This document shows, in pieces, positions 1 to 64,000 of a stretch of DNA of 64,000 nucleotides. The position numbers and the translations under genes were made by a program. The stretch covers positions 127,256,375-127,320,374 of the forward strand of contig NC_133121.1 of the NCBI RefSeq assembly GCF_033568475.1. The letters are read 5' to 3'. The DNA is from Henckelia pumila (taxonomy: Eukaryota > Streptophyta > Magnoliopsida > Lamiales > Gesneriaceae). Every line of letters starts with the position of its first letter. The stretch's first letter is position 1. Under the pieces are notes generated by a model, which was not told the origin of the DNA, searched no databases, and saw nothing but the letters and a program-made list of their open reading frames with translations.

Positions 1-2434
1 ATTTTGTATGGATTCCTTGCAAAAAGGAGCCTCAGGATTTGATAAAGCCTCTTGAAGAGTTCTTGGTTCATTATCTAACATGTATGTTAGAAAATCAGGA
101 CCAAACGACTTTTCAACTCGTGCACGCTTGCTGCGTCTTGGTTCTTCTTTGGTTTGTGGAGTTTCAATTGTATTTTCATAAGGTCGCTTGTTCGAACTTA
201 TTTCTTTCTTTTCTTTACAAGAAAAGATATTTTCAAAGAATACAGCATTCCTTGACTCCATTATTGTGCCTTCTTTTACATCAGAAATCGTTGACTTATG
301 CACTAAAAATCGATATGCACTACTATTAATAGTATGCATAACCAATAAATATGCAGTCAACCATTTTAGGACCAATTTTTATTTGTTTTGGCTTTGGTAC
401 TTCGAATTTAGCCAAACACCCCCACACTTTGAGGTATTGGTAAGAAGGTTTTCGACCTTTCCACTGTTCATATGGTGTTTCATCTTTTCCTTTGATTGGA
501 ATCTTGTTTAGAATGTGAGTTGCTGAGAGAATCGCTTCACCCCACATATTTTGAGGTAAGCCAGAATTTATTAACAACGCGTTCATCATTTCTTTCAATG
601 TTCGATTCTTGCGTTCTACAACGCCATTAGATTGGGGTGATTAAGGGGCTGTCGTTTGATGAATGATGCCCGAAGTTGAGCAAAATTCTTCAAAAGGAGC
701 CACATACTCTCCACCTCGATCACTTCGAATCATTTTAATCTTTGAACTTTGTTGATTTTCAATCTCAGTCTTATATTTCTTGAAAGCTTCGATTGCCTCA
801 TATTTGCTTTTCAATAAATATACATAAAAAAATCTAGTGCAATCATCAATGAATGTTATAAAGTACTTATTTTCACCTCGTGTTTGTACCATTTTTAAAT
901 CACATACATCAGTATGTATTAATTCAAGTGGCGTAGTACTTCTCGTGACAATATGAAATGGAGCTTTAACCATTTTTGCTTCAATACAAATCTCACACTT
1001 ATGTTGTGGATTATTTTTAAACATAGGTATTATATTTAAATTTTCAAGTCTTTGCAACGTGTTGAAGTTAACATGTCCTAATCGTTCATGTCATATATCA
1101 TAACTTTCAGTCAAATAAGCAGAACTAATAACTTTATTCTTCGCCTCAGGGCGGATAACATTCATTACATTCAATTTAAAGAGACCACTATCTTGGTACC
1201 CTTTACCAACAAATACACCGGATTTTGTTAATACAAATTTATCAGACTCAAACACCATTCTAAAGCCTTCCTTGCTCAAGAGAGAACCCGAAACTAAGTT
1301 CTTCTGAATGTCAAGCACATGCAGTACATTCTTGAGCGTCACCTCGTTGTCCGAGGTCATTTTCAACACCACATTTTCTACTCCAACAACTTCAGACGTT
1401 GCGGAGTTTCCCATGAACAACTTTCGATCCCCAACGGTGACATATATGGAATACATATCTTTATCGGCACAAATGTGGCTCGTAGAGCCGGTATCAATCC
1501 ACCATCCTCTCGGATCATCCACCATGTTGGTCTCACAAATAACGACACTTAAATCAATATCAGAAATTGCTAAAGGTACATACCTTTGTTCAACCAAGTT
1601 TGATTGATTTCGTTTCTGATTTGTGTTGTTTTTCTTTGGAATTCGGCAATCCCTTGCCATATGATTCGGTTTGCCACAGTTGTAGCAACTTCCTTGGAAT
1701 TTCTTCGCTTTCCCCTTTTGCTTTCTATCATGGGGGCGCTTTCTCTTTTGACTCGTATTAGACTCCGCCAGATTTTCTTTGGCCTCGGTTTCCATCTTTT
1801 TATGTGACTTGGCCTCGGTATTTCTGTTGTCCTCCTCGATGCGAAGTCTCACGATCAGATCTTCAAGTTTCAACTCCTTACGTTTGTGCTTAAGGTAGTT
1901 TTTGAAGTCCTTCCATATCGGAGGCAACTTCTCAATGATAGACGTGACTTGAAATGGTTCATTTATTTCCATCCCTTCGGCCAATAAGTCATGCAAGATT
2001 ATCTGTATCTCTTGCACTTAACTCATCACAGTTTTTGAGTCTACCATTTTGAAGTCCAGAAATTTGTCAACCACAAACTTCTTTATGCCCGCGTCTTCAG
2101 TTTTGTATTTCTTCTCCAAGGAATCCCAAAGTTCCTTGGCCGTCTTGACTGAGGAGTAGACACTATAGAGAGTGTCATCAAGGCCATTCAGAATATAGTT
2201 TCTGCACAGAAAATTGTTGTGGTTCCATGCATCAACTGCGGTCCTCCTTTGGGTGTCAGAATCGCCATCAACGACGACAGGGGGATCCTCTTTCAGAAAT
2301 CTTGACAGATTGAGTGTTGTCAGATATAACAACATCTTCTGCTGCCAACGTTTGAAGTCGGCACCAGAAAACTTTGGCGGCTTTTCTCCATGTGTAGGGG
2401 CGGAAGTGAGAGGAGTGAATGAAACGGTAAACAT
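1..2434 (-). pseudogene. copia gag-pol remnant (gag, protease, integrase)
   Basis: Probable gag start is the ATG at 2434. Gag continues through a UBN2-like region to a CCHC zinc knuckle (CYNCGKPNHMARDC) near 1660-1700. The protease signature WWIDTGSTSHIC follows near 1480-1510. The integrase zinc region (HERLGH) and catalytic core follow, with D in HTDVCDLK, D in RSDRGGEY and E in GVVERKNR. In-frame stops interrupt it at about 2018-2020 (after TVMS), about 1091 (where the family has Trp before HERLGH) and about 639-641 (before SPQSNG). A frameshift lies near 330, after which the reading resumes in another frame to position 1. This is retroelement capsid and polyprotein coding that can no longer be translated whole. 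Confidence 0.85.
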
Positions 2435-2890
2435 CTTCAGAATCCGAGAAATACAAAATTTCGTCTTGCGATTGTTATTAGGGTGTATTCCGATTCTGAA
2501 GAACTTGTACAACAACAGCAACAATGACAACAACTAGTCGAGGCGAGAGAATCTATCTATCCGCAAGACAAAATTGCCCGTTAACAGTGCTCAACGTTGG
2601 TAGCAATCGTCCTTAAGATACAACGAATAACGATCGTGATATAGCAGCACTACAAATATCACGAACTTCAGCGAACGAAAATACGTTTGAACTTTTCTTT
2701 TGAGAAAGTGAGGGAGAGATTTTTCAGAAATCTGATGTATACGTTATCAGATGTTTCTGTATCTCTTTTCTGTGTTATAACCACCGTATATATAGTCTTA
2801 TACACGAAACAACATGTTTGAAGGCGTAATGATGCAACTCATGACAGAAAAAGCCCAAAAAGAGTCGTGACTTTTCAGTTTGCAGAAGGC

Positions 2891-3072
2891 GCGCTCGGTC
2901 GGTTATTTTTGACCGATCGAGCGCCCCACTTTTGACAAATTTTCTGTCTCGCTCAAATAATGGTGCGCTCGGTCGGTAAAATTTGGCGGACCGAGCGCCC
3001 AACTTTTCTGAAGCCTACTGTCTCGCAAGGCGAGGGATGCGCTCGGTCGGTCATATTTGACCGCTCGGGCGC
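2891..3072. repeat. triple GC-rich palindromic module in copia LTR
   Basis: Three imperfect inverted repeats sit at 2891-2924, 2965-2998 and 3039-3072, a period of 74 bp. Each has a left arm close to GCGCTCGGTCGGT and a right arm close to ACCGATCGAGCGC around a loop of a few A/T-rich bases. The roughly 40-nt spacers are less conserved, though both contain CTGTCTCGC. They lie about 125-310 bp inside the 5' end of the LTR, upstream of the TATA-like stretch, so they belong to U3 if the LTR start is right. Confidence 0.85.
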
Positions 3073-3198
3073 ACTAATTTTTTTTTCTTTTATCAATTAA
3101 ATTTTATCCAAAAAGAATAATTGATCATAAGACCTCGCCGAGCCGAGCTGGCCGCGCGCGCTTGTTTGTTGCATCGATTAGCGTCTTGCCCCTTTACA

Positions 3199-4323
3199 AA
3201 ACATCCGGTGCCCTAAGAACCCAATCTCATAATCCAAAGTTGGATTATATAAAGTGAACAAAAACCCAAAACAAGTTTACCCTCCAATTTATTTCACCAA
3301 ATTCAAACTATTCCAACACAATTCAAATCAGCCTTTCAAGCTTATTTCAATTATAATTCATTCAATAATTATTCCAACAATTTTTCCTTCCCTAAATATC
3401 ATAATTACATGCAGTTATCATTTTTTATTTGAAACAAACCCCCCCTAATTTCAATCCAAAACCACGGCTCACTTTACTAACTGAATCTCACATTTTTATC
3501 TTCCTCTCATTCTCAATTTTCAGATTCAGTTCTTCCCGTATCTTCTTTTCAAATTATTACCGGGTAATCCTCTCAATGTCATTGGGCTTTTTTTGGCTAT
3601 TTGATATTGTTATGTACATGGATTATTTGACTTCATTGAACAACGCAAAAACAAAATAAGTATTTATATTTATGTATAAAGTACATTACACACGCAACTT
3701 TTGCTTGTGTTGTTGTTTGATTAAACTTAAAAACAAATCTCTGAAAATTAACGTGCACGGTTTCTAATCATTGGGTATTTGTATTTATTGTGACACCTGA
3801 ACTGGTAGTAACCGTCCCATGCAAACAATGCATGTGAATATATTTAAAGAAATTTGACGTCATCGATTTTTTTAAAAATAAATATATTTGGAATGATTAG
3901 TATTGAATATGCTCAAACATCTAATATAATTGGAAGTAGCATTTCTTGGATATTAATAATTTATTTACTATACGTGTCCCTTGATGATGCTAGTATATGG
4001 AGGAATTTAAATTAAATACATAACACTAATTGTTTCAAAAATAATAGTTTGTTGAACATGATTTTTTTAAAAAAAAATTGAAATGACACAAAATCAGATT
4101 TGCATTTGGATACTTTTAATGAAAACGCGAATCCAATCCAAAATAATAAAACATATATAAATCATAGTTTATGTTTCTTTTTTGCTTTAATATTATCTCA
4201 GCCAATTAAATACATTTTTTCCAATAAAATAATGGTGTGCACATATGTGGTTCGTATAAAAAATTAATTAAGAAACAACAGTGACATTGAACTTCAAAGT
4301 CATTCTCAAGGAACCCTCAGCTT

Positions 4324-4358
<35 letters not shown>

Positions 4359-4375
4359 TATTAATATATAATTTT
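3199..4375. other. intergenic, AT-rich, no gene seen
   Basis: Short open frames exist on the plus strand at 3254-3659 but have no recognisable domain and strongly AT-driven composition. An (AT)n run lies at about 4327-4355, directly before a small transposon. I see nothing else. Confidence 0.6.
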
Positions 4376-4542
4376 GATACCCTGCACCTAGGGGTGCAGG
4401 GTAACATGGATACCGCTTACGTGGCGGTTCATGATTGGTCAGCCGTTTTTTGTAAAAAAAAAAATAAAAAATTTGTGTGGTTGTGGGCGCGCCACGTTGG
4501 CAGGCGCCCACAGGTGTGTAGGGTAAGGGTGTGCAGGGTATC
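4376..4542. mobile_element. small foldback MITE
   Basis: The ends match as an inverted repeat, with GATACCCTGCACC at the left and GTGCAGGGTATC at the right. The inside holds TTACGTGGCGGTTCATGAT and a GC-rich stem (GTGGGCGCGCCAC). It lies beside an (AT)n microsatellite. The target duplication is not clear. The inner motif is shared with the foldback at about 16283-16430. Confidence 0.6.
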
Positions 4543-6640
4543 ATTTCTGTAAATCTTACACTCTTTTTTCTTTTTCTTTTTTTTGTTATAATGGGAATGA
4601 TATTTTTTGTTTTAATCGAAACACATTTCTCCTTTGTGTCACATGTCACAAGGTGTTTGACAAATATTCTTATTGTCGACCGTATTTCATCTACAAAATT
4701 AATACTGGTACAAGGGTAGAATTAGAAACAATCGTCAATCTCTGTAATTCGAAATAAACAATCGAACTTCAATTTTTTATGTGACCTTATTGCATGCGGC
4801 TTACATCATGTTATAGCCATCGGCACCAAGAGATTCCCACGAAGTAGATGTCGACAAGCAGATCACTCAATTAGTGTAAAAAAAGATTTGGTAATTTCAA
4901 ATTAAAGAGCATTTTTAATTAAGTAACTCGTCCATTAATGATCATGTAGATTTGAAATTTATGAACGATTTCAAGCGGATTCTCATCCATGCAAGTATTA
5001 TACTAAATTATCATAGATGAAAATAAAAAGTGACGACTATAACCGGGAAAAAAATCATGGTATCTTCCTAAAATATCGAAGTGCCAATATTGTAAAAATT
5101 CAAAAAAAAATATGAAATTATAATAGATGAGTAAATGATGAGAACTCATGTTATAATGGTATTTACAAATGAGTTTATGCAAGATATATAACTTGTTTTA
5201 TAAATAAATCCTCACACCCTTAGCAATGGATATAATCTTCTTAATTTACAACTATTTAAGTCAAAGAAAAATATAAAGTATAAAAACGATCGAAGCTATT
5301 TTAGTCAAAGAATAATATGCCAATAATGGATCTTGCATATCTAGCATTAACATATATAACGTCCCAAAATATTATTAATAACTAGGAACTATATATCTTA
5401 TGTGGTTTATACGCTCGCGCTCACATAATTGAATTATTTGAAGAAAAAGTTAATTTAAAAAAAACTATAAAAATGAATAAAATATATGTGAGTTTTGAGA
5501 TAAACTTTGGTGTCACATTGACACACTAAAGTGATTACTCTGATATTGTTCATGTATTATATATATAATAGCAAAAATGTTTTTAAAACAGAGAAAAGAA
5601 AAGGTGTTCATAAATTCAAAGGACCACGGAAGAGAACTCGAATCTATTCTTCAGCATAATGTTCAATTAAAAGATTCAAAATTTGAGAAGGAAAACTTTG
5701 AGTCAAGAATCTTTGAGACCCTCCCCACCCACCCAAGAAATCAGCCATAAAGAGAACTTTTTTAGATTATGGCATCAAATCCAATCATCCTTCGATTTGA
5801 TATATCTTCCTTCTTTCCTTTTTTTTTTTTTAAAAAATGCTAAAACAAATAAAAATGAAAAAAAAGATATAAAAACGAGTAGGTTAGGCGACAGCTGGCC
5901 TACGATATATACATATAAAAATGAAAAATGGTGCTTAGCCTGAACAAATGGACACTACTGTTTACGTAATCCAATTATAATCCGTAATAATAAATTGCTC
6001 TATCCAGATGTTTGGTGAAATTTGAATTGTTTGTTCAACTTGCGATAAATATATGTTATAGGTGCATGGAACTTATGCCCAAAATATACCAAAATACATG
6101 ACATCCTCATCATTATTTTCTTTATATGTAAGTAGCTAGACGTCCACATGCACGCGTACAAAGTTGGAGCTTCATGCCTTTATCCATTTCTTTTATTAAA
6201 GAATTATATATAAGAGTTTGATTAAAACTATAACAATTGACGAATAAAATCTATCAAATTTCAAAATTCTTGTAATTTTAATTTAAATGGATGAAAAATC
6301 TTGAATATATATGTATCCACCCATTGATTGATCACTGATCGATCATGACAATGGTATAAGATATATACAAGAGTCGTAATATATATACTGAAGATGATTT
6401 GATTATAATAGGACATGGTGACAACTGACACGTATGTTCTTTTTGCTACTAATAATTCGTTCGGTATAGATCAAATTCACTTACCCAAAAAACCAAAGTT
6501 CTAATTGGATACATTGCGATCGAGTGCATGAGCAACAATGATGCATGATTCATATCACAATCTGTCTATGAGAGAAGTCGGCATTGCTTTTATCAAATCG
6601 ACAAGCTAAAAAGCTATGTACCCATCACATGGATTTAATA
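4543..6640. other. intergenic, no gene seen
   Basis: AT-rich DNA with short open frames only (for example 5683-5943). No domain, repeat of note or RNA gene recognised. Confidence 0.5.
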
Positions 6641-6644
6641 TATT

Positions 6645-6732
6645 TGTCACCATATTTAAGTTAATTAGACTCCACCATTTCAATCAAGCTTCCATATTTA
6701 AGTTAATTAGACTCCACCGTTTCAATCAAGAG
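6645..6732 (+). repeat. tandem duplication, about 43-bp unit
   Basis: The unit ATATTTAAGTTAATTAGACT plus CCACC(A/G)TTTCAATCAAG occurs twice in a row with one or two differences. Confidence 0.8.
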
Positions 6733-6741
6733 GACGTTTAT

Positions 6742-6912
6742 TGTAAAACGGTCTCATGGATGTTTTTTCGTGAGATGGATCAATGTTACACATATTTATA
6801 ATAAAATTAATATTTTTGAAATAAAAAAGGACAATTTTCTCATGATTGAGTGACCTAAATAATATATCAATCTAACAAAATTGACTGGTCAGACTGTCTT
6901 ACATGAGTTTTT
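6742..6912. mobile_element. MITE-like repeat, GGTCTCATG family, copy 1
   Basis: It contains GGTCTCATGGATGTTTTTTC followed by GTGAGATGGATC, and ends with a partly complementary GACTGTCTTACATGAG. A diverged relative lies at 16724-16872, with GGTCTCATGAG and GTGAGACGGATC in the same order. Ends are not sharply defined. Confidence 0.45.
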
Positions 6913-6915
6913 ATG

Positions 6916-8780
6916 TTCAATTAATTGAATATTTATTTTACACATATGTAGTGTGTGTCAATAAATTTTAAAAAAATGTGCTCGAGTATCTGAATACATC
7001 ATGTACTTACCTTTTTTTTAATTGGACCATATATTCCTTTGAAGCAAAAGATGAGAATATATGAAAGATTTCTTGTAGATTAATTATTTCTCCATCAAAG
7101 ACCAATTAAGGCATAAAGGATTGATATATAGAGCTGTAGTTCGATACCAATAATGAATGATTCTAAACGACAAATACAATTAATTAGTTCAAAACAACTG
7201 TTTTTGATTTTTTAATACAAAGAATTAATCGATCCATTGGCTAATAAGATGATATTTCTTTGTATTAATTATGTTCAAATCCGAAGTTTTAGCCCGAGGA
7301 GGATTAAAATTTAAAACAGTAACATTTATTATTGAATTAATAATCGTTATAAGCAAATTAAAATATTTTTATTATTAACTGATGAAAGACCTACCTAAAC
7401 ATGTGGGGTCAAATTGCTGTGAACATATCCTATCATTTGGTGTGTGCATATGATGGCTCAAATGGATTGGATGCTCGATACTTTACAATTTTATTTAAGC
7501 AGAAAGAGACCTCAAAAGAAATTTCTATATCCCCGCGCACTACTACTTTGAAAATCAATCTTTGGTAATTAATTGGATCATCATTCTAGCTATAATAGCA
7601 TACGAATTTTAAAGATACTCTTGGGCATTGTCTTTAGTTGAGAACTTATTCCGGTCATACATCTTGGGTTTCAAATTCCTCAACCAAGAAATATTGTCAA
7701 ACACGAGTTTTTATAGCCGAGACTCAATTGTAACAAATCAATCTCTCATCCAACTAAAAAAAACAAAAGATTATAATTTTTTTATTGCACTTTATATATT
7801 AATTCTAGGATGCTGAAATTGCTAGGTAGCTTCCTCAACCTCGCTTGCTTACAAACTTTTGGTCACTAAAATTGAATAATATGGATTCCAAGTTTAATTA
7901 GAAAGAAGAAAGTCTAGTCAAGCTAGCTAGTGGATTAATTAAATCTTGTTGTTCCTCTCAACATTATGGAGAAGAATATGGTGTAAATTAATTTATATCT
8001 TTTTTTAAAAAATTAAATTAAATTTCGAGGAACTAAACTTGGTAAAATTCAATTTGGTCTAACATGGCATGGATACAATTTCAGTCCCAAAGACTAGTGC
8101 CTAGTGACAAATCCAAGTGACCTCAGGGATTTAATTAATTTGACCCCCAAAATCATGGTTAATTCCGACCCCACACAATGTAATAAACATCATTACCATT
8201 ATTTTAAGCACTCGAACACATACCCAGCACGCAATTTATTGTCATTGGGTGGTGCTTTAATTATATATAATCACCCCTTTTATATACCCCGTACTACACT
8301 AATTAACTAACTTATTAACCTATAGCAAAACAACAGTACGTACTAATATATTATTGCATTTGCCCCTGTGGCAAAGTATGTAGGGGGCAAATTAATTCTC
8401 TAATTACCTCGTGTCAACATGTGTAATTATCTGTTATTTTTTTCCAAGATTTTAGAATATAGAAAAATGGAAATTAATTATGCGTGTCCCAAAAAATAAT
8501 CGTTTTTCAAATTTTAATTCTGAATACAATCACGCACAGTAAATTTTAAAAAGAAATATTTTTTTCCCATTAATTTGTTTATTTTTATTTTATTAATTTT
8601 TCAAATTTTGGTTTTAGTATACACTAACTTTTAGTTTTCGATTATTTTGGTTCAACTATTGATGTGACATAGAAAAATTTGAACGTCATCAATCGCATCA
8701 AAATATTCGAAAATTAAAAGTTAATGAAGAAAAAATCATTTTCTCAATTCTAAAATCTAACCATTTTCACCCGTCGCTCC
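6916..8780. other. intergenic, upstream of the P450 gene
   Basis: AT-rich with no recognisable coding or RNA gene. The last few hundred bases are presumably the promoter of the P450 gene that starts at 8899. Confidence 0.5.
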
Positions 8781-8790
8781 CTATATAAAC
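8781..8790 (+). promoter_or_regulatory. probable TATA box of the CYP78A gene
   Basis: CTATATAAAC lies about 115 bp before the start codon. A transcription start about 30 bp downstream would leave a 5' leader of about 80-90 nt, with CAATATCAAACTG before the ATG. This is inferred from position and sequence only. Confidence 0.55.
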
Positions 8791-8898
8791 CAGGATATCC
8801 ACAGCCATTTTCAAGCCCTCAAAACCAATTTGCTGAGCTTTCTCAAAACACTCATATATATAATATAATCAACAATATCAAACTGTATTCAAATCACA

Positions 8899-11378
8899 AT
8901 GATGAAAACAGATGTTCAAAGCCTCTGGTTCTTCGTTTTCGCGGCCACAAAATGCGAATCCCTCACCTTCTCCACCGTCATCATCTTCGCATTTCTCTTC
9001 CTTGTTTCATGCCTCATCCTGAACCTGGTTTTCTGGGCTCACGCCGGAGGCCCCGCATGGGGGAAATACAAATGGAGGAACCCCACGTCATCAAAGTCTC
9101 GGTCCATTAATATTCCAGGCCCAAAAGGGGTTCCTGTTATAGGCAGCATGAGCCTGATGACGGGTCTAGCCCACCACAAATTAGCCGCCGCAGCTGAAGC
9201 CTGCGGAGGCAAACGCCTCATGGCTTTCAGCCTCGGCGACACCCGGGCGATAGTCACCTGCAATCACGAGGTCGCCAAAGATATCTTGAACAGCGCCACG
9301 TTCTCCGATCGTCCGGCGAACGAAACTGCGTATCACTTGATGTTCAACCGCTCCATAGGCTTCGCGCCTCACGGAGTTTACTGGCAGACCCTTCGGAAAA
9401 TGGCTTCCACGCATCTTTTCTCCCCGAAACAAATCAAAGCGTCGGAGTGTCAACGTCGGGAAATAGCGAGCCAGATGGTGTCTGTGCTGGCTTCACGCAA
9501 AGAAGGTGCTTTCCGCGTGAGGAATGTGCTGAAACCCGCTTCGCTAAACAACATGATGTGGTCTGTGTTTGGACGGAGGTACGAACTCGGTGGGGTCAAC
9601 TCGGAGACGGAGGAGTTGGGTTTTCTGGTGGATGCGGGATACGATTTGCTAGGAGAAGTGAACTGGGGCGATCACCTCTCCTTCTTGACGGATTTCGACG
9701 TACAAAAAATCCGGTCGAGGTGCTCCCGGCTCGTGCCACGTGTGAACAAGTTCGTCGGCCGGATTGTGGCGGATCATAAGGCGGAAACCGGCAAGCTTAA
9801 CCGCGGTTTCGTCGATGTTCTGCTTTCTCTCGAGGGGACTGATAGATTGTCGGAGGCGGACATGATCGCTGTTCTTTGGGTAAGATATAATATATATGAG
9901 CTTATACTATTTTTTTTTTTTGAATTTTATCTGTTTGATTGGTTTTAAAATATGGGCGATGCTACATTTACATAGAGGGTTACATGTTGGGTTACACGTT
10001 GCACTTGAAATTACATAAATATCCTTAATGTATTTTGGAAAATTTTTTCCAAATCAATTGGAAGGATAATTTTGTAATTTCATATGTAATGTGTAACCCA
10101 ATATGTAACTCAACGTGTACATGTAGCATTTCCCTTAAAATATAAACAGTAAATAAAGTAGATCGCTACTACTCTATAATTATATTACGGTACTATATAC
10201 ATGAGTCATTTTCGTATTTACTAATTTAATTAATTTTTCACGGGCGATAAAAAAAATAAAGCCCTTTTTGGGGTTAGTTACCATGATAAGAATAAATCTA
10301 AATTATTAGCCGCAAATGAAACATCTTCATTGAAAGCAACCGTTGTTTTGTTTCATGTGGCTCCAAAAGTAACCTATATATGAGCAGTTAAACTAATTTA
10401 GTACGTACATAGCCATAAAAATAAAAATAAAAATAAAAAAGCACGTACGAATAAATAATTTACTTGACCAAGCCACACTATTTTCAAAAAGGCACTTGCT
10501 TAATTAGTAACTTTGTCAAGGTAAAAGGTACATCGATTGGAGAAAATTTTTCTACTTATGGCTAGTGTTTAGTTGAATATATCTTTATCCGCCGAAGCAA
10601 ATCAATGACAAGATTCTTTTACAAACTTAATAAAAAGTTGGTTCTTATTGCTATTAAAAAAAATAGAGTCACGTTACATGTACATATATGTTGTTACGTA
10701 AATTTTATAATTTCAAAAGTAACTTGTATCTATCGTCTGATTTTCTGCTTAATGCAGGAAATGATATTTAGGGGGACGGATACTGTTGCAGTGTTGATAG
10801 AATGGATATTAGCAAGATTGGTGTTGCACCCTGATGTTCAATCAAAGGTGCATGAGGAGCTGGACAAAGTCGTGGGCAGGTCGCGGGCGGTGACGGAGTC
10901 GGACTTGACGGAGCTTGTGTACTTAACGGCGGTGATCAAGGAAGTGTTGAGGTTTCACCCACCTGGCCCACTTCTTTCTTGGTCCCGTCTGTCCATAAGA
11001 GATACCGCGGTGGATGGCCACCACGTGCCTGCGGGAACCACCGCGATGGTGAATATGTGGGCCATCGCAAGGGATCCACAAGTGTGGGATGAGCCCTCGA
11101 GCTTTAAGCCCGAGAGATTTATGCACCGCGGGGAATCCAATTACAATATGGAGTTCTCGGTGATGGGTTCGGATTTGAGGTTAGCGCCTTTCGGGTCGGG
11201 TCGGAGGTCGTGCCCCGGTAAAACCCTCGGCATGACTACGGTGTCTTTCTGGGCGGCCACGCTCTTGCATGAGTTCCAGCTCGTGCCTTGCGGTCCAAGG
11301 GTGGATTTGTCGGAGGTGTTGAGGTTGTCTTGTGAGATGGCTAGCCCACTGGAGATCAGAGCCAAGCTCAGACGTTGA
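8899..11378 (+). CDS. CYP78A: cytochrome P450, CYP78A family (CYP78A6/A8/A9-like)
   Basis: Two exons, 8899-9879 and 10758-11378, joined by a phase-0 GT-AG intron, give 533 residues, normal for the family. A membrane anchor lies at about residues 22-46, followed by the hinge [11 protein letters not shown] (72-82). The oxygen-binding I-helix motif is RGTDTV (332-337). The ExxR pair is E389/R392, PERF is at 445-448, and the haem loop [10 protein letters not shown] is at 472-481 with the axial ligand Cys479. The wording around [17 protein letters not shown]-like [10 protein letters not shown] and CEMASPL is that of CYP78A rather than other A-type P450s. CYP78A enzymes are ER monooxygenases that promote organ, seed and fruit growth through a mobile signal of unknown structure. 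The nearest Arabidopsis relatives appear to be CYP78A6/A8/A9. TAC1 lies 8 kb downstream on the other strand. The single intron holds a MITE. Confidence 0.95.
9954..10134. mobile_element. Mutator-type MITE in the CYP78A intron
   Basis: A 181-bp element with terminal inverted repeats beginning GGGCGATGCTACATTTAC and ending GTACATGTAGCATTTCCC. It is flanked by a perfect 9-bp duplication TTAAAATAT at 9945-9953 and 10135-10143. Nine-bp target duplications are typical of Mutator-like elements. The inverted repeats extend inward through paired GTTACA motifs, so most of the element could fold back on itself. Confidence 0.85.
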
Positions 11379-12048
11379 ATATTATTGATTAGCAAGGATT
11401 CTCATGATTTGTATAATCACTAGTTATAGTAGAATTGTACGTGTTCGAAATATATATTAGGTTATGAATCTATATACATATAATATAATTATAAATATAA
11501 AACCAAAAAAGGGGGATCGAGCAAAGAATACAAGATCAAGAATATTAGGTGCTGGCCTAGTTGTATGTATTAATTTCTACAAGCTTAATTTTCTTATATG
11601 TGAATATGTTTGTAGGTTTTGTTTGTTTTTCAAGAAAGGATTCATTCCTAGCTCGTTTTAGTGGATTTTAGTTTATGCATTGTAATTAATCCCCGTCAAT
11701 TAAATGATTTGTAGATTTGAATTAAATTGTATTAAAAATAATAGAAATGGTGAATGTGGACATATGTGGTACGTGTGTTTCATTTTATTAAATTAAATAG
11801 TGAAAAAAACAGGTATTGTCGTTTGTAATTTAATAATAAATCGTAGGGATCTTTGAAGAATTCAGCAAAAGCATATATTGGTATAGTGGGACCCGTGACT
11901 TAGATTAGTTGGGAAACGTACGCCCACAACAAATATGGCACTCCAAACAGGAGGATGGACAAGGACATTAACGCTAATATTAATCCAATCAAGTGAAATT
12001 ATATGAGGATCGATGCTATCAATTCCGACTGGATTTTTTTATTTAATG

Positions 12049-12090
<42 letters not shown>
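12049..12090. repeat. (AT)n microsatellite
   Basis: Uninterrupted alternating A and T. Confidence 0.95.
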
Positions 12091-12094
<4 letters not shown>

Positions 12095-15000
12095 GGTTTC
12101 CCCTGTTTATGTATAGTTGTATATGTGCCCATAATTCAGTGGTTTTGTTTTAAATAATGCGAAACAAAACGTAATGCTGATTGCATCAATGTCTCCTTTC
12201 AAATGGAAATTTTTTTTTAAAAAAACATCGTATTTTTGTAAGAAAACGGAAAATTGTGTTTGAATATTGTTAAAAAAAACGAAAGATGTATTAGTTTATT
12301 AATATGTTTTCGGTGATGCAATTAGCCCACGAAACGTATCAAGAGTTCGAAAATTTGGTTTTGGGAAAATTGTCACGTAAAAAAACTATACATTTTTATG
12401 GAAGTATTTAAACAAATCACCATTATTATTGTGTGATAGTGTGTAGAAATAAAAAGTCGCAATCTCCGTGCAACAGAATTTACAAATATTATATAACAAT
12501 TTGGAGATACGTGGTTTTACCCCAGGTGGAGAGTTGGGGGGTGGGGCTCCCCAAGTGGATCCTCGTTTTGAACAAGTGAATAGTGGAAAATTGACCCTAA
12601 AATTAAGGTTTTTTTTTAAATATATAGTTTAATAATTGCAGATGTGAATTACTGTGGCGACTGAATTCATATAGAAACAAATCCCAGGATTATTAAAAGT
12701 ATAAATACAAGGTTAATTAAATGAGCAGGTAGTGTAGGTGGTGCGTCATTGCTGATTGAAAAGTCGTCTTAAATGCATTCATCTGATTATGCCCTTTCCT
12801 TGTCTCTTCATTCCAAGGATTTTTCTTTTAATTATATATATCCCCTTTTATTAATAAACAATATCTAGCTATTAAATAGATTCTATATTTTCTTTAAAAA
12901 AACAAAGGGTTGATGACTTTGAAAAGCAAGCACGTTTTATTACGAATTTCAAATGGAAGTAATTTATTTTTGTATAAGATGAAGATGGACGACAAAACTG
13001 AAAAAGAATATGTGGAATTTGGAAATTCAACTATATCACTTGGAGCCAAGGAATATGAAATTGGATTCCAAAAACGTTTTTTTTTTTTAAAATAAAGAAT
13101 GGGTCTTTGTGAATGCTTTATCCGTGAAACGCGTCAAGCATGCCCATATTTTTAATAGAATTTTATATTTTTGATATAAAAAATTATATTTTTCAAAAAT
13201 GACCTAATTAAAAAATTCGTCACACAAAATTTATGTGTGCGATCCATTCACCGAAGTTTTTTTGTTTTTAAAAAAAATGAAGAAGAAAGAAACCATCCTT
13301 ATATGTAGTAATAGATAATAATTCTTATCGTAAAAAAGGATAATAATATTTAATTTGATTCCGAAATGAAAGGAATGGGTTTTACAAATAATGCACTAAA
13401 TCATTATTGGATAAAAAATATAAAAATCACGGCCGTCCAATTTTTTTATTATTATTTCCAAAAAAAAAAGAATCTTGAAACAGAAGAAAAAACACTTAAT
13501 TAATGAATTCAGAAGAAATTCTAAATAAAATTCAAATATCCTCCTAGCTCCAACGACGATGAGATTATTTTCGCAATAATAAAATTTTGTTTCAAGGAAG
13601 ATCTGTGTTGACATGCACATTTTAATTGCTACTTTCCACTATTTTTTCTTGACAATGCCCATAGATAATTAAAGGAAAAGAAATTAATCTTCGAGCTAGC
13701 AATGTTTTGTTTTGGTTTTAACGTTAATTGTAAACTCTTTTATGGAAAAACATCGAGAAATATTTTTTGGAAATAATAATATAATGAGTTTGATATTATT
13801 TTTTAATTCAGAAAATGATTTTTATCGTGTTTAACGGTTTGTAAAATCATGTAAACTTTTATTTGGATTTTGTACATCCAATAGGTGGATATTATCTCAA
13901 TCAGTACTTATATAATTAAGTATTCACAATTATTGTTCATCGTATCAAAACTAATTAGAAGAAGCCTGGAAAGGGCTAGCTAGAGAGCTATTAAAAACAA
14001 TATAATCGAAATGGCAAGGAAAAGACATAGAAAGAGACTTCCCACCTCTCCCCGGGGCTTGGTCTTTTAACCCTGGACTCCGATGGAGACATCGAATCGT
14101 AAACATATACACATTGTTGACTAAATTTTCGTGTTTTATTATATGTATTTGGATAAGTCCTTGATCTCTATACTATTATCTTATACAACTATATATTTTA
14201 TGTCGATTTCAGTCCCCTTCATGGATTTGGAGGCTAAATTTAAAACCATTTGTTTCATTCGCAACAAGTGTGCTCGATGCTCGTTACACTAATTCATTGA
14301 TAATGACGAGTTGAAATAGTTTTATTATAGACTAATTGCTTGGGAGTCAAGGGTACTACTTAATTACCAAATCATAGCCAATTATTAATTGATTAAGAAA
14401 GATCACTTGTTGTTTAGTTGCTTCCAAATCAAATTTTTTTGTAATTATTTTTTTTTTCTTAACTAGACACTAATATGACACCAATGTCTAACGCGGACTT
14501 TCAGGTACATTAATTATCACTGATTGCATATAGTTTGAAGATAAAACAGTGTACGTTGATCATATAAGATGGTGCAATAAATAATTCACTGCCAAGTAGT
14601 ACAATTATGTTTATGGATGGGATTTTTATGGTTGTTTGGAGTCGGGCATATCCCAAGAATCTAGCTAGCTGGGCTTCAAAGAAATGTACTAATTGCAGAA
14701 GCGAAAAGGACCAGTGCTCTCTGAATTCAATTATTTAATTCATGCTTTCATTTTCAAGTATGGATCCATGTATATGGACGATATTGACCAGTACTTATTT
14801 CACCCCCTAATTAAGAAAATCGCAAATCTTCTATATATAAATATATATGGAACATCTATCTATCTAGTCTAGCTTGTTATATATTATATCGATATCCTAA
14901 TTAATTAATTATAAGCGTGGAATATAGAATTAAGAAAGTTAATTTAATATGGCAAGTTCTTACTTACCAGTCGGAGACTCGTCCATTAATATATGGACGA

Positions 15001-15362
15001 ATTCAATGCTACTTAATTTAATAAAAACAGTTGGGATGCACGATGATTGATAAACTAACATCAAAATACACTATTATGCATATATATATATATTGGGAAT
15101 GATTTGTTCTATTATTCCATTTAAAAGATTAGATTTATTGTCATGATAATTGCATCTCATCATCCTTTCTTTAATTTCATATTATTCGTTTGCATTAGAA
15201 AGTCGAAACTTCAAGGCATTTTACTGGCTTCCAGAAGTAGTAACAGCCAAATATCTTAAAACTAGAGCTGGATGGAGTTAGATTTAATTAATAAAGTTAT
15301 CTCGACTGAATTGGCATGTGATCTTCACCAGGATTTTGTACAAGAAAACGAAGGCGTCACAT

Positions 15363-15365
<3 letters not shown>

Positions 15366-15399
<34 letters not shown>
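15366..15399. repeat. (AT)n microsatellite
   Basis: Uninterrupted alternating A and T. Confidence 0.95.
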
Positions 15400-15401
<2 letters not shown>

Positions 15402-16282
15402 CACACGTATATATCATATATACAAGCTAGCTAAGAATTTTGCCAATAACTAGCTAGATTCTCTCGTGGAAAAAATATTTTTCCTACATTGAGGCAAATT
15501 GTGATTTTAAAATATCGATTTTTTTACAAGATAAGACAATTTTTTCCTACATCGAGGCGATTGTAATTTCAAAAAAAAAACATCGATTATTCTATGAAGT
15601 ATTTCTCCTTTTATAATGTGGTCAAATGTTAGTCTTAAATCATCAATACATATTTTAACTTCTATCTACATTTACAATATAAGAAAATTTTGGGAGATCA
15701 GTAGGTTATCGTTGATAATTATTACTAGCTAGTAATCGTGGCATACGTGACACATATCAACAAAATATAAAAATAAACTCAATAACGTTTTACAAAACTA
15801 TAAAAATCGATTTTATTTTGGTGGAATTTTTCTGTTTTAATTATTTTGTGGATCGTGAAAATGAAAAATGGGAAAATAATTTGCACTAAGAAATAAGATT
15901 AAGTGTTAAAAGAAAAATGAAAATTTGAGGAACTAGAGCACGTCTTGCTTTGTTGGTTTCCAATAAAGCCGGACACATTGGCAAACTCAATGATAATCGA
16001 AATTTGTGAGAGAAGAATTTCTTGAAATAATTAAATTGACGGAACAAATATCTACTAGATCGCTAATTCATTGAGCATGTTTTTCGTTATGCAAAAATAT
16101 TCTACTCTCGCCCCGAGGCCAACACAAATAATATGAATATTTAATATTTAATATTTAATATTTAATATAAAATACCTCGAAAATAACACTCTACTGTAGC
16201 ATTAACATCCAACTCCACTATATATTCCCTTTCCATTAACTGGATTTTAGCTTTGCTAAGCTAACGGTTTTAAGGGTTTAGT

Positions 16283-16430
16283 CCATGCCGCCCGCATGGC
16301 ACTATCCTGCGGGTGACGTGTAACCCTATGATTAGTCAAAAATAATGGGTCTCACGTGGGGCCCACTAATTTTAACCAATCATGAGCCGCCACGTCACCC
16401 GCAGGGCACTACCCTGCGAGTAGCGTCGAC
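16283..16430. mobile_element. foldback MITE related to the one at 4376
   Basis: Perfect 15-base inverted repeats CCTGCGGGTGACGTG (16306-16320) and CACGTCACCCGCAGG (16391-16405) are flanked by further partly matching CCCGCATGG/CCCTGCG segments. The inner CCAATCATGAGCCGCCACGT is the complement of the motif inside 4376-4542, so the two look like diverged members of one family. The outer limits are uncertain. Confidence 0.6.
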
Positions 16431-16723
16431 TCAACCGGTTTGAAGATCCAATAATTAATTAGTTTGTCTCAATTAATTATGTGATTTCTTGTAAAACCTA
16501 TATTAATTATCTAAAAATTATAAAACTTTACTTTTGTTTCTTCTACAATTAATCTCCAACATGATCTATCATGTTAATTTTTTGAACTATAGATTATTGG
16601 AGAAGATGACTCTATCCATTTATCCATTTAAATTATAAGAATTGAAGAAAAAACCAAATATCTGAGGTTTTATATCGAAAATCAATCTATACCATTACAT
16701 ATATATACTAAAAAACTTATGTG

Positions 16724-16872
16724 TGAATATGGTCTCATGAGTTTATTTGTGAGACGGATCTTTTATTTGAGTTATCGAGAAAAATATATCACATTTTTAT
16801 TTACTTTTATTGTAAGTATGAACAGTGTTGACCCATCTCATGAATAAATATTCGTGATACAATTTCACAAGA
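16724..16872. mobile_element. MITE-like repeat, GGTCTCATG family, copy 2
   Basis: GGTCTCATGAG and GTGAGACGGATC occur in the same order as in the copy at 6742-6912, with a complementary CCCATCTCATGA near the right end. Limits are approximate. Confidence 0.45.
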
Positions 16873-17393
16873 TATATATTTACAAAGATAAGGCCTTTCT
16901 TTTCAAAAAAATGACATATACTTATTTATAGATATATTGACAATTTTTTCTGTCTATAATGTCTAACAAAAGGAAATTTGAACGCGTAGATGCATATTAT
17001 AAATTTATGTGATCTAATAATTAATAAATGCTTACACTGTCAAAAATAACCAGAATAGAATTGTTCAAATAATAATATTAGGAAAACCAATTTATGTATC
17101 TTAAATTAATTATGTTTTAATTTAACAAAAAAAATTGATAAGTACTGACATAAATTTAATTATCTTATATAATTATATTGATTCACATACAAACAGTTTT
17201 ATAAATATTTCATTATTATCAGTACCGTTATTCCAAAACGTACCATCAAATCAACATTTTTTTTATAAAAAAAATTAATTTTTTTAATCATGCTGATCAG
17301 GTGCCATTTTATTTTATTTTATTTTATTTTATTTTTGGTATACTACAATATTTTTGGGCATATTAGGTATCTTGGCTTAAGAAGTATATACAA

Positions 17394-17814
17394 TTATAGG
17401 GGTGCAAACGAACCGAGACGGTTCGTGAGTTTTACGAGCTCGCTCGATAAATATTTGATTTGTATTTGAGTTTATCGAACTCGAGCCGAATTCGAACATG
17501 TTCGAACTTTTTTTCGAGCCGAGTTCGATCCAAAATTATTCTGTTCGATAGTTCGCGAACCTTAATATTTAATTAATATAATATAATTATATAATAAATA
17601 TATATACATTTCGAACATTTCGAGCTTTTCGAACCATAATATCCGAGCAATAGTTCACGAATAGGTTCGAATGTTTCGAGCCGAGCTCGAGCCAAAATAT
17701 TTGAAATTATCGAGCTTTGAATCGAGCTTGAACTCGAATATACTCTTCTCGAGTCGAATTCGAGCCTTAAAATTTTACCATTAAATTCGGCTCGATTCGG
17801 TTCGTTTGCACCCC
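17394..17814. mobile_element. foldback element with GGGGTGCAAACGAACC ends
   Basis: The left end GGGGTGCAAACGAACCGA and right end TCGGTTCGTTTGCACCCC are exact complements. The inside is built from many short words such as TCGAGC, TTCGAA and CGAGCTC on both strands. TATATACAA occurs at 17385-17393 and 17815-17823 and may be a 9-bp target duplication, which would leave five extra bases at the left end. No coding capacity. Confidence 0.7.
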
Positions 17815-17826
17815 TATATACAAACG

Positions 17827-17828
<2 letters not shown>

Positions 17829-17887
<59 letters not shown>

Positions 17888-17915
17888 TTATTTTATTTTA
17901 TTTTATTTTATTTTT
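17829..17915. repeat. (TTA)n then (TTTTA)n microsatellite
   Basis: About 18 TTA units run straight into TTTTA units. A second (ATTTT)n run lies at about 17306-17336, on the other side of the foldback element. Confidence 0.95.
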
Positions 17916-18849
17916 TGGGTAGAAGAATAGAAAATGATTTTTGGATCGACTTTTGAAAGTGAAAATTTGTTTAAAAGGTTATCCTAGCTTATATTAACAA
18001 ATTATATTTTACAACATTTCATTATTCATGCACCATATCCATAAAATAATTATAGCAAAAATACAGTCTGGTCTAAAATGTCAACACTACAAAACTCAGA
18101 TGAAAGAGTAGGAAGGACGGATTTATATTCATGAGAAGATCGATATGATTTATATTTGGAGTGTAAAATAATAGTTTTTACATAAAATTATTCATAAAAT
18201 TGACCCAACGTTTTTGTGTAAATTAAAACGAAGTGATGTTGATACCGAATTCAGGGGATATATCATATATGCCACTCTAACTTGAATATTAGTCATCACT
18301 TAGCTAGTACTGTATATTAATTATTGAGGATCTCAATTTTATAGAGTAACTTATACTAGCTCAGTCATGTGGCCATCATCTGGGGTGTGTATCACTTAAT
18401 TACCTTGGATTTTAATTTTTTTATTAATTTTTTAATGTAAACGTTTAATTGCGTTTGAATTCAATATATCTTTAATAAGGAAAAATATATGCATATTAGA
18501 AAAAGGAAAGTAAATATGTGATTTTAATAGTTCAGAACTGAAAAAATAAATCAATTAAATTATCTAATTTAATTGTGAGATTATTATTTTTTTAAAAAAA
18601 ATATTGATTTAAAAATAAAAAAAAATCAAATAAATACTTCAACTGCACAAATAAACATTGGTATATATAGATAATCTCAAATCATATTCAGATTAATTAA
18701 TAAAATAAAACTCTTGGCGTGGCTATTTTAATCGAGTCCTAAGTGATGCATAAACTCAGTATATTTTGTTGATCCATATACCATGACAAGGCAAATGGTG
18801 CATAAGAATTTTATTTTACATTTTTACTCGATAACAAATAACATATATG

Positions 18850-19040
18850 TAGGGGTGGTTTTTCGGTATACCGTATCAAAAATATTGATATGAAAATAAT
18901 TCATACCGAAATTCCAAAATTTTGGTATGAAAAAAATCCATATTGATACCGTATAGATATCGAAAAAATATCGGTATATCGAAAAAAATTTGGTACGATA
19001 TGCCGATAATTCGGTATTTTGGTACGATATGTCAGCCCTA
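18850..19040. mobile_element. hAT-like small element
   Basis: It begins TAGGGGTGG and ends GTCAGCCCTA, fitting the hAT terminal pattern TAGGGNTG/CANCCCTA. The flanks ACATATATG and AAATATATG match at eight of nine positions. The inside is a low-complexity mix of CGGTAT, ATACCG and GATATCG words. Confidence 0.55.
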
Positions 19041-19401
19041 AAATATATGTAGTGTTTGATAATGCTTCTAAAAAGTTTTTATCTGCTTTTCTTTGTATAA
19101 TTTTCAAAATTTGTAAAGGAAAAACTCATAAGCATGTTTTGGAAATAATCTCAAACACGATCACAATCACGTTCAATATCATGATTTATAAGCACGCTTG
19201 GACGAGGAAAAAAACTAATCAACATTTATCACAAATAGAACATCGGGGATAAAAATCAAATCCATTACAGTACGTACGTTCACGCCAAAGAAATATTTAA
19301 GCTGCAGAGTTTAACGAGTACGACACACTAATCATTTAACAACAATATTACAATCCCTTTGATCACATGAATATCACACACAAATACGTACATGTCACTC
19401 A

Positions 19402-20223
19402 TCAAACACCATTGCCATCTGCAAAAATAAACGAATTTCATCTCATAAATATATACTCATATATATGACGTTATCTCAATCGATGTTCACATAAATAAAT
19501 AAATAAATATATATATATATATATATATAACAAAAGAAAAGTCGGGGAAAAGTAAATGAATATCTGATCCATTCCATAATAGGGACATATAAAAGAAAAC
19601 GTGAAGCACATGACCCGTGCCCCGCCACTGTCCATCTTCTTTATATTCATTATGGAACATTGAGCTTCGTGATATATAACACCTCAAAATTTTTTTTCCC
19701 CTTGCTTTTTTTCACAAACTTTTCGGGATGTGGCCGATTCATTATCACAGAAGTAGAATATAAAAATATTTAAATACTTGAATGATCCATTCTTGCATTA
19801 ATATATTATTTAATTCTATATATATGGAAGCGGACATTTCTATATATTTCTTCGAATATAAGCCACATGTTTGTTTATAAATTGGCCTCAACTTTTCTTG
19901 ATCATTGTTTCTAACGTGACTAAGAATTATTTTACCAGTGGCCTTATTAGTTTCTATTTGGAGTCATGTCCTTTATGTTTGTTCCGGGGGACCCAATTCT
20001 AGCCCCAATCTTTTCGGGATTTATTTAATTATTAAATTTCATTTTGGTTCAATTTATTATTAGATCTTAATTAATCTCTAAGGGAGGATTTGAGGATGGA
20101 GGCAAGCCTAATTTGGATTGGAAAGGAATGAAAGAGCTAATATATTATCACAATAGAATAACGTCTACCCTTAGTGAGATATTACAGTGGTATAAACATC
20201 TCTCAATAGATAATAGATATAAT

Positions 20224-20269
<46 letters not shown>

Positions 20270-22014
20270 CTAATAGTAAATAAGCTACCATATACAAAAC
20301 ATAAAAAAGTTGATGATAAAACCAAACTGCATAAAGAATTAATATAAAAATTAGGGAAAATTGCAAATTTAGTCCTGTATGTTTGTCACTTTGCGATTTT
20401 GGTCCTTTATGTTTTCACATTTCAGTTTTAGTCCTGTATGTTTCGATTTTTGGCAATTTCGATCCTTTTTCTTCGAAAATGCTGACGTGGCACTGTACAC
20501 GTCAGCTCCACATCAGCATTGAATTGGTGCCACGTCAGCGCCACATCGGAAAAAGGACTAAAATTGCCAAAAAAATAAAGATAGCGGACTAAAACTGCAA
20601 TCTGAAAATATAAAGGACCAAAATCACAAAGTGACAAACATACAGGACCAAAAAAGCAATTTTCCCTAAAAATTATATAGAAAGTCGCATGCACCTTGAG
20701 TAACTGGAAGTAGTGGGACTGATTCGTTAGCCTTGGGGATGTTGCTCTCGTTAACTTCCAGCTTGTTGACGAGTCCAAGCTCCGGATGGATCTTTCTCTT
20801 CAACATTCTCCTCACCAACTAATCACACATGCAAGCAATTAATTAAACACCATCAATTAAAACCACCAAATCCAATATAACAAACGCAACTACCATAAAA
20901 CATAAGAATTGCACGGCAAATGTTACGGGTAAAAACATGTTACGTACGTTTGAAATTATAAAACTATACGTGTTACCTTCAGCAGCGTACTTATACATAT
21001 GTATATAACCATGCATGTAAAGAATGAAGCAAGTGATGAGAATATTTTAATTTTTGTTAATTACTCGATGGAGTTTGTGGATAGGGCGAGCATCCTTGGA
21101 GTCTCCAGCGAGAAGCAGCTTCTTGGCGAAGGCGAGGCGGCCGTGTTTCTTGGAGCTGGCTTTCTCTTCCATTAATTCATGCAATTTCTTCTTGCTCTGC
21201 TTCTTCTGATCGTCATAATCAGCATCCCAATTATCAGCCGAGAACAGGTCCGCAAGTGTGATCCTGTCCTTTTTCATGTCCACGTCCCTATCATTCTCCT
21301 CCATCATCATCATCACGTGCTCGAAATCTTTGTTCCCGTTCATCTTAATGTAATCCGCCGCCGGATCATACTGCTGGAGCAACGCTTTGTAGTCATGCGC
21401 ATAAACTGCGTACACCAACGGATTCGACTCCTCTTCTTCATCTTCGTCGTCTTCTAGTACTTCTTCCTCCTCGGAGTCTGTCATAGTTTCTTCGTTTTCA
21501 GCCGCCGATTCGACTTCTTCGAATTCTTGATCTTGATCATGAACGTGATCATGATGGTAATCTTGTTCATCATCAACTTCAGCAAAATCTTTCGTTAAGG
21601 GATCGTATCCAAATGTTCCTATGGTTAAAATCCCTCCTTTCCAGCAACCAAACACGGAATCACCGAACGTATTGTTATCAACCAGAAACTGATTAGCATC
21701 ACCACCTTCATCAGAGATTACACCATTTTTCTTTGCGTTTTGAGCTGCCGACCCATCTGTCGGTTTTTCCAAATCAAATTAAATAAAACCAATTGATCCC
21801 AGAATGAAAGGAAGAAAAAGAAATCAAACTGAGTCTCGCAATATTATATATTAATTACCTTTGAGCTTGCGGTGAACCCAGTTGAAGATCTACATTTACA
21901 TAAATTTTTTTTTAAAAAAATTAACTTTAAGTAAACTCAAATTGATCAAGTACACAAATGTGCAACATATGAAGTAGGATAAAGAAGTAAGAAAAAAAAA
22001 ATACTTGCCTTCAT
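19402..22014 (-). CDS. TAC1: TILLER ANGLE CONTROL 1 (IGT/LAZY family)
   Basis: Five coding exons on the minus strand: 22014-22009 (only ATGAAG), 21889-21859, 21756-21065, 20818-20695 and 19418-19402. Together they make 289 residues and read through without a stop. The protein starts MKIFNWVHRKLKDG and carries the family's IGT motif ILTIGTFGYDP (residues 55-65). An acidic Asp/Glu-rich middle follows, then RITLADLFSAD and the conserved LHRLVRRMLKRKIHPEL near the end. A six-base first exon and a tiny last exon are characteristic of the family. The short C terminus (ending QDGNGV) lacks the conserved final motif of LAZY1, which points to TAC1. TAC1 widens branch or tiller angle and is thought to oppose LAZY proteins in gravity response. 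Intron 1 has a GC donor. The last exon is the least certain part; without that splice, exon 4 would run to a TAG near 20665. Confidence 0.93.
20226..20264. repeat. (AT)n microsatellite in TAC1 intron 4
   Basis: Uninterrupted alternating A and T inside the 1,276-bp last intron. Confidence 0.95.
20354..20666. mobile_element. Mutator-type foldback MITE in TAC1 intron 4
   Basis: A 313-bp element beginning GGGAAAATTGC and ending GCAATTTTCCC. Its arms of more than 100 bp are inverted copies built on GGTCCT(T/G)TATGTTT and GTCACTTTG motifs. A perfect 9-bp duplication TAAAAATTA lies at 20345-20353 and 20667-20675. The centre contains paired ACGTGGC/GCCACGT words. It lies 28 bp from the 5' splice site of the last TAC1 intron. 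Confidence 0.85.
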
Positions 22015-23013
22015 TTTTCGGAGGTTTTGGGGAATAGAATGAAATTGAAGCTATGATGAAGGTGGAATGAAGCATATTAAGTAGTAATTAATGGAGTCGC
22101 AGTGGAGCTAGGGGGCCCGAACAGGAAGAAAGGTGCAGATGGCTGCCACGTGTCACTATTAGATGGCCCGTTAGGATAGCTTTTGTTTAAGATAACCGCG
22201 TACTCAAGATTTTTAGTATATCCGACTAAAATTCTAAGCTCCCGTATTTTTTAATATTTTGAATTGTACTACTCGGACTACCACCAAATTAAACCAAAAT
22301 ATACAAAATTTTAAAAAAATTTCGGCATTCAAAATTTTATATACAAAAATTTAAAAAAAATTCGGGAGCCAGGGTGGGCTTCCTCTTGGTTCCGACTTTA
22401 AGAAACTCTCGTTGGCTGTTCTACGTGTGGCCTTCGAAGGATCCAAAATTTTGAAAATTCACAAACATGGCCTCATGTTATGTATCCATCTAACTGTTTA
22501 CCTTTCCTTTTTCTTTTCTATTAACATAATTCAAAAAAATGATCTTAAAAATTAAAAACTAGTATTGTGTGGGATTTGTTTCTGAATCAAATCGATGTAG
22601 GATCATTACATTAATTAACTAATTTTGATGTGGCGGATGACGGTCATTGTGCGGCAACGGCTGCGTACTGAAACACATGCATGCATAAGGCAGTCAAGTG
22701 ATGATCAGCAATGTCAGTCAGAGGTTTTGTATGCATAAATAGATTGATTGAGTGAGAGTGGCATGTTTGGTAACTGAATATGCTCATGAAAGCTAATGCT
22801 AGATTGTGAGAGTAACAGAATGCGTGTTTTGATGGGGGGCCAGCTTGTACAAATTACATGCTAAAAGTAGCTATCTATCCTTGGATTCTTCCTTCTTCAT
22901 TTTCCATTATCTGGCCTCAGGAATTTGTACTCAAATATGTTGTACAATAGTCTCCTTTACGTCATGCATGGATGCATCACACTTTATTATTATTATTATT
23001 ATTTAGATATACA
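22015..23013. other. upstream region of TAC1, no other gene seen
   Basis: Presumed promoter and 5' leader of TAC1, which reads to the left. Includes a rough 40-bp duplication at about 22296-22372 (AAAATTTTAAAAAAATTTCGG) and a short (ATT)n at 22984-23002. I could not pick out a convincing TATA box. Confidence 0.5.
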
Positions 23014-23420
23014 TGTTAGAGATTTTCTCAATATCATGTTTATACAATTATAAGAACATGATAAACAATATGCGGAAGCAAGATCGAGCATTACCTCCAG
23101 CCATTGAATATTCCGTAAGTGTGCTGCTTTTCCTCCTCCGGTTGAAGTCTTCTAAACACTTCAACTCTCTCGTAGATGGTGTATTTGTGTTGTTATGAGT
23201 TGTGTGTTTAGGGACCTCAAGAGCCTCGGTATTTATAGGCAAACTCATACCATCAATGAGTGGTAATGGGAGCACAGCATGTTTCATGACATTGTATGTT
23301 TCACGCCACAACGTGTTTCATGCTATTGCATGTTTCACGCCAATGCACAGTTCTTCAAGGATGACGACATCGATCGTCACCTCTTCCGTCATCATAATAA
23401 TGTGCCATAATTTTCTTACA
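23014..23420 (-). repeat. 3' LTR of the truncated copia
   Basis: On the minus strand it begins TGTAAG after the purine tract and ends CTAACA, giving TG...CA ends. It contains a good TATA motif (GCCTATAAATACC) near 23220-23240. It carries no GC-rich hairpin cassette. Confidence 0.85.
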
Positions 23421-23678
23421 GTCTCCCACTTGGCACAAATACAAGCCAGTATAAGAAAACAAAATACATGAATCATGACGACAGTTCCTCTGATAAACGA
23501 GTATTATCTTCCATGTATCACAATGCATTATGTCTCTTAAGCCTGTAAATTTAATGAATAAATCTTATATTTATTCTAGGTCCAACTTTATTGATATTTC
23601 TTGATTTAATAGATGTGTACACAACAAATATGAGAAATTATCACAACAGAGTTTCAATAATTTGTTTTTACAACAAAT

Positions 23679-24578
23679 TTACATATAGGAACCAAGTCCC
23701 ATGTTTTTAGTATGATCCTTAAATTTCAATGGTGGCATGCCTTTAGTCAAAGGATCTGCAAGCATCAAATCAGTGCTAATGTGCTCGATAACCACTGTTT
23801 TATCTTTAACACGATCTCTTATGACTAAATACTTAATGTCGATGTGCTTGCTTCGACTACCACTTTTGTTATTTTTAGCCATAAAGACAGCAGCTGAATT
23901 GTCACAATATATCCTTAATGGCCTAGATATAGAATCAAAAATTCTAAGCCTTGATATAAAACTCTTCAACCAAACACCTTGTGAGGTGGCCTCAAAACAA
24001 GATACGAACTCAGCCTCCATAGTGGAAGTAGCAGTTAATGTCTGCTTTGCACTTCTCCAAGATACAGCTCCACTAGCTAGCATGAAAATATATCCTGAAG
24101 TGGATTTTCGAGAATCAATGCAGCCAGCGTAGTCTGAATCAGAGTAAACAATTACTTCCAAATTCTCAGTTCGTCTGAACATAAGCATATAGTCTTTGGT
24201 CCCTTGAAGGTACCGTATCACTTTCTTTGCAGCTTTCCAGTGGTCTAAACCTGGATTACTCTGATATCTTCCCAACATCCCAACAACAAATGCAATTTCA
24301 GGTCTAGTACAAACCTGAGCATACATCAAGCTTCCTACAACAGAAGCATAAGGAATGTTTTTCATTTGTTTCCGTTCAAGATCATTCTTTGGGCATTGGT
24401 TAAAATTGAACCTGTCACCTTTCACAATGGGAGCTACACTTGGTGAACAATATTTCATGTGATATCTCTCTAAAACTTTGTTGATATAGGCTTCTTGGGA
24501 CAGACCTAGAATTCCTCGAATTCTGTCTCTATGAATCTTAATGCCAACGAGATAAGATGCATCACCAATATCCTTCAT
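23679..24578 (-). pseudogene. copia RT C terminus and RNase H, open frame of 299 codons
   Basis: The frame is open from MKDIGDASYLVGIKI through RT motifs (SVVGSLMYA, TRPEIAF) into RNase H (SDSDYAGC with DSRKSTSGY, then TSTMEAEF, then YCDNSAAVFMAKN, then RSKHIDIKY) to a stop. RNase H residues Asp, Glu and Asp are all present. The first two thirds of the polyprotein, including the YVDD box, are missing, so it cannot act as a transposon gene. The lack of stops suggests recent insertion or truncation. Confidence 0.88.
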
Positions 24579-24850
24579 ATTTGTTTTCTTCTCTCTTTAT
24601 AGTCAGCTTTACATGTATTTTAAACTAGCGATGATATTGAACATATGATCAGCTTGCATTCAAGAAAAAGTAACGGTTGGCTTATCAGTATCCAGATACT
24701 ATTGTTTCACAGTTTTGGTTCTTTTGTGTACTTGATAAGGGGATGATTCTACTTCTAAATTTGAGAGAAGCCATAATAGGAGTGACTGAGATACGCTACT
24801 TCAAGAAATTTTTGTTATGATGCTAGACTAGCAAGTTGGCTGAGAACTTT
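24579..24850. other. unassigned sequence beside the truncated copia
   Basis: I recognise no retroelement, gene or repeat here; it is the flank created by the truncation. Confidence 0.4.
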
Positions 24851-26075
24851 ATTTAATTAATTATTATTATGTTTCATAAATTAATTTTTGATTATAAATA
24901 ATTAGAGTTAGTTTTATTAATTACACTATTAATATAAATTAACAACCGTCGTACGTGATTTTCACATGTTCGATAATTTAATTATATTTAAAAAATCTAA
25001 AAAATTATCATAGTGAAAGAATATGAGAGTTTTGATATAAAGTATATAGAATAGGTAAAAAAAATATGTAGATAATTTATTAAGGATTGATAAATGATTA
25101 AATTTGAAAAAAAAGATATAGATAAACAGAGGTAAGGATGTTATTAGAAAAAAATTATGGATAATTTATTCATTTAAGATCTAATAATTAATTTAATTTA
25201 CAAATATTTTCTCAAAAAATAGAGAAATTACTACACAAAAGCTATAATGGAAAGTAAATTACGGTTTTTAAATAAAATTATGAATATTACAAATAAAATT
25301 GTACAAACATTAAATATAGTAGTGTTAAGAAATATACAATTAATAAAATAATTAATTATGACATATTACATTTTAACCATTGAAAAATAAATTGAACAAA
25401 TATGATTATAATCTAAACTTATTTAAACATTATTATGATAAAAAATATATAAAAAAGCATAAAATTATTTAAAAGATTAATATTAACATTAATCTTATAT
25501 ATTAACAGTGTTTATCATTTACAACAGTATACATTTAAAAATAACAAACTATTACGGTATATTAAATAAAATAACTATTAATATTAACATTTAAATATTA
25601 TTTTTATTAATACACAAAATATTTATTTTATTTTATTATAATACCTTTATATGCATATTATTTTATTTAGTAAATTAACTCGATTAAGGAACAAGTTTTT
25701 TTTTCCCGTTTTCTTATTCTATCCGAAAACTGACAAAAAAAATTTAAAATTTTCATTAGTTCTTCACTTCTTTGTGTAATAATTTCTCTATTTTTTTGGA
25801 GAAAATATCCGGAAATTAAATTAATTATTATATTTTATGAAAAATTAAATTTAAATTTTTTAATATTTTTAATTCAAAAATATTATCAAATAAAAACTAT
25901 AATAATATTAATAAGACTAACAGTAATTTTTTTTTTGTACTTTATATACTCATATAGCAATGATAATACGTTACTTGATATTTATATTAATTGTGTAATT
26001 AATAAAACTAAATCTAATTATTTATAAATTTAGTTCTTAAATTAATTTATGAAACATTAGAACAATTAATTAAAT
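24851..26075. mobile_element. AT-rich long inverted-repeat (foldback) element, 1.2 kb
   Basis: The outer arms 24851-24942 and about 25979-26075 are inverted copies, sharing TGTTTCATAAATTAATTT and TAATTAGA(G/T)TTAGTTTTATT. Inner segments 25182-25239 and 25771-25829 again match as inverted copies (TTTTCTC and AATAGAGAAATTA followed by TACACAAA). The arms therefore extend about 300-390 bp with divergence. The DNA between has no coding capacity. No target duplication is evident. Confidence 0.7.
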
Positions 26076-26349
26076 GGTATGAATTTCATTTTATGGTAAT
26101 TATTTTATCAGACTTCAAAATCATTGATTTGTTAATTTATTATGTTGACTAAATTTTATCTATTTATTTAATAATTTCAAATTAAAAAAAAAAAGAAAAA
26201 GAAATGAGCACTGCCATGGTTCTGCCATGATGTCAGAAGCCTGCCAAATCCGGGATAGAGTGTTCCGGATTATCATATTGTGATGAAGTTTTATAAAATG
26301 GCATGTTTTTATAATTTTTATAATTTTTATATTAATTATTTAAAAAAGC

Positions 26350-26761
26350 CAGAGTTTACGTGGCTGCACTCTTTTTTCCTTACTATGATTTTTATCCCAC
26401 TGAGTTTTTTCTAGTAAGGTTTTTAACGAGGCAGTATAAAACACGCAATAAAGACAATCATCATATCACGATCATCGTTACAAGGGAAGTGTTGAAAATA
26501 TGATATTATTATTATTATTTAAAGTTGAATGTTGAATGTTGAATATTGAGTTATAAAATGTAGAAAATTAGTGTCTGATGATGTAGATGATAACGTTTTA
26601 ATTTTTGGACTAATCTCCAAATGAGATCTATAAATAGGTCTCTCCATTTATGCAAAAAAGTCACAATTTTGAGAGAAGAAAATTTAAAGTGTAGAATTTA
26701 ATAATATTTTGAGTTTTTAAGTTTTTATCTTTTTACTATAAATATTATTTTTTTCACAACA
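26350..26761 (+). mobile_element. copia 3' remnant: internal tail plus LTR
   Basis: Bases 26350-26489 match, in opposite orientation, the 3' internal tail of the copia at 39361-39510 (GTGGCTGCACT, AACGAGGCAGTATAAAA). They end in a purine tract (CAAGGGAAG). The LTR 26490-26761 follows, starting TGTTGAAAATA and ending TCACAACA, with TCTATAAATAGG as its TATA box. No gag-pol remains. Confidence 0.8.
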
Positions 26762-26994
26762 GTTTAAATGATTATTTAAGTTATTAAAATAACAATTTTT
26801 AAATCAAATTTAGAACTTTTCAAAATAAAAAATTATAAGATATACAATCTTTTTTTTTTAAATTGTTTATGAAATCCAAAACTAACTTAGTAACCTAGGC
26901 TTGAGAAATGAGAAGAGAGCCGCCGTAGGCCCGTGAGAAGAGAGTCGCCGCCGCCCTTATTAGTGTTCACTCATCGATAATACGCACGCCATCG
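26762..26994. other. short intergenic stretch
   Basis: AT-rich, ending in a GC-richer GAGAAGAGAG(C/T)CGCCG duplicate at about 26911-26955. That duplicate could be the beginning of a transcribed leader, but nothing proves it. Confidence 0.35.
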
Positions 26995-27250
26995 ATTCAA
27001 TCGAGTTCCTTTATCCTCAGTTTCGAGAGTTCAATCAAAGTTAAAGCAATCGAGTTCGTGTTCCTTTATCCACAGCTTCGATCGGCTTGAAGAGTTTTCT
27101 GGAGTTCGAGTTCCTTTATCGTCAGCTTCGAGAGTTCAATCAAAGTTCAAAGCAGTCGAGTTCGATTTCCTTTATCCTCAGCTTCGATCGGCTTGAAGAG
27201 TTTTCTGGAGTTCGAGTTCCTTTATCCTCAGCTTCGAGAGTTCAATTAAG
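26995..27250 (+). repeat. tandem repeat, about 105-bp unit, 2.4 copies
   Basis: TTCGAGAGTTCAATCAAAGT begins near 27022 and recurs near 27127 and 27233. The words CTTTATCC(T/A)CAGCTTCGA and GGCTTGAAGAGTTTTCTGG lie between. The array is in the same orientation as the protease gene downstream and could be part of a 5' untranslated exon, which I cannot confirm. Confidence 0.8.
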
Positions 27251-27355
27251 TGCTCGGTATTCCACTGTCTGCCTTGCCCATTTTCATTTAATTTAATTTC
27301 TAGAAGTTGTTTATACACAAAAGCTTTGATAACGTGAATGTGTGAAATGATTGCG

Positions 27356-27592
27356 TTATTATTTATGTTAAAACATGTTAATATACGAGAGATAAAATTA
27401 CCTTATATTAAATATTGAACTTGTTTTTTTTTTTTTTTGAACTTGTTGGGATAAAGAAACTCCATTGAATATTTTATTATTATTTATGTTACAACATGTT
27501 AATATACGAGAGATAAAATTACCTTATATTAAATATTGAACTTGTTTTTTTTTTTTTTGAACTTGTTGGGATAAAGAAACTCCATTGAATAT
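27356..27592. repeat. 120-bp tandem duplication across an LTR/host junction
   Basis: Units at 27356-27472 and 27476-27592 are nearly identical. Each has host DNA (GTTAATATACGAGAGATAAA), the target site CCTTA, and the first about 65 bp of the copia LTR including its poly-T run. The duplication must have arisen after the copia inserted. Confidence 0.9.
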
Positions 27593-27745
27593 AAAAATAT
27601 TCGTTCTATTTGTTCTATATCTATAACCGCAACATGAAAGTCTTTAACTACCCTACATAAAAGAAAGAAACTAACGGCCTGAAAGTGCAATTCAGAAACT
27701 AACAATAGAGTGTTTCTTTGTGTGTAATAATATCCACAACCAACA
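27527..27745 (-). repeat. 3' LTR of the 4.8-kb copia
   Basis: 219 bp, beginning TGTTGGTTGTGG on the minus strand and ending ...TATTTAATA. It contains a long poly-A/T run and a segment of about 57 bp that is missing from the 5' LTR. Confidence 0.85.
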
Positions 27746-27815
27746 CTCCCCCTTCAAGCTTGATGTGGATTTGAACAACGAGCTTGAACAAATTAAGTCA
27801 AGCACCAATCTTGAA

Positions 27816-30800
27816 TCAGTAACTCCCCCTTCGAGATTGGTGCATGTCAAAAACTCCCAGTAGCCCAAGTAAATAGGCGTGTTGAGCTCGAATTAGACTC
27901 TTAGTAAATATATCCCCTAGTTGCTGGTGAGTAGAAATATATTGAGTTCGAATCAGCGCCTCGTTTATCTTTTCTTGTACAAGATGACAATCAACCTCGA
28001 TATGCTTCGTACGCTCATGATACATAAGATTGGCAGCAATTTGAAGGGCGGCAGTATTATCATTCACAATATAAGGTAGCAGAACCAGCAAGCTGAACTC
28101 CCATGTCATGCAAAAGTCCCAACAATCCAAACAATCTCACAATTGGTGGTAGCCATAGCCCGGTATTCTGCCTCCGCAGAAAAACGAGAGATGGTGTTTT
28201 GCTTCTTAGATTTCCAAGAGAGGAGGGAACTTCCTAGTTTGATGCAGTACCCCGTAATGGATCGACGAGACATTGGGCAAGTAGCCCAATCTGAATCACA
28301 ATAAGCAGGAAGAGACAGAGAGCTAGAAGAATGTAACAAAATGACTTGGCCAGGATTCCCTTTAATATACTTAACTACTCGAACAGCAGCATCAAAAATA
28401 GATTTCTTTGGAGCATGCATAAATTGACTCAAAGATTGAACGGCATAACAAATATCCGGGCGAGCCGCGAGTGATAGTCAAATAAATTAACCGCCCCACC
28501 AAACGTTGATATTCACTTGGATCATCAAGCAAATGGTCGAAAGAAATATGGTCAGTGTCTGGTGCCATAATGGAATAAAGCTCATGACTAGTGAACCGCT
28601 TGTTCTGTTCCATGGGTGTATCCGAAGGCTTAGCACCAGCTATTCCAGAATCAGCAATAAGTTCCAAAGCGTACTTGCGTTGATTAAGGTAAATACCCTC
28701 TTTAGGACGCGCCATTTCTATCCCTAAGAAGTATTTGATAGATCCAAGATCTTTGAGCTCAAGCTTAGAGTGAAGAAATGATTTCAAGTGGTTAATATCT
28801 TTCTCACAACTTCATGTGATAACAATATCATCAACATAGACAACAAGTAAAGTGATGCCATCATGTGTATGTTTAAAAAACAAGGAATGATCATGTTGTG
28901 ATTGTCGATATCCACCTTCATTCATTACACTCGCATACTTCGTATTCCATTGACGAGATGCTTGTTGTAGGCGATATAAAGAAATTTTTAATTTACAAAC
29001 CTCATTCTCCCAGGGGGAAATGTACATCCCTGTGGATGACACATCAAAATATCTTCATCAAGATCTCCTTGAAGAAACGCATTTGTAACATCCATTTGAA
29101 AAAGGAGCCAATTATAAAGTGCAGCCACTTTCAATAAACATCGAATTGTCACAATCTTTGTTGTGGGAGAAAAAGTATCATGGAAGTCTATGCTCGGTTG
29201 CTGTGTGTACCCCTTCGCTACAAGGCGTGCCTTGAATCTTTCTACAGCCCATCAGGTTTGAGTTTGACTTTATAGACCCATTTACAACTTATGGGCCTCA
29301 CGTGAGGTGGTAAATCCACAACATCCCATGTATGATTCTTCTCCAAAGCCACAAGTTCTAAATTCATAGCATCACAACATCTAACATCATTGATAGCCTC
29401 ATGATAGTGTTTGGGTTCTTTAACTAAGGACATGACTGCTAAATATTTTTGGTGTGAAGCGGAAAAACGATCATAAGTAACTGAGTTAGAAATGGGATAA
29501 ACACAAGGAATATGATTCTTATGGTGAGTCATTGAGCAAGAATAATCATGTGTCCAAATAGGTGGAACAATGGTTCGAGAAGATTGCCGAAGAGGGACGC
29601 TTGGAATATTTTGATGTGCAGAATGTGTAGGATTGGAAAATAATGGAGTAATCGGAGAAGAAACATCAGCTGTTACATTATCAACTGCAGAGGATGAATC
29701 AATAGATGCATGTGGTGGAGGGAAAACAGGTAAAGAATGATCATTATTAGCAAAAGGAATATAGACTCATACTTGAGTATCCAAGAAACAGACAAGGTAT
29801 AGCTCGTGGAGAAAATTTATGGCTGATTGGTAGAATAGAGGCATAAGATAAACATCCAAAAACTCTAAGATTAACTAAAGAAGGGGGTTTTTTAAACAAC
29901 TCAAAAGGAGTCTTGTTATGTAAGAGTGGAGTAGGTGCTCTGTTGATCAAATGCACGGTTGTTAAGACACAATCCCCCCAATATCGAAGTGGAATGAATG
30001 ATTGAAATCGAAGAGCATGAGCCACATTAAGAATGTGTCTGTGTTTTCTTTCTACCACCCCACTTTGTTGTGTTGTGTAAGGACAAGAGCTTTGATAAGC
30101 CATTCCTAAAGATGAAAAAAATAGCTGACGTTCATGTTTGAAAAAATCAGTAGCATTATCTGTCCTTACAGCTTGTATTTTCGTTGAAAATTGAGTGTTC
30201 ACCATGGCAAAAAATATTCTAATCAATCGAAGTACATCTCACTTGGATTGCATGAGGTAAACCCAAGTTCCCCGGAAGTAATCATCAACAATGGTGAGAA
30301 AGTATCTTTCTCCATTGTAAGTTGGGGTGTGAAAAGGTCCCCAAATGTCCATATGAACCAATTGAAAAGGATGCAAAGATTTAGTTTGGCTAGCTTGAGG
30401 AAACTGTAATCTACTTTGCTTGGAAATTGAACATACTGAGCAATGAGATAATGAAACATTCTTTGAAATAAAAGGTATCAATTGCATTCTTGATACAGAC
30501 ATATGTCCTAGTCTTTTGTGCCAAGTATCAATATCCACAGATTTACAAGGAATACTAGTAGAATTAGATTGAAAATTACTACATTGTAATAAATGGGATG
30601 ATAGGGTAACTATATCTTTTTTGTTTGGTTCTTGAACTACCGATGAATTGATGTGATAAAGCCCATGCTTCTCCTTACCAATCCCCATTACTCTCCCAGT
30701 CCTGAGGTCCTGAAATATGCACTAGTGTGGGTAAAAAGTGACAAAACAACTATGAGCTTTTGTGAATTTTGACACTAATAGAAGATTAAATTGAAAATGG

Positions 30801-31962
30801 GGAATATATAGGACATTTTTAAGCTCAATGAATTCGGATAAGGATAGCGAGGCTGATCCTACTTTATTAATACTAGCTTTACTACCATTGGGCAACCGTA
30901 CGGTGCTATTGGGATCTGCTAATGATTTAGAACCTTGCAACAAAGAGAAATCCCCAATCATGTGCTCATTAGCCCCTGTATCAACAATCCAGTTTGATCT
31001 AATATTTTTAGAATCTATACCTGCCATATTCGCCATTGGTGTCCTATCAGATTGCACTGTATTATTACCCATAAGTTTTAAAATCTCAGCATATTGAGCC
31101 AGGGTAAAGAGTGGGGCACCAGTAACAGCCTCCGAACGATTTCCCTCAGCACTATTTCCTTCAACCAGCACCTGCAACTGCTTTCTTATTTCTCCAATTA
31201 TCTATGTAAATTTTCTTGTGTGGTCCTTTGTTTGGTCCTTTATACAATCTATGCCCTATGCCCTGGTGGATATCCAACAAGTCGAAAACAGGTTTCCTTT
31301 GTATGGCCATTCCAGTTGCAATACTCACATCTTACCGTGTCCTTTATTGAATCCTCAATTTTGTTTTGATTAGTGTAAAATGCTGCCACTGGAACCTCAA
31401 TAGAGGACAAGGTTTCGTGAGATTCCTCCTGAGATAGTAGCGAGAAAGCATGTCCAACCGTCGGCAATGGATTCATCATCAATATTTGGCTCCTCATATT
31501 CATGTAGCTATCATTCAATCCCATAAGGAATTGAAGTAGTATCTGCTGCTGCTCATGTTCCAAATATCGCTTGGCAATATCGCATTCACACGAAGGTAAC
31601 GTAACAAGAGCAGAATACTCATCCCATAATTGTTTAAGCTTACAATAATAGGTCGAGATGGTGTTGTTACCTTGAGTTAATCGACCTATGTCTCTATGCA
31701 AAGAGAAGATCCTTGAACCATTGATTTTGTCAAATTGCTCCTTCAAATCTGCCCATACCGTCGAGGCATCAGACGCGTAAACTATTCCACCAAAAATTTC
31801 TCTCGACACCGTGTTCATAATCCATGACAATACAAGTGCATTGCATCTCTCCCATTGTTGTAAAGTTACGCTACCAGTTTTTGGTCTTTTACAACTTCCA
31901 TCTATAAACGCCAACTTGTTCTTCGCACGCAATGCAACAAGCATTGCTACTCCAAATACCAT
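27816..31962 (-). pseudogene. copia gag-pol, frameshifted
   Basis: Pieces in order on the minus strand: gag from 31962 with a degraded zinc knuckle (CEYCNWNGHTKETC near 31290-31330), protease WIVDTGANEHM near 31000, integrase zinc region TWHKRLGHMS near 30520, and integrase core with VRTDNATDFF and GVVERKHRH (30030-30180). RT follows with KWVYKVKL near 29270 and the catalytic VVYVDDIVIT at 28812-28845. Then come LVGRLIYLT and RNase H with YCDSDWATC, SAEAEYRAM and NDNTAAL down to 27816. At least six frame breaks or stops separate them, so no full polyprotein can be made. Confidence 0.9.
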
Positions 31963-32168
31963 AATTTTTTACTCCGATTAGTTGATCATTCACCAAATTC
32001 ATCCCTGGAGTGTCTGAGGGATGAATGTACAGAGGATCATTGAAGTTGTTGCCCATCTTCGTTTCTTCTTCTTACGCAATAACTGTGATCCTACTGCTCT
32101 AGAACAACTAGCGGTCGTAATTAAATCTGACTTCGAAACCTAGGGACAAAACCTAGGCTCTGATACCA

Positions 32169-32306
32169 TATTAAATATTGAACTTGTTGGGAGAAAAAAC
32201 TCCATTGAAAAAAAAATATTTATTCTATTCGTTCTATATCTATAACCGCAATTCAGAAACTAACAAAAGTGTGTTTCTTTGTGTGTAATAATATGCACAA
32301 CCAACA
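32169..32306 (-). repeat. 5' LTR of the 4.8-kb copia, internally deleted
   Basis: 138 bp. It matches the 3' LTR on both sides of an absent segment; the break lies between CCGC and AATTCAG. Short GCAA repeats at both edges of the segment in the 3' LTR suggest a slippage or repair deletion. Confidence 0.85.
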
Positions 32307-32311
32307 CCTTA

Positions 32312-32888
32312 TGCGATGTAAATATTTGAAATGATTGCGTTCTTGTAATTTTTTTTTATTAGATTATGACTTGTCGATTCTATGAAGTGTGAACATGAAT
32401 TTGTGAAGAATTATTTGATAAACACACACGTTGAGCCTCCGTTGTTTGTCTTATTGGTTGATGAGCTGAGTGGACACATGTGACTTGTGGTCGGGCATGT
32501 TTAGCGTGCACTGCGTCGAGCTGCCAAAAGGACAACATGGTCTGGATGGTTTTTGTAGGGCTCTATGCCACATAACTACCCCGAAAGTAGGAGTCAGTAC
32601 CAGATATGATATGAGACATTCATTTTATTGATTAACGACGTTATCATGTGTAGAATTTACTTTTGATAATCTCATTTTATAATTTACTTGCCGTTTTTAT
32701 TTAGGTCGTTTCATATTGGGCTTGTACTCACCATTCAGGGTTATCATATATTTTGTGTGGGCATACATGGTGGACTTACTTAGGCTTGAATGATAGTAAT
32801 ATGCGTAGTTTTATTTTTCAGGACATGGTCTAAGCAAGAGACTCAAGCAAATCATTCTCCTCCTCCCACTACACTTCGCTAGTCCGAT
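32312..32888 (+). other. region upstream of the protease start, with probable leader exon
   Basis: A good acceptor (TTATTTTTCAG ending at 32821) opens a stretch that runs to the start codon at 32889, so 32822-32888 is probably the tail of the 5' untranslated region. The DNA before it (for example GGGCTTGTACTCACC near 32717) resembles what I have seen in plant retroelement LTRs, so the gene's own promoter is not located. Confidence 0.45.
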
Positions 32889-34603
32889 ATGGATAGGTAT
32901 TGTAAATGTCATGAACCATTTATACACAATTGTTTGTTTGTTTCATTTTGCAATTTGGAAAAAAAATTACATTGACTAAATGCGGTATTAACAAAGTTGT
33001 TTGTACTTGTTTTTTCTCCGTGCAGTTCTGAATTTAAAGCAGCAATTATAGATCATCTCAAGCGGGAAAAACCTGAATTTCAGTTAAAGAACTTTGTTTT
33101 TCATGAACATTTACTCTCTCCTGTGAGAAACCAAGCAGAAATTGGTGCATGTACTTTTGTGGCATCGTTAGCTTGTATTGAAATGCATTGTAGGAAGGCA
33201 AATGTTGGAATCCCTAATTGGATTGATGACGGTTATTTGGATATAGACGATGCTTATAATAATATTTTTATTAAATATGACCACAAAATTAGATTTCACG
33301 ATGTAGAATCCAAGAAGAGAGGCACTAAAACATCGGAGGTCTTACAATATATAAAAGAGTTTGGTGTTCCTGTGACAAATGTTCCATGGAATCCGCGGAT
33401 ACGAAACTCTTATTCTGTTTTTTGCAATGAGGTATAATTCACAGATTCATTCATATAATAGTTTATACTTTTTTTTAGTAAATAGTTTATTGTTCTTTCT
33501 AGGTTCCTAGATTGAAACTTTTGTCATATATGAGGGTTCATCCTGGCGAGGCATTTGCATTGGCGTCGGAGTTTCCGATCATTGGATCCTTGAAACTTCC
33601 GGATTCATTTAGATCTAAACCTGATAAGGTTTGTTCTAAATCCAGATTTATAAATGGGATAATTGCATATATTACCCTTGTGAAATACCGATATTGCTAA
33701 AAGCCCCCTATGAAAAATAATGATTTACTAGTTCTTTGTGTTTTTTAATCTTGAGCACATACCTCCCTGTATTATCAAAATTTGAGCACATAACCTCTTG
33801 TTCGTACGTATTTTCAGGGGTATTTGTGCACAAAATTTAAAAACATATGGGGTTTATAGTCATGAGGAGTTTTTAGCAATCTCATGATTTCACAGATGTA
33901 GTATATGCAATTATCCCCTTTATAAATTTATTATTGTTGCATTCTCTAAATTAAAAGCTCTTATGTAACAGTTTATATTCCACGATGACGATGCCGAAGT
34001 AGTGGAAAATTCTAGCTCTGGTCATGCTATGGTAGTGGTTGGACGTGCCACATTCACGAATGGGAAAGAGCATGACTATTTTATAATGCAAAATTCTTGG
34101 GATGAGACTTCTGGATACCGTGGATTTGTCTTGATATCAGTCAAAATTCCATTCAATTGCTTTTTTTTACCCGCGATGACGTCAGACACGGAAAAGCTCT
34201 TTCTTGATATTGAACGGTATGTGTTATTACGAAGAATTGGATTTTTAAATTTATGTTCTGCTTAATTTTCTTGCATTTTCTCTTAGTGTCAGAGTGACAC
34301 GTGATAAAAAAAGAAAACTCGATCAAGCAGAAAGTAGTTCACAATTTCAATCAGATGGACAAGCTGGTAAGTCGAAAAAACCAATTGTGGAGACAAAATT
34401 ATTATTCTTCATGTTGAAAACTTATGGCAATTGTGTTTTTATGAACAACCTAGATTGATAGCATTCTCCCATATTGTCAACATCCATTTGACATTTCCAC
34501 GTGATCACTCATACAGCTTCATATTCAAGAAGGTGGTCTTCATGCTGATATTTGTGGAGATGGTGTCCTGGATCATGTCCAGGTGAACTTGCCTCAGATT
34601 TAA
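32889..34603 (+). CDS. atypical papain-like (C1A) cysteine protease
   Basis: Six coding exons: 32889-32896, 33026-33431, 33503-33628, 33972-34216, 34287-34366 and 34530-34603. All introns are GT-AG, the frame is open throughout, and it encodes 312 residues. The papain catalytic set is visible: oxyanion Gln39 and nucleophile Cys45 in RNQAEIGACTFVAS with the papain spacing of six, His198 in SGHAMVVVG, and Asn221 in MQNSWDETSGYRGF. The usual second Cys and the Trp after the nucleophile are replaced (Ile42, Thr46). There is no signal peptide and no inhibitory propeptide, and the mature-like domain starts almost at residue 20, so it is not a normal secreted or vacuolar enzyme. KKRK (269-272) resembles a nuclear localisation signal. 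The substrate is unknown. Exons 1-4 are well supported; the last two are less certain. Confidence 0.75.
33656..33918. mobile_element. Mutator-type MITE in intron 3 of the protease gene
   Basis: A 263-bp element starting GGGATAATTGCATATA and ending TATATGCAATTATCCCC. Its inverted arms include TGTGAAAT/ATTTCACA. A perfect 9-bp duplication TTTATAAAT lies at 33647-33655 and 33919-33927. It begins 28 bp after the 5' splice site of the intron. Confidence 0.88.
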
Positions 34604-36117
34604 TTGTTTTGGAGTGTATATATGTAAAGTCATTCAGATCTTAATTCAACTCATTTCATTTAAAGCTATATGTACGATTTTGATATCCTTACGTGCCAAC
34701 TCTGATATATTTGAGGTAAATTCCCCTTAGGTCTTGTAAAAGTATGAATTATCATGTTTGGAGTAAATTTCCTTTTTGAACTTGGAAACTGAAGAATCAC
34801 TTGATAAATATGTTTTTACGTGAGAGTTGACTTAATTTGCACTCTTTTTTTTAGAATTTTTCCCATGTCGTTTACATATTTATAATCGTGGGATGTGTTG
34901 CTTATGGATACGGGAACCATTTTTTGCTCGGAAGTGGTTGTTTGCTACAACTCCTTGGTTGTCTGTACCGATTTTTGGTTTGGGAGAATGGAAATATCTT
35001 TTTGGCAAAAATGCAGGTGATCATGAGGTATGTAAGTAGGTTTACTAAAGAAATCAGAGTGGTATTTAAAAAGGGATACTGGGATCATTTTCCAGATTTC
35101 TGTGTCATTGTGGATAAGAGTGTGGAATTCATATTTAATGTCTAGCTGACATTTTCTTCTGCTGAAACCTTCAAATCTGTGAACTTGCGCAACAAAATTC
35201 ACGAGAAATTATGTGTTCTACGGTTCGTTGGTGCAGTTTGTAACCAATACCTATATCCCGCAGATTGCCTATCTGATCAAATTTTCTGATTGCTTCTCAC
35301 CAAAAGTCAGTGGCTTAGGGATTGAACAGATGTAAATATATTTTGGGTTTTTTTCAATTGAATGTGTTGAGCTTGTTCGATAAGGGATTAATGGGCTTAG
35401 TTTATCTGGTTTGCTTTTAGTTCAGATATGATATTTTGAATGGATACGAGTTTATTTTGGAAGTGGTTAGATTTAGTTTCTTTTAGCTGAATTACAATAC
35501 TAAAATGATTCTAGCACTCCGAAAGATACAGGACAAACCTTTTTGTTTTCGGGTTCCAAGAAAAGAATTGGTGATAAAGGTGTGAATTTTTTATATAGTA
35601 CGAAATTTAGTGATACCAAGTCCTTTCCAGATATGTAGTATTAAACATGGTTCTTGACTTTCTTTTGTCGCAAAGTTTCTATTAAAATTTAAAATTCATG
35701 TTTCTCCTCCGTAGTGTTTGATAACTAATGTTTCAGGTGATATCAGACTCTCCTTGATTGAAAGGACGATGGTGACTGGAATTGGCAGATGATGGACTGA
35801 CAGATGTTATTGACTTCAAGCCGTATGTTTTTTACAAACAAGCAACTGGGTGCACCTGCTAATCGTCATCATGCTTGTGGGTTGTTTTATTTGTTTTGAC
35901 GGGGTGCCATTTTTGTCATAATACTTGAATTCAAGCAAGTGGAAACCCCAGACATTATCATCATCTGTTCTGTAATCACTTTTTTTTCGTTGATCTCTTC
36001 TTCAGAATATTTTCTACAAAGTTATGTTAGCATTTTGGGGAATAATAATTCATTTAGTTCTCTTATTATTTAGGTTGGTTCTTGGTTCAGTCCTACTTCA
36101 TTTGCTCGAGTCGAAAC
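34604..36117 (+). other. 3' flank of the protease gene, content unclear
   Basis: Possible 3' untranslated or further exons (for example sequence around 35730-35850 after TTTCAG). A short open frame at 34888-35145 has no recognisable domain. I see no second gene. Confidence 0.4.
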
Positions 36118-36310
36118 CAATGTTATAAAAAACGTAAAGTGTGTTGAAGCGTGAATGTCAAGTTTCAAGCATCTCAAACTTAAGCATCTTTAAACTCAAT
36201 AAAAAAAAAAACGTTTTTTATTTTACTATAATTTTAATTATTTTATGACAAATATTAAATAAAATAATAGATTAACCTTAAGTACAAGATTAATAGATAT
36301 TTCAAGTTCT

Positions 36311-36318
<8 letters not shown>
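36118..36318 (+). repeat. dispersed repeat, copy 1
   Basis: It shares GAAGCGTGAA, TTTTACTATAATTTTAATTA and AATAGATATTTCAAGTT in order with 37256-37674. It represents the empty site for the MITE at 37442. It ends in an (AT)n run. Confidence 0.7.

Positions 36319-36354
<36 letters not shown>
36316..36354. repeat. (AT)n microsatellite, left of a MITE
   Basis: Alternating A and T that resumes at 36504 after the inserted element. Confidence 0.95.
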
Positions 36355-36363
<9 letters not shown>

Positions 36364-36499
36364 GTTGCCCAACTAATGATGTTCAACTCATCCCAACAAC
36401 TAAAATTCAGTAGTGGGCTTTATTGATACGATTTTTTTTTTAAAAAAAAAAACGAAAATCGGGGACGAGTTGGACAGGAATGGTTGGGCATCTGAAAAT

Positions 36500-36500
<1 letters not shown>
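36355..36500. mobile_element. MITE inserted in an (AT)n microsatellite
   Basis: The ends AATTTTCAG(T/A)TGCCCAAC and its complement GTTGGGCATCTGAAAATT pair for about 39 bases with a few mismatches. Both sides continue as (AT)n, as expected for a TA-targeting element. Confidence 0.8.

Positions 36501-36503
<3 letters not shown>

Positions 36504-36545
<42 letters not shown>
36504..36545. repeat. (AT)n microsatellite, right of a MITE
   Basis: Continuation of the microsatellite interrupted at 36355. Confidence 0.95.
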
Positions 36546-36548
<3 letters not shown>

Positions 36549-36889
36549 GAACTCATAAAAATAATGGAGTTCGTCCAAGTTGACCCGAAAATTTTTATTA
36601 TTGTTATTTTTATATAAAATTGAGAATATTTGTTATTTTTTTATATATTGTATGTTTGAAAAAAATATATATTGTATTTTTATTTAATATATTTTTGTTA
36701 TTTAATATTTATTTTCTACAACTTTGATTTTTTAAAATAATTTTTTTTAATTTTTTAAAAATATACTTTAAATTTTATAAAACTAAACTTTAAAATTTAA
36801 ATTATATATGAGTTTAGATTTGGTTATTATGTGAATATTACTATTGTTATTATTATTATGTGTTTTGAAATTTTATTTAATTAATTTGT

Positions 36890-37200
36890 TAAAAAAATCG
36901 GGTTAGAACGGGCTAACCGGGTTTGGATTTGGGTTGGCAATTTTCGAGTTGGTACGGATTTGGGTTGAGAATTTGTTAATTAATATTCTCTCTAACCCGA
37001 CCCGAACCCACCCGAATTGACATTTCTTGGAGAAGTGAGTGACAAATATATGAAGTGTAGGGAGGTTGATATGGGTACTTATTCGAGTGGATTGGGTGAG
37101 TTCAGGTCGAGTTGACACAAGAATATAATAAAAGATGTATCGGCCCAAACCTGAATCAACTCGTACCCAGATAACCCGACTAACTCAATTTTATTTTCAT
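36890..37200. repeat. low-complexity CGGGTT/AACCCG element
   Basis: Many copies of GGGTT(T/A)GG, CGGGTT and complements CAACCC, AACCCGA are present on both strands. It looks like the inside of a foldback or hAT-like element similar to that at 37683-38389, but no ends could be fixed. Confidence 0.4.
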
Positions 37201-37255
37201 TTTATTTTTTAAAAAATAAACAAATAAAAATTCAAAAGCTCAAAATATTAATAGT

Positions 37256-37674
37256 AATATTCGAGGTTCTAAAAAGTCTGAAGCGTTTCGGAGCGTGAAG
37301 GTCTAGCTTCAAGCTTTTTAAACTCAAGCGAGCTTCGTACGATCTCAAGTGTGAAAAGGTGTTTTTTATTTTTACTATAATTTTAATTATTTATTACAAA
37401 CATTAGATAAATTGACAGATTACCTATAAAGTTAAGATTTAGAGCTCGTTTGGTATTAGTAGTAATTTTTTTTAATAAAAAAGTTCTTTTTTTAAGCTCT
37501 AATTTTGGGGTTTTGAAAAAGCTCTAAATTTGGCTTGAAAAGTACTTTTTAAACACTTAAATGACCATCCAAACACTTTATAAACTAAAAAACACTTTTT
37601 TTTTTAAAAAAAATGATTTTTTAGTTTGACTTTTGATACCAAACAGGACCATAATAGATATTTCAAGTTATATA
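37256..37674 (+). repeat. dispersed repeat, copy 2, interrupted by a MITE
   Basis: It matches 36118-36318 on both sides of the inserted 37442-37650 (TTTTACTATAATTTTAATTA before, AATAGATATTTCAAGTT after). Confidence 0.7.
37442..37650. mobile_element. MITE with GAGCTCGTTTGGTA ends
   Basis: The left end GAGCTCGTTTGGTATTAG and right end TGATACCAAACAGGACC are complementary. The inside has paired AAGTTC/AAGTACTT and poly-A/T stretches. The paralogous copy at 36118-36318 lacks it, which defines the insertion point. The target duplication is only 2-3 bp and unclear. Confidence 0.75.
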
Positions 37675-37682
37675 CTATAAAT

Positions 37683-38389
37683 TAGGGCTGTAAATTTCAG
37701 AAAAATCCCGACCCGTCCCGATTCTCAACCCGAATTTTTCCCGTACCGAACTTTTTTCGACTCGAGTGGTCGGGATTTTTCCCGATCCGATCAATTTTGG
37801 GATCGGAATAGGAAAATCTACCCGACGGGATTCCCGACCCGACCCGAATATATAAATAATATTTTTTAATAATATTTTTTAATTAAAAAATATTTTTTTT
37901 ATAATTTTCTATTTTAATATTAATGTTTTATAATTATCTACCATATAATTATTTTTTTATATTTATATTTATCTTTTTAAAAATTTAACATTGAGTTATA
38001 AATTTTTATTTTGTTTTTTTTATTATGAGTAATTATATGTTTTTATTGTATTAATCAAGTAATTGTTTTAGTTTATTTGTAGTGTACTAAGAAGATGTTT
38101 TAGTTTTTTAATGGTTATATGCAAAGAAATTTTAATTTATTTGTAATGTACTAAGAAATTGTTTGAGTTTTTAATAATTTTTTTTTAAAAACAATATTTT
38201 CATAGAAATGTTTTTTTAAAAAAATAATGTTCGGGATTACCCTCTCCCGACCCGACAGGATCCCGAATCGAATATTCGGGTCCCGACACTTCTCGGTGCA
38301 GGATCGGAAGGAAAAAAATCTCAATTTCTATCGGGACGGGAATCGGGCAAGGGAGTTCCGGGACGGATCCCGACCCGATCCCACCCCTA
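37683..38389. mobile_element. hAT-like non-autonomous element, 707 bp
   Basis: Terminal TAGGGCTG and CACCCCTA fit hAT ends. A perfect 8-bp duplication CTATAAAT lies at 37675-37682 and 38390-38397, the hAT length. Both subterminal regions are packed with CCCGACCCG/CGGGTCGGG words in opposite orientation. The AT-rich middle has no reading frame of note. Confidence 0.85.
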
Positions 38390-38397
38390 CTATAAAT

Positions 38398-38992
38398 ATA
38401 CGTGTATATAAAACTGTTTTCATTTAAAAAAAACAAATGAAGTCTTTTTTTTTTTTTTTCTAAAAAGTAGTTGCATAATCGAGCATTTTAGAATATTGAT
38501 AATATTTAATTTAAACACATAATAATCAAATATCACTTATATATAATTTAAATAAATTTTAAAGTCTAGTTGTAGAAAATTTAAAGTATATTTACTATAA
38601 AGATTGAAAAGTTTTTTTTTTTTTTTTAAAAAAAAATCAAAATTTACAAAATAAAATTTAAATTGTGAAAATCTATAATATAAATATATAATAATTTTTT
38701 TTCCCTAAACACAACATATAAAAATGAAATCAATATTCTTAATTTTATATGTTAAAAGATAATTTAAAAAATACTGGTCAATCATATTGATACGAACCTC
38801 ATTAGAACTCGATTAATGGTTTAAGGATAGCTTTCGGGTGCAACCCCATTCATATGAACCCAATTCCAAACCTCCAACCTTAATCCGATATCTTTCGGAT
38901 CGACTCGTTTTGAATTGAGTTCATTTTTTAACCCCTAAAAGTTCCACGATGGATATAAATATAAATTACCATAAGATAACTACACCAAAATT
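38398..38992. other. intergenic, no gene seen
   Basis: AT-rich DNA with another short AACCC-rich patch at about 38850-38935. Confidence 0.4.
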
Positions 38993-39011
38993 TGTTAATA
39001 AATATGGTCTC

Positions 39012-39093
<82 letters not shown>

Positions 39094-39360
39094 TGAAAAA
39101 TTAAAAATTTATGATAAAAAGTAAAAATACCAAAACTCTCAAAATTCTCAAACTACACACTTTATAATATTTTTGTCTCAACTCAATTGTGATTTTCTTC
39201 ACAAATGGTGAGGCTATTTAAAGAGTTTCTTTGGTAAATAATCCAAAAATAAATTACATCATTACCTACATCATAACACACAAATTTCTAATATTTGCAA
39301 CTCTTATTTTCAACATTCAAATATTCAACTTTCAAATATTCAATATTAATATTTTCAACA
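38993..39360 (-). repeat. 3' LTR of the split copia, with (AAT)n expansion
   Basis: It begins TGTTGAAAATATT on the minus strand. The other end is probably at 38993 (...TTAACA). A long (AAT)n run at 39012-39092 lies inside it and is not seen at this length in the related LTR at 26490-26761. Confidence 0.7.
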
Positions 39361-39731
39361 CTCCCCCTTGTGATGATGATCATGATATAATGATTGTCTT
39401 CATTACGTATTTTTATACTGCCTCGTTAAAAACCTTAATAGGAAAAACACATTGGGATAAAAACCATAGTAAGGGAAAAAAAAGTGCAGCCACGTAAACT
39501 CCCCCTCATGTTAACAGAAGTGATTCTTCACATATTCCATAGATTGCGCATCCCAATGTTATATATATTCTTTCTGAATATTGTCGTAGAAAGTGCCTTT
39601 GTGAAGAGATCTGATGAGTTCTCACTTGATTGAATGTAACATATATCAATATCTTTGTTCTTCTCAAGTTCTTGAGTGTAGGCAAAGAACTTTGGGGGGG
39701 ATATGTTTGGTTTTGCACTTTTGATGCATCC

Positions 39732-42700
39732 TTATTTCATTTGAGCAATACATGCAACATTTTCTTCATGCAGCGTCACATGCTTCTTGTCTACTGATAA
39801 TCCACAAGAAGTTTGGATATGTTGTGTCATTGATTTTAGCCAAACACATTCACGACTTGCTTCATGTAACGCAATAATCTCGGCGTGATTTGATGAAGTT
39901 GTTACGAGTGTTTGTTTCTGTGAACGCCAAGAAATTGCAGTGCCTCCACGAGTAAATACATATCCTGTTTGGGAACGTGCTTTATGTGGATTAGATAAAT
40001 ACCCAACATAAGCATAACCAATGATACTTTCATTGGTGTCTTTTGAGTACAAAAGTCCCAAATCTGTCGTTCCTCGTAGATAACTGAATATATGTTTAAT
40101 TCCGTTTCAGTGCCTCTTTGTTGGATATGAGCTGAATCTTGCCAATAAATTAATAGCAAAAGATATATCAGGTCTAGTACAATTTTCAAGATACATAAGG
40201 GCACCAATGACACTTAGATATGGTACTTCTGGACCAAGAATAAATTTATCATCTTCACATGGACGAAATAGATCCTTTTCTATGTTTAATGATCTTAAAA
40301 CCATTGGAGTACTTAATGGATTTGATTTATCCATATTAAAACGTTTAAAGACCTTTTATGTATAATTTTCCTGGTGAACAAAAATTCCACATTCTTTTTG
40401 TTCAATTTGCAAACCCAGACAATACTTGGTTTTTCCAAGGTCCTTCATTTCGAATTCTTCCTTCAAGTATATCATAACTTCTTGAATTTTCTTATTCGTT
40501 CCAATGATGTTTAAATCATCAACATATACAACAATAATTACACATCTGGATGTTGTTTTCTTGATGAAAACACAAGGGCATATTGGATCATTTACATATC
40601 TTTTTTTCATCAAGTGTTCACTTAGCCTATTATACCACATTCGATCGGATTGCTTCAACCCATATAATGATCTTTGCAATTTCACAGAATAAAATTTTCT
40701 GGGTTTTGAACTTTGTGCTTCAAGCATCTTAAACCCTTCAGGGATTTTCATGTATATATCACTATCAAGTGATCCGTATAAGTATGCTGTAACAACATCC
40801 ATAAGACACATTTCCAAATTTTCAGACACTGTCAAACTAATCAAATATCGAAACGTAATTGCATCCATAACAGGAGAATACGTTTTTTCATAATCAATTC
40901 CAGGCCTTTGAGAAAAACCTTGTGCAACAAGTCGAGATTTATATCTTACTACTTCATTTTTATTTTTTCGCTTTCAAATGAAAACCCATTTGTATCCAAC
41001 AGGTTTTACACCTTCAGGTGTAAGGAATATAGGTCCAAAAATATTACGTTTATTTAGTGAATCCAATTCAACCTGGATGACATCTTTCCACTTTGCCCAA
41101 TCTTTCCGATTTTTACATTCACCAAAAGATTTTGGTTCATGGTCTTCATTCTCATTTATGATGTCACATGCCACATTAAGAAAATATCTCATCAATTTCT
41201 TCTAAATCTTTTCAGTTCCATATTTTTCCAGTATTAATATAATTGATAGAGATTTCACGATTCTCGTCAGTTTGTGGTTCTGACGTAACATCTTATCATC
41301 ATGCCTTTCTTCTGGAACACCATTTTTGATTTTGTGATAATCGTGTTTCTCTATGATTTTTTTTTTCGAGGATTTTTATCCTTGAAACCAACTGGCCTTC
41401 CACGCTTCAAGCGTTTTATGACACCATGAGTATCTTCAATTTTTTTCTTTGGCATTTCAATTCGAGCAGGGGCATTTACAGCAAGTATATATGATTTTGT
41501 TACCCCTTTTGTGTCTGCAAATGCATCTGGCATTTGATTTGCTATTATTTGCAAGTGCACAATTTGTTGTACATCTTTCTCACATTGTTTAGTTCTTGGA
41601 TCCAAATGTAACAATGATGGTACATACCATGTAATTTATTTTTTGATGTGTTTTTTTATCCCCCCTAACATTGGGAAGAATTCTTCATTAAAATGACAAT
41701 CAGCAAAACGTGCTGTAAATACATCGCCTGTCTGAGGCTCAAGATATCGAATGACCGATGGACTATCATAACCGATATAAATACCGATTTTTCTTTGAGG
41801 ACCCATTTTTGATCGTTGAGGTGGTGCAATAGGCACATACATCATACATCCAAAAATTCTCAAATGAGAAATGTCTGGTTCTTTACCAAATGCAAGCTGC
41901 AATGAGGAGCATTTATGATAAGCCCTTGGTATGATGCGAATTAATGCAGCAGCATGTAAAATTGCATGTCCCCATATAAAAATAAGGAGTTTTGTTCTCA
42001 TAATCATTGGTCTAGCAATCTGTTGTAGACGTTTAATCAATGATTCAGCTAATCCATTTTGCGTATGAACATGAGCTACATGATGTTCAACAGTGATTCC
42101 CATGGACATACAACAGCCATTAAAAGTCTGGGAAGTAAATTCTCCAGCATTATCAAGTCTTATTTTCTTGATTGTATAATCGGAAATTTGATTTTGCAAT
42201 TTTATTATTTGAGCCATTAATCTTGAAAATGCCACAATCCTAGTTGACAATAAGCATACATGTGATCATCTGCTAGAGGCATCGATCAATACCATAAAGT
42301 ATCGAAATTTTCCACATGGTGGATGAATTGGCCCAAAAATATCACCCTGAATACGTTCAAGAAATATGGGTGATTCTGTTTGGATTTTAGTTGGTGATGG
42401 TCTTATAATAAGTTTTCCAAGAGAAAATGCTTTACATTGAAACTTATTATTCTGAAAGGACTTCTGGTCTTTTAGTGGATGACCATGTGTATTTTCAATA
42501 ATTCTTCGCATCATTGTTGAACCAGGATGTCCCAATCGATCATGCCAATTGGTCAATATTGATGAATTATCAACCACCATATTTGATTCAATTGGAATTA
42601 TATGTGTATAATGCAAACCAGTAGGGAGCATTGGTAGTTTCTCAACTACATATTTCTTTTCTGACTTATATGTGGTAAGACACATATATTTCTGATTTCC

Positions 42701-44047
42701 ATCAGTCATTGTTTCAGTATCATACCCATGAGAATATATGTCATTAAAACTCAACAAATTGTTTTTCAATTGTGGTGAATATAAAGCATCATTTATCAAA
42801 ATTTTTGTACCATTAGGTAACAAAAAATGTGCTTTTCCACAACCTTCAATCAAGTCTACAGGACCTGATATTGTATTCACCATTATTTTTGTTGGTTTTA
42901 ATTCCAAGAAATATCTTTTATCTTAAAGAATAGTGTGCGTTGTACCACTATCGGGTCTGCAAACTTCCATGGGATTATTTCCTTGTTTAGCTTTGCTCAT
43001 AACGTTTTCCATTTTCAACTTCAAAAAAAAAAATGCAATAAAGAAAATTAATGACATTATATGAAAAATATAACATGTTTCATAATACAAGAATACATGA
43101 AAAATACAGTATGTTACATTCTAGTTCCACCAATATATTAATCAATGTCCTCGAAACCATTTGAAAAATCAGCAGCATCAAAATGAGTTGAACCAATTAA
43201 ATGGTTACTGTTTTCAACAAAATTGGTCTATTTTCCTTTCCCCTTTATCGATTCTTTATAGAGCTTACATAGGTGCTCAGGGGCTCGAAAAATATGTGAA
43301 CAATTTCCTGGAGTGCCACATCTATAACAAACATTCTCAGATCTTTTTGAGTGCTTTTCATTTTCACTAGTGTTTTCATGCTGCCTTTTTGGTGGGTGGT
43401 TCGTGACGTTCTTTTGAGATGAGTTATTAAAGTAACTATCTCGATTATTTTCATATCCACGGCTGCGACCACGACCGCGGTCATTTCTACGTCCACCCCC
43501 ACGACCTCGTCCACGACCAAAATCTTGTCTGTGCCTTTGATTTTGGTTTTCATTTTTAATTATGACATTTGCTTTTGGAAATGCCGTTGGTCCAGTGGGT
43601 TGGGATTGATGATTTTGCACTAACAATTTGTTGTTCTTTTCCGCCACAAAAAGACATGCGATGAGTTCAGAATATCTCGAAAATCCACGCACTCTATACT
43701 GTTGTTGTAGAGTTATATTCGATGCGTGGAAAGTGGAAAATATTTTTTCAAGCATTTCCATTTCAGTAACAACATGCCCACAAAATTTCAATTGCGAGAT
43801 TATTCGATACATTGTAATCACTGACTTTTTTAAAGTCTTGGAATCTCAACGTATTCCATTCATCACGGGCGGTCGGAAGTATAACTTCTCTTATATGCTC
43901 AAATATTTCTTTCAACCCTTTCCATAAAATCATTGGGTTTTTTCTGTGAGATACTCACATATCAATCCTTCATCAAGATGTATACTTAAGAAAATCATAG
44001 ACTTTTCTTTTTCTTGTGAGGATGATATATTGGTATCACTTAGACCC
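39732..44047 (-). pseudogene. copia gag (rest) and pol, frameshifted
   Basis: Gag from 44047 leftward ends in an Arg/Gly-rich stretch and a zinc knuckle that has lost spacing (CYRCGTPGNCSHIF near 43300). Then follow protease-linked sequence, integrase zinc region NWHDRLGHPG near 42530, and integrase core with RLDNAGEFTS and NGLAESLIKR (42010-42160). RT has AVTYSPVM-type start, AFLYGSLD-like AYLYGSLD and VVYVDDLNIIGT (40490-40530). RNase H covers YVGYLSNPHKARS, SSNHAEI and HEENVACI (39732-40000). More than eight frame breaks separate the pieces. Where the family has Glu in GLAE, it is retained. Confidence 0.88.
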
Positions 44048-44160
44048 TGTGAGACCCCGTTTCTAATCGTCTAATCTCGAATAATTAACCACAAGCGAAC
44101 AATAAAAGCCAAGGACTCGAATTATAAAATTTTATTTATTTATTTTATTTTAAAGACTCC

Positions 44161-44396
44161 GCACTCGTGCGAGATCTTCGTCTCGCGCGCGCGGGCTAGC
44201 TCGACAGAGCCCGACGGAAGACCTCGCGCTCGCACGAGACACACTCCTCGCGCGCGCGGGGTTACGAGACAGAGGCCGCAGGGGATTGCTCGCGCCTGCG
44301 CAAGGTACTCAGCTCGCGCGCGCGGGGGCAAAATAACCCGAGTCCCTCCAGGCCTCCCTTGCGCGCGCGCGAGGTAAAGCCTCGCTCGCGCGCAGG
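44161..44396. repeat. four GC-rich palindromic modules in the solo LTR
   Basis: Modules at 44161-44194, 44222-44261, 44287-44327 and 44357-44396 (period 61-70 bp). Each pairs a CTCG(C/T)GCG-type arm with a CGCGCGCGAG/CGCGCGGG arm across a 5-15 nt loop. The spacers are ordinary sequence. Confidence 0.75.
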
Positions 44397-44412
44397 CCAG
44401 ACAGGCAGAAAT

Positions 44413-47400
44413 TGTAACACCCAGAAATTCGTCACGTAAATTCGCATGCATAACTAAGGGATTTTAATAATTTTAAAATAAAGTGAAAATGTGTTAAATT
44501 GTTTTATGAGTTATTATGTGAATTATGTGATTTATTGGCATGTTTTAACTATTGTTTCAACATTTAAATCAGTTTGATGTGATTTATGAATTTATTTGAG
44601 AAAGCTTATTTTATGATCGCGTAGGCGGGACCGTGGACGGACGAGATGTTTTTTTTTCACCCAAAATATTTTTTGAGATTTTTAGGAGCCTTAAAATATT
44701 ATTTTAAGGTATAATTTGAAGAAAATTATGGTATTTATATATATGTATATTTAGATATCCATTTTTACTCAAAATAAGTCATCTTAATGACTTTGATTAA
44801 GTTTTAAAAATCCCCTATTTTACTATTTCGGGATTTATTAAGTTTTAGCAAATTAGCATGTATTTTTTTTTAAATTTCAAATTATAGTAATTATCTATCC
44901 AAAGTATTTATTTAAATATTTAACCTAGACTACCCAAAATATTATCCTACGTAAAATCAACTTTGAGCCGCCTCCATCATTCATCAGAAACCTCCTCTAC
45001 TTCACAGCACACACAACACGATTACCTTGAATAAAAATCAAGAGTTTGACGTATCGTTCGTCCCGAAGATCAATCTAAGCGTCGGTAACGTATATTCGAT
45101 CGAATAAGTCACAAAGGCACGTTTGAATTCCATTCTTGCGCACCGTTTAAATAATATTACAAGTTCTTAATGATTTAAAGTTTGATGTTGCATGTGCATG
45201 TGGTTTAGAATGGTAAAATTCACGGATTTAGCATGTACTCACGTTTTTTATAATTATGGCCATGTACTGTTCGAGCTTGCTGCACCATGGCTAGGGGACT
45301 GATCTAGGGTCCTTAGAGGTATCTTGGGGTGGTGTCTCGGCCATGGAAAGGGCTGCATCCAAGCTGGGCGTAGCTCTTCATCGGAAGCTGTAGATCGCAC
45401 AGCGTGTAGGAGGATGAAGGGTTCGGGTTATTCATGTAGGGTCTGAACTCGGGTCAGGCCTGGACCTATGGATGCGCTTGGAACCCTGGGTTGGTCCAGG
45501 TGTCGGAGCTCCGGCCAGTGGCGGCCGGAGCTGGGCAGAAAGGGGCGGAGTTGTGGTCTGTGCAGATCGCACAACCTGCAAGGGTTAACGGGTAGTCGGG
45601 TTCAGCCGTAATGGGGTTTTGGCTGGGCCAGGGCTGGTCTGTTGGAACCGGCAGGACCCTGGGGTGGTCCTGCCGGCGGCGCTCCGGCTAGGGATAGCCG
45701 GAGCTGGGCTATAGCAAGGGGGAAAGGGGAGACTGCCGTGAGGAGTTAAGAGGTAAGAATGGGGAGAAGGTCACATACAGTTTGAACTTTAGGTATTAGT
45801 GGGCCGGGCCCGAGTTTTGGGTCGGGGTCGAGTCTAAATTTATGGGTCAATTTACGAGTTTTGGGTCGGGGTCGAGTCTAAATTTATGTGTCAATTTATT
45901 TTTAGTCCGAGTCCAGATTATATTATTTGGGCTCGGTTATTTTTATTTTAATTAATTAATAGTTTAAGTTATTAATTAATGTTCTTGGGTTTGATTAAAT
46001 TAATTAATTGGACTAATTTAATGGGCTTTAATAATTATTGAGGTGAGCCCACTAATTTGTCATGGGCCGTGTGATCCATGATAATTATTGGGCCAAGTTG
46101 TGTCAGGTTTAGTAAATTTATCGGTCAAATTTATAAGTTAATGGTTAGTTAATAATTTTATTAATTTAACTTTAAGTTAATAAGTTGATGGGCCTAAATT
46201 ATGTTTTAAGTGAGCCCATTAGTTTTTCATGGGCCTGGGGCCCATGAAACTTAATGGGCCAGGTCAGGTTGGGCTTTTGGGTTTTTGAGTCAGTCTAGGA
46301 ATTTATGGGTTAAGTTAAGTGGTCAGCAGCTCGAACAAGTCCTTGAAAAAAATAAATGTCTGTAAATATGTATTTAATTAATGCATGCATTTTTATTAGA
46401 TATATAAGTATGATTTTTAAGAAAATAAATTAAATATATATTTACGGACAAATTTTTTTAAACTAAAGAAATAATGAGAATTTTTATGTTCATGCATCAT
46501 TAATAATTTTTATGATAAGTTTAAGTGCATGTTAAGAAAAATACATTTTTATGGAAGTTGAAGTGAAGGTGGAAGGTGATGTGGTTGGAGGCCGGAATAT
46601 CTGGGCCCGGTGACCTTCCTGATAATGTTTATGTATGATGATCTTATGGATCCAGCTGAGAGGGCTGGTGAAGTGGCAGCACAGAGGTGGAAACCCCACC
46701 GCCACGTACCTTGGTTTATAGATTGATCAATCGCTTAGTATGATGCCATCGACATGGATACGACCTGTTGAGAACTAAGAATTTATGATATGATATTTTT
46801 TTTTATGAAAATTATAAGATATAATGAATTATGTCACAGTTTGATGATTTAGCAGGATGATTTTTTATTCATGTTTATATGCATATAATTTTAAGATCAT
46901 GCACGTATATTTATATTCACGTATTTTATATGATGTGTTCTTGTGTGTGGTTTCATTTTGTTATGTAAGGATAGAACGCGCTGAGCCTCTAGGCTCACTA
47001 GATTTAAATGGTACAGGTGAGCAGAATGTTATTGAAGTTAATGTGTTCCCGACTGGCGGCGAGGGCGTATGAGTTTCCAGGCGGCTAGAACCCGTGACCA
47101 TCGCTCAATTATGATATTTATGTTGATATTTAGAATACTCATTTTCGCATATGTTTTATTTCTTTAGATTTTTAATATTTGCATGAATTTTAGATTTAAA
47201 TATTTATTTTCTAAGTTTGCATGGATTTTGTGAAACAATTATTATTTAGAAATTTTATTATGGAATATTTATAAATGATTATTTAGTAATTAATATTAAG
47301 TATTTAATTTCATGCGTGTACTTTATTTGTAAAGTTATTTTTAAGTTATATGTATTTTAAATTAAGTAAAGTTATTTTTAAGTATGATATATATATATAT

Positions 47401-47491
47401 GTATGGGAATATATATATTTATATTCATTATTTTATTATTAAAGAGTTTAAATAAAAAAAATAATTTCAGTAGAAGTTTTAGGACGTTTCA
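44413..47491 (+). mobile_element. solo LTR, 3.08 kb, gypsy (Tekay-like)
   Basis: Starts TGTAACACCCAG and ends GGACGTTTCA, with a 5-bp duplication GAAAT at 44408-44412 and 47492-47496. The length and the TGTAACACCC start are typical of Tekay/Del chromovirus LTRs. There is a 45-bp tandem duplication at about 45810-45898 (GAGTTTTGGGTCGGGGTCGA). There is no coding region and no hairpin cassette. Confidence 0.85.
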
Positions 47492-48296
47492 GAAATTCCC
47501 AGGATTTCCACAAGCCAAAAAAAAATCATTTCCAATCAATCCAAAGCCCAAGCACAAATACAAATCAATATTAATCATACAATATTCTAGGTTCTGCCCA
47601 AATTAAAACATAACAAGTTCGACGATAAAATACGTTCGACTAATCAAAATAATACAAGTCCAAAAGACATAACCCCTACGACACACGGTGTCTCACTTCT
47701 ATCATCTCAATCCCGGTCTAGTCATGCAGCTTCTGACTCGAATCTGCCCCACCTGCCTCCAAGTACATATACAAAACAAGACAACAACAGGATAATCCGG
47801 TGAGAATACAATTCCCAGTAAAAGAGACTAAAAATGCACATCAAATAATATATCGAACACGATATAGTAAACAACCAAAAAGGAAATCCCAATAACATGT
47901 CAATTACTCCAATTCGAAATGCATAAATGCAATGCATGTCTTTAAAACCAGGATTATCAAGTCTGGATAATCACAAAGTAAAGGTTCTCTTATTTAATTT
48001 GGGATCCCGAGGATAAAATATCACCAACTCACTGACTCTCCCGATCGAGGTGGACGGTGCATATTTTACTCCTCTAGACTCTTGGCACCTATGGAGAGTG
48101 TTTCTCGACAATTGGTAAAAATCTTCTAACCAATGTCACTCAACTATAGTCCACAGAACATCTAACTCTTCTGGGCCTCTCTTACCCGCAAAACAAAGGG
48201 AGTTAGCTCAATATAAATGCGATGCAATTCAAAACTCATTTAACTGATTCAATCAAAACAATTCACATATAATTCAAATAGCATGCAAGTATGTGA

Positions 48297-50156
48297 TGAA
48301 AGAGTGGGTGCCCAGTGAGCCAACTTGTGGCTATGGGCTTTGATGACTCTTTGTATAAACGATCTTTTGTTTAATATAATCTACACTTTTATTAATGGCA
48401 ATGACTTTATCTTTCTTCATATTGTTATATTATGATATACTATTGTTGTTTTGATAAAGACCTTGAATATACTATAGTGTATGTAAGATGTGGTAGAACA
48501 TGGGGATGTCTATCATGAAATACATCTTATAGTCACTGTATATTCTAAACTGTTCCTAGTCGATTGAGCCGTCCGATAATAAGGATAAGGATCGCTCGAG
48601 TTTGAGACTAGCATTTGTGATGCGGAGTACCACGTTTCATTGGTAGGGAACATGGAGATGTTCGAAGCATGCAAATGGATATTCATAGGATGAATAATCG
48701 AACTACCCTATCCGGACTTTCCAAGTGGTTATCACTTATCGAGTGGATAAAGTCCGCGGTTTTGATTGTACACCATTAGTCCTTACTACTTGAAACATCA
48801 TGGAGACTCTATATGCTAGTACTGTGCTTTGACTCGTTTACCGACTCTATGGGGGTCATCAGGTGTCGAGATTGGGTACAGTTACAACACATATAGGAGT
48901 CGATGCATTGTTGTCAAGGATTCACCACATACTTGCGAGTGTGGATATCCTATGCGATCTGAGGAGATATTAGTGTGACGAATCTCTGGCCAGAGTACTT
49001 GATGTGATTTAAGAAATGGTTTCTTAGTAGCACATGCGATGTCACTAATTTGATCTTCAAGATGTATTGCATAGTTATCGAATCTTGAGCGACTCTCGAT
49101 ATACCAATGGTTGTTGATTCGATCGGGATATTTGGATGAAGGGACCGTACTGTACGCTAACCAAAATCTACTGGTTCTTGTAGGCACTATCAGTGATACC
49201 TAGGGAATCATGGGGCGATGTTGCTAGGCGCTTTACCATGATTCGTTGGGCAAGTCGGAAATCGTTGTTCCGAGTCACAAGGAGTTGTGAGCCCACGGCT
49301 AGCTGTATCCCTGAACCATTGAGGGTCACACAGTGTAATGGAGTTTTAATCCCCGTTGAGATAGTTAAATTTAAAGAGTTAAATTTAATGAATAAAGAAG
49401 TTGGACTTCTTAAATAAAAGTAAGGGAGTAGGATTTCCTAAAATGACATGGGGATGTACATTTTTGGAAACCACTGAATTCGGATTCAGGAAAATTTATC
49501 TTGACTTTAAAATGTGCAGAAATGGTTTCTGTGCACATTGGTAAAATCGGTTTATCAATCGGAGTCACGATGAATTTTATATTAATTTCTGAACGTGCGG
49601 GCTTTGCTTGTCGGGCCTCAACTTATGACTAATGGGCCCTAAGCTGTTAGTGGCCTGCATTATAAATAAGTTATTGCAGTACAGAAATTACACACAACTG
49701 GTCATAATTGAGACAGGATTTTTCGAAAAACCCTAGCCTCTCCTCTCAATTCGGCCGCCCCCCCTCCCTTCTCTGCGTGAGAAATTCCGGTCTGTGATTT
49801 TGAATTGCAGTCTGGAATAGCGAATCAAATTCGTTTATTCTCTTCGTAGAAAACTTCTGATAGATTTTCTAGTGCAATCTATCAGAGGGATTAAACCTCT
49901 ATTCGTGGACCTGATTGAAGGAGTTCATCGGTTCCAGGGAGAGACAACAAGAGCAGAGAAATCTGTTGGAGTCCAATAATCTCGATTCGAGATTGAAGGT
50001 AAAATTTAATAATTGTTATTTAAATTTTACACACACTTATAATTTAATCGTTGAACGGTTGATACCCACAATATGGAATTGTTCCATAATAAAAATTTTA
50101 AACTTTCGCTGCACCGGGTATCAATCGTGATTGATCTGAACGCCAGTTTTCCAACA
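48297..50156 (+). mobile_element. solo LTR, 1.86 kb, superfamily uncertain
   Basis: Starts TGAAAGAGTGGG and ends TTTTCCAACA, with near-perfect flanks TGTGA (48292-48296) and GGTGA (50157-50161). It contains a TATA-like GCATTATAAATAAG near 49659-49672 followed by a leader-like stretch. The host LTR sequence resumes exactly on both sides, as shown by comparison with 58420-58450. Probably copia. Confidence 0.8.
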
Positions 50157-51289
50157 GGTGATTTTCCCTAGGACACTCGAATAATTCCGGATTCAAGTTA
50201 ATCGTCCTATTCCATTCCAAAGTCTTCCTTTACCTCTTCTTTGATTGACGTAGCTGAAATCCGGACAAGCTACAAGCACAAAAAAGCTCAATCAAACATC
50301 ATTCGATTCAAGTCAAATAATAAAGTAACCTCGATATCAAACCTCAATCAATTCGTCAACGATTCAAATTCTGTAAATTCTGGACTCCAAAATCTGCAAC
50401 TGAATCTAAAAGGAGATATAAAAGAATTCCAATGTCAATTAATCCAACTCAAACCATTCAACTCAACTCCAATTCCTAAATCCAAAATCTGATCAATATA
50501 AACGATTGATATTCCAAAAACTCAAACTGATGGCATAACGGCTATAACTGATCAAACCGGAAACACAGACAGTAACATATCAATCCAATAAACTCAAATC
50601 AACCTTCAAACAACAAAAAATGGCTCAAACCCAACAAATCTCCAAAACCCAAATTTCGAATAATCTTCCAAAAATCAAAACAATTCCGAACGACGATCAA
50701 ATTCAAAATCAACACGTAATAAACGATCAGAACTCTGCCAAGAACAACATACCCGAAACCCAATCAATTCTAACAATATCCAAAAAATTTAAAGTGCCCG
50801 ATCGAAGATAAACTTACGCTATAACGGAGCTCTCGTTTCTGTGATCATTAATCTGCCTTCAGAATTAAATTCCAACGGACGGATCGACCGAAAATCGAAA
50901 TCACAAAGCTTGAAAAGCTTGGGAATCGTTTCAATGAAGGGAGAGAGAGAGACAAGGGAGAGGAAGGAGAAGGAGTGGAGGGGGAAAAGTCAAAGCTCCC
51001 TAAAATATCTAACAAATCCCATTTTTGCATTTTAGTCCCTAAAAATTCCAAAATTTGCAAAAAAGACCCTAATTAAAATCAAGTTGGCTCTTGAACTCTG
51101 AAATCTCCGATTAACTCAATTAAGCTCAATTACGATAAATTCAGGGTGCTACAGACCCAATGACTCAAGATGCATTTCTACATTGAGAGTCCATTGACAT
51201 ATAATTCTTTCCAGTGATATCGAGCGCAACAAATTAAATCTTTGCCAAATTTGACATGGTGGTACTTGACAGTTTAAATCGGTATCAAC

Positions 51290-52703
51290 TAGAAAGTGCA
51301 CTAGGTCAAGTAATAGTAAAATGGACATAGAGTTCAAGTATCGATCCCACAGGGACTATATCAATATGAATACGAGAATATGATTATTCTACTTAATCTA
51401 GACTAATAAAAAAGGGTGATGCATTTTCAGATTTATAACTAAAAAATTTAATTGTAAATAAATTTCAATTCAACAAAAATGCAGCATGAATTTTGGATTA
51501 AAATCAATATAGGAAAAGTTCGATCAAGGACGAAAGTAGGTACCAGACAAATTATGTAACAAGTAATCGATTTAAGATTCAGATTTAATTTTAATTCGCG
51601 GAAATTCTCCTATTTTATTCAAAGGACTATTTCTAAAACAATCAAACCTATTCAAATATTGACGGATTAATATTTCGTAATTCTTATCAAATTTGAATGC
51701 ATGAAGAACTATGAGAATTCATTATACACCTAAACCGCACACTGAAACCGAATTCTATTTCTAATCAGTTTTACAATATGTTGATTATCAAAGTTATCTA
51801 AATCGAAACCTCATCTGTCGACTTGGAATCAATTAACATGAAATCAAACAGTTGATCAGGCTATTCACAAGACAAATATAAATTTGAAAATCAATAAAAT
51901 AAAAGTAACTCTGAAATCTCAAATAAATAAAAAAGTTTTCTACATAAATTGTCTGGCCCAATCACGTGGCGTTGATCGAAAAGAGAAAACTACTCACTAA
52001 TAAACATAATTAACAATAAAAATTCTTAATCCAAAACATCAACTAAAAATAAAGAAGAGAAGAAGAACAATGGGACAAGATGATTGTTGTCGTCTCCTTG
52101 CCTCTGGAAAAAGTCTCTAAATTCTGGAACCCTTCAAAAGTAATATAAAATCCTATTTATAGTGTTTGGATCTCATCACAATTAAATTCCTTACGCCACA
52201 AGCAATTTCCGAACTTTCAAAATCCACAACACGCGTGCGCTCCTGAAAAGTAACTCGTGCGCTCTCAGGCCTACAAAACAGCATCCAAATTCCTTTCGCG
52301 CGCACGCGCAATATACCTTCGCTCGCGCGCGGTCTATCCTCAAATATTCTTGGAAATTTCTTCAGCGCTCGCGCGAGAGATGCAGCGCGCTCAAGCGCGT
52401 CTTCAAAACAAAGCCAGTGGAAATGTCTTCTACGCTCACGCCCAGATGTAATGCGCTCGCGCGCGCCTTGACAACTTCGGCACTGGAATTTCTTGCTGCG
52501 CGCACGTGTGGAAGATTCTTGCCCAAGCGCGAGACTTTAATCCATTTTTTCTTTTAAAGCTCCCTTTTCCTACAAAAATCAACCAAGGGAGTAAAATGCA
52601 AACACAATAACTAAAGTTTAAATAAAACACATGAAATAAAGTAAATGCATGCAAAATAAACATAAAGAAGACACAAAATAATGCATACACAATGCACTTA
52701 TCA
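51290..52703 (-). repeat. LTR of another retroelement (TGATAAGTGC start)
   Basis: On the minus strand a purine tract (AAGTATGGGGGTG) is followed by TGATAAGTGCATTGTG at 52703. The sequence then runs to about 51290 and includes the GTCCCTGTGGGATCGATACT motif that I associate with the 3' part of long plant LTRs. The left limit, where it meets the copia gag leader, is approximate. It is a 3' LTR with internal sequence to its right. Confidence 0.6.
52231..52533. repeat. five GC-rich palindromic modules in the TGATAAGTGC LTR
   Basis: Modules at 52231-52266, 52296-52332, 52364-52400, 52432-52468 and 52495-52533 (period 63-68 bp). Each consists of two GC-rich arms such as CGCGCGCACGCGC and GCTCGCGCGCG around an AT-containing loop. 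The spacers are about 30 nt and AT-rich. Pairing is less perfect than in the 57-kb copy. Confidence 0.7.
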
Positions 52704-54660
52704 ACACCCCCATACTTTAATCTTGATCTCCCTCGAGCAAGACTAAACAAACACAAAAACAAGAATCAAGAAATACTATGGAGCAATGGCCTCAGCAGAA
52801 ATACATTTTTCAAGTCCAATCACATCCAACCTACTGACATTCAAAAATTTAATTGCAAACCGGTTAACCGCATAAACTTACAATCTCTTCAACTCATGTT
52901 TCAAAGTACCTTTATCCAAGTTCAATCCACACATTCATAGATCATGATGACTTTTTCAAGGTAGCATAGGATCAAATATATGGTATCAAAACCACCCACA
53001 ATCAGTTTAATGCAAAGAAAAATAGTGTGTGCGTGTTTTGATTAAAAATTCATACTCATCAACAGTGCCTATCAACAGTCCATATGCTAGATTCTCACAA
53101 CTCTTCTACACTAGTATATTGGGCAACTGTGACGCGGTCAAAAGGACTTAATAAGCTTATAATGTTAGGCCTGGCTCACGACTACAAATGAGGGATACAG
53201 TTCAAAGAAAGGAGTAAGTTACGCTAATTCATTATTATTCACCTCCTTCTTCTTATTAATTCCAATTCACCTCTTCCAACCATTGATTCACTTTGTTTTT
53301 CAGATTTTCATTTTCAACCCATTATATCAATTTTCTTCTTTTTTTTTATTCTTTTTCATCACTTCCTTTCTTTTTTCTATTTTTTTTTCAACTATTCTCA
53401 ACACATCATTCCACTCTTCAAATTCAAATTTAGAGGATATACAATTCACACATTCAACTTACTCCTTTTAAGGTGGGAATTAGTGTTTAAGTTATTATTA
53501 GGTAGTGAGTGTAGAACCTTGAAAATATGCCGAATGGGGGTTTACCACACGTTTTCATGCATGTCATTCGATTTCAATAAAGCTCAAAGTAGGTACTAGA
53601 GATATAATGCATCAATGGGTAGCTTGAAAGGCACAAACGATTCACAGAAAGATTGCCTAAATCATTTTTATTCACAGTTTTGCCCGTATTGCGCCTCGAA
53701 GAGTGTTCGAACTAGTTCCAGACAAGTTTCAATTCACCATCAAATCATACAAATTTCAATCAGTGCATGAACAGACAATCATCAGCAGTAAACGATGATT
53801 TTCAACAAATTTTAGACTATGTACCTTATGTACTCATATAAGTGTAGGCTCAAAAGTGCAACTAAGACAATTATTTCAAAGAAAATGAGGCCCAAAAATC
53901 CAAAGAACGCCTCAATCATCTCTATGTTTGCATTTTTCAAACTCAGATTCTAGCACAAATCACAGAGTATTTCAGAGATCATTCATCTAATTGGTTTCAC
54001 CAGTGAAAATTGGCCAGATAGGTGGACGGTCATGGATTACATTTTTAACACAAAGCAAAGAAAATCTCATCATTGGCCATGCTATCCAATTCTTTCTTGA
54101 CTCAACATAAATGCAACACATAAACGCAATGCCATGCTATGAATACGAACTACATGCACTAAGCAAAACCATATGAATGCACAACACAATGATAAACTAA
54201 ACAACAAATAACTAAACACATGCAACAAAACTAAACACCCCCAATACTTATCCAAAGCATTGCCCTCAATGCTTAAGATCAATGAACAAAATGAAAATAC
54301 AAAAAAATAAAAGCAAGACTAAAGAAAACAAAGCATAACATAAATAAAAAGAGAACTCCCCTGAATCACTGGTCGACCTTTTCCTCAGGGACTTTCGGTG
54401 GAACAACGGCGGTAGGAGGTGCATAATTACCAGGCACATCATAATGGAATTGAAATGGTGGCAGATACTGTGGTGCAGCATGGTAACTTGACGAATCCAA
54501 CCCCAACTGAGCAGTGAGGCTCCGAATCATATCCTCCACGTTGTGGAGATGAGTAGATGTGGCCTGAAAACTGTCCATGACATAATTATTGAACGCGGAG
54601 CCCTCAGTGGCCATATCTTGTGCTGTGCGGCGAGGAGGTGGTGGTGGCCTTGTACTTGGG
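52704..54660 (-). mobile_element. 3' internal part of the TGATAAGTGC retroelement
   Basis: Non-coding sequence next to the purine tract, with a pyrimidine-rich stretch near 53280-53410 and one open frame at 54366-54671. The rest of the element to the right is replaced by unrelated CACTA-like repeats, so it is truncated. Confidence 0.5.
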
Positions 54661-54671
54661 CCTGCTGACAA
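54366..54671 (-). pseudogene. retroelement-derived open frame, unrecognised
   Basis: About 101 codons starting SAGPSTRPPPPPRRTAQD, then NNYVMDSFQATSTHLHN with a short coiled region, ending PEEKVDQ. The Pro-rich start and the position just inside the purine tract suggest the C-terminal end of a retroelement protein. I do not recognise the family. It is probably a broken end rather than a complete gene, as the frame is open upstream of the first Met. Confidence 0.4.
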
Positions 54672-55995
54672 TAGAAAGGGTCCACAAAACCGGTTCTTTG
54701 AAAATCACTGCTATATGTCTTCAATGTTAGCATTTTCCAAAATGATCCTAATAGTTATATCAATAAGACCAGTTTATAGAATTTTTTATACAACCAATAA
54801 TAAAAGGTATTCAATAGATACAATTTTCAAATCAATCCTGACACAATAGAGCAATAAAAGTTGTCCACATAATCGGTTATTTTGAAAATTGTTGTTACAT
54901 GTCTTCAATATGAGCAATTTCCAGAATGATCCTAATACTTATGTCAATAAGAGTAATTTTATAGTAGCGGTTGATATAAACTGTTACCAAAACTTTTGCC
55001 ATGGAAGCGGTTTCATAACCATTCCTAATATTAAGGCAATATAAACAATTTAAGTAAAACCAACTTTGTTGTTCAGTTTGCACGAGCAGTTTTAAGATTG
55101 CTCCTATAAACCCGATAGTTTGGTTTGCAAGAGTCGGGCTCTCAATCGTTAAATAGAGAGGAATAATTTATAGCATCGATTTATACAAACCGGTATTAAA
55201 AGTATTTAATACATATAATTTTTAAAGCAGTAGTTAAAAAATAGAGCAATAAAATTGGCTCAGAGCACTCGAATTGTCTAAAATGTTGTTAAAAATATTC
55301 ACCATGACAATTTCAAAAGTATTCTTAGTAGTTATACTAGCAGAAACGGTTTATAGCAGCATTTTATACAAACGGTACTAAATGTATTCAATGGGTACAA
55401 TTTAAAATAATCCTAAAAGGTTAGAGAAATAAAAGTGTTTCACATCACCATTTTTTTGGAAACTGCTGCTAAAATATCCAATATGAGTAGATAAAAAGTG
55501 CTCATAAAAACTATATCAATAGGAGCTTTTTCTAGCAGCGGTTTTATACAAACCATTGCTAAAATATTTTCAACGAGTGGGTCTTAAAATTATGACATTA
55601 GGAGCACATTCTAACACGGTTAATACAAACTGGTGCCAAAGTGTGTGTGTGTGAACAAAAGTGTTTAACAAACCACACTAAAAATTAAGATACTAGGAGC
55701 ACTCTCCAGGAACGGTTAATACAAATTGATGCTAAAATGTGTTTAGCAAGATCTTCAACAAAACCACGCTTAAAAGTATAACATTAAGAGCATTTTTCAG
55801 TAATGATTTTTACGTACTGGTGATAAAATGTTTTCAATAAGAGCGTTTAAGAAACCGTGCTTAAAAGTAATACATTAAGAGCACATTCTAGGAGAGGTTA
55901 TACAAATCGGTGCTAAAATATACTCAACAAGAGCGCTAAAGAAACTGCGTTTAAAAGTATGACATTAGGTGCGCTTTCTAGCTGCGGTTTATACA
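54665..55995. repeat. degenerate CACTA-like subterminal repeats
   Basis: Many loose repeats of AGCAGCGGTTTATACAAAC followed by TGNTGCTAAAA, alternating with GAGCA-TTTT and AATAAAAG words every 100-200 bp. Such GCGGTTT(A/T)-AACCGCTGC arrays are typical of the inner ends of plant CACTA elements. Neither a CACTA terminus nor a transposase is present, so it is a fragment. Confidence 0.5.
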
Positions 55996-56001
55996 AACTG
56001 A

Positions 56002-57309
56002 TGTGATGATATTTTCCTATATTTACTTGGATTAAATTGTGATGATTAGGTGCATTTTGATTGATTAAATTCATGTTTTAGTTCCTAATCATTGTATGCG
56101 ATTTGATATAGGAAAAGAGAAGAAATGGAGCTAAAGATGGAAGGAAAGAGCCAGATAAGAGAAGAATTACGAAGCAGCAATGGTCAGAAAATCATTTTTA
56201 ATCTTAGAGAAAACCAAATCCAATCTGTACAGTTCCAAATGAAGTTCAAGATGTTTTGAAGCAGCTGTCCAAATTTCAGCTCAATCCGACAGCTAGATCT
56301 CTGGATATGAAATTTTCAAAATTGCTGCTCGCTGGAAAAAAGTCGTGCTCGATCCTACAAACTCACATGATCGAGCGCGAGAAAAAAATTTGCAAACAGT
56401 AAGTTGGATATTTTTGCGCTCTCGATCCTACCAACTCATGCGATCGAGCATGCCCATGAGAGACGCAGGCAGTAGGTTCACCATTTTCTTGGCGCTCAAT
56501 CCTACCAACTCACAGGATCGAGCGCACCGAATTTTCCGAGAAATCTTTTTAAGTTAGGAAACTTATTTCTTTAGGACTCTTGTCATATTTAAGGGATTTA
56601 ATCTCGATTTTGACGAGAATTCTGGACGGTTTTGACGGCATTAAGCAATAGAAAGACATTGGTAACTAGGCTTTCTTCTCTCTCTTTTCTTAGATTTAAT
56701 TTTCTTTCATGAATTTTTCTAGAGAATTCATGAATATTTGTGGCTATGTTTTAGTACTTGGTTGAGGAAGACGAACCCTTGAGTTATTTTATTTGTGAGA
56801 TTCAGTTTTCTATTGTTTAATTCCAAATTGCTTATCAAGAGTTGTTTTGGATTTATTGCCATGCTTGTATGTGAGATTTAGGATTGATCACCTTAGAATT
56901 TTTCTATACAACATACTGCTAAATTAGAATTCAAATCCGTAATTCTTTGAATCATCTAATTTGTGAAGCAACTATGATTAATATTTTCTGCAGTTGAATT
57001 TATTAAATCGTAGGAACAACAATTGACTAGATTAAATATAATCGCTGGTATTGTGTTGTTTAGATTCATCAGTTTTACTAGTTTGAATGCTGCAGTGGAT
57101 TTAAATCTAATCGCTGGTATTGGGTTAATTTATGAGGTAATGGCTAACTTAGAACGCTGGAGTCTAGTTAACTAAAATTAAGGTGAAACAAGAATTAAAT
57201 TTCCAATGATGAATATTCAATGTGAATTAATTATTTTTAGGGAATCGATGATCGAATGAATAATTTCAATGGTGTAGTCGACCGATACCAAGTCTCGTTA
57301 GTTTATTGA
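56002..57309 (+). repeat. partial LTR (TGATGATATTTTCC start)
   Basis: Begins TGATGATATTTTCCTA and includes GATATAGGAAAAG, three hairpin modules and ATCGCTGGTATT repeats (57040 and 57110). It ends at 57309, where a gypsy element is inserted. Its 3' part would lie beyond the right edge. The start and composition match long LTRs of Tat/Athila-type gypsy elements as I remember them, which is not proof. Confidence 0.5.
56343..56527. repeat. three GC-rich palindromic modules, 75-bp period
   Basis: Modules at 56343-56377, 56418-56455 and 56493-56527. Each has a left arm near GCGCTCGATCC, a shared loop TAC(A/C)AACTCA, and a right arm near GATCGAGCGC. The loop itself is conserved between the three, unlike in the other cassettes. 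Confidence 0.85.
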
Positions 57310-59375
57310 TGTGAGACCTCGGTTCTAATCATCTAATCTCGGGATAAACAATAATTAAGCATACAAGATCTAAGATAAAAAGCAAAGAATTTTTTTTTAA
57401 AACAGTGCTCGCTCGATCGGTAAAACATTACCGGTCGAGCGGGCCATCTTAACCAAGTCTCTGCCGAGACTTAACAAAGGCCCCCGCTCGATCGGTAAAG
57501 TCTTACCGATCGAGCGGACACAAAATGCCCGTCTTCTGCCTCAGCTCAGGGGTGCTCGCTCGATCGGTAAGATTCAACCGATCGAGCGGCACAATTTTGC
57601 AGAAAGTAAAAACAGACATGCTCAACTCATTCCAACACCAAATCTCAAAACTAAATCCATTCAACAAGCATAAATCATCCAAACATCATTCATAATCTAA
57701 TACAAGGTAGTTCTAAAGTTATACAATCTCAAACTAATAGAACATGCATCAATCTAAGTTCCATAACCGATACAAAATGAGTTCGAATAAGATCTAATTT
57801 CGATTACATATTTGACTTCTAAAACAACAAGGCCTCACTCTATCAACTCAACCACCTAGCCATGCTGCCTCTGACTTGGTCCTGCCCCACCTGTTGCCAA
57901 GTACACATACAAACAAAGACAACAGCCGGATAATCCGGTGAGAATACAATTCCCAGTAAAAGAGACAAACATGCATATCAGATAAGCATTCCAAACGAAA
58001 TACATCAACTTCCAAATAATCAATTAACAACCATGCAATTCCACAGGCATGACTAAAACTCAATTCATATGCATAAATGCAATGCATGTCTTTAAAATCT
58101 GGGATTATCAAGTCGGATAATCAAAAGAGTTGCTACTTTTGCTTTTGGGATCCCGAGGACGAGATCATGTAAACAACTCACCGACTCTCCCGATCGAGGT
58201 GGTGCTACGTATCTCCATCCTCTAGACTTTGGTGCGACTATAAGGAGTATGCTAGCACTAGGTGAAACGGCTACACCCAGGCCACTCACAATATAGTCCC
58301 CAAAACGTCTATCATCAAAGGGCCGTCCTGCCCGCTAAAATCAAGAATTCTTGGTTCAAGATGAATGTAATGCAAACATAACTCAATCAACTAAATTCAA
58401 ATAAAAGCAAATAACATGCAAGTATGTGATTCTTCGGAACACTCGAATCAAGTCGGATTCGAGTTATTCGTTCCATTCCAATCCAAGTAATCTTATACCT
58501 CTTTTCAACAACGTCGATGCTCCAAACCTGGAAACAACAACGATTCCTCAAACAAGATTCAATCAAACTACCTCAATCGATAATAAGAAATCGGTACTAT
58601 ACCGGCTACAATCTCCAAGTTGCACAAAGCTGCAATCTCACAACTCCACTGGCCTCAAATCAATCTGTACAAGAAGTAATAAGGCTCGAGATTAACATAC
58701 AACTCAATCGAAGGCTTGGCTCAACAATTCAAACCGATAGACAATCCAAAACTCAAACCGGCGGCATAACGACTATAATCTGATCAAACCGGAAATGCAA
58801 ACATCATAATATCAATCCAATATACTCAAATAAATCAACATTCCACAAAAACAATCCAATTCCAACAAATCATAAAAACTCCATTTTCGAAAATCCCTTC
58901 CAAAATTCAAAACAATTCCGAACGACGCTCTATTTTGAAACCGACAGGGAATAAACGATCAGAACACGGTAGAGAAAAACATACTCGAAACTCAAACGAT
59001 TCTAATGACATCCCAAAACTAGAATGTATCCGATCGTAGAAAAACTTACGATATAACGGAGCTCTCGCTGCAGTGATCGCTAATCTGCCTTCAGAAATAA
59101 TTTCCAACGGACGGATCGAGCTCGGGATGAAATCTGGAAAGCTTGGGAGCTTGGGAATCGTCTTCAATGGTGGGGAGGCGATGGAGGAAGGAGGTGAAGG
59201 AGAAAATAACTCAATCCCATGCTTAAATATCTAATAAAGTCCAAATTTGCGTTTTAGTCCCTCAAAAATCCGAAATTTGCAAAAAGGACCCTGATCAAAA
59301 TTAAGTCGGCTCTTGATCTCTGGAATCTCCTATTAACTCAAATAAACTCATTTAAGATAAAAACGGGGCGTTACA
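57310..59375 (-). repeat. 3' LTR of the gag-only gypsy element
   Basis: 2,066 bp with TG...CA ends. Over the 745 bp that can be compared with the 5' LTR I count about 18 differences by eye. It carries three hairpin modules about 100-280 bp from its 3' end. Confidence 0.88.
57407..57588. repeat. three GC-rich palindromic modules in the 3' LTR
   Basis: Modules at 57407-57442, 57484-57517 and 57557-57588 (period 73-77 bp). Arms are GCTCGATCGGTAA and TTACCG(A/G)TCGAGCGG with loops of 4-7 nt. The first spacer also folds (AAGTCTCTGCCGAGACTT). Confidence 0.92.
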
Positions 59376-60415
59376 ATTCTTCCCCTCTAAGAAAAGATTT
59401 CGTCCTCGAAATCAAACACTGTTCCGACACGTACTGAGTCTCTCAAGTTACTCCTTCAAGTCCGTCAATCAAAATTCGACTCCTTTTCGTCAGAAAATCT
59501 TTCTAAGCTCAGTCACAATCAAATCATCTCTGGTTCCAACTCAAGGCATAAGATCTAAAATTCGACTTGTCTGATCTGGCTGTCCATCGTTCTGAGGATA
59601 TCGAACTGGATAAGTTGAAATCAGACAACAAAATCTCATCAAAGTCCTTGCCGAAAGAACGAGTGCATCAAGGATCTCTGTCTAAACTGACAGACTTCAG
59701 CAAATCATACAATCTGACAAAATTTCTGACCGAAATCTAACATCTGATCATGTTTGAGAATCATTCTGTAGAGAAAACACGGCAGATTCATCAATCGATC
59801 AATCATAAGAGATAGTAGATAAAATAAAAACAAAACTTTCGGCTCCAAATTATCCGTTGTTGCATACAATTCTTCAGATAAGGATTCGCAGACAGAAATA
59901 TCATACAATCTAATCTTCTCTGCCTCCAATTCTGTTCTGTCCGCGAAAACAAATTTCTTCAACTCCTTAGATCAGAACAGATCGCGTGAATTTTCTCATA
60001 AGACAATAGAAAACAGATCTTCTAATCAATAAGATCGCTACGAGAATCAAAGTCCAGATTCAGACATTGAGTCTTGAACGTATTCAGCTATCTCGATGTC
60101 TAGACTATAGCGCGATTCCTCTGAATAGGAATACATCCCGAAATCTCGATAAGAAGAAATCACTGATCGGCATAAATTCCATCACTAGCTCATAAAATCG
60201 AGGAAGACAACTTAATCCAAACAAAATTCAGACATCGAAGAATAGCATACAACTGCTCGGCACCACAATCTGCTATACAATTCTCAAAGCTCCGAAAGAT
60301 CAGCACAATTCTCATTCCAGACAGATAAGAAATCAACGATAAGAATTCCTAGTCTCAACTAATTCTTCTGAAAGATCCGGTTAATAGAAGATTAACAACA
60401 CTACAGGAGTATTCA
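59376..60415 (-). pseudogene. scraps of gypsy pol
   Basis: No long open frame. On the minus strand near 59570-59610 the reading YPQNDGQPDQ resembles the integrase YHPQTDGQSER motif, so pieces of integrase remain. Reverse transcriptase and RNase H motifs are not found. Confidence 0.5.
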
Positions 60416-61757
60416 TCAATTTGAACGATTCAACAATTTAATAGAGGCACGTTTAAACATAAACATATTCTTCAATAAGAAGGCAAGAGACTCGCCAGTA
60501 TCTAACAGCCCAATAAGATTAGGAAACTCAATATCGAACGTTACCTGATCTGACATTATCAGGTGCAGTCTGAGTCTGCGGATCCTCAGACAGAGCAAAA
60601 ACTCGTGCCTGCTGTCTGGGAGGCTGGCTTGCATACTGATTCCCTTCCTGTCTATTCTACTGCTGAGGTTGGAAGGAGTGGACAGTAGGTGCTTGTTGTT
60701 GAGCTGTCTGTCTCGAAGAACTTCCACTCTGTGCTTGCTCAGGGACACGCTGTGGACACGTTCTTGCAAAATGCCCCGCCTGGTTACAAATATGATAGCT
60801 TCCAAAAATACCTCTACACTGATCATTGGAGTGACGACCTCCGCAATTGGCACAAGACATGCCTGACTGTCCCGAACTCTGTCCCGATCCATACTGCCTT
60901 GAGCCACTAGAGCTCGAAGAACTGGTTCCGTGCTTCTTAAACTGCTTTTCTTTCCGATGATAGTATTCCTTCCTATTACCTCCACTGCTACCACCTTCAG
61001 AACTCGGTGGTTGATTCTGAAACTGAACATATTGATTCTGAAAATGAGATGGTTGGTTCTGGTATTGAGAAGATTGTGCCTGAAACTGTCATTGCTGTTG
61101 CTGAGGCACAAACTGACCTCCTCTCTGTCTCCACAAACCTGCTTCAGCTCCTTTTGCGTGATTCATGGCATCCGCAAAATTGTTAGGCCTATTGGTGTTA
61201 ACCAACGTGAAGACGTCGGGGTTCAAACCATTAATGAACTTATAAGCTTTTGCTTCATCATCACCGGCAATCAGCGGTGCAAAACGCAACAAACTATCAA
61301 ACTTAGCCACGTATTCCTCAATGTTTAGATTCCCTTGCCTCAGATTTGTAAACTCTGCTCCCTTTTCCTTTCGGTACGAAACAGGGAAAAACCGGTTATA
61401 AAATTCAGATTTGAAAAGAGTCCAAGTAATTTCCGTACCTCTACTCTCCATTGCTTTCTTCGTCATGATCCACCAGTTCTTAGAAACACCACGAAGCTGA
61501 TGAATGACTAACTTGGTTCGGCGGTCATCTGAGTAATCGATGGAATCAAACAACTGATCGATATCGTCCAACCAACTCTCACAGTCAACTGGATTTTCTG
61601 TACCCATCAACAAAGGCGGATATAAAGACTGAAACCTCTTCAGCAAGGTTTCCATAGGCGTCGCTGTAGTATCCATCTCAACAGTTTCAGTACTAGCTTG
61701 CTCAGTAGTAGAAATAACTGGCGGTGGGTTCCTGTTAATAACTCGTCGAGGACCCAT
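60416..61757 (-). pseudogene. gypsy gag with zinc knuckle and protease remnant
   Basis: Likely start is the ATG at 61757 (MGPRRVINRN). The retrotransposon gag domain is clear (CESWLDDIDQLFDSI, RGVSKNWW, FKSEFYNRFFP, EFTNLRQGNLNIEEYVAKF). A stop at about 61089 falls in a Gln-rich run. The same frame then continues through a Ser-rich linker and a knuckle (CNQAGHFARTCP) to a second stop at about 60657. A protease fragment LLDTGESLAFLL lies near 60480-60520 in a different frame. Two stops and a frameshift make it a pseudogene, although the first 223 codons are intact. Confidence 0.85.
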
Positions 61758-62156
61758 CTGATAATCAAAGGTTAGGACACAAGATATCTCATCGTTGCAA
61801 TCGGTGCCCTCGCAACCTCTCAGAATTCCGGATACAAGTGCAATACAGTTCATATCTCAAATAATTCATGCTTTACAATTAAAATCACATAATCATGTAA
61901 CTCAAAAAAATTCTCAACAATAAAGCATGCTCGCAAGGTATTTAAATAAATAAATTTAAGTAACTCAATCACATGCAAGAAATCAATTCATGCGGACTCG
62001 ATCTACCCCGCTCACTTCTAAATTCAGTCCAAGAATCTTATCGCTCTGATACCACTTAATGTGAGACTTCGGTTCTAATCATCTAATCTCGGGATAAACA
62101 ATAATTAAGAATACAAGATCTAAGATAAAAAGCAAAGAATTTTTTTTTAAAACAGT

Positions 62157-62338
62157 GCTCGCTCGATCGGTAAAACATTACCGGTCGAGCGGGCCATCTT
62201 AACCAAGTCTCTGCCAAGACTTAACAAAGGCCCCCGCTCGATCGGTAAAGTCTTACCGATCGAGCGGACACAAAATGCCCGTCTACTGCCTCAGCTCAGG
62301 GGTGCTCGCTCGATCGGTAAGATTCAACCGATCGAGCG
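62157..62338. repeat. three GC-rich palindromic modules in the 5' LTR
   Basis: Copies of the modules at 57407-57588, at 62157-62192, 62234-62267 and 62307-62338. I see no base difference in any arm or loop, although the surrounding LTR differs by about 2-3 percent. Confidence 0.92.
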
Positions 62339-62903
62339 GCATAATTCTGCATAAAGTAAAAACAGACATGCTCGACTCATTCCAACACCAAATCTCAAAA
62401 CTAAATCCATTCAACAAGCATAAATCATCCAAACATCATTCATAATCTAATACAAGGTAGTTCTAAAGTTATACAATCTCAAACTAATAGAACATGCATC
62501 AATCTAAGTTCCATAACCGATACAAAATGAGTTCGAATAAGATCTATGTTCGATTACATATTCGACTTCTAAAATAACAAGGCCTCACTCTATCAACTCA
62601 ACCACCTAGCCATGTTGCCTCTGACTCGGTTCTGCCCCACCTGTTGCCAAGTACACATACAAACAAAGACAACATCCGGATAATCCGGTGAGAATACAAT
62701 TCCCAGTAAAAGAGACAAACATGCAATATCAGATAAGCATTCCAAACGAAATACATCAACTTCCAATTAATCAATTAACAACCATGCGATTCCACAGGCA
62801 TGACTTGTGAGACCCCGTTTCTAATCTCCAAAACTCGAATAATTAAACACAATCGATCAAAAAAATAACAGCGGAAGATAATCAGAATTTTTTTTAAAAG
62901 CCA

Positions 62904-62989
62904 TGCGCCCGTGCGAGCGCAGGCAACGTGGACAATGGCTCGCGGAAGTGCTCGCGCCCGCGCGAGAGGGAAGCTCGCGCGCCCGCGGG
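62904..62989. repeat. two GC-rich palindromic modules in the gypsy fragment
   Basis: Modules at 62904-62945 and 62949-62989, with arms such as GCTCGCGCCCGCGCGAG and GCTCGCGCGCCCGCGGG. They lie about 100-185 bp from the LTR end, as in the solo LTR at 44048. Confidence 0.7.
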
Positions 62990-62994
62990 TAAAA

Positions 62995-64000
62995 TTACTC
63001 GAGCCACTCCAGACTCCTATCGGTCTCAAACTCCAAACCAGAAGTACAACAATCCTCAATTAATTGCGAGACACCAATCGTAGCAAGAGATAAGGAACAA
63101 AGCTTTCTACTAAGAGCGTCTGCAGCTGCGTTCGACTTTCCAGGATAATACTTAATCTCACAGTCAAAATCCTTAAGTAAATCCATCCATATCCTCTGTC
63201 TCATGTTCAGCTCAGACTGGGAAAACAAGTATTTCAGGCTCTTGTGGTCAGAAAATATTTCAAACGACTCACCATAAAGGTAATGGCGCCAAGTATTCAA
63301 AGCAAACACGATTGCAGCTAGTTCGAGATCAAGGATTGGATAACGAGTCTCGTGCGGCTTCAGCTGTCTCGAAGCATAAGCTATGACATGCTTCCTCTGC
63401 ATAAGAATGCATCCAAGACCACGTTGAGAAGCATCACAGTATACGAAAAAACCTCCCGTACCTGATGGAATAGACAAGATCGGAGCGCTGGTCAATCTTT
63501 TCTTCAGATCAATAAAACTTGCCTCGCACTCCTCGGACCACACAAACAATGCATTCTTCTGGGTCAACTGGGTAATCGGTTTTGCAATGGAAGAGAATTT
63601 CTTGATAAATCGGTGATAATACCCCGCTAAACCCATAAAGCTTCTGATTTTTGGCACTGATGTCGGTCTCGGCCAATTCATAACTGCTTCGATCTTACTG
63701 GGGTCAACAGAAATTCCATCTCCTGATACAATGTGGCCTAAGAAAACTACTCGGTCCAACCACAACTCGCACTTCGATAGCTTAGCATACAACTGTTTGG
63801 TTCGTAAAGTCTGCAACACAATCCTCAAATGTTCGGTATGGTCAGAACGATTCTTCGAAAAAATCAGAATATCGTCGATGAAGATAATGAAGAATTCATC
63901 TACATATCGCTGGAAAACACGATTCATTAGATCCATAAAAACTGCTGGAGCATTGGTCAAACCGAACGACATGACTAGGAATTCGAAATGCCCATATCTG
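62995..64000 (-). pseudogene. gypsy reverse transcriptase and RNase H, truncated at both ends
   Basis: The frame is open from the right edge of the window to 62995. RT motifs are [15 protein letters not shown] and the catalytic [12 protein letters not shown], then [11 protein letters not shown], then [10 protein letters not shown]. RNase H follows with [39 protein letters not shown], ending [12 protein letters not shown]. Beyond FETDR the frame enters LTR sequence and stops, so integrase is missing. With no stop in over 330 codons, it is recently active or a recent copy, but cannot be a working polyprotein as it stands. Confidence 0.92.

Follow-up and report, generated by a model that had tools for sequence, protein, structure and literature searches.

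Why LTRs of unrelated retrotransposons should carry the same evenly spaced palindromes is the question raised by a 64,000-nucleotide stretch of Henckelia pumila DNA (the window). A first-pass annotation had described one GC-rich palindromic cassette, mostly with a period of 61-77 bp, in seven LTRs of the window, copia and gypsy among them, and had named RNA structure, binding of a dimeric protein and a silencing target as possible roles.

Palindromic modules in copia and gypsy LTRs

The recurring unit is a 34-nt dyad, CGCTCG(A/G)TC-N14-GA(T/C)CGAGCG (the module), of which four LTRs hold three each in a cassette with a period of about 74 bp. The pattern GCTCGRTC-N14-GAYCGAGC, with up to three mismatches, matched the window 15 times, compared with 0.17 matches expected from 100 shuffles, and removal of three off-register duplicates left 12 modules. 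Palindrome scores set against 40 dinucleotide shuffles gave z values of 5.2 for the copia cassette, 8.9 for the LTR at 56 kb (LTR56) and 10.0 for the gypsy LTR at 57 kb (gypsy57). The respective module periods were 74 and 74, 73 and 74, and 72 and 75 bp; the claim of regular spacing was upheld, and the actual window periods (72-75 bp) are tighter than the range first given. The copia features are as follows.

2603..3130, minus strand: copia LTR, 528 bp (genome copies align over query 1-528; gag/pol domains just downstream on the minus strand)
2787..2794, minus strand: TATA-like TATATATA (PWM score 8.8), 96 nt past the cassette in the sense direction
2891..2924, minus strand: module 3, 34-nt dyad, promoter-proximal (pattern match)
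2925..2964 and 2999-3038, minus strand: spacers
2965..2998, minus strand: module 2, 34-nt dyad (pattern match)
3039..3072, minus strand: module 1, 34-nt dyad with a degenerate left arm (pattern match, shuffle score)

A putative partner LTR, 93% identical and on the same strand, would lie outside the window at a distance of about 5.4 kb, which with the 528-bp LTR gives an element of about 6.0 kb. The second carrier is a gag-only gypsy element.

57310..59375, minus strand: 3' LTR, 2,066 bp (97% repeat with 62056-62805; start read at 59375 beside a purine-rich tract)
57394..57401, minus strand: TATA-like A/T-rich TTTAAAAA (score 6.1), adjoining the cassette downstream
57409..57442, minus strand: module 3 (pattern match)
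57443-57483 and 57518-57555, minus strand: spacers
57484..57517, minus strand: module 2, arms perfect over 15 bp (pattern match)
57556..57589, minus strand: module 1 (pattern match)
61089..61856, minus strand: gag ORF of the element with the 57-kb and 62-kb LTRs (PF03732, PF19259; best matches in Henckelia pumila)
62043-62054, minus strand: primer-binding site (PBS) TGGTATCAGAGC, 5 nt off the 5' LTR
62060..62805, minus strand: 5' LTR, broken at 62806 by another LTR (97% repeat with the 3' LTR)
62159..62339, minus strand: 5' LTR cassette, modules 62159-62192, 62234-62267 and 62306-62339

Since the copia element carries Retrotran_gag_2, Pol_BBD and rve domains and the gypsy element Retrotrans_gag and Ty3_capsid, the crossing between superfamilies is real. 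Domains and flank comparison thus bear out the claim of a cassette common to copia and gypsy LTRs of otherwise unrelated sequence. Judged by eye, gypsy cassettes in the C1 sample (described below) likewise precede an A/T-rich run. The third carrier, LTR56, is given no superfamily label.

56004..57300, plus strand: LTR56, which opens with TGATGATATT and whose right end is placed approximately (56004-56800: 40 genome copies scored)
56345..56378, plus strand: module 1 (pattern match)
56379-56417 and 56452-56491, plus strand: spacers
56418..56451, plus strand: module 2 (pattern match)
56492..56525, plus strand: module 3 (pattern match)
56586..56593, plus strand: TATA-like TATTTAAG with a low PWM score (3.2), 58 nt after the cassette

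Seventeen copies were aligned at the last of these sites; 16 keep TATTTAAGGG and the remaining one has TATTAAAGGG. Three further CpG-rich tracts of 'CTCGCGCG' type, here class B, had been counted as the same cassette.

44161..44396, minus strand: class B tract in a gypsy-type LTR (z 2.0; CpG o/e 1.39)
52154-52161, minus strand: TATAAATA (PWM, TATA score 9.8)
52231..52533, minus strand: class B tract (z 0.2), 69 nt upstream of TATAAATA
62904..62989, minus strand: class B tract in a gypsy-type LTR fragment (z 1.2)

None of the three was among the module-pattern matches in the window. The 52-kb and 62.9-kb tracts resemble shuffled sequence (scores of 7 and 9 against largest dinucleotide shuffles of 17 and 16.5), and the 44-kb tract is borderline (20.5 against 18.5, the largest of 40). 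We therefore rejected the class B tracts as proven members. Of the seven LTRs claimed, palindromes hold in copia (2891-3072), LTR56 (56343-56527) and both gypsy LTRs (57407-57588 and 62157-62338). The alternation of three modules with two spacers likewise stands for the copia and gypsy cassettes and is not supported for class B.

Genome-wide abundance, conservation and co-variation of the arms

The exact core occurs 26,391 times in the 885-Mb Henckelia pumila genome (control, 0), and GCTCGATC-N{4,34}-GATCGAGC matches 25,724 times (reversed-pattern control, 4). Among the 100 matches listed, the centre is 14 nt long in 95, 15 nt in 4 and 18 nt in 1. After repeat modules and cassettes had been collapsed, 105 distinct cassettes gave 199 intervals with a mean period of 73.8 bp, 151 of them at 73-75 in a scan that admitted 66-82; an earlier grouping that admitted periods up to 100 gave 71-79. 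Centre length, period and arm identity thus show the conserved half-sites and constant spacing expected of a dimeric-protein array.

Clustering of sampled cassettes by their flanks gave four families, one copia, one gypsy and two without a superfamily label. Only orientation-consistent pairs were kept, leaving out seven inconsistent pairs; a single-linkage connection of LTR56 to gypsy was rejected because it ran through matches of inconsistent orientation. Between families, cassette identity averaged 0.51-0.63, with a best value of 0.75, among the 31 of 38 cassettes that were at least 170 nt long, and flanks were near baseline. No near-identical segment in unrelated LTRs was found among these 31. 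Exchange of cassettes between families, as the first-pass annotation had suggested, is possible, an older event included, but these values fall short of near-identity.

Two scans of viral contigs for the module pattern, a search with the gag for related loci and a megablast of a gypsy LTR piece against plasmids returned nothing; as these collections hold few plants, nothing is concluded from them. Translated cassettes found no candidate with three words in common in a protein database, and translated modules matched 4 of 120 gag relatives, always in plain gag residues. At the gathering threshold, Rfam families had no match in the window.

The arms are conserved above the flanks overall. Mean pairwise identity in arms and flanks was 0.903 versus 0.878 for copia, 0.959 versus 0.857 for gypsy57 and 0.909 versus 0.840 for LTR56; at CpG sites the values were 0.942 versus 0.826, 0.935 versus 0.841 and 0.888 versus 0.747. 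However, at non-CpG sites the copia arms (0.858) fall below the flanks (0.882), and only one of the six window-family intervals between modules, the first of gypsy57, was steadier than every equal-length flank segment. CpG o/e is 1.2-1.5 in the module-bearing (class A) cassettes and 1.4-1.6 in the class B tracts, versus 0.92 in the window; it also reaches 1.33 in the copia LTR outside the cassette.

Co-variation between the arms is real and symmetric at pairs 1, 11 and 13, though leaky. In 70 distinct inner sequences, pair 11 was Watson-Crick in 0.71 versus 0.45 in shuffles and pair 13 in 0.49 versus 0.28, and pair 1 also co-varied in the within-cassette test. Genome-wide, C-G replaces G-C at pair 11 at 3,912 sites versus 1,440 expected (2x2 odds ratio, 21), but the pair is mismatched at about 15% of sites (3,233/21,223). 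Within cassettes, pair 8 showed no co-variation (0.48 versus 0.52); its G-C form, at 891 sites, is a count that is meaningless without the mixed A/G count. Pairs 2-10 change mostly on one side only, in copia module 1 (pairs 5 and 9), for example, at the level of subfamilies, and the symmetric double changes cluster at positions adjoining the otherwise fixed core. Variants or a mismatch are common at 21 module pairs; three of these exchange one Watson-Crick pair for another, and the others include a mismatch. In sense, G-U occupied 93 and A-C 154 of 2,832 cells (85 versus 107 with copia left out). The compensatory changes that the first-pass annotation had proposed to look for are therefore present at pairs 1, 11 and 13, not across the stem. 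They indicate that dyad symmetry is to some extent selected or maintained; the one-sided changes at pairs 2-10 and the absence of any preference for G-U leave pairing alone unsupported as the selected property.

Spacer polarity and probable position of the promoter

The spacers of copia, LTR56 and gypsy57 share a polarised G(A/G)CAG(A/T)A-like motif. In the three pairs formed by these families, whose sense is independently known, spacer similarity was 7.42-7.97 in sense-sense comparison and did not exceed 6.21 in antisense or 6.19 in shuffles. In a further family (L081, L083, L087, L092) the spacers, read in an arbitrarily chosen sense, match gypsy57 and LTR56 best in antisense and copia hardly so (6.80 versus 6.58). 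The family was accordingly turned round for the C1 promoter, conservation and cassette-identity comparisons; as its sense was itself taken from the spacer match, it was left out as evidence of polarity. The C1 sample consists of the first places listed on one contig, its last 20 cassettes hand-picked from the listing with some near-duplicates skipped; in its gypsy members the motif was present in only 0.07 of sense spacers.

The cassettes had been placed near the 5' end of some LTRs and near the 3' end of others. This is correct for the distance to the LTR ends, but at all seven listed places the strongest TATA-like site within 300 nt is downstream in sense. Several of these scores are low, and at the 44-kb tract the result is a near tie (5.7 downstream versus 5.6). 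With the PWM used, chance alone gives 0.78 sites scoring at least 8 and 1.4 scoring at least 6 per 300 nt. In C1, the mean downstream-sense score showed no gain over the antisense controls, at 5.6 versus 5.0 and 5.6 for gypsy and 2.9 versus 4.6 and 4.2 for LTR56-like cassettes. A position of the cassette upstream of the promoter is partly shown, by TATA-like sites of modest score.

Proposed function of the array and known systems

Of the roles named in the first-pass annotation, binding by a dimeric protein agrees best with the data, and RNA structure less well. On balance, the cassette is probably an enhancer-type array in U3, made up of dyad DNA sites at which a putative host dimeric protein would bind. 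Two CGCTCGATC half-sites facing each other over the fixed 14-nt centre would form one site, and each dyad may be occupied by one or two dimers of a host DNA-binding protein. Three sites about 74 bp apart would be separated by about seven helical turns, a reading based on one spacing class; filled jointly, on one face of the helix, they could enhance the output of genomic RNA. The spacers would supply a second, directional element, and the array would stand upstream of the likely core promoter. We propose that a host protein available to all of them is the reason why unrelated lineages of copia and gypsy have the array in common.

In favour of such an array are the fixed N14, the period, the conserved arms and the mostly one-sided arm changes, as in two consensus-matching sites, together with spacer polarity, the TATA-like sites that follow LTR56 and copia cassettes at 58 and 96 nt, CpG o/e and the Sirevirus parallel. 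Against it stand the co-variation at pairs 1, 11 and 13, which is not in itself needed if a dimer of fixed specificity binds, the modest TATA scores and C1 controls, the copia non-CpG sites, the single steadier interval, the scarcity of the spacer motif in gypsy C1 and the copia CpG outside the cassette.

The same co-variation, with its C-G excess at pair 11, is what would be seen if the modules folded as stem-loops in element RNA (at the 3' end, or in the leader if transcription started upstream) and pairing were selected for packaging, dimerisation, strand transfer or stability. However, compensation along the stem and tolerance of G-U would then be expected, and G-U is not favoured over A-C, only 3 of 21 variable pairs swap Watson-Crick pairs, the centre length is nearly constant and pair 11 is often mismatched. 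Genuine TATA-like sites in copia and LTR56 would, moreover, leave the modules outside the 5' leader. We consider RNA hairpins unlikely. Symmetric double changes beside a fixed core could also arise by mutation, since LTRs go through reverse transcription each cycle and a reverse transcriptase that switches templates at an imperfect palindrome would copy one arm onto the other with no need for pairing, in an array that might still be functional. This would leave the conservation of arms above flanks, the fixed N14 and spacer polarity unexplained, and one-sided changes last at the subfamily level; as the main explanation it is quite improbable.

Only marginally less plausible is that CpG-dense repeated palindromes attract host small RNAs and methylation and are tolerated by-products. 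The high CpG o/e and the maize precedent, in which the cited reports describe Sirevirus palindromes as hot spots for both (PMC10760457, PMC5311732), fit this reading, but a harmful site should vanish and the arms are conserved; a silencing role may exist alongside an enhancer role. That a small mobile or satellite unit inserts independently into LTRs would account for cassettes in four flank families, yet in the three families whose sense is known the spacers all point the same way with respect to the element, and cassettes of separate families are not near-identical, making this very improbable.

It is conceivable, though doubtful, that one host transcription factor or complex has become a shared dependency of many LTR retrotransposons, through a copia and gypsy array with a 74-bp ruler, passed over or convergent, that places much of the retrotransposon load under one switch. 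The system offers a testable case of unrelated retrotransposons of one genome under a common control switch. With more than 26,000 natural variants, the putative binding site could reveal whether sequence, symmetry or spacing is selected; the system also allows host-factor-driven convergence to be tested directly against movement of LTR segments between superfamilies.

Regulatory boxes of Tnt1 and other LTRs are short, repeated and at times palindromic; unlike them, the present array spans superfamilies, with a core at more than 26,000 sites. The RM boxes of Sireviruses (Bousios et al. 2010, PMC2829016) are, in the cited account, palindromic repeats forming a CpG island upstream of the TATA box. 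As here, GC-rich dyad repeats lie in LTRs, with sequence common to divergent LTRs. A CpG island shortly before a TATA box may be a further parallel; the observations on it are CpG o/e of 1.2-1.5, TATA-like sites at 58 nt and 96 nt in LTR56 (score 3.2) and copia (8.8), a weak A/T run in gypsy (6.1) and C1 scores no better than antisense. The RM boxes are reported there for one copia genus, with averages for element and LTR of 10.55 and 1.28 kb in Sireviruses and 5.60 and 0.56 kb in classic copia (columns read as full length, linker and LTR; PMC2829016). The copia carrier here is of classic size, not the large, long-LTR Sirevirus type, and another carrier is gypsy. The maize palindrome is given as CACCGGAC-NNN-GTCCGGTG (PMC10760457); the commonest form here is GATCGG..CCGATC, yet the C-G sites at pair 11 show that a Sirevirus-type CGG-CCG core is not what stays invariant in the module. 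The 34-nt dyad, its fixed 14-nt centre, the usual three copies about 74 bp apart and the polarised spacer motif also differ from RM boxes as described.

In einkorn, QuinCent of the wheat gypsy family RLG_Quinta is homologous to a segment in the LTRs of copia RLC_Gisela, and acquisition, for example by gene conversion, has been proposed (PMC11302176). It too is an LTR segment common to one gypsy and one copia family of one genome, but involves two families and a 162-bp motif tied to the placing of CENH3 nucleosomes, and the cited description includes no palindrome array. Relative to these accounts, palindromic promoter arrays are known from Sireviruses, and what appears new here is a single array, with a ruler and a polarity of its own, in LTRs of classic-size copia and of gypsy elements.

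Palindromic cassettes within the window

Four LTRs in the window carry a cassette of three modules, each a 34-nt dyad of the form CGCTCG(A/G)TC-N14-GA(T/C)CGAGCG, with two intervening spacers.

2891-3072, minus strand, copia cassette (three 34-nt dyads)
56343-56527, plus strand, LTR56 cassette (three 34-nt dyads)
57407-57588, minus strand, gypsy57 cassette (three 34-nt dyads), in an LTR of a gag-only gypsy element
62157-62338, minus strand, gypsy62 cassette (three 34-nt dyads), in the other LTR of the same element

Searching the window with GCTCGRTC-N14-GAYCGAGC, allowing at most 3 mismatches, gave 15 matches, 3 of them off-register, against 0.17 expected by chance. Compared with 40 dinucleotide shuffles, the palindrome scores of the copia, LTR56 and gypsy57 cassettes had z values of 5.2, 8.9 and 10.0, respectively, confirming the palindromic modules that the first-pass annotation had described in these four LTRs. 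That annotation had also assigned to the same cassette three 'CTCGCGCG' tracts, namely, 44k (44161..44396), 52k (52231..52533) and 62.9k (62904..62989). These tracts are CpG-rich (CpG o/e 1.39-1.59), but their palindromy z values were only 0.2 to 2.0 against the same number of shuffles, and we do not count them as established members of the cassette. The assignment was not supported for 52k (z 0.2) and 62.9k (z 1.2) and was borderline for 44k (z 2.0), whose score of 20.5 exceeded all 40 shuffles (largest, 18.5).

The gypsy gag (61089-61856, minus strand) had its closest proteins in Henckelia pumila, a member of the Gesneriaceae, with Primulina and Dorcoceras also present (best 120 of 144 matches, E <= 0.001). 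A second LTR with TGTGAGACC ends (62806-62989) interrupts the gag-only element's 5' LTR; where the host LTR has modules, the inserted one bears a CpG-rich tract. Outside the cassettes, three GC-rich palindromes, near-perfect and unrelated in sequence (AGCTCCGGCC..., CCGGCAGGACC... and GCTCCGGCTA...), cluster at 45507-45704, a 26-nt near-perfect palindrome, TACCCTGCACCTAGGGGTGCAGGGTA, adjoins an AT repeat at 4378-4403, and degenerate, partly tandem repeats (period, about 90 bp) lie immediately upstream of LTR56 (54669-55997). Three pieces of 56004-62550 are near-identical at C3:28216989-28223535, on another large contig of this genome, in the same LTR56/gypsy57/gypsy62 layout; 491/491 and 797/797 bases aligned at a rounded 100%, and gypsy62 was 98% identical to the query in both copies. 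Either the segment was duplicated recently or the C3 locus is a copy arising from haplotypes or from assembly.

Genome-wide spacing and carrier families

In the whole genome (884,658,702 bases, 133 contigs), the exact 16-base core with a free centre occurred at 26,391 sites and the reversed-pattern control at 0; because this pattern equals its reverse complement, the two strand counts describe one set of sites. GCTCGATC...GATCGAGC with a centre of 4-34 nt gave 25,724 matches (control, 4), and among the 100 matches listed the centre was N14 in 95, N15 in 4 and N18 in 1. A sub-form with longer perfect arms, GCTCGGTCTGCT..AGCAGACCGAGC, occurs at G000:C1:1307461, 13308792, 41513130 and other positions of this genome, and the G-C form at pair 8 totals 891 sites.

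In 105 distinct cassettes (304 modules) from sampled loci, the module interval averaged 73.8 bp and was 73-75 bp in 151/199 cases, modules being joined only at 66-82 bp; in an earlier set of 37 module groups, for which joins of as much as 100 bp were allowed, intervals ran from 71 to 79. Within families, the interval was not always steadier than 74-nt flank segments: its SDs were 0.40 and 1.03 in gypsy57 (flanks, 0.69-5.18), 2.30 and 2.68 in copia (0.92-3.69) and 0.42 and 0.51 in LTR56 (0.37-0.85). The argument for a ruler rests on the agreement of intervals between families. The number of modules varies, since one sampled locus has a four-module cassette (L092, 552-804; intervals of 73, 73 and 74 bp) and another, L032, has an extra lone module 185 bp from the last.

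The flank comparison covered 35 sampled cassettes, each of at least two modules and all located in the initial 2.4 Mb of contig C1, together with three window cassettes. Orientation-consistent similarity resolved four families: gypsy-like (26), LTR56-like (7), an unnamed type (4) and copia (1). The copia LTR is 528 bp long; 40 copies of it were scored in the genome, and its inferred partner lies about 5.4 kb off. Set against the averages in PMC2829016, the element is of classic copia rather than Sirevirus size. Across families, cassette identity averaged 0.51-0.63 (best, 0.75; 31/38 cassettes compared), and flank identity was 0.42-0.51, close to the random baseline of 0.49. The proposal that the cassette crosses copia and gypsy stands as regards sharing; no recent copia-gypsy exchange was seen in these identities for the 31/38 cassettes. 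Two readings fit the likeness between families: a shared cassette of old date, or convergence on a single composite site.

Symmetry and conservation of the arms

In order to assess co-variation, true arm partners were compared with cross-module partners, taken from a different module within the cassette. True partners matched more often at pair 1 (0.57 versus 0.32; 140 informative cells) and pair 11 (0.49 versus 0.33; 114 cells), and likewise in the gypsy C1 sample (pair 1, 0.57 versus 0.22, 46 cells; pair 11, 0.69 versus 0.15, 26 cells), where pair 13 showed no co-variation (0.29 versus 0.37). Among 70 distinct inner sequences from the core-match listing, tested with 300 shuffles, Watson-Crick pairing exceeded all shuffles at pair 11 (0.71; shuffled mean 0.45, largest 0.64) and pair 13 (0.49; mean 0.28, largest 0.46); pair 12 (0.77; mean 0.68, largest 0.79) and pairs 14-17 fell within them. 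An earlier set (111 contexts, mostly gypsy) had given 0.90, 0.82 and 0.80 for pairs 11-13 versus 0.74, 0.75 and 0.68. Genome-wide, pair 11 was G-C at 14,078 sites, C-G at 3,912 (1,440 expected under independence), G-G at 1,525 and C-C at 1,708, an odds ratio of 21 to which no probability is attached because copies are not independent. The dyad symmetry is real but leaky, with pair 11 mismatched in 3,233/21,223 sites.

In alignments of copia (21 sequences), gypsy57 (37) and LTR56 (17), arm identity was 0.903, 0.959 and 0.909, respectively, versus 0.878, 0.857 and 0.840 in the flanks. Arms also exceeded flanks at CpG positions (0.942, 0.935 and 0.888 versus 0.826, 0.841 and 0.747) and, in gypsy57 (0.989 versus 0.858) and LTR56 (0.919 versus 0.849), at non-CpG positions; in copia, non-CpG positions of the arms were not above the flanks (0.858 versus 0.882). 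At pairs 2-10, true partners matched no better than cross-module ones (pair 2, 0.54 versus 0.46, over 80 cells), and only 3/21 module pairs with common variants or a common mismatch showed a Watson-Crick-for-Watson-Crick swap. These data indicate that arm sequence, and not merely pairing, is kept. The suggested selection on pairing finds some support at pairs 1, 11 and 13, but not at pairs 2-10.

A putative DNA-level site and its known relatives

TATA-like sites were scored within 300 nt either side of each cassette or tract, using a TATA weight matrix. At all seven places named by the first-pass annotation, the best score fell downstream in the element sense: 8.8 at 96 nt in copia (upstream best, 5.9), 9.8 at 69 nt in 52k (4.8), 3.2 at 58 nt in LTR56 (1.6), 5.7 in 44k (5.6), and 6.1 directly adjoining gypsy57, gypsy62 and 62.9k (2.9, 2.9 and 0.2). 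Since chance gives scores of at least 6 and at least 8 about 1.4 and 0.8 times per 300 nt, only the 52k box is outstanding by score; the LTR56 site, weak in score, is yet kept in 16/17 aligned copies. In the C1 sample, mean downstream-sense scores were not above antisense controls for gypsy (5.6; controls, 5.0 and 5.6) or LTR56-like cassettes (2.9; controls, 4.6 and 4.2). In gypsy LTRs the cassette is succeeded by an A/T-rich run, with the LTR end some 100 nt beyond; in the 62k copy of the window this end adjoins the PBS. The sequence context suggests that the cassette likely lies upstream of the promoter.

This position bears on whether the modules act as RNA stems. An RNA stem would favour G-U pairs; in the sense orientation we counted 93 G-U and 154 A-C among 2,832 cells (85 and 107 without copia). 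Because G-U is not favoured, the centre length is rigid and the cassette is likely upstream of the promoter, we prefer a putative DNA-level site over an RNA stem.

The spacers, of about 40 nt, were compared among copia, gypsy57 and LTR56, in each of which the sense is known independently. For the three family pairs they were alike when compared sense to sense (mean local scores, 7.42, 7.53 and 7.97) but not sense to antisense (6.21, 5.56 and 5.54) or after shuffling (largest of 20, 6.04, 6.17 and 6.19). G(A/G)CAG(A/T)A occurred in 0.52, 0.30 and 0.38 of copia, gypsy57 and LTR56 sense spacers and 0.00 of antisense spacers; in the gypsy C1 sample it occurred in only 0.07 of sense spacers (shuffled, 0.006), where overall sense scores were raised too.

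Among the matches listed from open-licence PMC (title and start of abstract, subscription literature lying mostly outside), no paper dealt with such an array or with Henckelia LTRs. The closest kind is the repeated motifs of Sireviruses (PMC2829016), to which small RNAs reportedly map in maize (PMC10760457, PMC5311732); in Einkorn, an LTR segment is common to gypsy and copia (PMC11302176), and palindromes as insertion targets (PMC6911290) are a different matter. We consider the cassette a putative U3 palindromic enhancer-type array of a known kind, set apart from known palindromic arrays by its sharing across the copia and gypsy superfamilies, its tight ruler and its polarised spacer.
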